From Paramacrobiotus metropolitanus (Eukaryota; Tardigrada; Eutardigrada; Parachela; Macrobiotidae): a DNA stretch of 64,000 nucleotides. The position numbers were made by a program, and so were the translations under genes. The stretch lies in NCBI RefSeq assembly GCF_019649055.1, contig NW_026570258.1:992001-1056000 (forward strand), given 5' to 3'. Below, piece by piece: positions 1 to 64,000 of the stretch (position 1 is its first letter; each line of letters starts with the position of its first letter). The notes below the pieces were generated by a model that did no database searches, was not told the DNA's origin, and was given only the letters and a program-made list of their open reading frames with translations.

Positions 1-857
1 AGCTGATATTTCGGCGAAGCAAAATCTTCTTTACCTGACATCCTTTTCTAAACCGGCTTTAATTTTATGATTGAAAACGTTGTGCCGCGTCTTGCTGTCG
101 TAAAGAGAATTTTACAGTTTGTCTGCTACCACGAATTCCCGCGCATAAAGTGCAGAGTGGGGAACTGTGCGTCGATAACCGGCTGATTTATTACCCATAA
201 TCAACATACTGCAAGAACATTACCGAACCAGCCACTGTGCCGACACAATAATTCTGTACGTAAAGATTTCGAGGAATTTTAAAATGCGATAGTCACCCTA
301 CCTAATAATAGCTAACAACCTACTAGATTCCCGCAGTGCGAAAAATGTGCTGTATCCAGATGCGTAATTCAATGTACGAGTATTTACATCCTTTATCGGC
401 AGGGATACAAGTGATAATGAGGGTTTTATATAATTTTCAAACACTCAGACAATGCAGCAGAACTATACAACACGACATCCACGATAAAACACTTCCGGCA
501 ACAGCAAAACCTGTACAGAATCTTGAACAAAAATGATATTGCACTCAAACTGAGCTTGCGGCAACACTCGGTTGTTCACTGATCAAATAGGCTCAGTTAG
601 GCCGAGAATACCGTGTCTCGGGTGTCAGGTACGCGAATCCATATTGTGAAAATATCCGCAATGTGAAAAACGCCGAAGTCCATAGTTTTCCTTATTTCAA
701 TGTAGGAAACATTAAAATGTTTGAATTTAAACCACCGCATCGTGGAAACATCAGATTCTGAGATTTTTGGCCAGGTCAATGAGAAAATGCTGTGCAAGAT
801 GGGACAGTTTTGCCACCTCCAGATCTCCAAGCCATCGACACACCACTTTTTCCCGTG
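1..857. other. left flank of the retroelement, no gene seen
   Basis: No reading frame here has coding character; the open frames are short and overlap on both strands. The last four bases before the element (854-857, CGTG) are the target-site copy. Nothing else recognised. Confidence 0.6.
854..857. repeat. target-site duplication, left copy (CGTG)
   Basis: CGTG lies immediately outside the left LTR and is repeated immediately outside the right LTR. A 4-bp duplication is within the usual range for Ty3/gypsy integrases. Confidence 0.8.
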
Positions 858-1466
858 TGTCGTGTTATGTGGTCGTTAATGGAACTAAGAAGTACGCGAT
901 TAACTAACGACTCTCCGAACGGGATCGTCGTGGCCACTATCCCTGCCTTGCTCAGTGGGTATCGCAACTCTTGTCTCAACTGTTACAGCGGATCGCAGGA
1001 AATACACGGAATCTGGTAGGTTCAGGAACATGAAGATCAGGAGTCCCTAAGCGATTGTGCTGAGATGATACTTCTAACTTCCGGTCGTTACATATGCGGG
1101 TCGGACGAAGCACGAGCATACCGTGTTTACCACGCTATAATCCGATATAAATTACGAACGTCGATAATCACAGAAGATGCTTTACTTCGCTAACACACAA
1201 TCATATGTACAACACAAGGAAAGTTAAAAGCAAGTAGTCGTCAGATCAGAAATCCAAGACTGAAATCCAATCTCTATCGATATTAGTGAAATCTCAGACT
1301 TAAATAGACTTCAGAAGTAAAACATCAGATACACCGCTAAGCCATAGATATAACGAATCACAGAACTGATCAATGCTGATATCCAGTGTTTGTACTTGCA
1401 GGTGAAGGCGGACAGTCAGTGGATGTACGGTGGAATCCCTCGTACGTACTCCTCCTCCACACGTCA
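858..1466 (-). repeat. 3' LTR of the giant retroelement
   Basis: 609 bp, identical in length to the repeat at 25126-25734 and different at two positions. Read on the minus strand it begins TGACG and ends CGACA. It carries an ETS-type site (ACCGGAAGTT on the minus strand, about 1077-1086) and an AT-rich TATA-like stretch near 1143-1153. I see no clear AATAAA on the minus strand, so the polyadenylation signal is unassigned. Confidence 0.95.
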
Positions 1467-1477
1467 CCCCCACAAAC
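1467..1477 (-). promoter_or_regulatory. 3' polypurine tract
   Basis: The minus strand reads GTTTGTGGGGG directly against the first base of the 3' LTR, the expected place and composition of the primer for plus-strand DNA synthesis. The same 11 bases occur twice inside the pol region (19355-19365 and 19502-19512). Confidence 0.8.
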
Positions 1478-2039
1478 GTTTCTTGGCTCCTGCCAATAAA
1501 AACAAGTCCATCCGCAACATCCCGTGCGATTGTGAGCGCTCCATCCCTGATCCATCTCCCATCCTTCGCCACAATCCACGCATGTCCATCCGATGCCCAG
1601 TGACTGTACGCCTGATCCGTATGAGTTGTTAGTATGTGGATCCTAGCGTCGTTGGCATCCGGAAGTCCATGGGATTGGCGAGGAGGAGATCCAGGATCCA
1701 AGGAGCTAAAATCGACTGCGTACTATTGTGCCGTTCACGTGATGGATTTTCACGGCCTTAATAAAGTTTTTAAACTGCACGAATAATATTGCCTCGAGTA
1801 TATGTAGAATGTACCAAACTGCCACTCCGATGGTGTGTGAACCGGAAATTCAACACCGTTTATTTTAATTCTGAATTTCAACTCGAATTAATAATTTCCG
1901 CTTATTAATTGCATCATTCCCCATTAAAACACTAATCGTCCATGTAGGGCAAAAATAGCATAAAATAATAGAAGTGTTAGCTGCTAAACTAAAAATAAAA
2001 TCGCAACAACAGCAACGGTACGAAAGACACGCCGACTAC
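1478..2039. other. non-coding interval between last accessory ORF and 3' PPT
   Basis: A minus-strand open frame runs from here into the LTR (1701-1300), but it opens with TTG and crosses the PPT and LTR edge, so I do not call it. From about 1780 the sequence is AT-rich with no recognised feature. Confidence 0.5.
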
Positions 2040-2648
2040 TCAAACGGTATTGGGCTCCTTGTTCTCTTGGATACACAATTTACGCGGTTTATTATCTGAG
2101 CTGCTAGAACGCACTTCCGACGAGTTTTTCTTCAGCGGTGACAATGGGAACCCATAAAAGCCAAATCCTCCCGTGTGAATCGGTGCCATAGGCACAGAAT
2201 GCGGTTCGGCGATCCGCGAAGCGGCTCCATTCAACTGGTCCGGAGTGTTTCGATACAGCAGCGGGGCAACCTTTTCCCAGCGCTGAATGGTCATACTATC
2301 ACAAATCACGTCCTTTCCGACTGTTCGCTGGTCCAAAGGAACAGTATCGATCATATCCAGTGCCATGTTAATCAGCTGAGCAGCACGAACCATTTGCTGA
2401 TTAGGTGCTTCCTTCATCTCTCGTTCTTCGTCAGGCATAGAAAACAATGACGAAATCGATCCAGTACGGTAGCTACGTGGTGATCCAAATTCAGTGGCGA
2501 TCGAAGAGCCATGGTGCTGCGCATATCCAATCACAACAGGAATCTTACTGGTAGATTCCGCTGGAGCTGAGCGAGATGCCATTTCCTCTTCTCGACCCGA
2601 AGCGTAACGCTGGAAAAACGTGTTGTTGCGTTGAGATTTTTTCGCCAT
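2040..2648 (-). CDS. accessory ORF 8 of the retroelement, unknown function (202 aa)
   Basis: I do not recognise this protein. The first ATG is at 2648; the open frame extends four codons upstream without an ATG. The N-terminus is basic and polar (MAKKSQRNN). Ser-rich stretches flank a central, probably helical region rich in Met, Ala and Leu (about residues 85-130), which looks like the folded core. A late SPLKK segment and the RTGSISSLFS segment resemble phosphorylation sites. It is the last gene before the polypurine tract. No signal peptide or membrane segment is visible. Its length, ATG start and lack of internal stops support a real gene. Confidence 0.65.
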   Translation of the reverse strand: MAKKSQRNNTFFQRYASGREEEMASRSAPAESTSKIPVVIGYAQHHGSSIATEFGSPRSYRTGSISSLFSMPDEEREMKEAPNQQMVRAAQLINMALDMIDTVPLDQRTVGKDVICDSMTIQRWEKVAPLLYRNTPDQLNGAASRIAEPHSVPMAPIHTGGFGFYGFPLSPLKKNSSEVRSSSSDNKPRKLCIQENKEPNTV

Positions 2649-3265
2649 AATGTGCAACACTTCCGAAGATTAGCGTGATGAAAACGTTGAACTAAACGCT
2701 GACTGAACGGCAATTACATGACCACTTCGAATTAGCGTTTGCAACTACACTGGGCAGGGAATCGAATTCTAGAATCACAAGGTTATGATACACTCTTTGT
2801 CTTAACATGACTAATTTCCGTGTATTTGTGCCACGGTTGTACTACCGCGTTATACTTGTTTAAACTTCTTTATTCAACGTGATTTACCGAGTGTTCTGTA
2901 CTTAATCCAATATTTGATCACTAGTTACAGGGAACAAGAACGCGCGCGACCTTTTTAATTTTTTATTATTTTTTTGGATTTTACATTTCATTATTTTAGG
3001 GTCCCTGAGGGCTGCGTACGGTTCATACTCCACTTGGGGACGACGGTCTAACCGGATTTGTCCCATTTCCATTAACAACAAACTCAGAACACGAAAGAGA
3101 AACAGTTCAGTGGCCACAAAAATGACACGGCACGCACCATTAAAATTCGAAACAACAACAAAACATCGGCAGCAAAAATATCAAGGTCATATCACAGAAC
3201 AAACAAGATCAGAACACTTCGATAATTGCCAGTAAAACAACAAAATAAGCCAAAAATTTACCGCG
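2649..3265. other. intergenic space upstream of accessory ORF 8
   Basis: About 0.6 kb without a credible gene. It should contain the promoter of the gene ending at 2040 if that gene is transcribed independently. No motif recognised with confidence. Confidence 0.4.
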
Positions 3266-4048
3266 TTACTTGCTGCTGCTTGGTGCCAAAGAAAACAGTC
3301 CTGTCTGTCCAACACTCGACGAGGCTGAAACGGCATCCAGACGGCGACTAACTTCTTCTGCCATCTTCTTGCGCTTTTCCATTTCTGACTCCCGAAGCTT
3401 CTGCTGGAGTAACTCTTGATCAGCAACGAAGTTGGGCACAAAATCATGCGTGGGTTTCCCGATTCGGTCTCGCGAAGCTGAACGGTCACGACTCGTATTC
3501 ACCGGTACTACAAAAGCATCAACTCCAGGTGGCAATCCCGGAAGTGAGTTCACTGCTGACACTGCTTGCACAGGCTGCTGCGGCGATGCTGCTACATTGG
3601 CTGGCACGCTTCCGGCGATCAGGACAGACGAGCCTGATAGATGCTGATCAGCAAGAGGAGGAGCGGCGACAATCTGGCCCACAACTCCGCGACTCGGATC
3701 TTCAGCTGGTGTAGGCGCCTGCGGAGGGTTCGCGACGTCGACCTCCATAGGGATGCCGGAATTCTCCATTCGTTGAGGCGGATCATCTGGTCCAGCAGCA
3801 TTCGGAGCAGGACCCTGTTCCCCCAAGGGTCTGCCTCCACGGACCCAATCAGATGGCCCACGACGGACGTTGTTGCTTCCGTGACTTCGATGGTGCACAG
3901 GGCGATACGGGCAAAATCCGCCACGCGCACGGCCACCACGGCATCTTCCTCTCCAGCCATACTGTTGCTGTTGTTGCACCGACTGCGAGGACTGAAATAC
4001 GGCGTCAACGAGCTTTTCGAAAGCTCTATTCGGATCTATCGGTGGCAT
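3266..4048 (-). CDS. accessory ORF 7, RGG-box, low-complexity protein (260 aa)
   Basis: Unrecognised family. Residues 1-20 may form a short helix (NRAFEKLVDAVF). A Gln run (25-29) and an Arg/Gly-rich box (about 31-45, WRGRCRGGRARGG) follow; such boxes commonly bind RNA. The middle is Pro/Ala/Val-rich and probably disordered. Residues about 215-245 form a charged helix (QQKLRESEMEKRKKMAEEV), and the C-terminus is Ser-rich. ATG start at 4048. The composition suggests an RNA- or chromatin-associated regulator, but this is inference from composition alone. Confidence 0.65.
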   Translation of the reverse strand: MPPIDPNRAFEKLVDAVFQSSQSVQQQQQYGWRGRCRGGRARGGFCPYRPVHHRSHGSNNVRRGPSDWVRGGRPLGEQGPAPNAAGPDDPPQRMENSGIPMEVDVANPPQAPTPAEDPSRGVVGQIVAAPPLADQHLSGSSVLIAGSVPANVAASPQQPVQAVSAVNSLPGLPPGVDAFVVPVNTSRDRSASRDRIGKPTHDFVPNFVADQELLQQKLRESEMEKRKKMAEEVSRRLDAVSASSSVGQTGLFSLAPSSSK

Positions 4049-4633
4049 AACGAATCATTACGGGAATAAGTGACCTTTCACAGCGACAAAATGAGAGCAA
4101 AAAGTTCCAACACGAATCAACAAGGAACTACTATACAGCCTGTGCGGCGTAACGAAAAAGTGCGAACTTTAAAATTAACGACTGCACTGTAGGATCTATA
4201 CGGCTTTCACCTGTTTAAATACCTGCGCCTGCGGTACGCTTAAAGTGTGCCGGCGTATCGGGAAATTTCCCACTTTCGAATCACATTCAAACCGACCAAT
4301 CACAACCACAGGTTAAAGCTCTTTTATTAGACTCAGAGAGATTACGTCACTGCATCGGCTCCGCTATACGTGATCAAATCATCAGATTAAAGTATTAAAT
4401 TTTACCAGGCGCACCGCCATAACAAAAGACTACACTGAACTATCCGGATAAAATTGGCAAGTGAAGGCACAGATTGCACGGTCAAGTAAAGGTTAACAAA
4501 AGAGCTGACAATTATAAGTAGGATAATGCACGTAAATTCCATAAAATTTCAATCATCCGGTAGAATAAAAATAATAGAAGTGTACTTATGAAAATAACAA
4601 CAATATAGCTCACATGAACTAAACGACCTGGAC
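4049..4633. promoter_or_regulatory. intergenic space, probable promoter of accessory ORF 7
   Basis: About 0.6 kb without coding character. A CCAAT box (ACCAATCACA, near 4296-4305) lies about 250 bp upstream of the ORF that starts at 4048. The assignment is inference from motif and position. Confidence 0.35.
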
Positions 4634-5788
4634 TCACAATGACTTCAGAAAAATCGGCGGCAGAAACGGGTTCAGAGGGAAAATACCACGGTTATCCAGA
4701 ATGGAGCTACGGACTGGTGTCAGCTGACCGAACTGCAACTCAGCTGAGTGTGGCTCTTCTTCCTCCTGTTCGATGATGAGCTGCATCTGCCCTACTGCCG
4801 GAACTGCAGGAACATTGTCCACTTGTTCGCCGTCATCGGTGTGCAGCTGAGACTGTTCCTCTTCCTCTGGCTGTTCATCGTCGCCGTGCTGCTCAACATC
4901 GGCGTCATCGGCAGCGTGCTCATCATTTCCTGAGCCAGCAAAATCCACCAATTCACTCACATCCGCCGCGTCCATTGCGATTTCCGCAGCTGACTTTTTG
5001 GGCAAAATGGGCGGATGCTCCAGATCGACCATCGGCACATCCTCGTTGTCTGAGTACGTGATCAGCGATTCTTCAAAAATGCGCATTTCACGCTCATTTT
5101 CGCTGTCCAAATCAGTCTCGTCCTCCTTTTCAGCGTCTTTCTTTCCCATCAGGCCAGCGATCGTGGGCAAAGGCTGGAACAAACTGACAGCCTTCGGTTG
5201 TTCCACACTACTTCCGGCCTCATCATCCATTTCATCAAATTTACGCTTAATCGAGCCGACCACATCATTAAAGCGAACGCGACGTTCTGCTTTAATACGC
5301 TGAAGGCGCTCCCATTCCGCTTTAGTTTCTTCGCTGGTTTCAGAACTGGCAGACTGGTCTGTGGAGGAAGCGCTATCCGTTTCTGTGTCCAAGGAACCAC
5401 TGCTGTCACTGGGATCCTCGTCATCACCATCTGCTTCTTCATAATCCTCGGCGTCAGCATCGTCGCCGGAGTCTTCGCCATCATGTCCAGCGTTCTCAGC
5501 CGCGGCTTTAACCTCCGCCTGCTGCTGTTTCAGCGCTTCAAATAAAATACAAAAACTGGGATGTAAATAAATAAACTGGCGTCTTAGTTCATAAGCAACA
5601 TCTTTAGGCAGTTTCTGAGTCCATTTACACAAATCGTATCGGTGGATTAACTTGCCATCATAAAATAAAAATTTCGATAACCAAAGGCGATGCTCACCGG
5701 CAACATCGACACTTGGATCAACAGCCTGGGCGACGGCCATATCATCGTCGTCATCAGCCACTGCCAGATCGGGAAACTGCAGCGCCAT
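4634..5788 (-). CDS. accessory ORF 6, highly acidic protein with an RVxF-type motif (384 aa)
   Basis: No family recognised. Residues about 32-90 look like a small folded domain rich in Trp, Tyr, Phe and Leu (HRLWLSKFLFYDGKLIHRYD), followed by a Gln/Ala helix. Residues about 100-160 are almost entirely Asp, Glu and Ser, and a second acidic block lies at about 285-350. Between them is a basic patch with RRVRFND (169-175), which fits the RVxF docking motif of protein phosphatase 1, then KRKFDEMDDE. Acidic tracts of this kind occur in nuclear, histone-binding and transactivating proteins, so nuclear action is plausible but unproven. ATG start at 5788. Confidence 0.7.
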   Translation of the reverse strand: MALQFPDLAVADDDDDMAVAQAVDPSVDVAGEHRLWLSKFLFYDGKLIHRYDLCKWTQKLPKDVAYELRRQFIYLHPSFCILFEALKQQQAEVKAAAENAGHDGEDSGDDADAEDYEEADGDDEDPSDSSGSLDTETDSASSTDQSASSETSEETKAEWERLQRIKAERRVRFNDVVGSIKRKFDEMDDEAGSSVEQPKAVSLFQPLPTIAGLMGKKDAEKEDETDLDSENEREMRIFEESLITYSDNEDVPMVDLEHPPILPKKSAAEIAMDAADVSELVDFAGSGNDEHAADDADVEQHGDDEQPEEEEQSQLHTDDGEQVDNVPAVPAVGQMQLIIEQEEEEPHSAELQFGQLTPVRSSILDNRGIFPLNPFLPPIFLKSL

Positions 5789-6033
5789 TGAGTCGACCTA
5801 CGAAGGTTCCGTCTCCGTGTCTTCTCGTCCGAGGCCTACCGCATTCCATTGTCGCTGTTTACTGCGCTGAATGGGTCTTTCCGGTACACCAGTGCGTCGA
5901 GCAAACCCGGGGCGTGAAACGCGTGCGACACCGTTTCCTGCGACATAGTAAAAATTATTTAAAATTTCCTTCCTTTAAATGACCATCGTGTGCCATGTCG
6001 TATTATAAATTAATAGATGTTTTAGTTCGAATC

Positions 6034-6624
6034 TTAAAATAAAACATGTACACAACGATTCACTATCAACCATAAAACAATTAAAGATAAAAAGAGAAAA
6101 TAAAAGCGTGAAATGCGTCTACCTGCAGCATGTCCGCTGGTACCGCTGTCTCCCTCAGACAAATCCGGAGATCCGACCAGTCGAATCCGAGGATTACTGC
6201 TGCCAGGAGGCGTGCTGATATTGCTGGAGGACGAGGAAGGCTGTCCTCGCCAGCGCGTCTGCTCCGGTGTGCTCGCAAATGCACCACGGCGCCGATTTCC
6301 ACGAACAACATCGGCACGATCAAGTCGCTGTACCTGGGCTGGCTGTTCTTCACTGGCTGTACTGTCCGATGCGCTGGATTCCTGCGCAAAATCCGCTGCC
6401 TGAGCCTGAGCTCTCGTGACTCTGTGCTCCGCACGATCTGCCGCAGATCCAGGCTGGTATCTGACTGGATGCAGAATGGCATTTGGTCGTTCCAGGATAC
6501 CACGTTCGCGCATCTGTCGTGTAGGCGGTGTGGGTCGCCAAGGTACTACAACCTCTGGCTCCGCAATTTCCGGTGAAAATCGCTGCGACATGGTTCCCAA
6601 CAAGCTTTTATGCAGAGAACCCAT
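6034..6624 (-). CDS. accessory ORF 5, probable tail-anchored membrane protein (196 aa)
   Basis: Unrecognised. Most of the protein is polar, Arg/Ser/Pro-rich and probably disordered. The C-terminus has one hydrophobic segment at about residues 173-188 (FYFLFLSLIVLWLIV), preceded by basic residues and followed by only about eight residues. That is the layout of a tail-anchored protein with its bulk in the cytosol. No N-terminal signal peptide is present, so it is not a typical envelope glycoprotein. ATG at 6624; a second in-frame ATG at residue 12 is an alternative start. Confidence 0.65.
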   Translation of the reverse strand: MGSLHKSLLGTMSQRFSPEIAEPEVVVPWRPTPPTRQMRERGILERPNAILHPVRYQPGSAADRAEHRVTRAQAQAADFAQESSASDSTASEEQPAQVQRLDRADVVRGNRRRGAFASTPEQTRWRGQPSSSSSNISTPPGSSNPRIRLVGSPDLSEGDSGTSGHAAGRRISRFYFLFLSLIVLWLIVNRCVHVLF

Positions 6625-7229
6625 AAAATGACAAGAACAAAACGAAGATGAGGTTCTCCACGATCAAATGGCAAAAGTGTGAAAAGAACTTCAAAAACTC
6701 AGAAGTTTTAATTTTAAATGCGGCATGTTACGCACTGTGCAATGCGATTGGATACGGCAGTGCCATAACATGGCGGTTTGCCTGTCGACAGGCAGTCGAC
6801 TTCCGGTGGATAAGTATTACAGAAATTCACTCATGTCTCAAGAACCATTGTTCTTCACGGTAGTTTTTATGGATGAAAGTGTTTTTTAGGGTCTAATTAA
6901 TAATATTTTTACAAAAGGAAGACCGGAGACACCGATTCCGGATTTTCCAAAACAAAATTGCGCGGGGGTTCTCCGTGGGCACACAGTAGCTGGGATACAT
7001 TCGGTATCTCACACAAGCTACTGCCCGTGTGCGGTTGACTCCCGGTGTTTACTACGTGTTAAAACTTAGACTTTTACGAATTTTCCGACTTATCGTAAAA
7101 TTTTATCCCTCTTTCCCGTTCTGATCTTATTGTGTAGAAATTTTCTGCTTTTCTCCTTTCTCTGCATTAAGTAGGTATTTGTTACTGTCATCGTCTTCGT
7201 TAATTTGATGTTTATACTCTGCAGGCGCC
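6625..7229. promoter_or_regulatory. divergent intergenic region between accessory ORF 5 (-) and the antisense ORF (+)
   Basis: About 0.6 kb between two genes pointing away from each other. It contains an inverted CCAAT (GATTGG, near 6747), a CATGGCGG motif (about 6772), an ETS-type ACCGGAAGTC site on the minus strand (about 6799-6808), and an imperfect inverted repeat around 6976-7040 in which AGTAGCT pairs with AGCTACT. A bidirectional promoter is a reasonable inference. Confidence 0.45.
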
Positions 7230-8393
7230 ATGTACTGTCTGAGTGCTCCTCGTCCCGGCGACATGCGCGGAACTCGACGTCTCCGCAAGGATGTTGCTAC
7301 AATGCTCCAGAAACCACTGGAACCCATGGAGACTTTAAAGGCTCGTCGTCAAGAGGCGATGAAGGCTTGTGTACAAGTTCGTCTATTGGATGCTTTCGTT
7401 AAGAACGAACTAGTGGACATTACGGACATGCAGGATTTCCTGGGCACTCTGCATGACGATTTCACTTCCGCCCGTGTAAAGCTGTACTTGGAGGAAAGTA
7501 TTTCTGCCGGGTTCTTACTCAAACAACTACATGTGGATGGACGATTCATCCTAGGAGAAGCCGAACGTCTTCGAAGCCGCCGTCCAGTTCTAATTATCGA
7601 TCAAACGTATAAGCTCCGCGCCGCCATCTGCGGTATACTACTTGAAGCTGGATACGGGGTTACTCGCCAGGAATTACTCGTGTGGTTGCGTAATACCTAC
7701 GCTGTGAAGATCCCGCATTTTCCGGCTGAATTCCGTAAGGTACTGCTGGGACTGCTTCGTTTGGGACGCATACGTACTGGGAATGGAACGCTGTTCATTC
7801 ACCCCTGCGTCGAGGCACGGATGAAGTCTGTGCGAGCTGGAGAACTCTCCACAGAGTTCGGACGCACTCTCAGTAAGCTTCTGTATCATGATATATTGCT
7901 CGGTTCGGTATTGCCGCATTTTCTGCTCTTTGTAGCTATCTGCATGAAGCCGCACGAGGCTGATTGTCCATACTTATGCTATGGTTTCGGCGATCTCACC
8001 GTGAGCGATATGTGTTCCGCTATTGTAACTGCCGGATCTGAAGTGGGAAGCCTGCGTGTTCCTGTGGCTGCTACCGAAACTGTGAATGATTCAGGAGCGT
8101 CAACCAGCTCATCCGATGCAGCAATTCCCATATCTACCAACTTTCGTTATGCTGGGACTGAGAGAGGATTCCTTCCACCTCGTCGCCCTGCTCGTGCTCA
8201 CACTGTGATGCCAACTTCTGCGGATATCATTTGCACGGAGGTTGTTTCTGCCGGCCAGACTTTCAATGCCATCGCTAATTCACTGCGCAAGAATCTGAAG
8301 GAAGCAGACGCTAGTGTTGCCAGTCTAAAGCGTCATGTCAGCGACCATCCTGCCGCAGGAAAACCAAACAAGACTACGAAATCCTCCCGTTAA
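7230..8393 (+). CDS. accessory antisense ORF, possible winged-helix protein (387 aa)
   Basis: This is the only convincing plus-strand gene inside the element. ATG at 7230, 387 codons, no internal stop, uniform codon character. Residues about 20-110 are helical and charged. Residues about 130-200 read like a winged helix: a helix around LRAAICGILLEAG, one around TRQELLVWLRNTY, a recognition-type helix FRKVLLGLLRLGRI, then a short beta stretch RTGNGTLFI. This is pattern recognition, not a database match. A conserved-looking Cys/Tyr-rich part (about 225-260) follows, then a Ser/Pro-rich tail. Its neighbours point away on the left and converge on the right. A DNA-binding regulator is possible. 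Confidence 0.7.
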   Translation: MYCLSAPRPGDMRGTRRLRKDVATMLQKPLEPMETLKARRQEAMKACVQVRLLDAFVKNELVDITDMQDFLGTLHDDFTSARVKLYLEESISAGFLLKQLHVDGRFILGEAERLRSRRPVLIIDQTYKLRAAICGILLEAGYGVTRQELLVWLRNTYAVKIPHFPAEFRKVLLGLLRLGRIRTGNGTLFIHPCVEARMKSVRAGELSTEFGRTLSKLLYHDILLGSVLPHFLLFVAICMKPHEADCPYLCYGFGDLTVSDMCSAIVTAGSEVGSLRVPVAATETVNDSGASTSSSDAAIPISTNFRYAGTERGFLPPRRPARAHTVMPTSADIICTEVVSAGQTFNAIANSLRKNLKEADASVASLKRHVSDHPAAGKPNKTTKSSR

Positions 8394-8709
8394 TTTAAAT
8401 AAGTTTGAGGAATTTTCTGCACTCTAGTTTTTCTTCGTGCACCAATCTCATGCAAATTTGCTGGATAGTACTAATGATGTTCTCATTGGCAGTAATTTCC
8501 ATAATGAACCCTCATACTTGTTTTAATTAAAAATGCCTTGTATTGCAAGTGTGTTACGATTCCCCTTTTTGTACAATTTTTCAGGCAATCATTCTCACAA
8601 AATTCAATTCGCCGTATCCGGATTTTCTCATCTCCATTAAAATTCGAGATAAACCAAAATGTAAATAAAAAGATATTTTCTACTTTAATTTACGGCACTT
8701 TATTTACAA
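8394..8709. other. 3' region of the antisense ORF
   Basis: AT-rich sequence downstream of the antisense ORF, before the first tRNA-like unit. No gene seen. Confidence 0.4.
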
Positions 8710-8788
8710 AATATTCGCCCTTGATGGGATTTGATTCTAGATTCTGGCAACAACGAGGAAGGATCCGTAAGCAACTCGGCCACTACGG
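8710..8788 (-). ncRNA. tRNA-like unit 1, probable Pol III cassette
   Basis: On the minus strand the unit starts GTAGTGGCCGAGTTG (A-box-like), continues to AGAATCAAATCCC (B-box-like) about 45 bases later, and ends in ATATTTTG with a T4 run. Length about 79 nt. I could not fold a convincing cloverleaf, so it is a tRNA-derived RNA or tRNA pseudogene rather than a functional tRNA. It is one of four related units in the gap between two convergent genes. Confidence 0.45.
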
Positions 8789-8960
8789 CTTTAGTAATTA
8801 ATACTGTAACTGCTAGCGCCAGAATTGTATAACCCGTCATTCACTTGCGAAAGTCTCTTCACCTTACGATTACGTTTATTCGCTCGGTTTTAGAAATTAA
8901 ATTCGTGTCCAAGGAGTTGAAAAATATATTTTTCAAATAATTATTAAGCAAGTAATTTGC

Positions 8961-9037
8961 AAAATTGTCAGCCATGTAGACACTTGAACTCGCTGACTCG
9001 GCTATCGAAGATGGGTGACATATCGCAGGGCCACTAC
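8961..9037 (-). ncRNA. tRNA-like unit 2, probable Pol III cassette
   Basis: The minus strand begins GTAGTGGCCCTGCGA and has a good B-box (GAGTTCAAGTGTC) near its end, followed by a T4 run (CAATTTTGC). About 77 nt. It shares the GTAGTGG start, the GTTCAA core and the ATTTTGCAAAT tail with its neighbours. No reliable anticodon can be assigned. Confidence 0.45.
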
Positions 9038-9130
9038 GCCGTTACTAATTTTAAAGTTTTACAATGATCTCTGGAACTGTCATTCTGCATGATAACGCCA
9101 TAAAAAGGATAAAAGATTAAACTTATTTAC

Positions 9131-9208
9131 AAAATATCTGCCGACACTGGGTATTGAACTAGTGACCTAAGACTGCTGTTAAGAAGCTGTGAACCACTAG
9201 ACCACTAC
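9131..9208 (-). ncRNA. tRNA-like unit 3, probable Pol III cassette
   Basis: This is the best A-box of the set: the minus strand reads GTAGTGGTCTAGTGG, as in the D-arm of many metazoan tRNAs. The B-box is TAGTTCAATACCC and a T4 run closes the unit (ATATTTTGTAAAT). About 78 nt. The T-stem pairs poorly by eye, so a degenerate tRNA or tRNA-derived RNA is more likely than a working tRNA. Confidence 0.5.
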
Positions 9209-9306
9209 ATCAATTCTCTTTAAAAATTCATTTAACCATCGCCAGAATTGTGCCGACCAAATTTTTTTGAAACGTAAAAATCACCAAAAATAAATGAGTG
9301 ATTTGC

Positions 9307-9373
9307 AAAATTTTCTTATTAAGAGTATTGAACCTGGTATCTGGAAACGTTGTCCGACAAAGACGACCACTAC
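9307..9373 (-). ncRNA. tRNA-like unit 4, probable Pol III cassette
   Basis: The minus strand reads GTAGTGGTCGTC, then AGGTTCAATACTC (B-box-like), then AAAATTTTGCAAAT. A second GTAGTG just upstream could extend the unit to about 9381. It is the first unit of the array in minus-strand order. Confidence 0.4.
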
Positions 9374-9784
9374 ACTACTACGGACATTTCGTTGATTTTT
9401 ATTCTGGTTTAAACCCTTTTATTCGTAGATGTAAAACAGTGGTTTGCCATGTCGTGTTATGGTTTATTAGGTGTTACAATTTATATGTTTATCGCAACGT
9501 CCAGTCTGGCATAAATTACTGTTGTGTTTCGAGACCGTGAATTATTGTTTTTATTAAACAGATCAACGAAAGTAAAACCGAGCAACTGTTGATAAAGCTC
9601 TAATAAAATTTCTCATAAAATCTGCACACACGGGGGCAATCAAATGCAAGTGCAGTCAAATGCACTCCCTCTAATAACTAAACTAAAATAATGAGCATAG
9701 AAAATCAGAAAAATAAAGGTTCCGTAAGTCATCAAGTAGCGAAAAGGATGAGCTAAAGGAAATCCGAGGAATGTACAACACGAC
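9374..9784. other. non-coding interval 3' of accessory ORF 4
   Basis: AT-rich, no gene recognised. Confidence 0.4.
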
Positions 9785-10495
9785 TTAATCAAAACCAAAT
9801 CCCCGCGGATACGCGTATTCACAATACGGGCCTCGGCCACACAGAATCTTGTCATAATGCTCCTTCTGTTGGCGCACGAACCTGCGCATAAACTTGTCGT
9901 AGGACAAATTCTGAATCTGCTCTGGGGTCATGTGGCTTGTATACTTGACATGCCAGTCCGGAAGAGGAAGGTTCTTTGGTTTTGGCTTGGCGGTGGTGTA
10001 ATATTTTCCGCCACGCTGTTCAGACAATCGCAGGCGCAATTGCTCAGCTGCCCACCTCTGACGTTCTGGTTGGAAGGGCTTATCCACGTTAGGTTCCTCG
10101 TCCGGCTTACGGAACTCCTCTTCTTCCTCCAAATGCTGTTGGAGAATCACGACACGGTTCGGAACTGCTCCAAAAATACGGACGGAAAACTCGTTCGGCA
10201 CGGCCACACTTCTGGGTGTCGGTTCACTGGCACTTGCCTGTTGCGTTTCCGGTGGGGCTTGCTCTTCCTGCCCGCCAACTTCTTCATCATCAGAAAACTG
10301 GAGCAGGTCTCCCACATCCGATTCCTGCGCTGGAACTGGAGCCACAGGCTCATACGGTTCCTTCCACACTGGCTCCGCGTAAAGTTCAGGAGCCTCACGA
10401 ATCCTACCCAACTCTGGTTCGCGAAGTGTTTTCTTCATCGCCAGCGGTTTAATCGTCTCCGGCACCTTCTCGTCTCTCACTGACTCACGAGGCAT
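9785..10495 (-). CDS. accessory ORF 4, unknown function (236 aa)
   Basis: Unrecognised. The N-terminal half is Pro/Glu-rich and probably disordered, with a DLLQFSDDEE acidic motif near residue 65. The C-terminal part, from about residue 150 (ERQRWAAEQLRLRLSEQRGGKYY), is helical. Residues about 187-210 (MTPEQIQNLSYDKFMRRFV) form an amphipathic helix, followed by a short segment with two Cys and several Tyr residues (CGRGPYCEYAYPRGFG). ATG at 10495. The ordered C-terminus suggests a conserved functional part. Confidence 0.65.
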   Translation of the reverse strand: MPRESVRDEKVPETIKPLAMKKTLREPELGRIREAPELYAEPVWKEPYEPVAPVPAQESDVGDLLQFSDDEEVGGQEEQAPPETQQASASEPTPRSVAVPNEFSVRIFGAVPNRVVILQQHLEEEEEFRKPDEEPNVDKPFQPERQRWAAEQLRLRLSEQRGGKYYTTAKPKPKNLPLPDWHVKYTSHMTPEQIQNLSYDKFMRRFVRQQKEHYDKILCGRGPYCEYAYPRGFGFD

Positions 10496-11568
10496 AATTA
10501 TTTCAGTGTGACCAAAACAAACTCAAAGGATATTCAAAAATAAAGATGTTCAACCGAGGAACTTAAAAACTGTAATTTGTAATACTAAACGGAAACGTTT
10601 TTACCGGAAAACTAAAAATGCGCGCACGTGCTCAGCCAAGAATGTCAACATGGCAGTACAGTGCCCCCGCAGTGTGGTTCAGCTCGGCAAAGCCACACTC
10701 TTAATCTACTGTTCTTTTCATCTTTCGCTAATCTTTCCTTCGTTTCGATAAATAAGTATCAAAAATATGATGTTTTAATTTATTTTAGTGTCTGGTGAGC
10801 GAGAACAACGCTAGATATTGTATGATGAGCATATTTCATGCAGGGGTAGTATCTGTCAACTTCCGCCCCTTACAGCTAAGTTCGTTTCGCTACTGCGCTA
10901 ACTTCCGGTTACCCTTGGAGGTTCTCTCCTATCCTCCTATTTAATTGTCTTTGTGTCGGAGGTGTACCAAATAGCAAGAGTGAAGGTGTAGAATCTATTC
11001 ATATATCTCCGAGATGTCAAAAATCTGCCATAACATTCTTATACGGACTTCCGGTAGATGCTATACTGTGTTATTCCGTACTCATGGATATTGTGCTCGG
11101 AAGTCCCTTAATTCTTGGAGTTGTTGAGTTTTCATCTCCGTAAGTGGTTTCGTATATTCATTGTCATACTTCATGATTTCAGGAATGAAAATTGGGCCTT
11201 TACATTTATTCGGTCGACTGGGGCAGGGGGCTGAAGACCGCAATTTGCCCGCTCTATACCGCTGCTTATCCCCTATATCTTTTTGCGATTTTACGGCTTA
11301 TTTTCCGTCTAAAACCGATAATTTAGATTTCCTATAGCTCTTATTTCTTTATCCGGATCAGCTGTCTGTATTCCATCGGCCGTGTTTATTTATTCACATA
11401 TCTAACAAGGCTTAACTACCGTTGAACAGAAGATCCGTTTATAATGGTAAATTGCAAAAACGTGGACAAAACAAAATCCGTAGGGCTATATATTCAAGAT
11501 GGATGTACACGTCCTAAAATGCCAACATTTAAGGGAAGGTTTATAAGCAATAACATGAACATATACAG
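10496..11568. promoter_or_regulatory. 1.1-kb intergenic region with repeated ETS-type sites
   Basis: No gene with coding character. On the minus strand ACCGGAAGTT (about 10900-10909) and ACCGGAAGTC (about 11046-11055) match the ETS/GABP consensus and the site in the LTR. A CATGGCAG motif lies near 10648. It is the probable promoter of the gene starting at 10495. Confidence 0.4.
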
Positions 11569-12513
11569 TCACAACTTCTCAAACTGCAGCCGGACATGCT
11601 GCTTCAACAACCACTCCAGCTGCCGACGATCCTGCTTTTCCTTGGGCTGCTTTAGAATTTCTTTAATTTCCCGCTCAATCTGATCGGTGTCAGTATATTT
11701 GCTGACAGGTCGCACGCGCAGCTTCTTCACTCTGACGGTTTCCAAGTGCGGTACGGAAATCGGTGGATTCTGTTCCTTTTTCCCAGTCTCTTTAGGTTTT
11801 CTAGGGCACTTGAATAATGCCTCCTTGACGGCTAATTGCTGGGCTTCCCAAGACTGGTACGCTCTGCTGTCTTGCTCGGTCAGCGCGGCTTCATCCAAAT
11901 GCTGATCAAGTACTTCCGATTGGTGGCCATTGCTGCTAAAATATGTCTCATGATCAGCAAGATCAGACTCACCACTCATTTCTTCTGCTTCCTGCACTCC
12001 TCCTTTTTCTGTCTTTTTCTGTAACAGGGCCTCCAACGCGGCCTGCTGTTGTCGCAATCTCTGGTTGAGCAATACTTTGGCCCGATCATCGGCTGCGATG
12101 TCAGCTCCTCGCTGCATCGTATTGTAGGTTTGAATGGCTAACTTGATTTCCTTCCGTTCATCTTCTGTCATCTTCCTACCCTGTGCACGGATATCTCGTT
12201 GCTGCTGCAAAATGTGCGCACGCGCCTCCAACATTCTGTAGGCAAAGCTGCAGAAATGGTCCGTGTCAGGCTCGAGCATATTCAATAAATAGTCCTGCTC
12301 GACCAGTGACTTTTCCTCTTCTTCGCTGCCCAGATCCTGGTCGCGGACTCTGTCCATCGCTTTTTGAAAAGGGATTCCGCTATCACTCTCACGCCAGAAC
12401 TGAATCGCAAGAGAGTACTGCCGTTCGTGGACATTCCATTCTACAAGGGGAGTCTTTAGCTTCCCATAAACTTCGTTGGCAAAAAACATATGGGCCGACT
12501 GAGGAAAGGCCAT
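11569..12513 (-). CDS. accessory ORF 3, coiled-coil protein (314 aa)
   Basis: Unrecognised. Residues 1-110 contain several aromatic residues (HMFFANEVYGKL) and an acidic EEEEKSLVEQDYLL helix. Residues about 110-175 are Gln/Arg/Glu-rich with heptad character (LLNQRLRQQQAALEALLQKK), suggesting a coiled coil. The C-terminus is basic and helical (LKQPKEKQDRRQLEWLLKQH). ATG at 12513, only 24 bp after the stop of the upstream ORF, so the two could share a transcript. Confidence 0.7.
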   Translation of the reverse strand: MAFPQSAHMFFANEVYGKLKTPLVEWNVHERQYSLAIQFWRESDSGIPFQKAMDRVRDQDLGSEEEEKSLVEQDYLLNMLEPDTDHFCSFAYRMLEARAHILQQQRDIRAQGRKMTEDERKEIKLAIQTYNTMQRGADIAADDRAKVLLNQRLRQQQAALEALLQKKTEKGGVQEAEEMSGESDLADHETYFSSNGHQSEVLDQHLDEAALTEQDSRAYQSWEAQQLAVKEALFKCPRKPKETGKKEQNPPISVPHLETVRVKKLRVRPVSKYTDTDQIEREIKEILKQPKEKQDRRQLEWLLKQHVRLQFEKL

Positions 12514-12537
12514 AATGACGAAAGATAATGAGAAATC

Positions 12538-13107
12538 TTAGAAAGGGACAAAATTATAACTAAACGCAAAAACCACAACAAATCGCGACTTCCGTTTCGC
12601 AGCGGTAATCACAGCAATAGGGTCCGAAACAATATCCAGGCCATGATTCCTGCGCAGCTCGTACACCAAATGACCAATCTGCACTGTATCCGCTGGATCC
12701 GTACATAGGAATCGCCAGATACGCTGTTCCGCAGGATGATCATAATTCAGTGTGGCCAGGTAACTGTTAAAACGTCCAACTGGCATAATGCTTCCCGCTT
12801 GCAGACATTTTCGTCCAATGTACAGCCGGGTTCCAGGATGAACCAGAATGTGTTCACTCTCCAACCCGAAATCTTCGATCGCGTATGGCTTTGCGCGCTC
12901 ATCTACTCCCCTGGCGTAATTCAACCACGACGGAGGTAAGTCACAGTCTTCTTCCTCAGTTTCCTGTCCACTATCAGGTGACATGCTGCGCGATGCCACA
13001 GACATATCGATATATTCTTCTGTGTCAGCTTGGGACTGAATTTCTTCATCGGGCATAGCGTCCCACAGCTGCTCATCCATTTCCGGCAATTGATGGTCAC
13101 GATTCAT
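12538..13107 (-). CDS. accessory ORF 2, unknown function (189 aa)
   Basis: Unrecognised. The N-terminal 55 residues are acidic and Ser-rich. Residues about 58-170 look like a compact globular domain (YAIEDFGLESEHILVHPG, then VHPGTRLYIGRKC and QIGHLVYELRRNHGLD). It ends in a basic patch and a short hydrophobic tail (VVVFAFSYNFVPF). ATG at 13107. First gene after integrase in the minus-strand order. Confidence 0.65.
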   Translation of the reverse strand: MNRDHQLPEMDEQLWDAMPDEEIQSQADTEEYIDMSVASRSMSPDSGQETEEEDCDLPPSWLNYARGVDERAKPYAIEDFGLESEHILVHPGTRLYIGRKCLQAGSIMPVGRFNSYLATLNYDHPAEQRIWRFLCTDPADTVQIGHLVYELRRNHGLDIVSDPIAVITAAKRKSRFVVVFAFSYNFVPF

Positions 13108-13414
13108 TCTCAGAATTAGCGCAGTAAGTATAAATTTCTCGTTTTGCTAATCGTGATTTAAACTCTCAAATTATTAAGGATTCATATTACACTGCTATCA
13201 CTATGATCACTATGCATCCGTGTGCATTGAGTTTTTGAATCCCGGCTTTATTTTCCGGCCAATCAGCTCCACTCGTTTCTTGCTCATACGCTTGTGTTAA
13301 ATTAGTACTTGTTAGTACATGTTGTATTAGTTAATTAGAATATAAAATCGTAAAACTTCACCGCAAATTAAAATCATAAAATTTTGTACATTTAAATCCG
13401 TGTTTCCTCTCCTT
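13108..13414. promoter_or_regulatory. spacer between integrase and the accessory block
   Basis: About 0.3 kb without coding character. A CCAAT box (GGCCAATCAGC, near 13258) lies about 150 bp upstream of the ATG at 13107, consistent with an internal promoter. Confidence 0.35.
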
Positions 13415-15397
13415 CTAACGTGTCCAACATGATACGCATTCAACTTCGTGTTGTTCCAGGTCTTCTTCTATTTCCGGCCAGTATAATCTCAACTCATACA
13501 GGATATAATCCATAATCCGCGTATTACTGAAGTATTTATGTTTTAGACGCCTGTGCACTGATTCTGCCAGTATAGTACGCCATTGATACGGTACCAAAAT
13601 TCGTTTAACTTTATCCGGCGAGGAATCCTCATAACAGATATATCCATTACTATTTTTAATTTTAGGGAGATGTTCCTTCACGCAATCGGTCTCATCCGTA
13701 ATGACTCCATCTGCCAATGCCTTCCACATCTGAATGTCTGGACATTCAGACTGCCGATAACGCCAGAACTCTGGGCGCTCCAGAAGATCGTCAGTAATGG
13801 CACCGACTGGCCAGAACGTTTCCGCCGGCTTCACCCAATCAGGTACAAATCTATTCGCGGGTTTAATATGCGTTTCTGCGGTAGTCCTATTAGTGGTAGC
13901 GACTTCAAAAATTCCGCAGAAAATTTCTTCTTTAATTTTCACATCCGACCTCTTTTCTGCATTCACTGCCACTGCCTGGCTCGTAATTTCCACTAGTTTC
14001 TGTGAAACTACACTGTTTTCTGTTTTCACTTCCGCTTTGATTCGTTTCGGTGAACTTCGATCTGCTAACAGCTGTTCCGCCAACTGGGATACATTCAGAA
14101 CGGGCACATTTTCTTCTGCCTTTGCATCCGGTATTATTTTTTCACCATTATGATCTCGTTTTCTTTTACTATGTTCAACCACAAATTTCGTTACTGGTTT
14201 ACTAATTCGTCCCGAACGTGTACGAACTATTTCTGCCATTTGTTGTCTTTCCAGATAATCCGAATACTCCTTGTCCAGCTTGGAGGTTGCCATATCTGGT
14301 GTCGGTAATACCGGAGGCGGCGCGGGCGCCTCTTCTAATTCCTCTGGGCACTCCTTTTCCAAGCAAGAGAGCACCTTCGGCGGTCTCTCATCAGCAAGTA
14401 TTGTATCGATGTCCCGGAAACAGTAAGGTTTTAAACGAGAAACATGAACCGTGTCCATTTTGACATTCCCTTTTTTGTTAGATTTAACCACGTAATGAAC
14501 CGGACCGCTAGGCCTTACAATCTCCCATCCTGCCGTCCAACGCGGCATAAGACTCGGATTTTTGCCTAACTTCCTGTGCAGTACATACACCAACACATGG
14601 TCCCCAATTCGGTAAGTCGTATCTCGCGTGTTCGTGTCATACCTAACTTTATCCTTAATTTTATTCTTAAATTCCTCAACATTCGCTATCTCCAGAGCTT
14701 CGCGCAAACTCCTTTGCATTTGTTGTACAAATACGTCGGCTGGAACGACATAATCCTCATTCATTGGAATAAAATTAGCAACTGGGAGGCGCATTTCCTG
14801 TCCGTACATTAGGAAAAACGGTGAGTGTTGCGTTCGTTCAACTATTTTAGCGTTAAACGCAGCCGTCAGGGCTGGGAGAAAGGTATCCCAGTCACTTTGT
14901 TTATCGTTAGTGTACTTCGCTAATGCGCGCTTAATCTCGCCAACTCGTTTCTCCACCAGACCATTTCCCTGCTGATGACCCGACGCTGTCGGCGCGTATG
15001 CGACGCCCGACAGAGCTAAAAGCTCACGGAAAATCTCGGACATAAAATTACTGCCTCTGTCTGACGTGATGTGCGCCGGCATGCCAAAGACAGTCATAAT
15101 CCGTTGATAAAAGAACAAAGCTAAGGTCGCAGCGTCGTTTCTTTCAACTGCCTCAGCTAGTACATATTTACTTCCATAGTCTACTGCAATAATTATATGC
15201 TTTTTTCCAGATTCCGTTGGAGGAAGCGCCGGAGCTACATCAATTGCCCAGACCATTCTCGGAGGTACAGTAGGATTTGTCTGAAGGGATCCCGCCGGTG
15301 CCGTCGCTGGGTTGTTCTGTGCCAAACAAGCCGGACACGACGCACAGTAAGCCCTGACAGAATCAAGCATTTTCGGCCAGTAAAAATACTTATACAT
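13415..15397 (-). CDS. integrase core, GPY/F-like domain and an extra C-terminal H2C2 module (660 aa)
   Basis: The second half of the canonical zinc module (CASCPAC, residues 18-24) opens the frame. The catalytic core shows Asp53 (AIDVAP), Asp113 (SDRGSNF) and Glu149 (NGLVEK), a D,D-35-E spacing as in retroviral and Ty3 integrases. A GPY/F-like domain follows (about 265-330, LMPRWTAGWEIV). Unusually, the frame goes on for about 330 residues and ends in a second zinc-module-like segment (LVPYQWRTILAESVH, H-x4-H, LYWPEI, then C-V-S-C). The upstream half of the canonical module lies in another frame, broken by a stop (15412-15414) and a frame change at a six-base homopolymer (15397-15402). The frame is also closed just before the ATG at 15397. 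Confidence 0.93.
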   Translation of the reverse strand: MYKYFYWPKMLDSVRAYCASCPACLAQNNPATAPAGSLQTNPTVPPRMVWAIDVAPALPPTESGKKHIIIAVDYGSKYVLAEAVERNDAATLALFFYQRIMTVFGMPAHITSDRGSNFMSEIFRELLALSGVAYAPTASGHQQGNGLVEKRVGEIKRALAKYTNDKQSDWDTFLPALTAAFNAKIVERTQHSPFFLMYGQEMRLPVANFIPMNEDYVVPADVFVQQMQRSLREALEIANVEEFKNKIKDKVRYDTNTRDTTYRIGDHVLVYVLHRKLGKNPSLMPRWTAGWEIVRPSGPVHYVVKSNKKGNVKMDTVHVSRLKPYCFRDIDTILADERPPKVLSCLEKECPEELEEAPAPPPVLPTPDMATSKLDKEYSDYLERQQMAEIVRTRSGRISKPVTKFVVEHSKRKRDHNGEKIIPDAKAEENVPVLNVSQLAEQLLADRSSPKRIKAEVKTENSVVSQKLVEITSQAVAVNAEKRSDVKIKEEIFCGIFEVATTNRTTAETHIKPANRFVPDWVKPAETFWPVGAITDDLLERPEFWRYRQSECPDIQMWKALADGVITDETDCVKEHLPKIKNSNGYICYEDSSPDKVKRILVPYQWRTILAESVHRRLKHKYFSNTRIMDYILYELRLYWPEIEEDLEQHEVECVSCWTR

Positions 15398-15618
15398 TTT
15401 TTATATGTTGCCTAAACGCCCAAGTGTGCTGCCAGCGGAGAATCGTGATTCTCCCGCAAGAATTCTAACCTCCGATGTATCGGTACGTACATGCAATAAA
15501 AGATCTTCCTGTTCAATTCGAATTTATAATAAACTACACCCTGCCGTACAGTAAACTTCGGTAGGTGTGTTTTCTCATGCTCTGATTTCTTTTCATCTTT
15601 GTGTTCTAGCAGTAATTT
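15398..15618 (-). pseudogene. N-terminal half of the integrase zinc (H2C2) module, out of frame
   Basis: Continuing the RT/RNase H frame past its TAA (15619-15621) gives a segment with YVPIHRRLEFLRENHDSPLA, then AHLGV, the typical start of a Ty3 integrase zinc module (H-x6-H). It stops at TAG (15412-15414) and the remaining C-x2-C half is in another frame. These breaks separate RT from integrase in this copy. They could be mutations, assembly indels or recoding sites. Confidence 0.75.
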
Positions 15619-17688
15619 TTAACGCAGGATACGAGCGTCCTTCGACTGCTCTTCCGCCCAGAAGGCTGCCTTTTCATCTTCGACTAATTTCTGCATTTTA
15701 TTCGCGTCAAATGCCTCTTCATCTTTGTCGTCGATCACTTTCAGCTCCTTGGCCATCTCCATCATATTCATGTACAATTCCGGGTACTCACGATCTCGTA
15801 CTTCCTGACAATATTGGACCATCGCCGCGTCACCAATCATAGGATTCGTTTGCCGGTAATCAAAATCAATATCCGAGTCATCCGACTCTGGCTCTGCTTG
15901 ATCTCCGGGATTACGACTCAACGCATCGGCGATCACATTCTCTTTACCAGGTATGTGCACCGGCTTAGTGTTAAACTGTTGCACATATAACGCCCATCTT
16001 CCAAGACGACCCGCCGTATCTTTCATATTGTGGAGGATTACGAGCGCTTGGTGGTCCGTCTGGACTTCAAATTCGTAGTCCGAGAGGTAATGGCGCCATT
16101 TCTTCAATGCGCAAATTAATGCGTACGCCTCCAACTCGGTTGGAAAGTAAATGTCCCTCTGCGTCTTTGTTAATTTTCTGCTGAGGAATGCAACAGGTCT
16201 CCAGTTTGCCGATCCTTCCTGTTCCTTTCCTTTCGGGCACCGCATAAAGACTGCCCCAACTGCAATTGTGCTTGCATCGACGACAACTCTAGACTTTGCC
16301 TCCGGGTCGTACCGAGCCAACACTGGTGCCGAGGTAAGTGCGTCTTTAAGTTCCTGCACAGCGTCTGCTTGTTCTGGTCCCCATTCAAAGTTAACCTTTT
16401 TGGGAATCAAGCGTTGTAACGGATCTGCTATCTCTTGAAAGTTCTTGATGAACTGACGGTAATATCCCACCATTCCTAGGAATCTGAGAATGTCTTTTTT
16501 GTCTTTTATAGGGCCGAACTCCTGGACCGCCTTAATCTTTTCAGGATCTGTGCTTATGCCGTGTTGATCTACTGTATGGCCCAAAAATGTAATTGAACTG
16601 ACAAATAGCTCTGTTTTTTCAGGACTTATAGTCCAGCCACACTCCTGAAGCCGAAGGAATAATTCCCGTAAATCCCGCATATGATCTGCCAGGTTTTTGG
16701 AAAAGACAATTATGTCATCTATAAACACCAACACGTTGCGCCATTTCATATTTGCCAGAGTTAAATCCATTGCACGTTGGAACGCAGACGGCGCGTCCTT
16801 CATCCCAAATGGAAGTACTCTGTATTGGAAGGTAAATTCTTCTTCCACCATAGTTGTTTTCGCTCTGTCCTCTGGCTTGATTTTTATCTGCCAAAATCCC
16901 GATTTGAGATCTATTTTTGAGAACACAGTTGCTTTGTCCAATGCATTTAGGATATCATCAACCCGTGGTAGAGGATAAGAACTTCCCAACAGCCGTTCGT
17001 TCAGCTTCCGAAAATCTACGGTAAGTCGCCTCGATTTATCTTTCTTTTTAACTATGCATATAGGACTTCCCCATGCTGAGTTCGTAGGTTCTATGATTCC
17101 GTCTCTAACCATTTCCGCCGTCTTGGCTTGAAGCCATTTCCTGTCCTCAAACGACGTACGATAAGGTGGAGTACGTACCGGAGCACTGTTTCCTGTATCC
17201 ACGGAGTGTTCATATATAGTGCAACATCCGACTGGACGAGCCTGAGTAGGTAGAACTGATTTCGCTTCGTAAAATATCCGTTTTAATGCTTCCTTGTCCG
17301 GACATATTTCGCCTATTTTGATTTTTGCGAACGTTTCTTCCGTTTCAGGGTCGATTGCCGTATTCGATTGTGCTTCCTGTGCCTGCATTGCCAAGCATTC
17401 GCACATTCTTTCCGCTATCGGCGTACCATTTTCATCGCGCGGAATTTTACAGAATTCGTCGTGATAATTCTCCCAATATGCCGGCGTATCGACTTGGTAT
17501 ACTTCATCAACCGCCACGATACTGCCAAGGTTCGTTTCCCGGTTTAAAACCATGTGTTTGTCTGAGGCATTCATCACACAAATGCGTGTGTTTCCTTTTT
17601 CGTTAAGTGACACAACGCCATCAAATAAAAGAACGTTCTTATTATTAGCCGGTATTTTGCCTTCATACAAGTACGGTAACTTCTGCAA
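15619..17688 (-). CDS. reverse transcriptase and RNase H (about 689 aa)
   Basis: Copies the element RNA into DNA and removes the RNA strand. RT spans about residues 150-370: PICIVKKKDKSRRLTVDFRK, first catalytic Asp260 (SKIDLKSGFWQI), LPFGMKDAPSAFQ, and the active site FIDD (322-325) where most Ty3 elements have YIDD or YVDD. The thumb and connection show FLGHTV and FLGMVGYYRQFI. RNase H has Asp471 (VVVDAS), Glu518/520 (TELEAY), Asp545 (QTDHQAL) and Asp588 (IADALSR), a complete acidic set. The frame continues upstream of the first codon to a TAG at 17698-17700, in the same frame as the preceding ORF. Its first codon is TTG, so it is probably read from the upstream frame. Confidence 0.96.
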   Translation of the reverse strand: MQKLPYLYEGKIPANNKNVLLFDGVVSLNEKGNTRICVMNASDKHMVLNRETNLGSIVAVDEVYQVDTPAYWENYHDEFCKIPRDENGTPIAERMCECLAMQAQEAQSNTAIDPETEETFAKIKIGEICPDKEALKRIFYEAKSVLPTQARPVGCCTIYEHSVDTGNSAPVRTPPYRTSFEDRKWLQAKTAEMVRDGIIEPTNSAWGSPICIVKKKDKSRRLTVDFRKLNERLLGSSYPLPRVDDILNALDKATVFSKIDLKSGFWQIKIKPEDRAKTTMVEEEFTFQYRVLPFGMKDAPSAFQRAMDLTLANMKWRNVLVFIDDIIVFSKNLADHMRDLRELFLRLQECGWTISPEKTELFVSSITFLGHTVDQHGISTDPEKIKAVQEFGPIKDKKDILRFLGMVGYYRQFIKNFQEIADPLQRLIPKKVNFEWGPEQADAVQELKDALTSAPVLARYDPEAKSRVVVDASTIAVGAVFMRCPKGKEQEGSANWRPVAFLSRKLTKTQRDIYFPTELEAYALICALKKWRHYLSDYEFEVQTDHQALVILHNMKDTAGRLGRWALYVQQFNTKPVHIPGKENVIADALSRNPGDQAEPESDDSDIDFDYRQTNPMIGDAAMVQYCQEVRDREYPELYMNMMEMAKELKVIDDKDEEAFDANKMQKLVEDEKAAFWAEEQSKDARILR

Positions 17689-17697
17689 ATTTTTCTC

Positions 17698-19899
17698 CTA
17701 AAACTTTTGCAGTTTTTCTGGCGGCATATCCGTTCTGACTCGGATAATTCCCTGTGAACGCGGCTGAATAATTACTGGAGACATAGGGAATAATTCCATT
17801 ATGAAAAATTCGATGGGCACCGGTTCCGGTTCCACTCGGTATATGTCATCCTCGGTATTATCAACTATTTTATCAACATCCGGATCAATCTGAGTTTCTG
17901 ACTCCCGTGTTGCCGTGTGAATACCGTCCTTTGTGTACACATATGCCGGAATATCCCCAGAGTCTCGCGCATCTTGTGACTTTATCGCTGGTGCTAAACA
18001 GCTTTGGATTTCCTGTGCCATTACTACCCGCTGATTTTCGTCTAATTGCTGGATACATTGCTGGGTGAGTTCATTTAATTTTTCACGCTCCAACGCTAGT
18101 TGAATTAGCTGTTGTTTTAAACGGCGACTCGCGCCCGATTTTCGTTTCCGTTTATATTCATATTGGTCGATTCCTAATTGTTCCACGTCTTCCTCACTAA
18201 CATTGTCTTCTGATCTGACATTAACCGGTTTGTTCTGTTGAATCTCGTTCCAGATACGGTGTTGTTCGCCTACATCTACATCAGCCGTGGCGGCTTGTGT
18301 CGCCACTAACTCCGAATTTTGCCAATTCGGTGACTGTTCTCTTCTCTGCTGACCATGATATGCCACCGTCGGATCCTGTGGAGCTCCGACGTAAACTGCT
18401 GAGTCAGTTGGTGCCATTTTGGGTGACAACCGAATATTGGACACGTCCAAACCGAACGGTAATTTGCTTAATGCCTGTTCGCGCGTCAGCTTTTGCTTCT
18501 CCGCCATTCTGTCTTCGTAGGAAACGGGGACTGGGCCCATATCTGACAACGGCATATCTTCTGCTGGAACAAATGTACCATTCTCGAAATCCCCTGCAGG
18601 AGCTGGATTTTCCGGTGAAAATTTAACCGTTTTCTTATCAGGAGTCGCTAAGAGTTCCTTTCGGTGCGTCAAATTGTAATGCTGCCTATAATTCAAGGAG
18701 TGACGGCATTCTTCACATTCCTTTTCATACTCCTCTATCTGGATAATGATATCCGGCCAGTAAAACATTTTCACAAGGTACGGGTAGAGTTTTTCTCTCG
18801 GACCATACACCTGTTTGTGTATTAAATTCTCATGGAACTTAGCAATTAACTTTTCGCGCCACTGGAATGGGACGTAGATGCGTGGGCACTGTCCGTCATG
18901 ATCAGGGATTCGACAAATTAATCCTTCGAAAGTAGTCATTCTGTTTAATTCGTACTTAAGATAATTCGTATTCGCATATTCGGGCCTGTTTAGGTAGCGT
19001 AACCACATTCGGCTATCCATACAATTTTGCTGCTCGATTTTCCAGAACTCAACATCTCTGTATTGTTTTTCTGTTGGAAATCTGTCTCTGTCCTGCGGCC
19101 GAGTCGGCGGCATCATCCAACGCATCAACTCTGGATTTCTAGCTAATTTAGAGGGATATTCCCGCTCATGTGTTTCGTCAACATGCTGATGGTTGAAATC
19201 AATCGGTACAACGTTTAGCACTTTAATTCCAAACACAACGCATTCAGCTGTTTTATTTGACTTTTTAGGAAAACCTGCAAACGTGTACTGTTCATCCGGC
19301 AAAATATGAAGCAACGCTGCCAACGTGGTAAGTGATTTAATTGGTTTACCGCCACCCCCACAAACTTGACTAGCATTAATTGCAAAACATCGACTTGGTT
19401 TAATTATAGAATTTTTAACAGGAATTTGTACTGCCGATGGCGGCTTTGCAACTCTGTCGCCTATTTCTGGCTTCTGAACATTATGCTGAAGCATTACGCC
19501 TCCCCCACAAACTTGACGGGGAACTGGGTTTATCGGTGGGTCAGCTATGTCGTGTTGCATCTCACGCTCTTCCGATTTTTCCTTTTTTAGTTTTGTATAG
19601 CCCTTGACCGATTCCTTTACAGCTTCTTCCAGAAATGCCCGGTCTCTCTGATTCGATCCTGGTAGCATCTGACTCGCATCTGGTGACTTCGTGCTTATTT
19701 GGATTGCCGGTTTAAGAGGCCGCGGCCATTCCTCTTTCGCTCGCTGAATATGCATCATGCATATTTCTGCTGGCGCTTTCGTCAAAATCAGGTGAGCAGA
19801 TTCATACGGTACAAATTGTGCTTCCTTCGCAATGTCGATTCTTTCTGTTAGCATCAACGCCGGTATTGACGGTGACGGTTTCACTCCAGGTGGGATCAT
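17698..19899 (-). CDS. pol insert between protease and RT with an extra H2C2-like zinc module (733 aa)
   Basis: Typical Ty3 elements run almost directly from protease to RT; here about 730 codons lie between them. Residues about 270-400 resemble the region before and including an integrase zinc module: FWKIEQQNCMDSRMWLRYL, YLKYELNR, IYVPFQWREKL, then H-x4-H (FHENLIHKQ), MFYWPDI and C-E-E-C. The same order of motifs occurs at the C-terminus of the integrase ORF. The rest is low complexity with a basic KRKRKS segment. Two copies of the polypurine tract are embedded in its coding sequence and encode VCGGG. The frame matches the protease frame (TGA at 19918-19920) and the RT frame (TAG at 17698-17700). 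Confidence 0.8.
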   Translation of the reverse strand: MIPPGVKPSPSIPALMLTERIDIAKEAQFVPYESAHLILTKAPAEICMMHIQRAKEEWPRPLKPAIQISTKSPDASQMLPGSNQRDRAFLEEAVKESVKGYTKLKKEKSEEREMQHDIADPPINPVPRQVCGGGVMLQHNVQKPEIGDRVAKPPSAVQIPVKNSIIKPSRCFAINASQVCGGGGKPIKSLTTLAALLHILPDEQYTFAGFPKKSNKTAECVVFGIKVLNVVPIDFNHQHVDETHEREYPSKLARNPELMRWMMPPTRPQDRDRFPTEKQYRDVEFWKIEQQNCMDSRMWLRYLNRPEYANTNYLKYELNRMTTFEGLICRIPDHDGQCPRIYVPFQWREKLIAKFHENLIHKQVYGPREKLYPYLVKMFYWPDIIIQIEEYEKECEECRHSLNYRQHYNLTHRKELLATPDKKTVKFSPENPAPAGDFENGTFVPAEDMPLSDMGPVPVSYEDRMAEKQKLTREQALSKLPFGLDVSNIRLSPKMAPTDSAVYVGAPQDPTVAYHGQQRREQSPNWQNSELVATQAATADVDVGEQHRIWNEIQQNKPVNVRSEDNVSEEDVEQLGIDQYEYKRKRKSGASRRLKQQLIQLALEREKLNELTQQCIQQLDENQRVVMAQEIQSCLAPAIKSQDARDSGDIPAYVYTKDGIHTATRESETQIDPDVDKIVDNTEDDIYRVEPEPVPIEFFIMELFPMSPVIIQPRSQGIIRVRTDMPPEKLQKF
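19355..19365 (-). promoter_or_regulatory. internal polypurine tract copy 1 (candidate central PPT)
   Basis: The minus strand reads GTTTGTGGGGG, identical to the 3' PPT. The next bases (TGGCG) differ from the start of the LTR (TGACG) at one position, so the likeness extends over 15 of 16 bases. Central PPTs give a second plus-strand start in lentiviruses and some retrotransposons. Confidence 0.5.
19502..19512 (-). promoter_or_regulatory. internal polypurine tract copy 2 (candidate central PPT)
   Basis: The same 11 bases on the minus strand (GTTTGTGGGGG), followed by AGGCG. It lies 147 bp from copy 1 and, with the bases before it, shares AGTTTGTGGGGG. Confidence 0.45.
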
Positions 19900-19917
19900 T
19901 GGATCAAAGTGATGAGC

Positions 19918-20580
19918 TCAGACTATATCAGCCATTGAATGCATTGTCCTTGGAAACCATGTTGGAGAATTCGGGCGTCGACGCGACAATCTCCACGTCA
20001 TGGTGTTCATATCCAGAATAAAAGGTTTTGTCGCTAAGAAATCTAGACCCAATACAATGTGGTCCCGTTCGAATGTCGAACTGACTAAGACTGCATGTTC
20101 GAACGCCATCCCAAATTCGTGGATGGTTATAATTGCGCACATAGGCTCGATTAACTGTCTTCCTTGGTAGGCTGTGTGGACCACTCTACCTTGGATATGA
20201 TCTGGACACTGATGGATGTACAAATCCAAGTCTTTCGCCATTTGATGCGACATCACCGAGATACTGGAGCCAGTATCTATCATTGTCTTAACTTTGTGGT
20301 AATTCACATCAATTACTGAATACCATGCCTGGGCGTCCAGAGTCGGCTTCAGGCACACCGCATCCGTTACCGGATACTGATTCGGATCCACAACTTCCAA
20401 CGTGTTACAACTCACCGGAGTACCATTCACTGCTGAAGTTCCTACTACTTCCAATTCCATAACATTCATTTGGGGATTATTACATCTATTTGAAATTTCT
20501 GGTGTAGGACGATATAGTCGCGGCACTGCCAGAGGATTCGGACACGATGCACAGAGTGCATTCCATGACATCGGTAACAA
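19918..20580 (-). CDS. aspartic protease (retropepsin) (about 220 aa)
   Basis: Cleaves the gag-pol precursor. The active-site motif is MIDTGSSISVMS (Asp-Thr-Gly), near residue 103, followed by the expected hydrophobic strands and HIVLGLDFL, equivalent to the conserved ILG-D segment of retropepsins. The first codon is TTG inside the gag nucleocapsid region, and the frame is offset by one base from the gag frame (a -1 relation). It is therefore probably reached by frameshifting near a degenerate CYRC zinc-knuckle-like motif at the end of gag. I see no canonical slippery heptamer. It ends at TGA 19918-19920, with the next ORF in the same frame. Confidence 0.88.
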   Translation of the reverse strand: MLPMSWNALCASCPNPLAVPRLYRPTPEISNRCNNPQMNVMELEVVGTSAVNGTPVSCNTLEVVDPNQYPVTDAVCLKPTLDAQAWYSVIDVNYHKVKTMIDTGSSISVMSHQMAKDLDLYIHQCPDHIQGRVVHTAYQGRQLIEPMCAIITIHEFGMAFEHAVLVSSTFERDHIVLGLDFLATKPFILDMNTMTWRLSRRRPNSPTWFPRTMHSMADIV

Positions 20581-21488
20581 ATTTCATTCCCTTGGTTATT
20601 TCGCCATGCTTCTTTACAAATGTTCCTCTCATCGAACGGCTGTTCCTGCTGTTCCGGTTGCTGAGAATTCTGACGGTAATTTTGATTATTATTCGGCTGT
20701 TGCTGCCGATAATTATTGTTATACCCTCCGCGCTGGAAATTATTCCTGCGGAAGTTATTTCCATAATTATTGGGCCTGAATTGTCCTTGATTCCTGTCCT
20801 GATTGTTATCATTTACAGGACCATTTGGCCTAAACTGCTGGAAATTCTGTAACGGCGGAAGTGGCTGCTGCACTGGCTGCATCGTGACAACAGGCGCTTG
20901 CATCTGCGGCTGAATCATTGGTGTCGGAGGCGGCGGAAATGTCTGTGCAAACTGTACCGGTTGCGTTTCCTGCGCCTGAGGCTGCTGGTAAACAGGATAC
21001 GGAATGTACTGAACTTGCGGCTGTGATATGTTTGGAACGGAAGTTGCCTGCGCCGGCGGTGGCTGTGACGGCTGACCTTCCGCTTGTACATTCTGGTAAT
21101 TCCCTGAGCCAAAATACGGTCTTGAATATCCGCCTCTATTACTGAAATAATTTCCGCGGCCTCCACGCGACTGGAAATAGCTTCCGCGAGACTGAAATCC
21201 ACCCAGATTGGTACGATTTTCTGCATCATTGATGCTGCCAGCACTTCTTGGCTCTTGTATAGATACGCGTTGTCGTGATTCACCGCCTTTTTTCTCCTCA
21301 TCCAGAATTTTCTGTAATTTCTCGCAATCCTGCACCTGCGTTTCAAACTCTTCGTAAGTTTCCGGCCTGTTGCGGTATAAAGTTGCATACCAGCCCGGTC
21401 TGTGTTTTTTCAGGCCTTCCAACAGAACTTCCACCTGTTCCTCTTCCTCAATTCGTAGCTCCTTGAACCACATCATGAAACTATCCAT
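20466..21488 (-). CDS. gag, C-terminal part: end of capsid and low-complexity nucleocapsid (340 aa)
   Basis: It is in the same frame as the upstream gag ORF, separated by one TAA (21492-21494). The start completes the retrotransposon gag (capsid) domain: FMMWFKELRIEEEEQVEVLL, then a helix ending at ETYEEFETQVQDCEKLQ. The rest is low complexity: Arg/Gly-rich (SRGGRGNYFSNRGGYSR), Gln/Pro-rich, then Asn/Gln-rich (YRQQQPNNNQNYRQ). A CYRC motif near the end is a partial zinc knuckle. This composition suits an RNA-binding nucleocapsid and is also prion-like. ATG at 21488 exists but is probably internal. Confidence 0.85.
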   Translation of the reverse strand: MDSFMMWFKELRIEEEEQVEVLLEGLKKHRPGWYATLYRNRPETYEEFETQVQDCEKLQKILDEEKKGGESRQRVSIQEPRSAGSINDAENRTNLGGFQSRGSYFQSRGGRGNYFSNRGGYSRPYFGSGNYQNVQAEGQPSQPPPAQATSVPNISQPQVQYIPYPVYQQPQAQETQPVQFAQTFPPPPTPMIQPQMQAPVVTMQPVQQPLPPLQNFQQFRPNGPVNDNNQDRNQGQFRPNNYGNNFRRNNFQRGGYNNNYRQQQPNNNQNYRQNSQQPEQQEQPFDERNICKEAWRNNQGNEICYRCHGMHSVHRVRILWQCRDYIVLHQKFQIDVIIPK

Positions 21489-21491
21489 GTA

Positions 21492-23786
21492 TTACCGGAC
21501 TGATTCTTCCTTTAGGCAATGTCTATTATTCATTGCTCGTCTCATTTCCGCCTTCGACGATGCACCATTAAAATGCTTGATTAACGCCTGCTTAAAGAAT
21601 CTGTTCCATGTCCTCGTCGGATTATCTTTATACAATTCGGCAAACCAAATATATGAGGCGCCTTTCAATGCACCGGAAATTGCTTGGCAGGTTTGTCGGT
21701 CATTCCATCCATTCGTCGTACGACACTGGTCTACCGCAATTACCCATTGCTGTATCCTTTCCGGACGTGAATCGTCAAAATTCGGCAATTTCATACTGGA
21801 TTCTGTTTTTTCAGATCCTCTTTTTGCCAATTGTGCTAGGATATCCACAATTTTGCCTTCCGTATCCTGTTGTCTTTGCGTGCGCGGGTCTTGACGGGTC
21901 ACTCGCTGGGATGAGCGGGAAGAGACTGAACCAGTCGCACTCGGCGGCTCACGGTAATCATCTTCCTCACTCTGCTCGTCCGTGTCGGACATTTCTTCCT
22001 CAGTTTCCGTGTGCCGTACACTTTTCTTCCTTCTACGATCTGTTTCGACTGTGTACCGTTGTAACACTTCTTTCCTCTGGGACGGTATTCTTTTCAGCTT
22101 GATGAAACTTTCCCTTTCTCTTTCCCCAAGCAACATATTTGTGGAGGCTGTCCTTGCTTTAGGTGTTTCGACCACTTTCTCTGTTCGGATAGCCGGCTTT
22201 AGTGGCGGCACTGTACCGGGCTCACGTTGAGACAACAACAAATTTGAATCCGACGGTTCAAAAATCTGGTGATCGTAAAGATCCTTCCTAGACGGAGAGT
22301 TAATATCGCCAGCGCTCAACGGCGCCTCCGATTCGAAATGTACTTCTCGAGCTGCATGTTGATTCCGGTAATGTTGCAGTTCATCCTGCATCTCTGCGCA
22401 CGCCGCACCGGTATGCTGTAACTTTTGTTGCAAACCATTAATTATGATTCGACATTGGTCAGTTTCAGCCCGTAATCTATCTACTTCCGTTTGCCTTACG
22501 AAAGCTGCCGCTTGTGCTTCCCTCATTTTCTTTTCTGCATTACTGCATTTTGTACAGTCTTTCGTTAATCTGCGCTCCTTTTGCAGTTTCTCCTTCTCCG
22601 CTTTTTCTGCTGCAATCTCAATTTTGTACTGTTCAATTGTTGCCAACAACGTTTCTTCCCTATCTTTGGTTACCGCCGACGTTGCCGCTCGCGAAGAGGA
22701 CAAGTACATTTCATTCTGTGATTTAACTGTGGCTAACTCTTGTTGTAATTCCGCCACATAGTCCACATTTGGGTTAATGCGCTTTTGTTCTTCCTTTAAT
22801 TGTCTCCTTAGAGATTCATTCTCATTCACGTCCTGTCCGTTTTTCTTTTGTAACTCAGCATAGGCATCCCTTTGTTGCTGTAACTCAGTACGCAACCTTT
22901 GATTCTGTTCAGTCAATTTCTGGTTTTGTTTTTGCAGCGCGGCTTCCGCCTGCTGGTTCGCCTTCGAACTTCTGGATGCCTGGAGGTTTTCATTTTCCCG
23001 ACGAAGTTCTTCCGCTGCATTTTCTAACTCACGGTTACCATCTTTTAGCTGTTGGAACTCTTCCAGTAATTTATCATATTCCCTTTTATCCGTGTCCGAT
23101 TTATCACGATAATTTTGTAAACTATCGGATAATGCACGATTCTTATACAATGCGGTATCCCGCTCTTTATGAGCTGCTTCACATTTCTTGCGCATCTCAT
23201 TAAATTCAGACTGGAATTTTAATTTCTCTTTTCTCTCTTCCTGTAGGAGTTGATCCAGCTTTTGTGATTCGCCGATGGAGTCCAGTTTCAATTTGGACTG
23301 TGCCACGATTCTTCGTATTCCCCGGATAAGGAATGGAATTGAATCGCGCACAACTTCCTGTACTTCCTGTTTTGTTTTGGCTATTGCCAACTTATCATCT
23401 ACATTGGCTGCCTGCTCCATGAACTCCTCATCCGTGAATTCAAAATCTTTATCCGACAGAAAGTTCTCCAGTCCGGCCTGGGACGCATGAAATGTTGTTT
23501 GACCCGTGCGCACAATTTTCATCTTGGGTAAGTGCAGTGTTTCGTCATGCTTATTGGCCGGTGTTTCATAGTTAGACGAGTGGTCGTCCTCTTCTGTGCC
23601 TATCGTGGCATCGTCAAAATCAATAAGGCTCACTTCCGTTGCTGGTTGATTTTCTTCCTGAGGACGAGCTAGCACCTCTTTTGGCGCCGATCTCTCCTTC
23701 AGTTTTGACACCGTATTCACAACCTTCTCCTGTACGGATCTGGTTGACGGTTCTGAGGCTTGAGGCGTTTTTTTTCTCCAACTCAG
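21492..23786 (-). CDS. gag, central part: long coiled coil and N-terminal capsid (about 742 aa from the first possible start)
   Basis: The open frame runs from 23786; its first alternative start is GTG at 23720. Residues about 150-470 are a long Glu/Gln/Lys/Arg heptad-rich coiled coil (LQKQNQKLTEQNQRLRTELQ), followed by a Ser/Arg-rich linker. The retrotransposon gag domain begins near the end (LPNFDDSRPERIQQWV, then SYIWFAELYKDNPTRTW and FFKQALIKHFNG). It stops at TAA 21492-21494 inside that domain. The coiled coil is much longer than in usual Ty3 gags. It overlaps the upstream gag ORF, with the frame change at an eight-base homopolymer (23768-23775). Confidence 0.85.
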   Translation of the reverse strand: MSWRKKTPQASEPSTRSVQEKVVNTVSKLKERSAPKEVLARPQEENQPATEVSLIDFDDATIGTEEDDHSSNYETPANKHDETLHLPKMKIVRTGQTTFHASQAGLENFLSDKDFEFTDEEFMEQAANVDDKLAIAKTKQEVQEVVRDSIPFLIRGIRRIVAQSKLKLDSIGESQKLDQLLQEERKEKLKFQSEFNEMRKKCEAAHKERDTALYKNRALSDSLQNYRDKSDTDKREYDKLLEEFQQLKDGNRELENAAEELRRENENLQASRSSKANQQAEAALQKQNQKLTEQNQRLRTELQQQRDAYAELQKKNGQDVNENESLRRQLKEEQKRINPNVDYVAELQQELATVKSQNEMYLSSSRAATSAVTKDREETLLATIEQYKIEIAAEKAEKEKLQKERRLTKDCTKCSNAEKKMREAQAAAFVRQTEVDRLRAETDQCRIIINGLQQKLQHTGAACAEMQDELQHYRNQHAAREVHFESEAPLSAGDINSPSRKDLYDHQIFEPSDSNLLLSQREPGTVPPLKPAIRTEKVVETPKARTASTNMLLGERERESFIKLKRIPSQRKEVLQRYTVETDRRRKKSVRHTETEEEMSDTDEQSEEDDYREPPSATGSVSSRSSQRVTRQDPRTQRQQDTEGKIVDILAQLAKRGSEKTESSMKLPNFDDSRPERIQQWVIAVDQCRTTNGWNDRQTCQAISGALKGASYIWFAELYKDNPTRTWNRFFKQALIKHFNGASSKAEMRRAMNNRHCLKEESVR

Positions 23787-24189
23787 TCAGTAACTTCCGC
23801 GATTCCAGTTCCTTTTTGAATTCTATAGCTTTTTCCAATGCGCGCTCCGCGGCAGCTTTGAACTGCTCATCAGTCACATATTCCTTTATGTACGGCACAG
23901 GGATACACCTGTCCGTTGACAACCAATTTTTTAGGTAATTGGGCATTTTCCGCTGGTATTGCGGCAGCGTTGGATCCTCCTGATACTGAACCCAAGGTAA
24001 TCCGCAATATGGTACATCCGGTACCTCAATGCCCAATTCTCGATACATCAACTCTAGTGGAATAAGGTCCACATTAAATTTAAATCGTTTCTGGCGCGAT
24101 GCATCGTACGGTCCTTTCTGATACAAGGCAAGAATTTTCGGGTCAATCTTTATGATCGCCCTCGAATTATTCTTCTCTGTATCTGCCAT
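23620..24189 (-). CDS. gag, N-terminal part (189 aa)
   Basis: The first ATG is at 24189 (MADTEKNNSRAIIK); the open frame extends upstream only with TTG. The N-terminal 130 residues look globular with many aromatics (PYCGLPWVQYQEDP, PNYLKNWLSTDRCIP), followed by a charged helix (AAAERALEKAIEFKKELES). It runs into A8 on the minus strand (23775-23768), after which the coding character continues in the other frame. The tail of this frame to 23620 is probably not translated in the full product. Confidence 0.8.
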   Translation of the reverse strand: MADTEKNNSRAIIKIDPKILALYQKGPYDASRQKRFKFNVDLIPLELMYRELGIEVPDVPYCGLPWVQYQEDPTLPQYQRKMPNYLKNWLSTDRCIPVPYIKEYVTDEQFKAAAERALEKAIEFKKELESRKLLTELEKKNASSLRTVNQIRTGEGCEYGVKTEGEIGAKRGASSSSGRKSTSNGSEPY

Positions 24190-24206
24190 TGTGCAGTTTT
24201 CTTCCC

Positions 24207-25026
24207 GACTCAAACCTTTGCGGTTCAAGTCCCGTTTTCCCTATAATTAATTACTTTTAGGCGATTGTGCCCACTGGATTACAACCTTTTGCGGTTTTAA
24301 TCCAAATTCCCTATAATGGCGATTGTGCCTTACTACGAAAATTCCCTATAATTACGATGGCAATTGTGCCTTACAACAGCAGCGATTGTGCTTACTGTTA
24401 ACTCAGGTTCATTATCTCACCTTTGCGGTTTGAGATAATAATCCATTACGGCAATTTGCTGCCTTCCCTATAATTAATTACTGTTGACGATCTTTGCGAT
24501 CTCAACACGAATTTACTTTTATTTCCAATTTCACTTTATTTTCCACGCCGCAGGTCAATCTCCGATTGCCTGGTTTGTTTACAATTTTAGCTGCCTGGTA
24601 TGGCTAGCTATTGATTTGGCCAGCGATTCCGCTGCCTTTGTATTCACCTGCTGAAGATTTAATCTAGGCTTGCCGTAGACAATAGCTTTAGCTCTGATGC
24701 GATCTACAGCTACTATCTAAATGTAGGCCAGGCGCACTGACGCTACACTTTACGTTTTATTTTCTCCGGTCATCGCTTTGCGCAGACAACCCGGAAATTA
24801 CCCACTTTCAATCTTTATTTCCACCACTTTTCTCTGGCTGACCTTTGAGGTTTCAACCAGTTTATACTGCTGAATTTACGGTCCAAATTTATCGATTAAT
24901 TAATGGCGAGGAAGCTCAGCCAATTGGGCGAGGAAGCTCAGCCCGGGGAGGAAGCTCACCCAATTTAAAACCCTAGGCCAGTTCTGGAACACTGACCTCC
25001 TTCGGTGTACCTTTCGGTTCGACACC
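24207..25026 (-). repeat. family of hairpins with a GCAAA-type loop in the leader
   Basis: At least four good stem-loops share the core CCTTTGCGG or a close variant on the plus strand, so the RNA (minus) loop is GCAAA: 24207-24231, 24275-24304, 24411-24439 and 24483-24506. Weaker relatives lie at 24766-24794 and, with variant loops, at 24834-24860 and 25004-25026. The stems differ in sequence but pair (for example ATTATCTCA with TGAGATAAT), which is compensatory evidence for RNA structure. GCAA is a GNRA-class loop sequence. Confidence 0.65.
24908..24958. repeat. three tandem copies of GAGGAAGCTCA
   Basis: GCGAGGAAGCTCAGCC occurs twice and GGAGGAAGCTCACC once, about 20 bp apart, in the retroelement leader. 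Role unknown. Confidence 0.7.
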
Positions 25027-25109
25027 TTTCTTCGGACCACCACAATTCTATCAATTAATTACCATCAGATTCCTTCCTTAATTTCGCTGTAACATCTGGA
25101 AATTAAAAA

Positions 25110-25125
25110 CCATCGGTGGGCGCCA
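25110..25125 (-). promoter_or_regulatory. tRNA primer-binding site
   Basis: The minus strand reads TGGCGCCCACCGATGG directly after the CA end of the 5' LTR. TGG complements the CCA tail of a tRNA. The first nine bases match the primer site of elements that use lysine tRNA (TGGCGCCCA); the rest would need the host tRNA sequence to check. Confidence 0.75.
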
Positions 25126-25734
25126 TGTCGTGTTATGTTGTCGTTAATGGAACTAAGAAGTACGCGATTAACTAACGACTCTCCGAACGGGATCGTCGTG
25201 GCCACTATCCCTGCCTTGCTCAGTGGGTATCGCAACTCTTGTCTCAACTGTTACAGCGGATCGCAGGAAATACACGGAATCTGGTAGGTTCAGGAACATG
25301 AAGATCAGGAGTCCCTAAGCGATTGTGCTGAGATGATACTTCTAACTTCCGGTCGTTACATATGCGGGTCGGACGAAGCACGAGCATACCGTGTTTACCA
25401 CGCTATAATCCGATATAAATTACGAACGTCGATAATCACAGAAGATGCTTTACTTCGCTAACACACAATCATATGCACAACACAAGGAAAGTTAAAAGCA
25501 AGTAGTCGTCAGATCAGAAATCCAAGACTGAAATCCAATCTCTATCGATATTAGTGAAATCTCAGACTTAAATAGACTTCAGAAGTAAAACATCAGATAC
25601 ACCGCTAAGCCATAGATATAACGAATCACAGAACTGATCAATGCTGATATCCAGTGTTTGTACTTGCAGGTGAAGGCGGACAGTCAGTGGATGTACGGTG
25701 GAATCCCTCGTACGTACTCCTCCTCCACACGTCA
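25126..25734 (-). repeat. 5' LTR of the giant retroelement
   Basis: 609 bp, matching 858-1466 at all but two positions. Transcription on the minus strand would start inside it. It carries the same ETS-type ACCGGAAGTT site as the other copy, near 25345-25354. Confidence 0.95.
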
Positions 25735-25738
25735 CGTG
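25735..25738. repeat. target-site duplication, right copy (CGTG)
   Basis: It repeats the four bases outside the left LTR. Confidence 0.8.
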
Positions 25739-26057
25739 ATAACCTAACGATGGGCGGGGGTCGGATGTCTGTGCCGAAGATAGAATCTGCAAATAAAGCT
25801 AATTGGTTATTTGCACTGACGGTTGCATGATTGGCATCTAGTACACATCACGATTTGATGTAAACAGAATTTCCGCTGCACGGAAGCATCTCAAAAATGC
25901 GCATGAGCTTTTCTTCGGACTGCTCAGTATTAACTCCGTGGAAATGTTGTTTCGATCACTCTCTCCGCTGTTAAACTTTACGAATATTTCGCATTTCATG
26001 TTTTAAGAAAAGCTTTCAGCACTTATGGCGTGTGAAACAAGTGCGACACTTCAAAGG
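25739..26057. other. right flank of the retroelement, no gene seen
   Basis: No coding sequence recognised between the element and the foldback transposon. Confidence 0.5.
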
Positions 26058-27566
26058 CTTTAAGGAAAATGGCCCGGTACATAGCGTCAAAACTGGGATA
26101 CATACATACAAAACTGGGATACATACATATAGGACTGTCAAATATCAGCAGCCTGCTTGTATCTGCGGCACGACTGCTGCGCACGTATCGGTTACTCATT
26201 TTTTCCGCTATGACTAAGAGAAAAAAAGTGAAACATGTTCCCACCACTGATAACGGATACACTCGTAGAAATAAACACCAAATCTGACAGCACCGTGAAT
26301 TCTGCAATAAATCTGCATTCAGTGCCATTCACTACCATGGACAACGCAACACAACAAGCGCAACCTTGTTAAGAAAAATAATCTCACATAGCTTAATAAC
26401 ATGTAATTAATTTTTTCTTTATGTGTAATAAATTTGCTAATTAGGTGCTAAAAAACGAGGTGCGAAATTACTAATTAGGGGCAGATTCGCTAATTAATTA
26501 GCTGTAAATGTGCTAATTAGGCGTCAATGACTCTACTGTAGGTAGTTCATATTTTCGCTCAGTTACTAGTTATTAGGTTAATTAATTAAACCTCATTATC
26601 TTAAAACTTATTGACGAACTACAGTAAGTACAGCGTAATTACATACAGTTTAATGCAGCCTGGATCACTACGAATGTTTATTAGCAGCGCAGAATAATTT
26701 TAAAGAGTTGACAAGCGGTCATGAATGTGAGCGCGAATTATAAAACCGAGCTCAACAGCTCGGTTTTCTAATTCAGCAACTGATTCGCCATCTGACCAAT
26801 GCGCGCGGCGTTATCAGTGAATCTGTCTGACTCACAAATCAGTGCGTGAGTTGCTGCGCACTCGAGAGTTTTGACCTAGATACAATTCGCATCAGAGTCC
26901 CAATACGTAGCATATTTGACAGCAACTATATATGAAAAGTTTCGCTTTCGCGCATTTCGAATCACTTTTATAATACTTTATGTCATTCTAAAGCTCAATA
27001 ATTTGTATACATTGTTCTGAAAACCGTTTGCGCGCGCAACATCCGGTTGCCGAGATATGGCGTACTAAAATGGGCGAAAAGTTTAAATGCGTTGTTGATT
27101 GTTGTGTAACAAAAGCCTGGTTATTACCCGTTCTTTTTGAAACTTTGCTAAAAGACACATGGATGATGGCCCTAAAGAAGAAAGTGAACTAGTTTCAGGT
27201 TCATCGCATTTTCTTCCTTCCAAAATGAACTTCAAAAATTTTAAAATTCATTCTAAAATTATGCGAAAATGCTGTGAACCTGAAATTGGTTCACTTTCGA
27301 CTTTATGACCATGTGGCTTTTGCAGCAAAGTTTCAAGAATATCGGGTAATAACCAGACTTTTAGTACACAACAATGCAATAAACTTTTCACCCATTTTAG
27401 TAAGCCATATCTCGGCAACCGGATGTTGCGCGTGCAAACGGTTTTCAGAATAATGTATACAAATCATTTAGCTTTAGAATGACATAAAGTATTATAAAGT
27501 GCGCGAAAGCGAAAGTTTCAATGTTGGTACCCCATTTTTGACATGTACCGGGCCATTTCCTTTAAA
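26058..27566. mobile_element. foldback (MITE-like) element, copy 1, with about 0.8 kb extra in the left arm
   Basis: The ends are inverted repeats: CTTTAAGGAAAATGGCCCGG at the left and its near-complement at the right, both with the core GGCCCGGTACAT. The interior 26918-27535 is a large imperfect palindrome centred near 27235; for example CGCAACATCCGGTTGCCGAG on the left recurs inverted on the right. Left-arm sequence resumes only at about 26918, so 26105-26918 looks like an insertion. Short GCTAATTAG repeats lie at 26430-26530. No transposase is encoded. Confidence 0.75.
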
Positions 27567-27888
27567 GACTGCCATTGATTTTCTTTCGAAAAAACTGACT
27601 TTTCTGCAGGACCTCGTGGCCGTGGATTAATTTCGCAATACCTGAGCCACACTCGAAAACCGGTACGTAGTACGAGCGGACTGCCGGTACTACGTACTGG
27701 ATAACCAGGATAAATAATCAGGACACTTCTGGCAGCAGTGCCCTGGTTATTTTAGCAAATCCTACTCTAGTCTGTTTTAGAGATATTAAGAATATCATTC
27801 AGCTAGTCCCACCCAGCAAGCCGCATTTCTCTGTTTGCTCTTCGTAGCCGCCGCTTTCAACCATATGGTCACGCTTTGCAGGTCCGCC
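27567..27888. other. interval between foldback copy 1 and the F-box-type pseudogene
   Basis: No separate gene seen; it includes 3' sequence of the pseudogene on the minus strand. GTAC-rich inverted repeats near 27665-27705 (GTACGTAGTACGAG... CGGTACTACGTAC) form a possible hairpin. Confidence 0.35.
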
Positions 27889-30551
27889 TTATCCGGCACT
27901 GGCATCCATAGGCATAGCACTCCAGAGCGCACATTCCAAATCATCACCCAACGGCAACCGCGCCATGCTAATATACCCGACAACGTCCGCTTGGCAGGTT
28001 ACGGCAGGGTGAATATCGCCACGCCTGTCCAGAATGTGTTTGAGGAGAACACCAGAATCAAGATACACCGTACAGTTGACCAGTCGCATGGCAGCGCACG
28101 GAAGACCGCGGTACGCTGCGACGAAGTCCTGCAGGCGCGTGGCACCCACAAAACAGTGTCGAAAACGCCTTAACCCGGCTTGTGTTTCCTCATTCAAAGG
28201 CTCAGTTAAACGCTTAGAGCATTCATGATCCAGCAGTCGGGGATTGTTGCAGCGAGCCAGCTTCAGGCTGAAGTCAAGACCCACAAGATGGATCGCTGAT
28301 AGTTTAATATCGGGGTTGTGCTTTCCGACATACTCGATTACACTGCCCATTATAAGCAGATCCTGCCCATTCAACAGCCGTAGTCGGTCGACTATAACGA
28401 TGTGGCGTGTTGATGCGCACAAACAGTGGAAAATCGCTAGCAGGATGCAGCGAACCAGCTGGTCCCGGCTCGTCCATTTATCGCTGTCATCGCTCCCCAT
28501 TACTAGATCGGTCTTCAACACCGGCTTGAGCAATATGTAGTCCCATAAAGGGCACACGAGGCGAGCGTTATCTGTGTTATACTATCGAGGTGGGCAAAAA
28601 CTTCCAGCCACAATTCCACTGGCAGCGCAGTGGATTTGTCCGTTGACTGCAAGTCTACAGGCGATGCACTCCGCGGCAGGAACTGCAGCTGAGTGTCAAA
28701 GGATGTCCGAATGATCCCATTAAGGGGATGGCTATGATGGCTTGAATTCTAAAATGCCGTTTTGCAAAAAGAAACCGCTATATAGATCGAAGACCGCTCT
28801 GTTAGATGGCAGAAAGACCGAAATGACAGGATTGCGGGGTTATGAAATATGAATTTTTAAGTTAACTAAGTAAGCGGAGTAACGGTGGAAGCAGTGACTG
28901 GCTCGGCTCACCATTACCGTACGCATATACGAGTTTGCGCATATTCAATGAAAGCAATGGGGAGCAAAGATTTGTGATCTACATCTTTTGTTTTACTGAC
29001 AGCCATAAATCGAGCACTGGTCAGTGGAATGAAAGCAAACACCGAAAGACAATAGATTTTGGTCACACATAAGTGTGGTAGGAAGCGGACAATCGCCTGT
29101 CTGGATAGTCTCCTTGGTTTGATACATGTGGTGGGCTGTAACAGTCAGCATGTACATGACTGATGTAAACTTGCATGAACTTTCAAAGGCACCCGTTTAA
29201 AAAGCGGTCGATAAGCTTTGAAACGTAACTAGTCATTTACGGAGCACATTTTTTATTACAAAAATCACACAGTCGGTGGGTAAACATCTCAAAAGTTTAA
29301 TTGCGAGAGCGATTTTGAAAAAATTAAGTTTTACCGAAGTTGTTGCTGAAAGAAGCAACTAGAAAAGTGTTTATCGCTCTTTACAACTTTAAAATTTTGT
29401 TTTTTCAAAAAAGCTCTCGCAAGGTGCTGGGGGTTTTTATTGTACACTTTGTGACTAGACTTCCCCAAATCTCCCCAGAGTGTGTTCGGACTAGTTAGTT
29501 TTTTGGGGTGGCAACTTTAAAACCGATTTTAAAGTGACTCGTTCGGTTTATGTCTGGGTTTGTTAGTACTGAATTTTTCTTGGATTTAACTATGTAAGTA
29601 GGTAGATTGAGAAACTGTTTAAGTTTTTGAATAACTATAAATGTTGCACTTTCTAAACGAATTAAGTCAACATAGCCATAGCCTTAAGTAACTGATGTAA
29701 AGAAACCTGCAAAAGCACGTCTCTACGGCAAGCGAAATCAAGATGTATCGAAATTCGAAGATGCTCATGTTTTCTTACCAGGAAATCAGATTCCCTTTTT
29801 ACAAGCGGCACTGCTGAATTTTTGTCGTGTAACGATCGTCGTTGAATATACCTCAGCCGCCCATCCGCAATGTCGGTATAATAAAATGGCCCAATGTCAT
29901 AAGGATGCTGTTGCATGTGTTCCTGGTTCAGCTGTTTAAGAAGTTCTTCAGCATAATTAGCACATAAAGAGCGGTACTTTTCCGGCAGCTCCACACTGGA
30001 CATCAGAAACGTGTCTCTTTTCACTGTCTCAGGTCGACTGGTTATGTTCTCGACATTACAACTGTCACGCCCCCTTTCAGAAGGCAAAAACTGCGGTGGC
30101 ACGGCGCGCCCAGCGGCGACCCACCAGTTACTGCCGACTCCTGGAAGTCTCCTGCGAACACGATGAACTGGGACCATATCGCGGTACTGCTCCTGGTTCC
30201 ACCAATGGATAAGTGCAATGCCACATAGAACATGATCTATTTGGCGTGGCGGCATGGCCAGTTCAGCCGGCACCCACATCCACGGACCTCCAGCGCTCTC
30301 CGGTAGCAGTACTTCTACGGGGATCATCCGCCATGCATCGGAAGTAGAGAGGTCAGCGTCACGAACTGTGTAAGGTTCGGTATTATCGGACAAATATACG
30401 CGGTCAAAGGGGGTGAGTTCGCGCCGTCGGTTGGGACAGAGGAGATCGATGGCCCATTGTCCGCCAAGCCCATTACTCGTCCGTAACGAAGTAGGCCGTC
30501 TTCGCCCGCAACATCCACGCTGTTGCAGGACATTTCATTCCATATTGACAT
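27889..30551 (-). pseudogene. decayed F-box-type gene (tardigrade-type family, tentative)
   Basis: Pieces of one gene lie in order on the minus strand in different frames. 30551-30420 has an ATG start and SVDVAGEDGLLRYGRV. 30393-29662 includes PGGPWMWVPAELAMP, MVPVHRVRRRLPG and GRLRYIQRR. At 28560-28725 the translation gives an F-box-like LPVELWLEVFAHLDSI; 28557-27889 continues (VCPLWDYILLK) in another frame. I infer single-base frame changes near 30455 and 28565, and an intron between about 29660 and 28735. F-box proteins recruit substrates to SCF ubiquitin ligases. I associate this architecture with a large tardigrade family, from memory. Some breaks could be assembly errors. Confidence 0.6.
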
Positions 30552-30770
30552 TGTGGATGAGATTGTTGATTCTAATTTTTAACTGAAAAAAATAATTACC
30601 TTTTAGGACAACGCCGAAAAAATGGCAGCGCAAACAACAATGCAATAAAAAAGAAGCTCGGGGAATTTCATAGCGTCAAGAGCTGGACATTAGTACGTAA
30701 TTAAATCTTAGTTAAATCACGCTGTTGTTCAAGTAAACAGGGTAATAGACTGCAGTACACGTGTAATGTA

Positions 30771-31200
30771 TGGGAGGTGGGCCGGTACATGGTACCAAAT
30801 TCGTGTACATGCACGAAAACTTCCATGATTTTTTTCAAATTTTAAAATGAATTTTAACATTTTGAAATTCATTTTAAAATTTGAAAAACATGCTAGAACA
30901 GGGGATCGGTGTAAAAACGATCTTCATGGACATGCGCATTTATGTGCAAAATTTGAGGGAGAACGGTCCATAATGAGACTTTTGGTACACCTGAATGCGT
31001 TTAAACTTTTTGGAATTTTCTAACAGCCATAACTCCCGAACCGGATGTTGCGCGCACAAACGGTTTTCACACCAGTGTATACAAATCTTCTGGCTACAGA
31101 ATGTCATAAACCGAAACAAAAATGTGTTTGGTAGTGCGCGAAAGTGAAAGTTTTCGTGTATGTACACGAATTTGTGCCATGTACCGGCCAACTTCCCTTA
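30771..31200. mobile_element. foldback (MITE-like) element, copy 2 (about 430 bp)
   Basis: Terminal inverted repeats GGGCCGGTACATGG (left) and CCATGTACCGGCC (right) extend inward (ACCAAATTCGTGTACATG with its complement). An internal palindrome of TTTTAAAATGAATTTTAAC and its inverse sits near 30840-30885. It shares AACCGGATGTTGCGCGCACA with copy 3. It sits just upstream of the F-box-type pseudogene. Confidence 0.75.
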
Positions 31201-34076
31201 AGTGAATTATTTTTCTTGACAATTGCCCAACTACGTATAACACCCTTCAGAAAGCGAAAAATCGTGCTTATTACGAAAAAAGTGCATCGAGTAACAATGC
31301 CAAGAATTAACCATCTAAACCACCTATGTTTATTATTATTATTGTGTACTAATAAACGGTTTTCCCTATTTATCAAGCCATTAAATTGAGTCCTTTAATG
31401 CTGGTCATCGATTACAGCTTAAAAACTTTTTTAAAATGTAGTTATGACATTATGATTACAGAATAATAAAGTTTTACTGTACTACTCGTAGTTGGCAACT
31501 TCGATGCGAGTGTTGTATCAACCTGATGCGATCCTATCCGCAGCAAAACAAAAATTTAATTATGTCGAGAGTTGAGTGAAGTACTTCTACTCCATACTCG
31601 TAGAATGCAGATCGTATAGAACTATGATGCACCATTCCACTTGCTCAAACGTCAAAATGCAGCGTCAGTGCTATTAATTTCTCTTCCTCACGATCGATGA
31701 TTCGATATGCATTTATTACATTGAACAGTTGTACAGTTACGGAGTTAGTGAGTTACCTATTCAATCAGTCAACATGGCCTATTCAATCAAGTTACCTATT
31801 CAATCAGTCATCATGGCCTTTGCCCAATAAAACTCTACAATCAGTCAACATCCATTTTATTGTAATGGTATTACACCGTTTCAGCTGACGATTTTGAGAG
31901 AGTACTCGTGCAGACGGGAGGTAGGTATGGCTGCTGCTCCTGTTCTGTTCTACTTTCATGACCCTAATATGCAACGTTTTGTCAAGAGCGCTGGATAAGT
32001 ACCTGTCTTGCGTTCCTGTATTGTTAACTCTTGTTAGATTTGCCCTCTTCTGTGTCTGCGTGAATGGGAGTAGGGAAACCAAAATTCGGTATCAGACAAG
32101 CCTTGCATAAAAGATTTCAGGAAGCAGATACTAATCATACTATAGACCGAGAGTGATTTGTTAGACTGATTTTGCCCGCCGTTGTGGCTGCTGTTTATTT
32201 TGTTAATTACCATATGCATGTTGCTGCAAAGATTACAACCTTTATCACGGTTTTGTTTCGTATTAATTTTTAGCATGTATGCAACTTTGCTGCTTGCTTC
32301 ATGGTGTTCCTTTTTAACTGGACATGAAGAAATCTATTCTCTCTCACACAGTAGTAATATGTTTCGCTATGTTGTCTGCAACAGCCTGTAACTGTAGTCT
32401 CCCGACATTATGAGGTTGTAATCCAAAGTCTGAAAGTAAACATTATTCTAATTTAGTGCTATTAACATTTTTCTGAAAATTGCAGCAAAATTTTAAATAT
32501 TAGTGAAACGGAGTACACTGTTATGCACGTACAGCGATGATGCCGACTTATTGCCAACGAAAACGATGAAAACGATACCACTTCCATTTTCGGGGATTGT
32601 CAATTCAGCAAAAGCTTGATACAGCTTGATTTTCAGGAATCATTGCGCCGGATATACTTGTTATAACGAATGTACATATAACTGATCGTGTGCGCCGGAC
32701 AGAAGTGGTGCGTGCCACTGGACTACTGCCCTGAACGTTACTGGTACAGTACCAGTATATAACGTTCAGGGCTGTATTTTCTTTTTGTTTTTGTCATGAA
32801 AATTATATTTTGAAAATCGGTCGGACGTTACGAAAATTTGGAAACCTACTCGTACAACGAAGTCAGGGAACAGTGAGCGGCATTCAAGTCGGCCAACACC
32901 GGATACTACATGTAAACCGCATCCGGCGGCCGGCGTTATACCTGTATTTTTCTTCTTGCGGCTGTATTCTCTACCAAAGACTCTACTTACCGGTTAGCAG
33001 ACTGCGTTTAAATATGATTTCTGAGGTTTCTTGAATTTTTACTTTTTAGATTTTTTAGATTTAAGGTAATAAAATACGGCGGCCGAAATGAATTAAATAC
33101 TACATAAGGTGCCGATACGAACAAAGCAGCGCTTGTTTGCCCAGTATGAGTTAAAAGTTCAAAACGAAGTACGAGTACTGTATCAACTTTTCTTCGACAT
33201 TATTGTGACACCAAAAACGTCCATCCGCGATGCCGATTAGAAAGATAGGTGTGTTCCAGTACCCGTCCGGGCTCCGGCTTTTTTAGTAATTTTACGGCCC
33301 ACCTGGTTCAAATCTTTTCCGGGAATTTTGTTAATAAAAATGCTCTGGCAAGTGGCAGCGCAGCGCTTAAAAATGAAAATTAATGGTGTTGCGGTAGCCT
33401 GCAAGCCGCGTCTGACTGCCGTAAGCGGACTGCAGACACGCGGCTGATGACAGTGAGTGAGATGAATACGAATGACAGCGCTTACCGCCCAGACTGGCGG
33501 TGTGTACCGTCTAGACATCTGAAAGGCCTGCAGAAACCATTCACCCCGTAATTCATTTCGGTTCATTTCGGGCTTGTCACCAATGCAAGCGCCCGGTGGC
33601 GTGCTTACGTAAGACGATAAGACCACGTGCACTACTAGCTAAACAAGTAAAAGTTGACCGATTTTCCTTATCGTGAAAATTATCGGAGACGTCCCAGTTT
33701 GAACTTTAAAGTTTAAACTTATGATTTTCGGGATGCATTCTCTTTAAATTTTTAAGGCTCACGTAAAATAAAATTCATAAAAGTAATTTTTGAAGTTCTG
33801 TTCCCCGATTGGGAAGATTTTATGTCCAGAATCTGACTCTTCAGGGAAAACCGAATATTCTATTTTCAGATGTTCTTTTTTTCCGGTTTTTACTTTTTCC
33901 TGGTTTTTTTCGTTCCTTTATTTGAATTCAAGTTTCGGTGATTTTCCTGCTCTCCAGTAGTTTTTTTGCCGTAGATCGTGATATGCATGTGGCTTGCTTG
34001 AAAATCTGAAGGACATGATAATTCTCGCTTTGTGATCTCTCCCACTGTAATCGTCTGATTCGTCTCCCAGTTAAGC
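31201..34076. other. intergenic, no gene recognised
   Basis: About 2.9 kb without convincing coding sequence on either strand; several open frames of 60-130 codons lack coding character. It contains a short imperfect repeat (CCTATTCAATCAGTCA at 31751-31850) and a perfect-looking hairpin at 32728-32772. The last 100-200 bp are probably the promoter and 5' UTR of the OTUD3-like gene. Confidence 0.4.
32728..32772. repeat. hairpin of about 20-bp arms
   Basis: GCCCTGAACGTTACTGGTA is followed almost at once by its inverse (TACCAGTATATAACGTTCAG and GGC). Too short for a transposon; function unknown. Confidence 0.65.
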
Positions 34077-37000
34077 ATGCCGAAGAAGAAAGCAGGACAG
34101 CGTCACACGCCGCGACCTACTGCGCGCACCACGACCAAACCCGCTCCCCCTGCTAAACGCCACACTGCGCCAGGCACATTAGGAACTTCATCCCCGCGTA
34201 CGAGCCAGTCGGATTCGCAGAATATCACGCCTGTTAACAAGAAAGAAGAGAGCCGTCGTGCTCGGCTGGATCGCGCCTGCAAACGACGCAATGCCAACAG
34301 CGGGGTTGATTTGGATGAGCATTTCCGGATTATTGGCCTGCAGATCCGGCGGATGACTGGCGACGGGTACGAAATATTGATAAATCTTTTATTTTGAACC
34401 ATTTGAGACAATTAATAAGGGTTTCCAAGTCCAAAAACTATTTTTTCGCGATGAAAGGGGACTTCGCTTTTTAAATACGGTTGTTTGAGACATTTTGCCA
34501 GTACGCTGTGTTAGTAGTGCATAATCGATACAGGGAATGTGTAGTATACGTCGGTGGAGTTTTGATTCTGCTTACGTCTGCAGTCGATCTGACTTTTAAT
34601 TTTAACCTTGGACTGCTGAATTTTTAGGAACTGTATGTTCCGTGCGTTTGGTGATCAGTTGGAGGGAAACGAGAACAACCATCGCCATTATCGCACGAAC
34701 ATCGTGGAGCACATTGTAAATACCGTCTAATCAGCGTGCAGATTAAAATTAAAATTTAATTTCGTATTTTCTTTGATTTTATTGTTTTGGATTTTATTTT
34801 TTAATCTGATTTGCGGGTGTTTTCAGACCAAGCACAAGGAGCAGTACGACACCTTTCACGAGCTGGAAGAAGAGAAGAATTTTGACATCCGACGTGAGCC
34901 ACGATTTTGTGGAATATTGTTAATCTATTTTCGTAAATTCTGGCTGTTTTCGCAGTGAAAAAATTATCAAAGAACGGGACGTTTGGCGGACAGGAGTGTT
35001 TGGTTGCGTTCGCGCGGGCCTACAATCGTCTGGTGTTCGTCCATCAGCCCGATGAAAAAATCACACTACAGGTAATTATTTTAGATTAGTTTGTGTATTT
35101 ATTTGTCCGCGTTGTGTTGGAATATTTTGGACAGCAAAATGTTCATAAGTGGAATTTTGATATTATTACTCTTCATATTTTTTAATTGTGATTTTATTGT
35201 TTAATAATTATTTTCATATTTTTGCAGTAATTTCTTCTTCTTTTGATTTACCTTAATTGCCTATTGAATTTTTTCCCAGAATTTTCTTTGGTTGTGCTGT
35301 GTTCGCGTTGATAGTTGTGGGATGTTTTTTTCGTTTCGAATTTCAGTAGCATAATTTTGTTAATGGATTTCTGTTGCCTCCGTTTTCCTGGTGTTAGTTT
35401 TAAATGGGAAATATTGTCAATTTTTTATATCGAATGAGTTATTTATTTGCGACATCGATATGATTAGGATTGCTATTACTTACGTGTTACTAGCCAGTAC
35501 AGAAATACGAATGAAGGTTTTCATGGATGTCTCGTCATTCATACTTGGTAGAAGTTGTGCAGTATCGTAGTGTGATGGCTATAAATGACTCCCATCTCTG
35601 CCTAGTTCACCTTGACGGTATTAAAACACAGCGTCTTATAATACTTTGTACTGTTTCTACTGTACATGTTGAAACATTTTCCGATTTTGTTTGCCATTAA
35701 ATTTAGTTAAAATTGTTTGAATTTAAACTTAATTAAATTTTTAATGCCGATTGTTTTAATTGCTTGTAACGATGATATCCCAGTTATGTACTTATTTTGG
35801 TTCGATGTATCAGGTTGCCTGATTTGTTGTCTGATTTGTCTTTTTTAATTTTGGTGTGTTTTCGGGATAGTTACCGCCCAACCACAACGTCGATCCGGCC
35901 AAGCTGAAGCAGGTGCATCTGCTGTACACGGGCGGCAACCACTACGACAGCATCCGTCTGATCAACGACGCCAGCCCCGCCGCCGGCGCCAATGTGTATC
36001 TAGTAAGCGAACATGGAACTATTCAGTGCAGTGCTGATACACGACCTAATATTTCCGCATCAGTGCCTGAAGATCAGGGTATCCAGGATGCATCTCAGGA
36101 ATTCGACGACGATAAAAACGCCGAGGTATTTTATTTTGCTTATTTTTACTTTTCCAGAGTTTCCATGATTTTTTCGTATATTTTGTTTTCACTTGATTTA
36201 TTATTCGCAGATTACTTTGTTTATTATTACTTTTACTATTATTTATTATTTTTTATTTATTATTAGTTTGTTTATTTATTTGGAAATCACCAGCTTATCG
36301 TTGTTATTCCGCAGGATGACGATGGATCGGGGCAAAATGCTGATCTGCTGAAGCACGAACGGGATTCTGGTCTCGGTAAGTAATTGCTTTCACGTGAATT
36401 TCAAGTAAATAATTAATTAGCAGGTCAAGCTTCCTCATGAGTATTTGACAATAGTTTTAATAATTAGTAAACGTAAACTGAGACTGTGATGAACCTCAAG
36501 AATTTGTTGTTAGTTAATGACTTTATTGTTACGAATCCAACACTGAAGAACTGAATTCATTAATACCAGAACAATTTCAGAAATCTATTTACGATAATTT
36601 AATTTTCAAATGACGTTCTCTGTAGGTTCCCTGGAAGGATCCCGAGAACCGTCGATTTCTAGTCGCACCGACGACGATGCGGATGTCGTTCTTGTGCCAA
36701 CGACTGTCAACGCCAGTCCCGAATTTACGCAGCACGATGCTAATGAAAATGATAAGGGCTTTGAAGATCAAACTACCATCATACTGGATGAATCTCCTAT
36801 TCATGAGGATGAATCCTTGGTCGATAAAGCGGTGCCGGTGTCCGCGGTTAGCAAAAAGTCTCCGAAATCCGATAATGCAAAGGTAAATGGTCGGATCAGA
36901 TCGAATTTTTGAAAGAAGCCATTCGGAAGAAATTTAACATTTAGAATTTCCTTTCAGTTACCATTAGAAGCATATCTGCGATTATTCGCTACTTAATTTG

Positions 37001-37652
37001 TCACTACTTTGTTAGGACGATAATACGCATTTTTAGATTTTTAAATTTTGTAATGAATAAATTGCCGAGGAAATGATAATGCACAAGAGATGGATTTTCT
37101 TATTATTTTCGATATATCGATGTGACGATGTGTAAATTTCATAATTTTTTTCTCATTTATTTATTAATAATTTTTGAATTATTGGTGATGTTTGGTACTT
37201 TCTGCAGTTTGAATTTTTTTAAGTGATTGCAGTTGTGCTGAACAATAGTCAGTTTTTTTTGGGCAAAAAATGCACCTTTTTTAAGAACGAAAATCGGTGT
37301 TCAGAGGAAGGTTTTTTTGGATTATTTTTGGATTATTTTTTTAATTATTGATTATTATTTTTTAATTATTGATTATTAATTATTGATTATTATTATTGAT
37401 TATTAATTATTTTTTTTTAATTATTGATTATTTTTTTAATTATTGATTTTTTTTTTTGGATTATTTTTTTAATTACTTTTTAATTAATTTGTTGTGTTTT
37501 GTTTCTTGTAGCCGTTGTCCAAGAAGGAACGTCGCCGCATGCGCCGTGCCAAGACCGAAATCCCACAGCGAGCTCCCTCGCCGACGACGCCGCCGCCCTG
37601 TCCGGTGACGGAACTGAGCTCGGCGATGAAAACGCGCATGGTGCTGGCTTAA
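34077..37652 (+). CDS. OTUD3: OTUD3-like OTU-domain deubiquitinase, eight exons (about 424 aa)
   Basis: Cysteine protease that removes ubiquitin. Exons fitted by GT-AG sites and phase: 34077-34366, 34628-34715, 34827-34893, 34956-35071, 35871-36125, 36315-36375, 36626-36882 and 37512-37652 (TAA). The OTU domain has GDGNCMFRAFGDQLEGN (Asp96, Cys99 nucleophile), FDIRLKKLSKNGTFGGQECL, VAFARAYNRLVFVHQ and LLYTGGNHYDSIRLIND (His211), so the triad is intact and the order matches human OTUD3 (398 aa). The N-terminus is basic and the middle acidic. I see no UBA-like domain. The last exon starts PLSKKERRRMRRAK, like the basic tail of OTUD3. A GTAAGC donor at 36002 would shorten exon 5. AATAAA lies near 37958. 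Confidence 0.9.
37310..37500. repeat. low-complexity TTAATTATTGATTATT repeats in the last OTUD3-like intron
   Basis: Variants of TTTTTAATTATTGATTATT recur about ten times. Confidence 0.8.
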
Positions 37653-39391
37653 AAGTGCTTCCTGAAGAGTTTTAACGCTTTACACGCAGCAAGATGTATA
37701 TTTTATGTTTTTCGTGAGAGCGCCTGTGTTGAAGGTTTGAGTTTTTCTTTTGTTTTTGCATTTCGGTGCCCTGATGCGCTTTCACGGTTTGCGGCTTGTC
37801 GAGGATCATTGTTTGTGATACTCGAGGTGTTTTTTTTAACAGTTACATGGGAATAGTGTCGGTACTTCTCAATAATCAATACTGAAATTTTCGGCTACGG
37901 TTTCGTGTCGTGCGTTTGCTTAATTACAAAAACATGTGCGGTACCTGATGAAAATGAAATAAATAAAAATATGCTGTGGATTTAAAGACTTCATATATAC
38001 AATTAATCGTCGAGATAAAAAATTAATAAAAATTATCGATTATAGTAAACTCAATGTGTAAGTCTTCCGATTTAAATTTCCCAGCGAAATTGTTGGTGGA
38101 TTGATTGTAGGGATTATTGCTGTACAATTTACTGAAGCTGGTTTTCATGGAAGACGGCGTTTTCTGCGTAGCAATCAGACAGATTTTTGAAAACCGTGTT
38201 TCTGCCTGTGGAATGATCTAGCGGATTTTCGTAGTGAATGAAAGAGAGGGCTTTGTATCTCTATCGTGCAACCGTCTTAGTCAACTCAAAAAGTTGGGTT
38301 CGGTTTAAACTGCTTGGGAAACGTACGCTACGTTTTATAGCATATTATATTAATTATTCTGCCACATTATTTTTGTACATGACTTTCCCGTCGAAATTTT
38401 GTGCTCTGGAAATATTATGCACCCGCTGATTATAATGTAAATACAAATATAGAATTTAATAGCGTTTTACTACTTAATCTGAGTACTTCAATTCAAATAA
38501 TTATGATGGCAGATAATAAAATATACAATAAATATGAAATATGATAATAAAAATAGGTATATATAAGTACTGTACATAAACTCGAGTATGTTACATCTCG
38601 AGCTTCGTAAGCATTACTCACTGTAGGTACAAAGTGGTCCAAGTCCTAAAAACCTTTAAAACTCATAAAACTCTTAAACTTGTACGTACTGTAGTAATGC
38701 TTACGAAGCTCGATATGTCCCGGCATCCAAGCAACCACAGGAAGCACAGGATGATGGAAAAGTGGCAACCGTTTAATGATATATAAAAATCAATAATCAT
38801 AATAAATAATAAATGTAGTTTTTTAAAAGATTTACAAGATTACCCTAGTAATCATTTATCAACACAATTTACCAAAGACAAAAATTAATAATATGTCATG
38901 TTAGGGCCTAACGGTGTATACACTGCAAAAAATGAAACTAATTTTGAGCACGGAGAATTGATTTCAGAAAATAATTACATAATCTTGCCGAACTTTGCAT
39001 CATAGATGTGACACAAAGGAGATATCAGTCGCATGCTAATCGTGTAAAAAACCGTACATCCATGCGGTGATGTGGGTGACAATGTTTGCACCAACTACGA
39101 CAGAAGACTGTGATTATAACGGCTCAAATTACTCGTAGCTATCTATATTCGTATGGATTTCGTCAAACCAAACGGAAACGTTACTACGATATTAGTCTGT
39201 TACTACAAATCATGGTTGGTCTTTATTCGTCAGCATATTAACTGATCGCGAAAATTATGATGTGGTTGGTACTGACTAATCCGCATGCTACTGACTACCA
39301 ATTATGCTAATTTTGTTTCTGACGTTGTTCAACCATCACTCATCCTCTGAAATCTTAAGTAACGACCAACTTAAATCAACGTCGGCAAACC
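37653..39391. other. intergenic: OTUD3-like 3' UTR, AT-rich sequence and a hairpin
   Basis: No gene recognised. The first 330 bp are probably the 3' UTR. At 38605-38716 an inverted repeat (GAGCTTCGTAAGCATTACT and AGTAATGCTTACGAAGCTC) encloses about 75 bp and could be a small foldback element. The final part is probably the promoter of the His-rich gene. Confidence 0.45.
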
Positions 39392-39973
39392 ATGTCGTTC
39401 CATTTGAATATCGGATCCAGCGACCACTTCAACGATTTCCACCATCATGATTTCCACCACCATGATTTCCACCATCACAATGACTTCCACAACGATTTCG
39501 GCCACCACCACCACCACAATCACGAGGACTACCACAACTTCCAGAACGCCCTGATCGGCGCCTCCCTAATGGCCAGCCTCAACCGGCCGCCCCAGCAGGT
39601 CGTCTATCAGCCCATGATGATGTACCCCCCGGGCACCGTGCCCCTGGCGGTGGGCCCGGTGGCCGCCATGCCGCCCAGCAGTAAACGCAAACGCTCCAGC
39701 GCCAAATCCGCCCCGCCCCCGGCGGAGGATCCGGAGGAACCGGAGGACCCGCCGGAGGAGAGTCCCTCGGAGGAGGCGGCATCCGGGAAAATCACGGACC
39801 AGGATATTCCCGCGGAGGTAGATAAAGTCGGGCAACCGATGGTGACGAACTTTAAAGACAGCGGGCAGCCGAAGGGCAAGAAAAAGAAGAAACGGCAGTC
39901 GATGTTGGTGGAGAGCCGGGATAAGCGACGTTACAAGAATGAAAATAAATCCTGCTTTTCGTGCTGTTGTTGA
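39392..39973 (+). CDS. His-rich protein with basic cluster and Cys C-terminus (193 aa)
   Basis: Single exon with ATG at 39392 and strong GC bias unlike the AT-rich surroundings, which supports real coding. Residues about 10-50 are repeats of DFHHH and NDFHH ending in a His run, a likely metal-binding segment. Residues about 52-90 are hydrophobic and Met/Pro-rich. KRKRSS and KGKKKKKRQ could be nuclear-localisation or RNA-binding clusters, and an acidic Pro/Glu stretch (about 108-135) lies between them. The protein ends SCFSCCC, which could be palmitoylated or metal-bound. No family recognised. No signal peptide. Confidence 0.75.
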   Translation: MSFHLNIGSSDHFNDFHHHDFHHHDFHHHNDFHNDFGHHHHHNHEDYHNFQNALIGASLMASLNRPPQQVVYQPMMMYPPGTVPLAVGPVAAMPPSSKRKRSSAKSAPPPAEDPEEPEDPPEESPSEEAASGKITDQDIPAEVDKVGQPMVTNFKDSGQPKGKKKKKRQSMLVESRDKRRYKNENKSCFSCCC

Positions 39974-41854
39974 TAAAGGAGGAAAAGGTCACCGCTGACT
40001 AACAGCCGTAATAACAACGGAGGACCGGGATACATAGCAAGAACGGTGGATTTCTCAATATTGTGAGGTGATTTGATCGTGACCTTTACTAGCATGGAAG
40101 AGAATTTGAGAAACCTGGCGCAGTATTTTCAATGGCTTCGCGATCTTTGGAAACTGAATGTCGCGACTCGCAGTTTACAGTATGATGGCGCGAAAACAAA
40201 TCTGGTCGTGTTCCACATTATTACACCGTTGTTATAATTATTTGAGTGCTTAACTGTGAGTTTTGTATCCTAAAAGAATGCTGCTTTATGGTTATTTAGT
40301 GAAAGCGGTATTTGTCTGTGTGAAAATACGTGTTGTTATGCTATCCCAAGAGTATTTCTTGTACATGTTTTAGCAACTGAATTATGAGGAAACACACTGA
40401 TTTTTAACGATTGTGTGATAGTAGGTACTAGAAAACAGGGATTAGAATTACAGTACCATGTACATGTGTAAGATCAGACTGGGCAATACCGGAGGAATAC
40501 TAAATTAAAAATTATTTATTGTCAGCCAGCTATTTTTAACAACAGTCTTGTCTTTTTTGTTTCTCGAAGCGATTTATTTATATTTATGCCGGGTCCGGAA
40601 CAGAGCGACACGAGACAACAAATTAGCCAGTAAAACGAGACTGATCCAGCAGTGAATAAATAACAGTGTCTGGATGAATGTACCTCGTACTTACTTATTT
40701 TATGAAACACTTCCATTTAGTCTAAGGTTAATAAAGACAATAGCAAATGCGCAATACATATGCAGCATATGCAATACATAAGCATTATACGGTACCTACT
40801 GTATGAAACTGAGTTCTTTCCTTCGTTGAGAAATTAGCCAGTAAAACGAGACTGATCCAGCAGTGAATAAATAACAGTGTCTGGATGAATGTACCTCGTA
40901 CTTACTTATTTTATGAAACACTTCCATTTAATCTAAGGTTAATAAAGACAATAGCAAATGCGCAATACATATGCAGCATATGCAATACATAAGCATTATA
41001 CGGTACCTACTGTATGAAACTGAGTTCTTTGAGTTCTTTCCTTCGACCCAGTATTTCCCGAACTGAATGCAACTTATCCGACATTTCTCGAATCGCTTGA
41101 TCCTAATTTTGTTTTATCCGGATCTGCCAGATCACAGCAGGAAGTGTTTCCTCCACCGTGCAGTTAAAACACGTCGGAAATTTCAGCAAAAATAAGTCAG
41201 ACGTCCGCACTCTGGACTTGTAGATTCCCATTCCCAGGGCCTTTGAGAGAAAAGGATTACGGGTTTATCGTATATCACCGTGCCGCAATGGTCATTTACT
41301 TACTGTACTCAGCGTAGGGTTCGCGCCAGTCCATAATGCGAATCGATCAGTACAGCCAGGAGAAAAACGTTACACGGTGTTTGACCTCCAGAGAAGAAGG
41401 CCAACGAATTTAGATTAGACGTCTAACAGCGCAAATCCACCCGGAAACGCAGCCTATTTGCTAAATGCTTTAGATGCCCCTGGGAAACTCTTTAGGAAAC
41501 CCCCTGGGAAACTCTTTTGCTAAATTCTTTAGACGCCCCGCACCGTTTCCTGCTTTTATCCTCTGTGGCTTGCCATTTATTGACAGTGTCAATAAACGAT
41601 GAAGTAATCGATCTCCATAAGTGCTGATGCCCGGGCGACGAGGGCAGGCTGCGGCCACCAATTCTTTGGGTCGAAATGGTCACCAGATCGCCATAATCTC
41701 TGTGGCGAACGCCATTCCCGGGCGGTAATGAGAAAAGCCAATACATACCGTGACATTGTCTCTCGACCTTAACGAGCCATCAGAATAAGGCAACACGGGA
41801 ATTTTGGCACTTGCGTGTGCGTTCTACGCAGGTAATGAAGCAATGGCAAGTCGC
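39974..41854. other. intergenic, contains a 211-bp tandem duplication
   Basis: No gene recognised in about 1.9 kb. Open frames at 41470-41746 are short and lack coding character. Confidence 0.4.
40621..41048. repeat. tandem duplication, period about 211 bp
   Basis: Sequence starting AATTAGCCAGTAAAACGAG at 40621 recurs at 40832 with very few differences (TTTAGTCTAAG versus TTTAATCTAAG), ending in GAGTTCTTTCCTTCG in both. Near-identity indicates a recent duplication. Each unit also holds an ATATGCAGCATATGCA palindrome. Confidence 0.9.
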
Positions 41855-42355
41855 TCATAAAATCCTCCACAAGCGTAGCATAAACACACCAGCTGCACCG
41901 ATAATTATATTGCTAAATTTGACCTTTTCCGCCTTGCTTGCATTCTCCTCGGTGCTGATGCCATCCTCGCTCTCGGTCGAACTGCTTGCAGTAGTGGAAC
42001 GCGGAACTCGTTCTGGGCGACCCTTTGACAAATTGTACAGGGACCATTCATCTGGTATTCGGCTGATCTGGTTGCAATTGTCGGTATTGCACACACATGA
42101 ATAAATATTTCTGACTTGATTGCTCGGTATTATACACACCGGAGGTACTAGGGCCACCATCAGTGATCCGCAATCGAAGATGGAGTAGATTATGCCCCGT
42201 ATATCAAATGTCACTCCGCACAGAGATTTCTCGCCGCTGCATATTTTCGTGCTGCACTTTATGCTGTCACCAAAATTACAGTTTGTAGCGCAGCGCAATG
42301 AGAAGGCAGCAGACGAAAACACCAATGCAAGAAGTGGAGAGATGCGAGAGATCAT
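41855..42355 (-). CDS. Ly6/three-finger GPI-anchored protein, divergent member (166 aa)
   Basis: ATG at 42355 starts a signal peptide (MISRISPLLALVFSSAAFSL). The mature part has the spaced Cys pattern of Ly6/uPAR domains, beginning RCATNC and closing with CVCNTDNCNQ, the CxxxxCN signature. A Ser/Thr/Glu-rich stem and a hydrophobic C-terminus (IIIGAAGVFMLRLW) suggest a GPI anchor at the cell surface. It is the most divergent of the six same-strand genes. Ligand unknown. Single exon by eye. Confidence 0.78.
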   Translation of the reverse strand: MISRISPLLALVFSSAAFSLRCATNCNFGDSIKCSTKICSGEKSLCGVTFDIRGIIYSIFDCGSLMVALVPPVCIIPSNQVRNIYSCVCNTDNCNQISRIPDEWSLYNLSKGRPERVPRSTTASSSTESEDGISTEENASKAEKVKFSNIIIGAAGVFMLRLWRIL

Positions 42356-43827
42356 CGTACTCGTATATGCGCAGTCACTTTGTAACTGAGGGAAATGGAC
42401 ATGTACAATAAATGCATTATTGTATTGTTTGTCTCCGGATCGTAAGTCCCGTAGACTTTTATTTCAGATCTGCAGGTCCTCTCCCTGAATTTCTGCAATC
42501 CTGGAAGAGCATATTTTTCAAAAAATTCTTGAAGTATGCTCTTGCCTGCACGGTGAAAGTTGGTTCGAAAAAACTAACATTTTGCAAGTGTGCAGATGAC
42601 ATTCCAGATGTCTTCCCAAAATATCTAAGTACTAAAGTAAATAACTTAAAGCATTTTTAGGCAATCAATATGGATGTTGCTAACCAATCAATTTATGTTG
42701 CAATCATTATGAATATATTAAAAATTCTCAACAACAACAACAACAAATTATGGATGGTAAGGGCCTGAGCTGGTCTACATAAGGAGAGAAAAACTGACGA
42801 ATGCTGCAGCCGTTTTCACTAGAAAACATACTGCCCGATTTAAACTACAAAAAGCAGCGACGCATTAATGGTTTCAGCTCCTGGACCGGGCTGGACGTAT
42901 AGGGAAACTATTTCCGGCACCCCCACGGTTTTTGCAAAACCTTTGGGTCGTTTATTTAAGCAGTCGAGTGATTCATTACTATACCTGTGATGCATGGCAA
43001 CGGGTGCCATTGCAATGTCCTGTTATATAATTATGTGGTGTTTGTGTATTTAGTTGATTAATTATTAAAGAGCACGACGCTCCACGTCGTGACAATACCG
43101 TAAATCGTAATGATACTAATGATACTGATAAATCGCAATGATTGTGAAACAGTGCTGTGGGTGAGTGTTTATTTTTTTTTATTTAAAGAAAGATACTCGT
43201 ATTACCAGTCGATCAAGCAAGACAGAGAAGCATGTTGACAAACTAGACAAAGACGGCAACCCAATTGGACGATATGAAAGGTCATCATGCGCACCACAAA
43301 GCCTTTCGTGTACATACTGCGTAGTAATACTATATGTACCCAAATGGATGAACAGCACTGGGCACAGAGACTGCTCGTCGTCGCACATTGTCGGTTCTCT
43401 TGTCGAATGTCGATAATGCGGAGTTCTGCGTGAAACGGCCATCGTAAAACTCACCGTAAAACGATAGCATATCCCCAAACTGTTACGTTTCCGGACACTT
43501 TCCGTTCTTACAGAATTACATTCATACGCTACTACTATTTACGATTGAAGACGTGCATCTAATATTTCACTTTTCATTTCAATTAAACCAGAAGTACCAA
43601 TTATTACATATATAGTAGATATTATTGATTTACATAGTGTTTACAAAATGCTGTACGCACTATCATAAAAATATTGTCGACCCAAAAACGCAATGAAATC
43701 CGTTACTTTCTTAAACTGCGATCGCTGATTTAGGAGCATAGTTATTTAGTACTGGCAGTTGTTCTGGGAATACGAAACGAAGGTATGTGATATCAGCGTA
43801 AATTTTCGCTTGAAATACAACGTAATT
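42356..43827. other. intergenic, no gene recognised
   Basis: Short plus-strand open frames at 42412-42660 and 43165-43416 lack recognisable domains; neither is called. Confidence 0.4.
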
Positions 43828-44436
43828 TTAAAGCTGGTGCAGGAAGATGACAGACAGCAAAATCCCGAACCCAGTTGCATAATAGTCCCGTGCATGAATT
43901 CCCTGCACTGCGGCGCGTGCGGCGGCCACGGTGGAAGCAGCACCAGCGGCGGCAGCATCGGCGGCACCGGGCGTGTCGGGCTCGGCGGACGTAGCGGGCT
44001 GGTTGGAACCGGACGCGGCGGATGTGGTGGCACCGGTGCCCGCGACTCCAAAATATACGACATTAACAGTTAGAGTACCAGTAAGCGCGGGAAACGTCGG
44101 AGGAGCAGGATACTTGTCCACTTTGTTGCATAAATCTGCTTTGCAAACACAGGATGCAGCTGCCGTACATCCGGTAACATCGGTGTCCACCTTGGTGCAA
44201 CCGCCATACAGGAAAACTTTTGTGCTCATATCGTATTTCATGCCACAATACGTATGCGATGTTAATTCGGGCATATTTGCAGGCGGACAGGAAACTGTAG
44301 TATTGCAAGTGCCAGTTTCACCCGCGTTTGTTGAACTGCAGGAGGCACAGGTCAATGATAGGACCGGAGCAGGCCGTAGCAGGCTCACAAGCAGGATGGC
44401 TATGGCGATAAGACCGTGACTGGAAATTGGTTTCAT
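43828..44436 (-). CDS. Ly6/three-finger GPI-anchored protein, member A (202 aa)
   Basis: The chosen ATG (44436) begins MKPISSHGLIAIAILLVSLL, a clean signal peptide shared with the paralogues; the open frame upstream is not conserved. The domain starts LTCASCSSTNAGETGTC and closes with CVCKADLCNK, giving about ten Cys as in three-finger folds. An Ala/Ser/Thr-rich stem (about residues 130-185) and a hydrophobic tail (FGILLSVIFLHQL) point to GPI anchoring. The stem is longer than in its relatives. Extracellular, ligand unknown. Confidence 0.82.
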   Translation of the reverse strand: MKPISSHGLIAIAILLVSLLRPAPVLSLTCASCSSTNAGETGTCNTTVSCPPANMPELTSHTYCGMKYDMSTKVFLYGGCTKVDTDVTGCTAAASCVCKADLCNKVDKYPAPPTFPALTGTLTVNVVYFGVAGTGATTSAASGSNQPATSAEPDTPGAADAAAAGAASTVAAARAAVQGIHARDYYATGFGILLSVIFLHQL

Positions 44437-45771
44437 CTCGCTGAGAACTTTTGTCAAGGACTTTGCTGTGCTGACTAAGCAAGTATGACGCAAATATGCC
44501 AACCACCTGAATGGATTCCAGTCTTGGCAGCGGAAGTGAGAAATACGCAGATTGACGGCCGAAGCGTAGTAGTACAGCGAAACTCTATTCGAATGTAGAG
44601 TTTTCATAAAAAAATTCTTTGGCTGCATTAGCTTATGACATGTATAGCATTGCGTACTTACTGTACTTGATTTCTCAGATTTATCACAGGCACAGAATCT
44701 ATGTTGCTAAGCTAAGTTGAGTAGGTGTCTACTCAACTTCGGCTGTATGTAAAAGGTGTTTCTTATAAGTTTGACGAGTACTAGTACTTAATTGCGCTAG
44801 CTCGTATCAGAATGCTTCGTGTCACGCACGACCTTATCTTCCTTAACAGGAGTTGATTATTACGACCCCTTATTACACAAAGTGGTACTTGTAAGTTGTT
44901 GCGTAATGCTGCACGTCATAATATGACATGCAGTGTCAAAGAAAAAATCTTTGTTTCAACCGGCCTCCCCCTGTCCTTTGGAGAAAACAAGCCATGGCCA
45001 GATATTACGCATTAAATTCACTAGTAAATAACCTTCGTCCAAGCCGTCTAGGTTAGCGCGAATAAGCAAAACTAACCAGGCACATTTTCCGTGTGTAAAT
45101 TCAAGAAATCCATCTTTTGTAAAACGATAGTATACTATTTTAGTAAGTTTAAAAAAATATTTCATCTGCCATGGTTAGTGAGGCGTGGCCGCACAAAAAT
45201 TAAATGAGTGCCGTTCATAGCACTGCATTCTGCCACACATATACAGATACTGCAGTCTGTAATACAGTGCAGCACTATCGCTTCTCTGGAACTTTTGTTA
45301 TTTTGCTTGCATTGTGCCCTTAAGCCGTTTCATTAAAATAAAAACTCCGATAACCACTATACGTATTTCTGAAAAAATTAAATACCGTCAGCACGATAAG
45401 TCTACGGGTCTTCGAGAATGTCAAAACAACACAATTAAGAAATATGTGATGATTGTACTGGAAATTACTGCACAGAGTAGTAATCTAAAACGCGAGCCTG
45501 GACCACAAGAAACGCGGACGCGAAGCCGAACCTGGGCTGTTTTTTGTACAATAACAGGATAATGTGTGTAATCGGTATATTATTATACTGATGCATACAA
45601 TCGATACGCTCTGCTGATTAAATACAAATAGTTGTAACAGGCTAACATCAAAATATTAAAAACTTAAAAGCAGCCTCTAATGTCCGAACTCGGAAGGCCT
45701 TAAGAAAGCATAACAGGGCATTTGTTTACTGTGAACGAAACTTGAAAAGCTGAGAAAACAGCTCCAAACTC
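44437..45771. other. intergenic between Ly6 members A and B
   Basis: No gene recognised. Confidence 0.4.
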
Positions 45772-46272
45772 TTACTTAAGAAAATTAAGGTGCCGGTACA
45801 GAAAGGTCACAGACACCATGAGACTGAATCCAGTCATATAACAACGTTGTGCGTGAATCCCCTCCGCCGCGCCGTCCGCGGCGTCCTTGCCGCCGTTTTG
45901 AGCGGAGGATGGGGTTATATATTCCACAGACATACGGCCATCGACAGCGGGAAAAGCAGGGTAAGTGTCTTCGGCGTTACACGAATCGGTCTGACAAGCG
46001 CAGTTTGGAGATATGCATCCGCTACCATCGAAGGTAGTTTTGGCGCAACCAGAAAACCGGAAGCTTTTTGAGCCGCTGTCATAAGCCATGCCACAGGATG
46101 TGTAGTCCGACTTGCCAGCAGGCGGGCAGGTAATTCTGGCGGGGCAGCTGGCAGTTTCGCCATTTTTTGTATGGCAGGCGGTACAAGTGAGTGACTGCAC
46201 CGGAGAAGGCCGTAACAAACTCACAAGCAGTATAGTTATGGCGATACGACCGTGGGTGGATTTCGTTTTCAT
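45772..46272 (-). CDS. Ly6/three-finger GPI-anchored protein, member B (166 aa)
   Basis: ATG at 46272 gives MKTKSTHGRIAITILLVSLL, the same signal peptide type as member A. The domain runs from LTCTACHTKNGETASC to CACQTDSCNAEDTYPA, with the conserved middle SCGMAYDSGSKSFRFSGCAK. The stem is short and the C-terminal hydrophobic part (GFSLMVSVTFLYRHL) resembles the GPI tail of its paralogues. Intact. Confidence 0.82.
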   Translation of the reverse strand: MKTKSTHGRIAITILLVSLLRPSPVQSLTCTACHTKNGETASCPARITCPPAGKSDYTSCGMAYDSGSKSFRFSGCAKTTFDGSGCISPNCACQTDSCNAEDTYPAFPAVDGRMSVEYITPSSAQNGGKDAADGAAEGIHAQRCYMTGFSLMVSVTFLYRHLNFLK

Positions 46273-47329
46273 CTCACTGAGATCTTTGGTCTTTTCTAGC
46301 CAGACGTTGTACAAGGTTAATTACAGGCTGCTTGTGGTAACTTTTGCCGGGACCCGCGTATCACAAAAGCCGGAATCGACAGATGTACAATTTGGTATCG
46401 ATCTGGGAGTAGCCCAAATAGTCAGTCAAAGCGTAGTACATAGTTCAACGAAAATTTATTCGCAAGCGATGCACTTCTGACAAGGAAATGCTCACTATAT
46501 TACGTAATAAAAGTAGGTAGAATAGTAATTTCAAAATCTCTTGCAGACACTGATAAGTTGCTAAGCACCGATCAAATTTTGTACAGCCAGGTAAGCAAAT
46601 GCATATAAGTAAGTATTTTAAAATCCACACTCCATGCGTAAGTATACGGTTATTACGATTCGGGAACACAACTGAGACAAGCATAGAATTCTGATTACTT
46701 ACACTAGTAACTATTTGTGCAAAAGTCAGTTACAGACTCACAGTTATTTTTAGCAAATTCACTGAGGAATGCATGCCTTTTCTGGCAAAATAATAGGTAA
46801 GCGGTAAAGGTACTACCTTTGTAGTACTCGCACGGTCGCACCACGTACGAATAATTGTTAACCATTTTAAATTTTATAATAACCTTAAATGGCAAAGGCT
46901 ATAAATACGAGTAACTACTTAATGCACATTACGAATCATATTTATTTTGTGATACTACACTGTACCGCAGGAATGTTTTTTTACTACTGTAGCAAAGGGC
47001 ACTCGCTTTTTGTGGGCACTGCATGACCGAAACGCAGTGCGATTGGATGATACTTAAAAACGCTCGATTGATGCTATTACAATTTACAAGTGTCCGCAAA
47101 CCGCTGTGCGTAAATATTTGTAGTGTTCTCAATAATAAGTGTAGATTTTTAGCCCCGATTATTTGTACAGATACATAGCTTTGAAATACACATACATAGC
47201 TCGATATATTTCGGTATTTTAGCACCGGAAGTCAGTATGTTCGTACACAATCACCGATGGCGTAAAACAGTAAAAGCATATTAACAGCAGAGCTTTCTCT
47301 GTAAATAACGCAAAATTAGTGCAAATTTT
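46273..47329. other. intergenic between Ly6 members B and C
   Basis: No gene recognised; GTAC-rich AT-rich sequence. Confidence 0.4.
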
Positions 47330-47935
47330 TTACTCAGGCAGTGCTGTGTAGTATGCACTCCGATGCAGGAAGGACACAGATACCATAATGCCAAATCCAG
47401 TAAAACAATGGTGTCGTGCATCCTTCTCCTCTGCTGCGGAACGCGCGATCGGTGTAGTGGGTGTGTCGGTTGCGAGGAGTGTATCAGATACAACGGATAG
47501 GTTCGTTGCGGCAGAGGCATTATTCACGGCAGGCGCGAAGGTCGCGCCAGTAGCGTTATTCGAGGCAGACGTGGCTAGATTGACGACATCAATTTGGCCA
47601 TTAACTGAGGGAAACGTCGGAGGTCCAGGAAGTGTATCCTGCGCATTACACGAATCGGTCCTACAAGCGCAGCTTGAAGACAAACATCCGCTGATGCCAC
47701 TGAAGGTCGCTCTGGCGCAGCCGGAAAATACGAAGTTGTATGAGCTGCTGTCATAAGTCATGCCACAGGATGTAAAGTCGGGTTTGTCTGCAGGCGGACA
47801 GGTAACTGTAGTCTTGCAGGTGGCAGTTTCACCCTTCGATGCACGACAGGAGGCACACGTTAGTGATAACACCGGAGCTGAACGTAACAGATTTATAAAG
47901 AGGATGGTTAAGACATTCCGACAGTGACGGGATAT
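47330..47935 (-). pseudogene. Ly6/three-finger gene, member C, start codon apparently lost
   Basis: The domain is intact (LTCASCRASKGETATC to CACRTDSCNAQDTLPG), followed by an Asn/Ala/Thr-rich stem with possible N-glycosylation sites and a hydrophobic tail. The signal peptide is also recognisable upstream (NVLTILFINLLRSAPVLS). At the position of the paralogues' ATG the codon is ATA (47933-47935), and I find no in-frame ATG in the nearest 90 bases upstream. Either it is a pseudogene or a separate 5' exon supplies the start. Confidence 0.6.
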
Positions 47936-49029
47936 TATTAACGCTAATGTCTCGAGAAACGCTAACGAGGAGTTGGGACATTGGCCAACCCAATGCTCAA
48001 CTGCAAGGTCTCAAGGTAGCTGCAGAACATGCTCGACCACCGGAAGGAATGCTTGCTGGTAAAGAATGCGGATTTAGGGTATGCAGAATGCGCCTGGTGC
48101 GCGCTCGCTCCAGGAACCCTGATTCGTGGCCAGGGTGTATATGAGAATGCGAATGCTTGCTGCGTTTCCTTCCGGTGCGGTTCCGTGCGTACCGTGGCGG
48201 GAGAGAGCAGTGAGATGGGTTGTGCCTTTAATCAATATACCAGTTGCTAAAGGGTGGGATGGTGGGTAAAGAAAACACACCAAAGGTCACTCGCAAATAT
48301 TGCAGGTGGAAAACAGAAAAGAAATTTATCGCACAGAGTCTTCAGCAACAAGAAAAGAAAATACAAATTCAGACGCAACAAAAATGACATTCGAATGCAA
48401 CTCTGCTATAAAGAGCGATATGTGCACAGCCCCCGATGAACAAAGGCAAAATGGCGTCCGACAAGAGGTCAGCCAATCAGTTGCTTTGGTAATGACGTTG
48501 CGGATATTTCGGGAACTTTCTAGAGGGCTAGCGTTTCTCTCAACTGCGTTAACCTAAGTTAGCGATATAATCGCTAACTTCTATTCTCATTTTACCGAGA
48601 ACTGTTGCCTTTCCTTGCCAGAAACTTTACAGCGTTGGCAGATGGCTGGGAAAGCGATGAAAAACCCATGCTTGGCAAAGGCCGGTAACGATTGACTTTC
48701 AGTTTGGCATCGGAACTAAGCGTTGCGCATTTTGTCAGCTAGAAAATAGTAGTACAGTGAAAAGCAGTTCATAAATCGTGCAGTTTGTATTAAACTATTC
48801 GACTGCACTGAAGTACAAGTACGCAGGTTTGGATATCTAAATTTCTCAGATTTCTCGCAGGCGCAGATATAAGTACAGTGCGTTGCTAAGTCTTCGTGGA
48901 TTAGTTCCGTAAAATTTAATCAAAACCACTGCTAGTACGTACTTATGCAGCAAACAGTTTTTTTGGCAACGAATTCCGCAAATCCTTGTTGTCTGGCCAG
49001 GTTGCTACATTTAACTTGAACGAATATTA
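47936..49029. other. intergenic between Ly6 members C and D
   Basis: No gene recognised. An inverted repeat CTAACTTCTATT/TTAGCGATATAATCGCTAAC lies near 48555-48585. Confidence 0.35.
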
Positions 49030-49537
49030 TTATGGTAAATACCGGTGCAGGAAGGTCAAAGATACCGTGAAACCGAATAGAACTAAAATTTTATAGTGGC
49101 CCGCGTGAATTTCATCCGCACCAGCGCGTGCGGCTGGTGTGGAGGACGCAGAGAGCGTTGTGGTGGGAGGAGCTCCGTCTCCATATACCACATTAACTTG
49201 TCCGGACGCTTTGGGAAAGTCCGCAGGAAGGGTGTCCTTTGCGTTACACGAATCGGTCTTACAAGCGCAGGATGACGACAGACATCCGCTACCATCAAAA
49301 GTCGATTTCGCGCACCCGGAAAACGCGAACGTTTTTGAGGTTGCGTCATAGCTCATGCCGCATGATGTAAAGTCGGGCTTGGCTGCAGACGGGCAGGTAA
49401 CAGTGGCTTCACAGGCGCCGGTCTCGCCCTTCGATGCACTGCAGGAGGCACACGTCAGTGATAGCACAGGAGCTGGCAGCAGCAGACTCAAACAGGATTG
49501 TTGTGGCAGTGAGGCCGTGGTTGGATATCGTTTTCAT
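49030..49537 (-). pseudogene. Ly6/three-finger gene, member D, frameshifted signal peptide
   Basis: ATG at 49537 begins the expected signal peptide (MKTISNHGLTATTIL), but then the frame leaves the one used by the domain. Compared with member A, about two bases are missing near 49493-49500. The domain itself (LTCASCSASKGETGAC to CACKTDSCNAKDTLPA) and the hydrophobic tail (VLFGFTVSLTFLHRYL) are open. It is closest to member E. A pseudogene is most likely unless the assembly is wrong here. Confidence 0.6.
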
Positions 49538-50732
49538 TGCGCAGAGACTTCCTCGGGAGGAGCTGTACAGTGGTGATTAACGATTCTGTGCGCTAACCCG
49601 TGTTGAGAATCTGAGTAAAGTTAGACAGACTAAAATTGCAGTGAAACTGAATTTTATTTAGAATATAATTAAGTAGTACAGCGAAAGCCTAGTCACAAGT
49701 TATGCACTTCTAATAAGCCGTTTTTTGGCAGAGTTAAAGTACAATAACATTATATAATGCGCACATTTCCTTACTGTAAGACGTAAGTAACTTCTCGGAT
49801 TTGTCGCAGACAAAGTAGACTTCAGAACATTGCGAGATTTAACGAAGACTCTTAACGTTGCTAAGATTATCCCGCTGTACAGCAAAAGCCTATTAAAATT
49901 AATGTTCATTCAAACAAGTGTATGTTTATTCAACCTATTGTACTATGTACTTTTTGCATGTACGTATTTGTGCAAAGAGCGCCCGCCGAGGTATAATCCC
50001 AAGTTCCCAACAGATGGAAAAAGATCTGCCCTTCGGTTTTGTACGACTAAATGCTATCTGTATTAAAGTTACATAGTACGAGGGTAAGTCATTTCGTCGA
50101 TCGTCATCAAAACGAAAGTACACGATAGCGACCCGTCGTCAAGTCGGACCAGTCTGTTGCTAGACCGTCATTTGTCGAACCTACCGCATGGTCGACAGAG
50201 GTACACGCGTCGGTTTGTATAGGTTTCTGAGATTTCAGATTTCTTGGCGTTGTTATTTTACCATTTTTTGGGTTTTTTCTTATTTTACGGCATATCGACG
50301 GAGTGTTGGTCGATTCAAGTTACTGAGTGACTGTTAATCACCGTCGAGGTCGCATTCGTGACAGTCGACTTCGCGCGATTAACGTTGTGACGACTGGTGC
50401 TGCACATGTGGACTATGGTGTTGATGAGCCAGGCACTGCCGGGGTAAAACAGCATATTGCGCTGCTGATCGGGGTGTGGCTCGGCCGCCGCCGTGGATAT
50501 CCCTCGAGAAATTATTTCGAACAATTGTACAGTACTCACTGTTTACGCATGTTTGTTTAAAATGTAATTAATGTTTGCACTGAATGCCTAAAATTAAGAT
50601 ACTTTATCATAGGCCATAAAGCACAGTATGAGCTGTTTTTTTACAAAGATTTAAAAGTTTACGATAACACAGTTGCTTGTTTTGTGCGAATGTGGCAGAA
50701 AAGTCACGAAGAAGCGCAAATTTCGGCGCACG
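49538..50732. other. intergenic between Ly6 members D and E
   Basis: No gene recognised. Confidence 0.4.
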
Positions 50733-51185
50733 CTAATATGAATGACGGTGCAGGAGGATCACGGACAGCATGATACCCAATCCAGTTAAATAGTGCTGTG
50801 CGCGAATTTCCTCGCCCGCGGCGGTCCCGGCTCCGTACACCACGTTAACTTGCCCTGACGCTTTGGGAAAATCCGCAGGAAGGGTGTCCTTTGCGTTACA
50901 CGAATCGGTCTTACAAGCGCAGGATGACGACAGGCATCCGCTGCCATCAAAAGTCGATTTCGCGCACCCGGAAAACGCGAACTTTTTTGAGGTTGCGTCA
51001 TAGTTCATGCCACAGGATGTAAAGTCGGGCTTGGCTGTAGACGGACAAGTAACTGTAGTTTTGCAGTCGCCAGTGTCGCCCTTCGATGCACTGCAGGAGG
51101 CACACGTCAGTGATAGCACAGGGGCTGGCCACACCAGGCTCACAAGCATGATGGTTATGGCAGTAAGGCCGTGAGTGGATATCAT
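50733..51185 (-). CDS. Ly6/three-finger GPI-anchored protein, member E (150 aa)
   Basis: ATG at 51185 gives the signal peptide MISTHGLTAITIMLVSLVW. The domain is nearly the same as member D (LTCASCSASKGDTGDC to CACKTDSCNAKDTLPADF, then KASGQVNVVYG), showing a recent duplication. A short stem and a hydrophobic tail (GLGIMLSVILLHRH) fit GPI anchoring. It is intact and is the last member on the right. Confidence 0.82.
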   Translation of the reverse strand: MISTHGLTAITIMLVSLVWPAPVLSLTCASCSASKGDTGDCKTTVTCPSTAKPDFTSCGMNYDATSKKFAFSGCAKSTFDGSGCLSSSCACKTDSCNAKDTLPADFPKASGQVNVVYGAGTAAGEEIRAQHYLTGLGIMLSVILLHRHSY

Positions 51186-52290
51186 TTTCGTTTCGCTGAG
51201 ACCGTTGGTCCTTCCGTGGCAAGAACTGAATATAGTAATTATTGACAACTTGACTTTATCGCGCTGAGCTAACGTATGGAGGATCCGAGGACCGAGCGTG
51301 GCGTGTGGCCAAAGTGGAAAGCAGTGCGAGTAGTCTGTAAAACTGAAAAACAGCATCTAGCATTGTGTAAACCAACTAGTAGTAGCAGCTTACCCGGTAG
51401 TAGTTCAGCCGAAACTGTACTACGTGGGTTTTCTCAAATTTCTCGCAAGCGCAGATACGTTGCTAAGCTTATTATAATGCCTAAGTTAATAATCTTCAAG
51501 GACTACGCTGTATACCAAAAACCATGATGCAAGTGTAATTACATGAGGGTACATATACATGACCATGGTAATTTAGGTAAGTACATCAACCATGGCCATG
51601 CGCTACCACATTTTGCAGTTATAACTGAGGACTGAAGAGCATGATCTTTTGCTGGTGGCAATGCAAGATTATGTCGTAAAAGTATGTGAGAATGATAGTC
51701 ATTATAATTAAGTCAGAAATTCTAGAGGTTAATAAAGAAAATGGACACGAATCACACGGTAATCGCTTACTGTAGCGGCGATAATGTGATTACAATTTGG
51801 AGCATGCTTCGGAATTCTATAGCGACATTCCCGCAGTAATACCGTAACCCATGTTTATGTACGCCCTGGTCACAATCATCACGTGGGTTCACATGTTCAG
51901 AGTCCGCACGTACTGGTTACAAACCGATAACAATACAATATTGTATCTTTATGTTCATACAAGCTTACCGACCAAAGCGTATTTATGCGCCGTTTTAAAC
52001 TCCTCGATAACTCGTGGTCAGTTTAAGTCCAGCTTGGTCTTAAAAAATTCCATAGGTGTGCCAATAAATTTTTGTTTGTTTTTAATAACCAGTGGTCAGA
52101 AGATGGTTTCACCAGGTCTTAAGTATAGGAAACGTAAAGAGCACTCAAAAAAGTATTCACTGCACAGCAATAAAACGTGCTTTAAAACATAAAGTCTGTA
52201 ACCACGGAGACTATAGCGGATGCATAAAGACTGCTCTTTAGGTAAAATTATATATTATTACGTCATGCAAAAGTCCATACGTATTTCAGA
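51186..52290. other. intergenic, no gene recognised
   Basis: A plus-strand open frame of 113 codons (51851-52192) lacks recognisable features and is not called. Confidence 0.4.
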
Positions 52291-52682
52291 GCGTCAAAAC
52301 GTCAGAAATTCAATACGTGTGAACGTCAGAACGTAACACTGTCAGAACGTCATAAAGTAAGAACATCGGAACGTCAGAACGTTAGAACGTCAGAACGTTA
52401 TAAAGTAAGAACATCAGAACGTTAGAACGTCAGAAGGTTAGAGCGTCAGAACGTCAGAACTTCATAACGTCAGAATGTCAGAACGTTAGAACGTCAGAAC
52501 GTCATAAAGTAAAAACGTCAGAACGTCAGAACGTCATAACGTCAGAAGGTCAAAACGTCATAAAGTAAGAACATCAGAACGTTAGAACGTCAGAACGTTA
52601 GAACGTCAGAACGTCGGAACGTCAGAACGTCAGAACGTGAAAAATTAAAATTGTCAGGACGTCGGAAATTTCGAACGTCAGC
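52291..52682. repeat. minisatellite of a 9-bp unit (GTCAGAAC-type)
   Basis: About 390 bp of imperfect tandem copies of ACGTCAGA and ACGTTAGA, interspersed with ACGTCATAAAGTAAGAAC. No unique spacers, so not a CRISPR array. Confidence 0.9.
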
Positions 52683-52959
52683 CTTTATATTTTCATAATG
52701 ACCTTTCCGAAACAAAGCCAATACTATCCAGTACTTAGTGCCGAGCGCGGATGCGCGAAGCTACCTTGTATATATGAACTTATATCAAGAACGAACAATA
52801 CCAAAAACATACTTTAGACTTCCCTCATCCCTACTCGAAGCTACGATCAGTTGCTGGTGTAATCTGTAATACCATCATGTTTCAGACAATTTAACTCTAG
52901 CAGACGAATTCAAAATAATCTTGCAAATTCGGAAGGTCCTGGCAGTTATTATCCAATAA

Positions 52960-53583
52960 TTTATGGTGAAGGCTTCGCATACCACCTTTATACCCCCTTT
53001 GGCTCCTAATACCACCTTTCGTACCACCTTTGGCTCCTAGTACCACCTTTTGGACACCACTTTTGACTCCGCATACCACCATTTATTTACTACTTAACTT
53101 CTGCATGTGTCTATCCATTTTTAGTTTTTTATAACTGGAATAACTGAATGATTACCTAGATTGCGCAGGTACATCCGTATCTACACGATGTGTTTCGTAC
53201 AATCCCGCATCTAAAGCGGATATATGAAATCAAATCTCGGATTGGTAATTCTCAGGGCTTGTTCTCCGGTGCGTCTTTTTAGTGGAAGCAGTTTTTCTTC
53301 GCAAATTATTCTAAAATCCATTTTCGAATACTTTTGCGGGTATACGATGTCTCTGCCGGGCTTTTTTTGTAGAAAAGGACATACGCGAATGCCGCAGCAA
53401 ATGGCCCACAGTCAACACCATTTTTATATCATTTTATTAAAAGTTTAAAAAAAATTATGGTGGTTTGCGGAGTCAAACGTAGTGTGCAAGAGGTGGTATA
53501 AGGAGCCAAAGGCGGTACGAAAGGTGGTACGAAAGGAGCCTAAGGTGGTAAACGGTGGTATGAGGAGCCTTCACCATAATTTA
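52960..53583. mobile_element. foldback repeat with ACCACCTTT arms
   Basis: The left arm (52960-53091) starts TTATGGTGAAGGCTTCGCAT and contains repeated TACCACCTTTGGCTCCTA. The right arm (53455-53583) is its inverse, ending AGGAGCCTTCACCATAATTT. A spacer of about 360 bp separates them and encodes nothing recognised. It is probably a non-autonomous DNA transposon, unrelated to the GGCCCGGTACAT family. Confidence 0.75.
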
Positions 53584-53850
53584 ATATGGTTTGATTGAAA
53601 TGTACTAATATGCAAAATCACAATGACAAATCGCACAAATTTGACAAAACTCTCTTAAACACTGATAGGCGTACCTACCTACAGATAGGCGACCTTACAA
53701 TGATACCAACAAACATCAAAATGCTGTAGGTTCATGGCGACCTTACATGCCTTTAAAAGTTTGAGCGCAAAGAGCGGTCCGCTGCAGCGTGTTTGAAAGG
53801 TGCAATGAAATTAAAGTTATCATAGAGCAACTAATCACAACAGTTATTGA

Positions 53851-56100
53851 TTACCGTAAATAAAGGCCTCGAAAACACGGGTGGCTAACTAAAACGAAGG
53901 TCATAAACCAGAACTTCGAGATCGGCGTACGCGAGTCCCTCCAGGTGATAGTAGTGGCGGCGCTCCGATCCCACGGGTTCACAATGAGTAGTCCTTTGGG
54001 TTTACACTGACACGTAGCATTACAGTTGGGGAAAGCTGGTCTCTGCGCTTCGTTCAACTGAGCGAGGTCTGGACATCCGTCAGGAAAGTATTTCGATTGA
54101 CAGTCGTTCCATCCATCGGTGACTTTACACGGGTTGGTGCAGAGTCCTCTGTTACAGTCCCGTTCCTTCGGACATTTCAGGCAAGCCGGACCGGGTTCGT
54201 AAGGTATGTTGAAATTTATATTCCCGCTATAACAGGACGAGTGCAACAGATTATAGAATATTCGAAATTTGTATTTGCAGGACAGCTCGGCACTCCCTAG
54301 TTCATTTTATTAAATGATTTAGCCCGGTACATGGCACCAAATTCGTGTACGGTATGCATAGGAGAAAAAACCGTTTTGTGCGCGCAACATCCGGTTCGGA
54401 AGTTGTGGCTGTAAGAAAACCCCAAAAAGTTTAAATTCCTTCAGTTGTACCAAAAGTTTCGTTATCAACCGACCTCCTATAAATTCCGCATGAAAACGAC
54501 GCACAGAAGCATGAAGAGCGCTTTTACACCGAACCACGGTCCTAGCACTTTTTTAAAATTTTAAAATGAATTTCAAAATTTTTGACATTCATTTTAAAAT
54601 TTTAAAAAAACGGTGCAACTCTAATTCGGTGAAAAAACGATTTTCATACTTACGTGCATTTATGTGCAACTTTTAAATGAGGCCGGCTGATAACGAGACT
54701 TTTGGTACACATTTAAACCTTTTGGAATTTTTTACAACCATAACTCCCGAACCGGATGTTGCGCGCACAAACGGTTTTTACGCCTATGTATACCGTACAA
54801 ATCATAGGGCTACAGAAATGTCATAAAAGAAAGCAAATAGGTGTTTCGGAGTGCGCGGAAGTAAGTTTTCCTGCATGTACACGGATTTGGTACCATGTAC
54901 CGGGCCAAATCCCGCAAGTACACTGAAGATGGAAATTAAAATGAAAGGCCGGGCGTTAATTAATTAGTAATTCCCTATAGTGCCTATACCAAAACTAGAG
55001 AAATCCAGTATTGTTATGAATTAATCCTGTATAGTAGTGTACAGACCACTACCACTGTACCACTGTATACCACTACACACAGCTGGCAGTACGGAAGATC
55101 AACGCATTGAGTTCTTTTAGCGTTTTAGATCTGCCATACGTGGGCAGTAAACGATTTGCCAACTTACGCAGGATAATAATTGCATGCGAAATAATGTCCC
55201 ACTTTGTCGCATATTCTGTAGTAGCAGCCCACTGAGTACGTGTCGTTCCATACTACTTGCGTGTAGTGCCCGACTTTCATGAATTCATTTTTGCCGCCCA
55301 GCTTGAAGTTCTTGATCTCTGAGTACCACGACCCCACGACGGTGGTCCAGTTGACTGGCTTGTCGCCGCTGTTGGCAAATAAATTCTGACCGCAACCCGG
55401 CTCTGCGAACAAACTTGTCCACTGACTTTAAAGTTGATAATTACTTTTTAATTGGTAGGTAGAAGCGATATACCCATAATCGACATAGGAGGCCGGTAAT
55501 ATGAAAAGCATTAGAACGGTCATCGGGTAAAATTATTTTTAACAACAATTATTGATGACCTTTATAATTATGGGATGCCCTTCTATGAGATGACCATCAA
55601 AAACTTGATTCAAGAATTTTATTTAACTATTAATGTAAATAAGATGCCTTTCTGGAATTACTTTCTGGTATTCCCTTTATTCCTTCGTATTCTTTTATGG
55701 GTATGAAGATTGCCGATAAATAAAAAAAAGAATTTATCACTGTAATATTTTGGGAAGACGTGGGATCCTACAATTGTACAAAACATAATTCAGTAAAATT
55801 AACGGAAAATTAAAATACTTAAATTTACTTTTAGGTTTGAGGAAGTCCATGTCGCCCGGTTCCGAGGGGTGGCGGAATACGCATTTGGACGTCCACGTGG
55901 CCGCGTCTGCGGCCGCGTCGGCATCCCAAGTCAACTCGAACATTGCCGTCGAGGGGATCTTGGCGCGCAGTACATTATGGGCTTCGAGGATTTCTTTAAC
56001 GACATCCGGATCTTTCGTGTTGACTTTTGGGCTACCCGGGGGCGGTGTGGGTTCGGCAGTGGTGAGGAAAGGGCAGGCTATAATGTACAACAAAAGTTTC
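53851..56100 (-). CDS. CAP-superfamily secreted protein (CRISP / antigen 5 / PR-1 type), 5' end incomplete
   Basis: Exons on the minus strand: about 56100-55829 (LYIIACPFLTTA, end of a signal peptide, then EILEAHNVLRAKIP and LTWDADAAADAATWTSKC); about 55425-55168 (EPGCGQNLFA, then KVGHYTQVVWNDTYSVGCYY and ACNYYPA), phase 2 donor GTAAGT; 54226-53851 (GNINFNIPYEPGPAC, then a Cys-rich segment and stop). HYTQVVW and CNYYPAGN are CAP signatures. The Cys-rich C-terminus recalls CRISP hinge regions. The first coding exon with ATG is not identified: a TAG precedes the open frame at 56101, consistent with a splice acceptor. The exon 1 donor has alternatives (55829 or about 55818). CAP proteins are extracellular, often sterol- or lipid-binding. 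Confidence 0.82.
54318..54914. mobile_element. foldback (MITE-like) element, copy 3, inside a CAP-gene intron
   Basis: Terminal inverted repeats AGCCCGGTACATGG and CCATGTACCGGGCC enclose two arms that pair over most of their length around an internal TTTTAAAATGAATTTC palindrome (54550-54605). Same family as the copies at 26058 and 30771. Confidence 0.8.
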
Positions 56101-57819
56101 TAATTTTGGTGCATGCAGGGTATTTTGCCGTCTGATTCTGATAATACTATTCTATTACGACACAATTTTTATAAGGTGATTCTCTCAAATGAAGATCCTA
56201 TACTGCATTTAGCACGATGAGGAATAATCGCTTCTTCTACTTATTCTGTATGGTTCGTCTAAGGTAGGCCCTAACGCAAAAAATGCTGAATAAAAGCATA
56301 AATGTTTAAAGTGCTATTATTTTAAAATTAATCTTGAGCGATAAAACATTACTTATTTGCTAATCATATTATTTTTTATTTTTTCAGCCACTGTCAACTT
56401 TTCCACCTACTCTAGTCAGCCTAATTTAGTCTTGCATTTTCTATGAGATTATCATTGTTACGCCAGTACAACGCTGTTCTTGGGAACCAGAGAGTAAATC
56501 ATTATTTTTTTGTGGGCCATAAAAAAATATAGAAAATATTTTTGTGGGCCATAAAAAAATATAGAAAATACAAACTTTAATAAGTGAATGGAAAACTGTA
56601 ACTAAACGTAAAGAAGCCGCAGACGTTCAAATCATTTTGTCTGCCAGTTGACTAGATTATTCCGTACAAACCATGGCAGCGGTTCTAAAGGTCACCAGCA
56701 AAAGCTATCGTGTTAGTCGAAGAACTGCAACAGTCTTGAAAACCAATGACAAACATACTTCTTACCGCTTACGCTGTGTGTCAGCAGTCACCACGAGGAC
56801 CCACAGATACGTCCTTGTCAAGGCTAATATGGTTGCCCACATACTGGCAGCAAGGAGGTATAGGTTTGTTGCCCACCAAACCAACGCGAATTTGAACCAG
56901 AATTGATGTTATATTGTTATGTACTCGTACGTGTTATGTGGGCAGAAGGTTTTGCAGTGTTAGAGTAGTCAGCTCCAGAATCCATATGCTCGCAAAATTG
57001 GGCTAAATCATAACGCCGGATAGAATAATTTTGTACGAGTGTGTGTATTAAAATTCAGGCCCGCGGGTATGATTTTGCGTTGGTCAAAATTTTTGAATCT
57101 TATCGACAACTACAGTACAGTAGTTCCAATTTCAGGCACGATACAGTACTTAAATCATGATCGACGGCGACACGATCGTACAATACATTGCAGTGGGCAA
57201 GTATTTAAATACATAAGTAATAATGATTACTGAATTAGTTATTTAAATAATAACAAAAGGCTCTTCTTTCTTCTGATTTTTAAATTTTGCTGTAGTATTA
57301 GTTTTCCGTGGATTTTTCTCCGAGGGCGTCACTACCCTTCTAAAATATCTGCAGACTGTATTTACTTGTATCTGTGTCTGACTGTCTGACAATAAAATAG
57401 TCTATTTTATCGTCTGTTACGACTACATACAGTTACGAGCAGACGTTTTACGGTTTTCATGACTGAATTTTGTTAACAATTAGTACTAACAATATTTTTA
57501 CTATATTTAGTATTTATTAAAGAAAAAACAGTACAAAATAATACAGTCATAATCGTTTTATTTATCAACGGTAATGTTGCGGTCTCAGTCGCGCAAAGCA
57601 CATCTGGTGTGGTTGTGCACAACCAGCAGTTTATTGTTCCTATCAAATCACTGCAGCAGCCTAAAATATCACTCCATAAAACGAATAAAATTCTAAATTC
57701 CACATCGTGTCAGTGTCAGTATGAGCCACCCGAAAAATTTCCATCAACACCGTAAAAACATTTATTAACTCCTTCCATACTCCCGTAATCTACGGTAGCA
57801 ATACAAGGTTTGTTGCAAT
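56101..57819. other. intergenic, no firm gene
   Basis: The first exon of the CAP gene may lie in the right-hand part. A plus-strand frame of 77 codons at 56673-56906 has an ATG in fair context but no recognisable domain. A direct repeat (TTTTTGTGGGCCATAAAAAA) occurs twice near 56508-56560. A block near 57590-57625 resembles 58762-58795. Confidence 0.4.
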
Positions 57820-58222
57820 TCAGCCCAACTGGCACTTGACGCATTCGCAGTTAGCCGTGATCATGAAACGTCCGTTGGCAATCACCGGTTGGGGTGTCGT
57901 CGAACTAGCTGTCGTCCACTCTTCTGGCAGCGAAGGACGTTTCGGTCGTGTTGCAAACTCTTCCGGCGAGACGGTGAACGAGGGATTATAATTGTAGACG
58001 CGCTTGTCGCGGTGTAGTGACTGCTCGTTCGCTATATCGTCTCCTTGATAATACTCTGTAAAAGCAATTATTCAGGCTCCTCAATCTACATCATTCGTCA
58101 CTCTGCGTAAGCGTAAGTACATCCGAATGGGAAAGTAGATGACGTCATTTCTTACCGAAATCTTGACATGTCACAGCCACGACCACAGCCAAAACTGTCA
58201 GTACGTGAGTTGAGTGCAACAT
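57820..58222 (-). CDS. small secreted protein, copy 1 (two exons, 100 aa)
   Basis: Exon 1, 58222-58156: signal peptide MLHSTHVLTVLAVVVAVTCQ; donor GTAAG. Exon 2, 58055-57820: begins YYQGDDIANEQSLHRDKRVY, Pro/Thr-rich middle, and ends NCECVKCQLG before TGA. Phases join cleanly and give 100 residues. KR before VY may be a processing site. The C-E-C-x2-C-QLG end is shared with copy 2. No family recognised; the layout fits a secreted peptide or matrix protein. Confidence 0.75.
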
Positions 58223-59357
58223 GCTGTGCGCAACTGGTGACGTAGTCGGTTGAAAGAAGTACTCGCTGTGCCGTACTTGTTCGCCGTATGGATAACCACG
58301 GCAAAGTAGAGTTATCGCGCTGTTTTTGTCCGTGCCATAAAAGTATATATAGATATACAGTAATAATAAAAACAATTATTTTGTTTACTGTACCGTACGT
58401 ACGTATAAACTCGTACATACTGTATGACGTTAATTCTTGATTTCACGGTACGTTGTCTGTTGCATCGCAACCGTTTTTGTTTGATGCGATACGTCATGGA
58501 GGAATTTACTACGTATTTCCGAAAGAATAGCTCGAAGTAATCGTATCTGAAAAAACTGACCCTGCGCAACAAGTGCACTTTCTACGTCTTATACTGAAAC
58601 CTGTCTACTGAAATCGCAAAGCAAAACTTGTTAAAAATTATAAATTCTACGTAAAAACGAATAAGTTTGTAAAAGTGCTAGTAATACTGCGCCGCAACTG
58701 GGAATTGATTTTTTTCGGAAGGGAAAATGAAAGGTAAAAATTTTGTTATAGTCCTACACTCACCGTCGCGCAAAGTAGACCTGATGTGGTCGTGCACTAC
58801 CAACATATTAACGCGAGGTGGCCAGCAACTCGGTCCCTTTGCGGGAATTAACGGGCACACTGCCGACGCGGTAGTCTTTTTAACTACACTGTAGCATATA
58901 CTACATAAAGAAATTAATGATTTTTGTACTTTAAAATGTGATCAGTAGCAATACCACCATAGAACTGTTCACCTTGCATGCCCCCCTTTACCACCATACA
59001 GAATACAGATGGAACTTCTAATTTTATGTTTGTTGGCGAAAATGGTGACTGTATGCATTACAATCATTCATCGGAAACAAAAAACCACGCTCTCCAATAT
59101 AAGCCATGATAATTTTCGGGAATGATTTTGCAAAGTCGCTAGCCACTTCGCGATAATGTCTTATTCATAATTTCACTGGAGCGTGCCCAAGACGCCACTC
59201 CACAAAGCCAATAAATTGTCTACTTATCACAATCAGCATTAGCCTCCCAGGAAATTACCGCCAGCATCTTGAATACAATCACATCTTTAAACCCTCCATA
59301 CTCTGTACGTCAATAATCATAATCTAGCCATATACTTTGAAGTACCGCTGAGTTTCT
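58223..59357. other. interval between the two duplicated small secreted genes
   Basis: No complete gene. At 58762-58795 a stretch (GCGCAAAGTAGACCTGATG) resembles 57593-57612, so the duplication unit includes non-coding sequence. The minus strand here has an open segment ending in a GTGAGT donor (about 58860-58763) that could be an exon remnant. Confidence 0.35.
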
Positions 59358-59864
59358 TCAGCCCAGCTGACACTTAACGCATTCGCAATTAACCGTGAAC
59401 TTTCCGCTAGCCACGACCGACGGGGGTGTCGTGGTACTGAGTGTCACCCACTCCGGCGAGGTGCGCGGGGTGGGAGGAGCTTCGGGACGTACATCCCAAT
59501 TTTGTGGGTATCCGGGAGGGCGAGGGCCCGGCCGATTTGCCCACTCATCCGGTGGTAAGGTGGGTGGGCCAGCTGCACAGTTGTCCGTGACCCGGCTGGC
59601 GCTGCCTGGCCGGGCTCCAGGCCGTGTCGCAAGGTCTCCCGGTGACCAAGTATACACGCGCCGCTCGCGGTGTAGTTTTACCTCATCAGCAGCGTCATCT
59701 GGGTAATGCTCTACAAAGACCATAGATCAGGTTTTCCCAACTCTCGTTACTGCGTAGAGTTCCAGTGTTGAATGTGGATGATCATGACGTCATTTACCGA
59801 GATCCCGGCATATCACCGGCGCAGCCGCTGTCAGCGCGATGAGTACGTGGGTCGCGTACAGCAT
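59358..59864 (-). CDS. small secreted protein, copy 2 (two exons, 139 aa)
   Basis: Exon 1, 59864-59798, has exactly the same length (67 nt) as in copy 1 and encodes MLYATHVLIALTAAAPVICR; the donor is GTAAATG. Exon 2, 59710-59358, begins HYPDDAADEVKLHRERRVY, then a longer Pro/Arg/Gly-rich middle, and ends NCECVKCQLG with TGA. The middle has expanded relative to copy 1 and is GC-richer, while both ends are conserved, suggesting selection on signal peptide, RVY region and Cys tail. Confidence 0.75.
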
Positions 59865-60331
59865 CGTATGTGCAACGTACTAACTTGGAAGTAGGTACAG
59901 TACTCAGCGCGTATTTCCACCGGCGTATAGCTACAGAAAATACTGTACGAGTTTAAAGTGCTGTTATGTACAGTATAGTTTAAAGACAAGAATCTGATGT
60001 GTACTGTATGTACGACGTTTCGATTGCACGGTACATATTCGGAAGTTCATCCCATCCCATATGGTTGCATCGCAACCATTCTTGGCCAACGCGGCACATC
60101 ACGGCGGAGTCTGTTTCTCTTGGAATTTAAGCGTGGGAATTAATCACATTCATAGCTCACTGTTAAATTTTTCGCGGTCTTCAAAACTCCTTAAAATAGG
60201 TGTAATTACGCAGTATAGGCAGTGTTTTTCGAAGCAGTATTTTACCGGTCTTTGATGAGAAACATATAAAAAACAGTTTTTAATATTTGTTGCTTAAGTT
60301 ATAAATTATTATCTATTATTCTCCGTTGACG
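59865..60331. other. divergent intergenic region
   Basis: It lies between the minus-strand small secreted gene and the plus-strand secreted gene; probably contains both promoters. No motif called. Confidence 0.4.
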
Positions 60332-61004
60332 ATGGATACAACCGTGTACGTTCTTCTGTTCATCAGCGTGGCCGCGGTGCCGGCGCTCAGCTGGTACGTC
60401 CCTCCTTTCGGCGCGCGTATGGACGCCGTGTATGCCTTTCAAACCCCAGACAACGGTAAGCGCTTTCCGTGAAATACCTGCGCCAATAAATTGTCGAAAA
60501 CCAATTATAAAATTTAACCGGAAATTATTAAAAATGCTATTGTAATTTAAAATTAATATTTAAAATATTATTATTATGAATTTCTTTATAAAATAAAAAA
60601 TTTAATTAAGCTTAAACTAGAACGCTGATAAATCTCACAGGCGCCCCGGCCAAACCCCCGGCACCCGCCATCCCACCGCCCGCCAAGCCGGTGACCGGCA
60701 AGACACACAGCGAGAAGACCAAGGATAATGTGAAGAGCGCCCAAAACGCCGGTGATCTGCCAATTGCCTTTGACGCGGGGGCCACTACCGTCGCCGCTGC
60801 CGGCGCCACCACCAACGCTTCGAAGAGCCTGGCCGTGTCCGTGCAAGGTACGTCATCCCGGTTGATTTTTTCGAATCTCACCATTTCCAGGAGTTTAAAA
60901 ATTTTTTGCTTGGTGTTATAGTGCCAAGTTTGACGACCCTGTACGGCGGATTCTTCACTGGTTTCTTGGTAAGTACTGTAATGGTGACCTTTGATAGCAA
61001 ATAA
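60332..61004 (+). CDS. secreted or membrane protein, three exons (138 aa)
   Basis: Exons 60332-60455, 60641-60847 and 60922-61004, all with GT-AG boundaries and matching phases. The signal peptide is MDTTVYVLLFISVAAVPALS. Exon 2 is Pro/Ala/Lys-rich (APAKPPAPAIPPPAKP). Exon 3 has a short hydrophobic stretch (LTTLYGGFFTGFLVSTVMV) and stops at TAA 61002-61004; AAATAAA overlaps the end. GTAAGT at 60969 could instead be a donor to a further exon, which would change the C-terminus. Family not recognised. Confidence 0.65.
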
Positions 61005-61511
61005 AAAATTAAAAAAATATAAAAATAATGAAAAAAAGAAATAAAAATCTATAAATAAAATCTATAAATACTCTGTAAATATTTAGAAATAAAATATAAT
61101 GTATAAATCTATAAAATAATCTATAAAGAAAATATTGATATAAAAATATGTCATAATAAAAAAGATATTGAAAATTGATAATGTGTTTGGATTTGTAGAT
61201 GTTGGAAGGATACATTCGCTTCGAATTGTGAGCCGTAATTTTGTTGTCTTGTTAGTTTTTCTTCGTTTGTTCAGCCTGGGATCACTTTCTTGTTTCCTTG
61301 ACCTGTATTTGTGTAAACTAGTTTTGTCTTTTTTCTTGTTTTTGTGTAGCATTGTGTACCTAATATCGAACGCATACCAAAGATAACTGTTGTTGTGAAA
61401 TTGTGTCTTTTTTTATTCGTCAAAATAAATGGAATTAAATTTTATGCATTTTGTTCAGCGTCTGATTGAAAATACCGGTTTGGAAAGTGGCAGCAGACTA
61501 TTTATTTGATT
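61005..61511. other. interval between convergent genes
   Basis: AT-rich sequence (ATAAAATCTATAAATA-type runs at 61020-61160); no gene recognised. Confidence 0.4.
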
Positions 61512-64000
61512 TTAATTTCGCACATAATGGCAAATATGCCAGTACAGTAGATTCGGAATACTGTTGTGCGGCGTAAAAAAGGGCAGATGATCACCGTAGG
61601 CTTGCTGCACCGTGTTGGTTTCGGAAAATACTGGCAGCCATAAATGCCGGCTCCGCATACCGATCACTTCCTGGCAGACCATCGTTTTGGCCAGCAGGAC
61701 AAATGGCCTTGTCGTTGGAAGGCGGATAGGAATCTAAACAACACAAAAAATGTTTTTTTTATTTTTCAGGCATGAAAATCTATTTTATAAAATTAAAAAT
61801 TATTTAGTTTTAATTCCGGTGAATTACAAAGATTATAAAAGCGCTCAGTAAGCATTCGATCGAGACATGTCGCACTGATTCGATCGATGATATCATTACA
61901 TTAATTAACTCACGTGTCATATATTTCCACGTGTCATGATTACGTGGAACGGGAATTTGCGCTGTAACAGAACCGGAAGTAGCCTGCACGGTTAATACGA
62001 AAACTGTTATAAATTTCTGAAAGTGAAAAACATCTTGCAAAATTAAAATTAAATCGACAGTAATTAGTTAGGCAAAGAAAAAGTTATACCAAAAAACCAT
62101 GACTGCATATTTTAAAATTACTTGTTGCAAGCGGTCCATTTTTTTTGTCAAAAAATAACTGAATAACTGAAAAGGTGCTCACGTAAATTAGCAGCCGATA
62201 AAAAATTAAAAGTAAAATTACACAAATTAGCGAACATAATACATAAAGAAAATTAATTAGGAAAACAAAGAAAGAAAATAAAAAAAGATGATTACCCACG
62301 GTTTTTTTATACGGGATACAGTTTTCTCAAAAAAAGAAAAAAAAAGAAAAATAATAGTTAAGTGCATTTTGTCATACGGGCAACAGTTTTCTCAGGAATG
62401 ATTAAAATTAAAGAACTAAAATAAAGAATAATACTTATTACAGTTCTGTTAGACAGGCATCAGTTTTCTCAAAATAATTGAAACTAAGAAGAAAAAAAAC
62501 AAAGAATAACACTAAAAAACAATTTTGTTAGGCCGGCAACAGTTTCCTCAAGGAAGACACAGTAAAAGCCAGAAATCGCTGACCTCGGCATCACCGTCAT
62601 TCCGGCAGCAGAACTTATAGATCGTCCCGCAGAAATGCGGCTCTTCCCGCTCATCATGACACTGGTAACTCTCGCCTTCCGGTAGTTCCCCGTTTTCCGC
62701 ATTAATCGGCACCTTGACGTCGTTGAGGAAATAAGTACCGCTGTGGAAACCGTCCGGACAGGGACCGCGCCGTGACCGGAAGAGGCAGTAGGCGCCGGGC
62801 TCAAAGTGCACCGTCGGCGGCGACTGCAGCGCCCCGTTGGGGGCGGGCGTGACCGTGGGAAACTGGTTGGTCTTCTTCATGCAGAAATTCAGGTACAGCT
62901 CGTTATAGGCGCTCAGGAAGCCCACGTCCACGAAGGTCTCGGCGCTGCCGATAAAGCCGGTCTGCACTTTATGGTAGCGTTTACCTGCGACATTTAAACA
63001 CTGGAGTGACCGAGTCACCGAATGCTGAGAGCATTATTATGGGAGAAAATTGTTTTTAAGAAAATCTAAAGAATTTTATTATACACATTTTATTTATTTA
63101 TACATACCAACAGCCAAAAAATTCTCTACAATTTAATCTAATTCAGTAAAATAATAATTTAAAAATATTAGCAGATGTCAACAACTGTTCCTGGCGCTAA
63201 TTATTAGCTCGAAAAAATTGCTTTTGATCAAACTCGTTATGATATTTAGTTTTCCATGATTTTTATTTGGCTTTCCATTTAGCGAGTTTCTGTACGGAAA
63301 AGATTTGAAGCCCGTGCACTACGTTCTTGCTCCTTCACAACAAACAATTGAATTTGTATAAGTATCAATATTTTGGATGATCAACGGAAAAGCTTTTCCT
63401 TGCCTAGAGTAACGTGAATTGTAACGTACACAATAAATGTAAATGTATAATTTTGTAAATGTAAATGTATGTAAAATATAAATGTATAATTTTGTAAATG
63501 TAAATGTATGTAAAATGTAAATGTGCGTAAAATGTAAATGTATCTACGGTATGTAAGTGTATGTATTCAATTGTGTAAATGTAAAGTAAATGTAAATACA
63601 TTTGTAAATGTGTTTGTGAATTGAAAATAATTTCACTATTATTACCGGTAATCCAGGTGGCCATGGCGTTTCCCGCCGGACACCCGCCCGTCTGATCCCG
63701 CACCCGCAGCAGCCCGTAGTGCCCTTCCGGCCAACCGCACGTCTCATTGGCGCACACCCGCTGATTATGCAGATGCGCCGGCATGACCTCCACGTTCCGC
63801 GGCAACGGCACCGTCACCGTCTCCCCTCGTGCCGGGGAGTTACTCCCACAGGTCACCGGCACCGGGAGGGGGCCGCGCGGTCGCTTCTCCGCCGTCTTAC
63901 TGGTGTTGATCTTCACCGCCATCTCCACCAGCGCAATCTTGACATTGCGCCGTAGTTTGATGACCATTTCCGGCGACTGCAGATGATCGCATAATAGCTC
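61512..64000 (-). CDS. ApeC (apextrin C-terminal) domain protein, 5' end outside the window
   Basis: Exons on the minus strand: window edge (64000) to 63646, phase 1 donor GTAAT; 62984-62584; 61733-61512 (TAA). The first visible exon has PVTCGSNSPARGE and CGWPEGHYGLLRV. The next carries YHKVQTGFIGSAE, FCMKK, PGAYCLFRSRRGPCPDGFHS and FCCRNDGDAE. The last has IPIRLPTTRPFVLLAK, then CQEVIGM, the end of the ApeC fold. The donor at 62583 is GTCAGC, acceptable but weak. ApeC proteins are secreted; in amphioxus some bind bacterial cell-wall components (established knowledge). The N-terminus, and any MACPF or signal part, is not in the window. Confidence 0.82.
63430..63610. repeat. TGTAAATG minisatellite in the ApeC-gene intron
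   Basis: Imperfect tandem copies of AAATGTAAATGTAT and TTTTGTAAATG. Confidence 0.85.

What the first reader, a model, noticed from the sequence alone, without database searches (positions are those of the whole stretch)
858..25734. 24.9-kb LTR retroelement with a virus-like accessory gene block
Seen: 609-bp LTRs with 2 differences, a 4-bp target duplication, PBS and PPT exactly at the LTR edges, full Ty3-type pol order, and about 11 kb of extra genes downstream of integrase. Known: Ty3 elements are usually 5-8 kb; giant LTR elements such as plant Ogre and planarian Burro exist but are rare. Inference: this is a lineage that has acquired its own gene set, comparable in content to a complex virus but without a visible envelope gene.
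Basis: partly seen in the sequence, partly recalled or inferred. Interest (0 to 1): 0.92.

Follow-up and report, generated by a model that had tools for sequence, protein, structure and literature searches.

The report
Giant retroelement carrying virus-like gene block
This is one damaged copy of a large group of 22-26 kb retrovirus-like elements that carry about eight extra genes, one of them read from the opposite strand, which natural selection has kept although no envelope gene can be recognised.

Summary
Confirmed and extended. Window 858-25734 is a 24.9-kb LTR element on the minus strand: 609-bp LTRs with 2 mismatches, a 4-bp duplication, PBS and PPT at the LTR edges. It is no assembly chimera: four other copies, each with its own 4-bp duplication, keep the extra genes in the same order and strand, except that one lacks gene H. 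In other copies gag, protease, an H2C2 domain, RT-RNase H and integrase share one very long frame; the window copy is broken and lacks gene P. Eight accessory genes (H, I, J, K, LM, N, O, P) follow; the seven tested show dN/dS 0.08-0.40. K lies on the opposite strand with its own conserved intron, head-to-head with two-exon LM. Genome-wide, 55 of 109 K loci have H, M and N nearby, in at least two LTR families; one locus of a third group shows no RT or integrase core. Protein, Pfam and PDB searches named no relative of K. Nearest known kinds: planarian Burro, and plant Grande/Retand with antisense ORFs. Host, RT clade and accessory functions are unresolved.

The parts
25735..25738 (.). 4-bp target-site duplication, 5' side of the element (with 854-857)
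25126..25734 (-). 5' LTR, 609 bp
25110..25125 (-). Primer-binding site, 16 nt; same place in 5 giant copies (one base different in C94) and in the short element C65; which tRNA it fits was not tested
24895..24943 (-). 49 nt identical in 5 copies, 5' leader, with a 17-bp direct repeat; possible packaging signal (inference)
20466..24240 (-). gag (ORFs A, B, C of this report), broken in the window by stop and frame changes; long coiled-coil-like part, Gly/Asn-rich nucleocapsid part
   Evidence: no Pfam gag hit
19918..20583 (-). Aspartic protease (ORF D), Pfam gag-asp_proteas E 7e-8
17698..19917 (-). ORF E: about 740 aa between protease and RT with an H2C2 zinc-binding domain that is a paralogue of the integrase C-terminal extension
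15619..17697 (-). Reverse transcriptase and RNase H (ORF F)
13415..15618 (-). Integrase (ORF G and the stretch before it): H2C2, rve core, then a C-terminal extension with a further H2C2-like domain
12538..13107 (-). Accessory gene H; its end is missing in the window (about 560 nt deleted near 12598)
11569..12513 (-). Accessory gene I
9785..10495 (-). Accessory gene J
7230..7872 (+). Accessory gene K, coding exon 1, antisense to gag-pol
7873..7935 (+). K intron, 63 nt; GT...AG at the same place in 6 of 6 copies
7936..8393 (+). K, exon 2
6625..7229 (.). 605-bp spacer between the divergent starts of K and LM, with blocks conserved in 5 copies; putative two-way promoter (inference)
6123..6624 (-). 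Accessory gene LM, exon 1 (L)
5938..6122 (-). LM intron, 185 nt here
4634..5937 (-). LM, exon 2 (M), acidic; has a stop in the window
3266..4048 (-). Accessory gene N, Gln- and Arg-Gly-rich
2040..2648 (-). Accessory gene O
1500..1669 (-). Conserved 3' untranslated stretch, about 77% alike in family B
1467..1473 (-). Polypurine tract GTGGGGG
858..1466 (-). 3' LTR, 609 bp
854..857 (.). 4-bp target-site duplication, 3' side

Best explanation
The window holds a recent, defective copy of a giant LTR retroelement with Ty3-type enzyme order, one member of a large clade in this eukaryotic genome. Shown: LTRs, PBS, PPT, 4-bp duplications; a gag-protease-H2C2-RT-integrase frame that runs on without a break over long stretches in other copies; an accessory block under purifying selection whose part H ... 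K(antisense), LM, N recurs in fixed orientation in at least two LTR families. Inferred: a genome-length RNA from the 5' LTR serves as gag-pol mRNA and as template, primed by a tRNA; integrase makes 4-bp duplications; accessory proteins come from further transcripts, with K and LM probably driven in both directions from the 605-bp spacer between them, because an antisense gene with its own intron cannot be made from the gag-pol RNA. I think it most likely that the accessory proteins are nucleic-acid-binding or regulatory helpers (N as an RNA-binding protein for export or packaging, K as a regulator), not entry proteins. The window copy, with nearly identical LTRs but many lesions, was probably copied with proteins supplied by other copies.
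For: Anatomy. Other copies with the block: (all four keep I, J, K, L, M, N, O and P; three of four keep H). Selection: (57 of 57 comparisons below 0.45; accessory 31 of 31 at 0.08-0.40). Long frame: (2,779 codons open in C2 from gag to RT; 2,357 codons in one piece and 450 in the next in C72, through integrase). Introns. Second family. Genome-wide co-location: (of 109 K loci, 55 with M, N and H nearby; M on the opposite strand upstream in 63 of 63; N in 66 of 67; H on the opposite strand in 72 of 72). K position inside LTRs: (9 of 10 family-A K hits between two LTR hits, the tenth beside one; 14 of the 37 further K hits tabulated have a scored family-B LTR, 8 of them on both sides). Recency: LTR mismatches 2, 2, 1, 0 and 19 in five copies.
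Against: No transcript was seen, so promoters, splicing and functions are inferred. Each of the five family-A copies looked at has a lesion somewhere. 29 of 109 K loci have no M, N or H nearby, some of them fragments. I, J, O and P were not recognised in family B. N has low synonymous divergence and weaker dN/dS (0.24-0.40; dS 0.20-0.24). Two stretches pass a hydropathy of 1.6 (M of C9, N of C2), so a membrane role is not excluded. The conserved spacer blocks were not tested against chance.
Confidence: 0.83

Rival explanations
1. An ordinary Ty3 element enlarged by captured host DNA (gene transduction or nested insertions), with no lasting role of the extra ORFs.
For: Capture is known in LTR elements (PMC6431247, passages). 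No known domain was found in the extra ORFs.
Against: The same genes, order and strands occur in four other copies and, for H, K, L, M and N, in a second LTR family; dN/dS is low; 63 of 73 M loci and 67 of 83 N loci lie near a K locus.
Confidence: 0.05
2. An endogenous virus in the strict sense: a complex enveloped retrovirus-like agent whose entry gene is one of the unrecognised ORFs.
For: Gene number, antisense and spliced genes and divergent promoter-like spacer resemble complex viruses. Entry proteins can be unrecognisable by sequence; Drosophila MDG1-group elements move between cells without Env through a short membrane protein (PMC11952523, passages).
Against: No signal peptide plus membrane helix pattern: the strong hydrophobic stretches of K and L in the raw ORFs turned out to lie in introns. 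No PDB or Pfam link.
Confidence: 0.1
3. A helper and satellite community: accessory genes work in trans and RT-less or integrase-less elements with gag, H2C2 or accessory genes live on the autonomous ones.
For: Short element C65 keeps gag-like and H2C2 parts, PBS and LTR but shows no RT or integrase core. One third-group locus (C86) keeps K, an H/M-like gene and H2C2 parts without RT or integrase core in 29.7 kb searched. The window copy itself is defective but has near-identical LTRs. This is compatible with the best explanation.
Against: Only one short and one third-group locus were read; LTRs of the third group were not found; its RT could lie outside the 29.7 kb.
Confidence: 0.45
4. Assembly artefact: LTRs of two elements around unrelated sequence.
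For: None found.
Against: Five copies at different places, each with its own duplication, same interior.
Confidence: 0.01

Closest known systems
Burro (GYPSM1), planarian giant Gypsy-like LTR elements (PMC6431247, passages read)
   Same: Animal host range, over 20 kb, gag fused to pol in a huge polyprotein, further ORFs.
   Different: Burro is described with LTRs that bring the total above 30 kb, BIR, ankyrin, BCL2-like, MATH and env-like parts; none of these gave a Pfam hit here. Here LTRs are 0.6 kb, the extra genes stand alone after integrase, and one is antisense and spliced.
Plant Grande, RIRE2 and Retand (PMC7264820, first of three parts read; PMC11963269, abstract)
   Same: Ty3/Gypsy elements with a conserved antisense ORF between pol and the 3' LTR; the authors suggest a regulatory, DNA-binding role; RT-less relatives occur.
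   Different: Plants; pol-to-3' LTR stretch of 2.9-6.6 kb in Retand against about 12 kb here; here several sense genes accompany the antisense gene, and it has an intron.
Ogre, plants (PMC6431247, passages)
   Same: Giant Ty3/Gypsy elements with extra ORF.
   Different: Ogre size comes largely from LTRs of 1.9-6.5 kb with 1-2 extra ORFs.
Cer1 of Caenorhabditis elegans with CERV (PMC10309623, passages)
   Same: Animal Ty3-type element whose spliced mRNA makes an orphan accessory protein; CERV is needed for export of genomic RNA. A functional model for N or LM.
   Different: One accessory protein sharing exons with gag; no multi-gene block and no antisense gene described in the passages read.
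Foamy virus internal promoter; HTLV-1 antisense gene HBZ (recalled, no call)
   Same: Accessory genes from an internal promoter; a spliced antisense gene.
   Different: Retroviruses with env; HBZ starts in the 3' LTR, K inside the element.

Membership tests
Ty3/Gypsy (Metaviridae) LTR elements | Two LTRs with TG...CA ends, PBS, PPT, 4-6 bp target duplication | tested here: met
Ty3/Gypsy (Metaviridae) LTR elements | Order protease, RT, RNase H, integrase | tested here: met
Ty3/Gypsy (Metaviridae) LTR elements | RT groups with Ty3/Gypsy references | tested here: inconclusive
   2,208 proteins at E up to 0.001, best identity about 42%; quick tree of 113 rows without named clade references leaves the window RT on a long branch that joins another long branch
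Ty3/Gypsy (Metaviridae) LTR elements | Recognisable gag with CCHC knuckle | tested here: inconclusive
   No Pfam gag or zinc-knuckle hit; a C..C..H..C-like stretch is visible by eye
Retrovirus or errantivirus with envelope | Envelope gene with signal peptide and membrane anchor | tested here: not met
   Pfam; hydropathy of coding parts (2 of its 17 stretches were read in a wrong frame and do not count)
Burro | BIR, ankyrin, BCL2-like, MATH, env-like domains in a polyprotein | tested here: not met
   by Pfam at sequence level only
Ogre | LTRs of several kb, 1-2 extra ORFs | tested here: not met
   LTR 609 bp, eight accessory genes
Retand/Grande type | Conserved antisense ORF between pol and 3' LTR | tested here: met
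Retand/Grande type | Antisense ORF of the same protein family (TRP28) | not tested
   No TRP28 model was searched; K has no Pfam hit
Troyka | CG...CG termini and 3-bp duplication (PMC12440569, outline and first part) | tested here: not met
   TG...CA and 4 bp

The most novel reading that the evidence does not exclude
A previously undescribed lineage of reverse-transcribing, envelope-less virus-like agents: a retroelement genome of about 24 kb organised like a small DNA virus, with a gag-pol giant polyprotein plus a modular set of orphan genes on both strands (head-to-head K/LM unit with its own promoter, H, N and variable I, J, O, P), shared between autonomous families and RT-less satellites, and recently mobile in its host.
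Probability: 0.4. Interest if true: 0.9.

Novelty: new variant of a known kind. Interest (0 to 1): 0.78.

Why it matters
Retroelements above 20 kb are rare, and extra genes in them are usually single or poorly conserved. Here is a set of at least five recurring orphan genes (H, K, L, M, N) with a fixed two-strand layout at tens of loci and two or more LTR families, plus introns on both strands. It makes testable how a 24-kb reverse-transcribed genome expresses many genes, what such genes do for an element without a recognisable envelope, and why RT-less relatives keep them.

Tried and rejected
Homologues of K in 5.8 billion proteins: none at E up to 0.001 among the 7,997 best candidates scored. 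Profiles of K, I and H against PDB: best E 0.76, none, 0.97. AlphaFold2 of K from one sequence: mean pLDDT 37, not usable. RT in IMG/VR: no relative (only RT was scanned there). RNA families and tRNAs in the window: none.

Considered and dropped: conserved in-frame stop codons as read-through signals. The stops between the window's pol ORFs looked regular, but the three or four copies compared have sense codons there. A tail-anchored membrane protein (L) and a membrane segment in K were dropped, because both stretches are intron. Paralogy among accessory genes: of 120 family pairs only E with the integrase extension exceeded 40% probability; H with M is 6.5%, although the third-group gene matches H (95%) and M (74%). 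An N-like gene in the third group was not confirmed (0.3%; tblastn E 1e-4 with the family-B N). ETS-like CGGAAGT motifs occur 22 times in the element, many inside genes, so they are no evidence of promoters.

Literature: eight searches listed no paper that I recognised as describing this family. The library lacks most subscription journals, and the host is unknown, so a prior description is not excluded.
Full report
What is there. The window (G000:C38:992001-1056000, a 169.8-Mb assembly in 533 contigs) holds an LTR element at 858-25734 on the minus strand. Both LTRs are 609 bp with 2 mismatches; the ends are TG...CA; CGTG flanks both sides; a PBS and a G-rich tract lie exactly at the LTR edges. 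Pfam finds protease, RT, RNase H and integrase in that order, and H2C2 zinc-binding matches in ORF E (between protease and RT, just below the curated cut-off) and at the start of integrase. A profile comparison shows that a 124-residue stretch of ORF E is a paralogue of an extension behind the integrase core (100% probability, E 3.5e-41).

Other copies. A search with the LTR scored 40 of 80 candidate places. Nine pairs, the window included, enclose 22.1-25.9 kb, and five further pairs lie 7-8 kb apart. Four other giants (C72, C2, C94, C80) were read in pieces. All four carry I, J, K, L, M, N, O and P in the same order and strand; H is in three of four, and C2 has lost it with most of integrase. 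The five insertions have five different 4-bp duplications and LTR mismatches of 2 (window), 2, 1, 19 and 0. A chimeric assembly is thus excluded.

State of the copies. In C2 one frame of 2,779 codons runs from gag into RT; in C72 frames of 2,357 and 450 codons in adjoining pieces run from the end of gag through integrase. In the window this frame has at least five in-frame stops and several frame changes which the three or four copies compared do not share. About 560 nt at the end of H and gene P are missing. The other copies have lesions of their own. Near-identical LTRs around so many lesions suggest that the window copy was defective before its last transposition and moved with proteins from elsewhere (inference).

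Selection. Nei-Gojobori comparisons of 15 window ORFs with up to four copies give 57 values, all between 0.00 and 0.43; the 31 accessory ones lie at 0.08-0.40 (stretches under 55% identity dropped). As a control, all six frames were scanned in 300-nt steps: the lowest values follow the annotated frames, including K on the plus strand (0.05-0.15 over 7401-8000, no stops; the mirrored minus frame has 0.15-0.19 but 8-12 stop-containing codons), while stretches between genes are mostly at about 0.45-1.2. N is the weakest case (dN/dS 0.24-0.40, dS only 0.20-0.24 in all four comparisons).

Introns and layout. L and M are two exons: the donor CAG|GTAG is seen in W, C80, C2 and C9 and lost in C94 (C72 was not covered there), and an acceptor before the M part is seen in the five close copies (185 nt in the window). 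K has an intron on the opposite strand with GT...AG at the same place in 6 of 6 copies (63 nt in the window). K and LM start head-to-head 605 bp apart, and this spacer contains conserved blocks. An intron conserved on the antisense strand is the strongest sequence evidence that K is transcribed on its own; no transcript was seen.

A wider clade. K exon 1 has 113 matches in the genome. Ten at 62% identity or more are family A: nine lie between two scored LTRs and one beside an LTR. A K-like locus at C38:450248 was read. It belongs to a second LTR family (B): its LTR has 40 scored places of 195 candidates, 11 pairs of them 22.4-23.7 kb apart. Family B has N (42% identity), M (48% over 98 aa), L (profile match 91%), K (34%) and H (34%) in the same order and strand, with RT 77%, integrase 59% and protease 66% identical to the window. 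I, J, O and P were not recognised there. After merging pieces, of 109 K loci 55 have M, N and H nearby, 25 have one or two of them and 29 none. M is on the opposite strand upstream of K in 63 of 63, N in 66 of 67, and H is on the opposite strand in 72 of 72, downstream of K in 62 and upstream in 10. At one of the ten (C86) the 'H' match is a gene in the M position that resembles H (95%) and M (74%). In 29.7 kb around it I found K, H2C2 parts and a 1,462-codon frame, but no RT or integrase core; its LTRs were not found.

Short relatives. C65 (8.0 kb read) has LTRs with 13 mismatches of 584, the same PBS, gag-like parts at 28-45% identity and an H2C2 stretch at 53% over 75 aa, but no RT or integrase core and no accessory match. 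Two other short pairs hold accessory genes by position: N in C29, and N, M and part of an H match in the family-B pair C224. The remaining short pairs were not read.

Function. No Pfam match above cut-off was found in accessory ORFs; K, I and H profiles have no PDB match below E 0.7; K has no protein relative. N is rich in Gln and Arg-Gly, and P has an Arg-rich start, which fits RNA binding (inference). Cer1 of C. elegans gives a model: a spliced orphan protein needed for export of genomic RNA (PMC10309623, passages). No stretch looks like an envelope protein: apparent membrane segments in K and L lie in introns, and the highest values left are 1.77 (M of C9) and 1.63 (N of C2), both borderline.

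Comparison. Size and a gag-pol giant polyprotein recall Burro; the antisense gene between pol and 3' LTR recalls Grande, RIRE2 and Retand; the spliced accessory protein recalls Cer1. The combination of several standalone genes, a spliced antisense gene and a head-to-head unit, kept across families, was not seen in the papers read. Membership in Ty3/Gypsy is met by structure and undecided by RT tree. I rate it a new variant of a known kind.

Noticed in passing
G000:C86:217400-247100 (L026-L028): Third group of K-bearing elements: K with an H/M-like gene head-to-head, H2C2 parts in a 1,462-codon frame, pre-RT stretch matched twice, no RT or integrase core found; about ten K/H pairs of this layout in the genome.
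   Followed up: partly
L022 (G000:C65:621600-629600): Short element with the same PBS and LTR type, gag-like and H2C2 parts only: a non-autonomous partner that keeps its own gag.
   Followed up: partly
window 3266-4048: Gene N has unusually low synonymous divergence (0.20-0.24) against all four copies, with invariant runs of 50 and 59 nt: an overlapping signal or recombination between copies.
   Followed up: no
window 24895-24943: 49 nt identical in five copies with a 17-bp direct repeat in the 5' leader.
   Followed up: no
L023 2090-2320: In copy C9 gene I seems to have an intron (GTAAGG...TACTAAC...TGTAG) where the other copies read through.
   Followed up: no
window 43828-51356 minus strand: Tandem array of related ORFs with signal-peptide-like start and Cys pattern as in Ly6/three-finger proteins (by eye; no Pfam hit for the one tested; no protein relative).
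   Followed up: partly
window 53851-54306 and 62548-63033 minus strand: Pfam Crisp and ApeC (apextrin C-terminal) domains, suggesting an animal host.
   Followed up: no
window 26963-27501, 30830-31191, 54346-54908: Related inverted repeats (palindromic copies), probably a short DNA transposon family.
   Followed up: no
window 52285-52681: Tandem repeat tract seen in the self-comparison.
   Followed up: no
L012 836-1433 (G000:C2:1108335-1108932): A further LTR with about 40 nt of the 5' interior just beside the C2 element.
   Followed up: no
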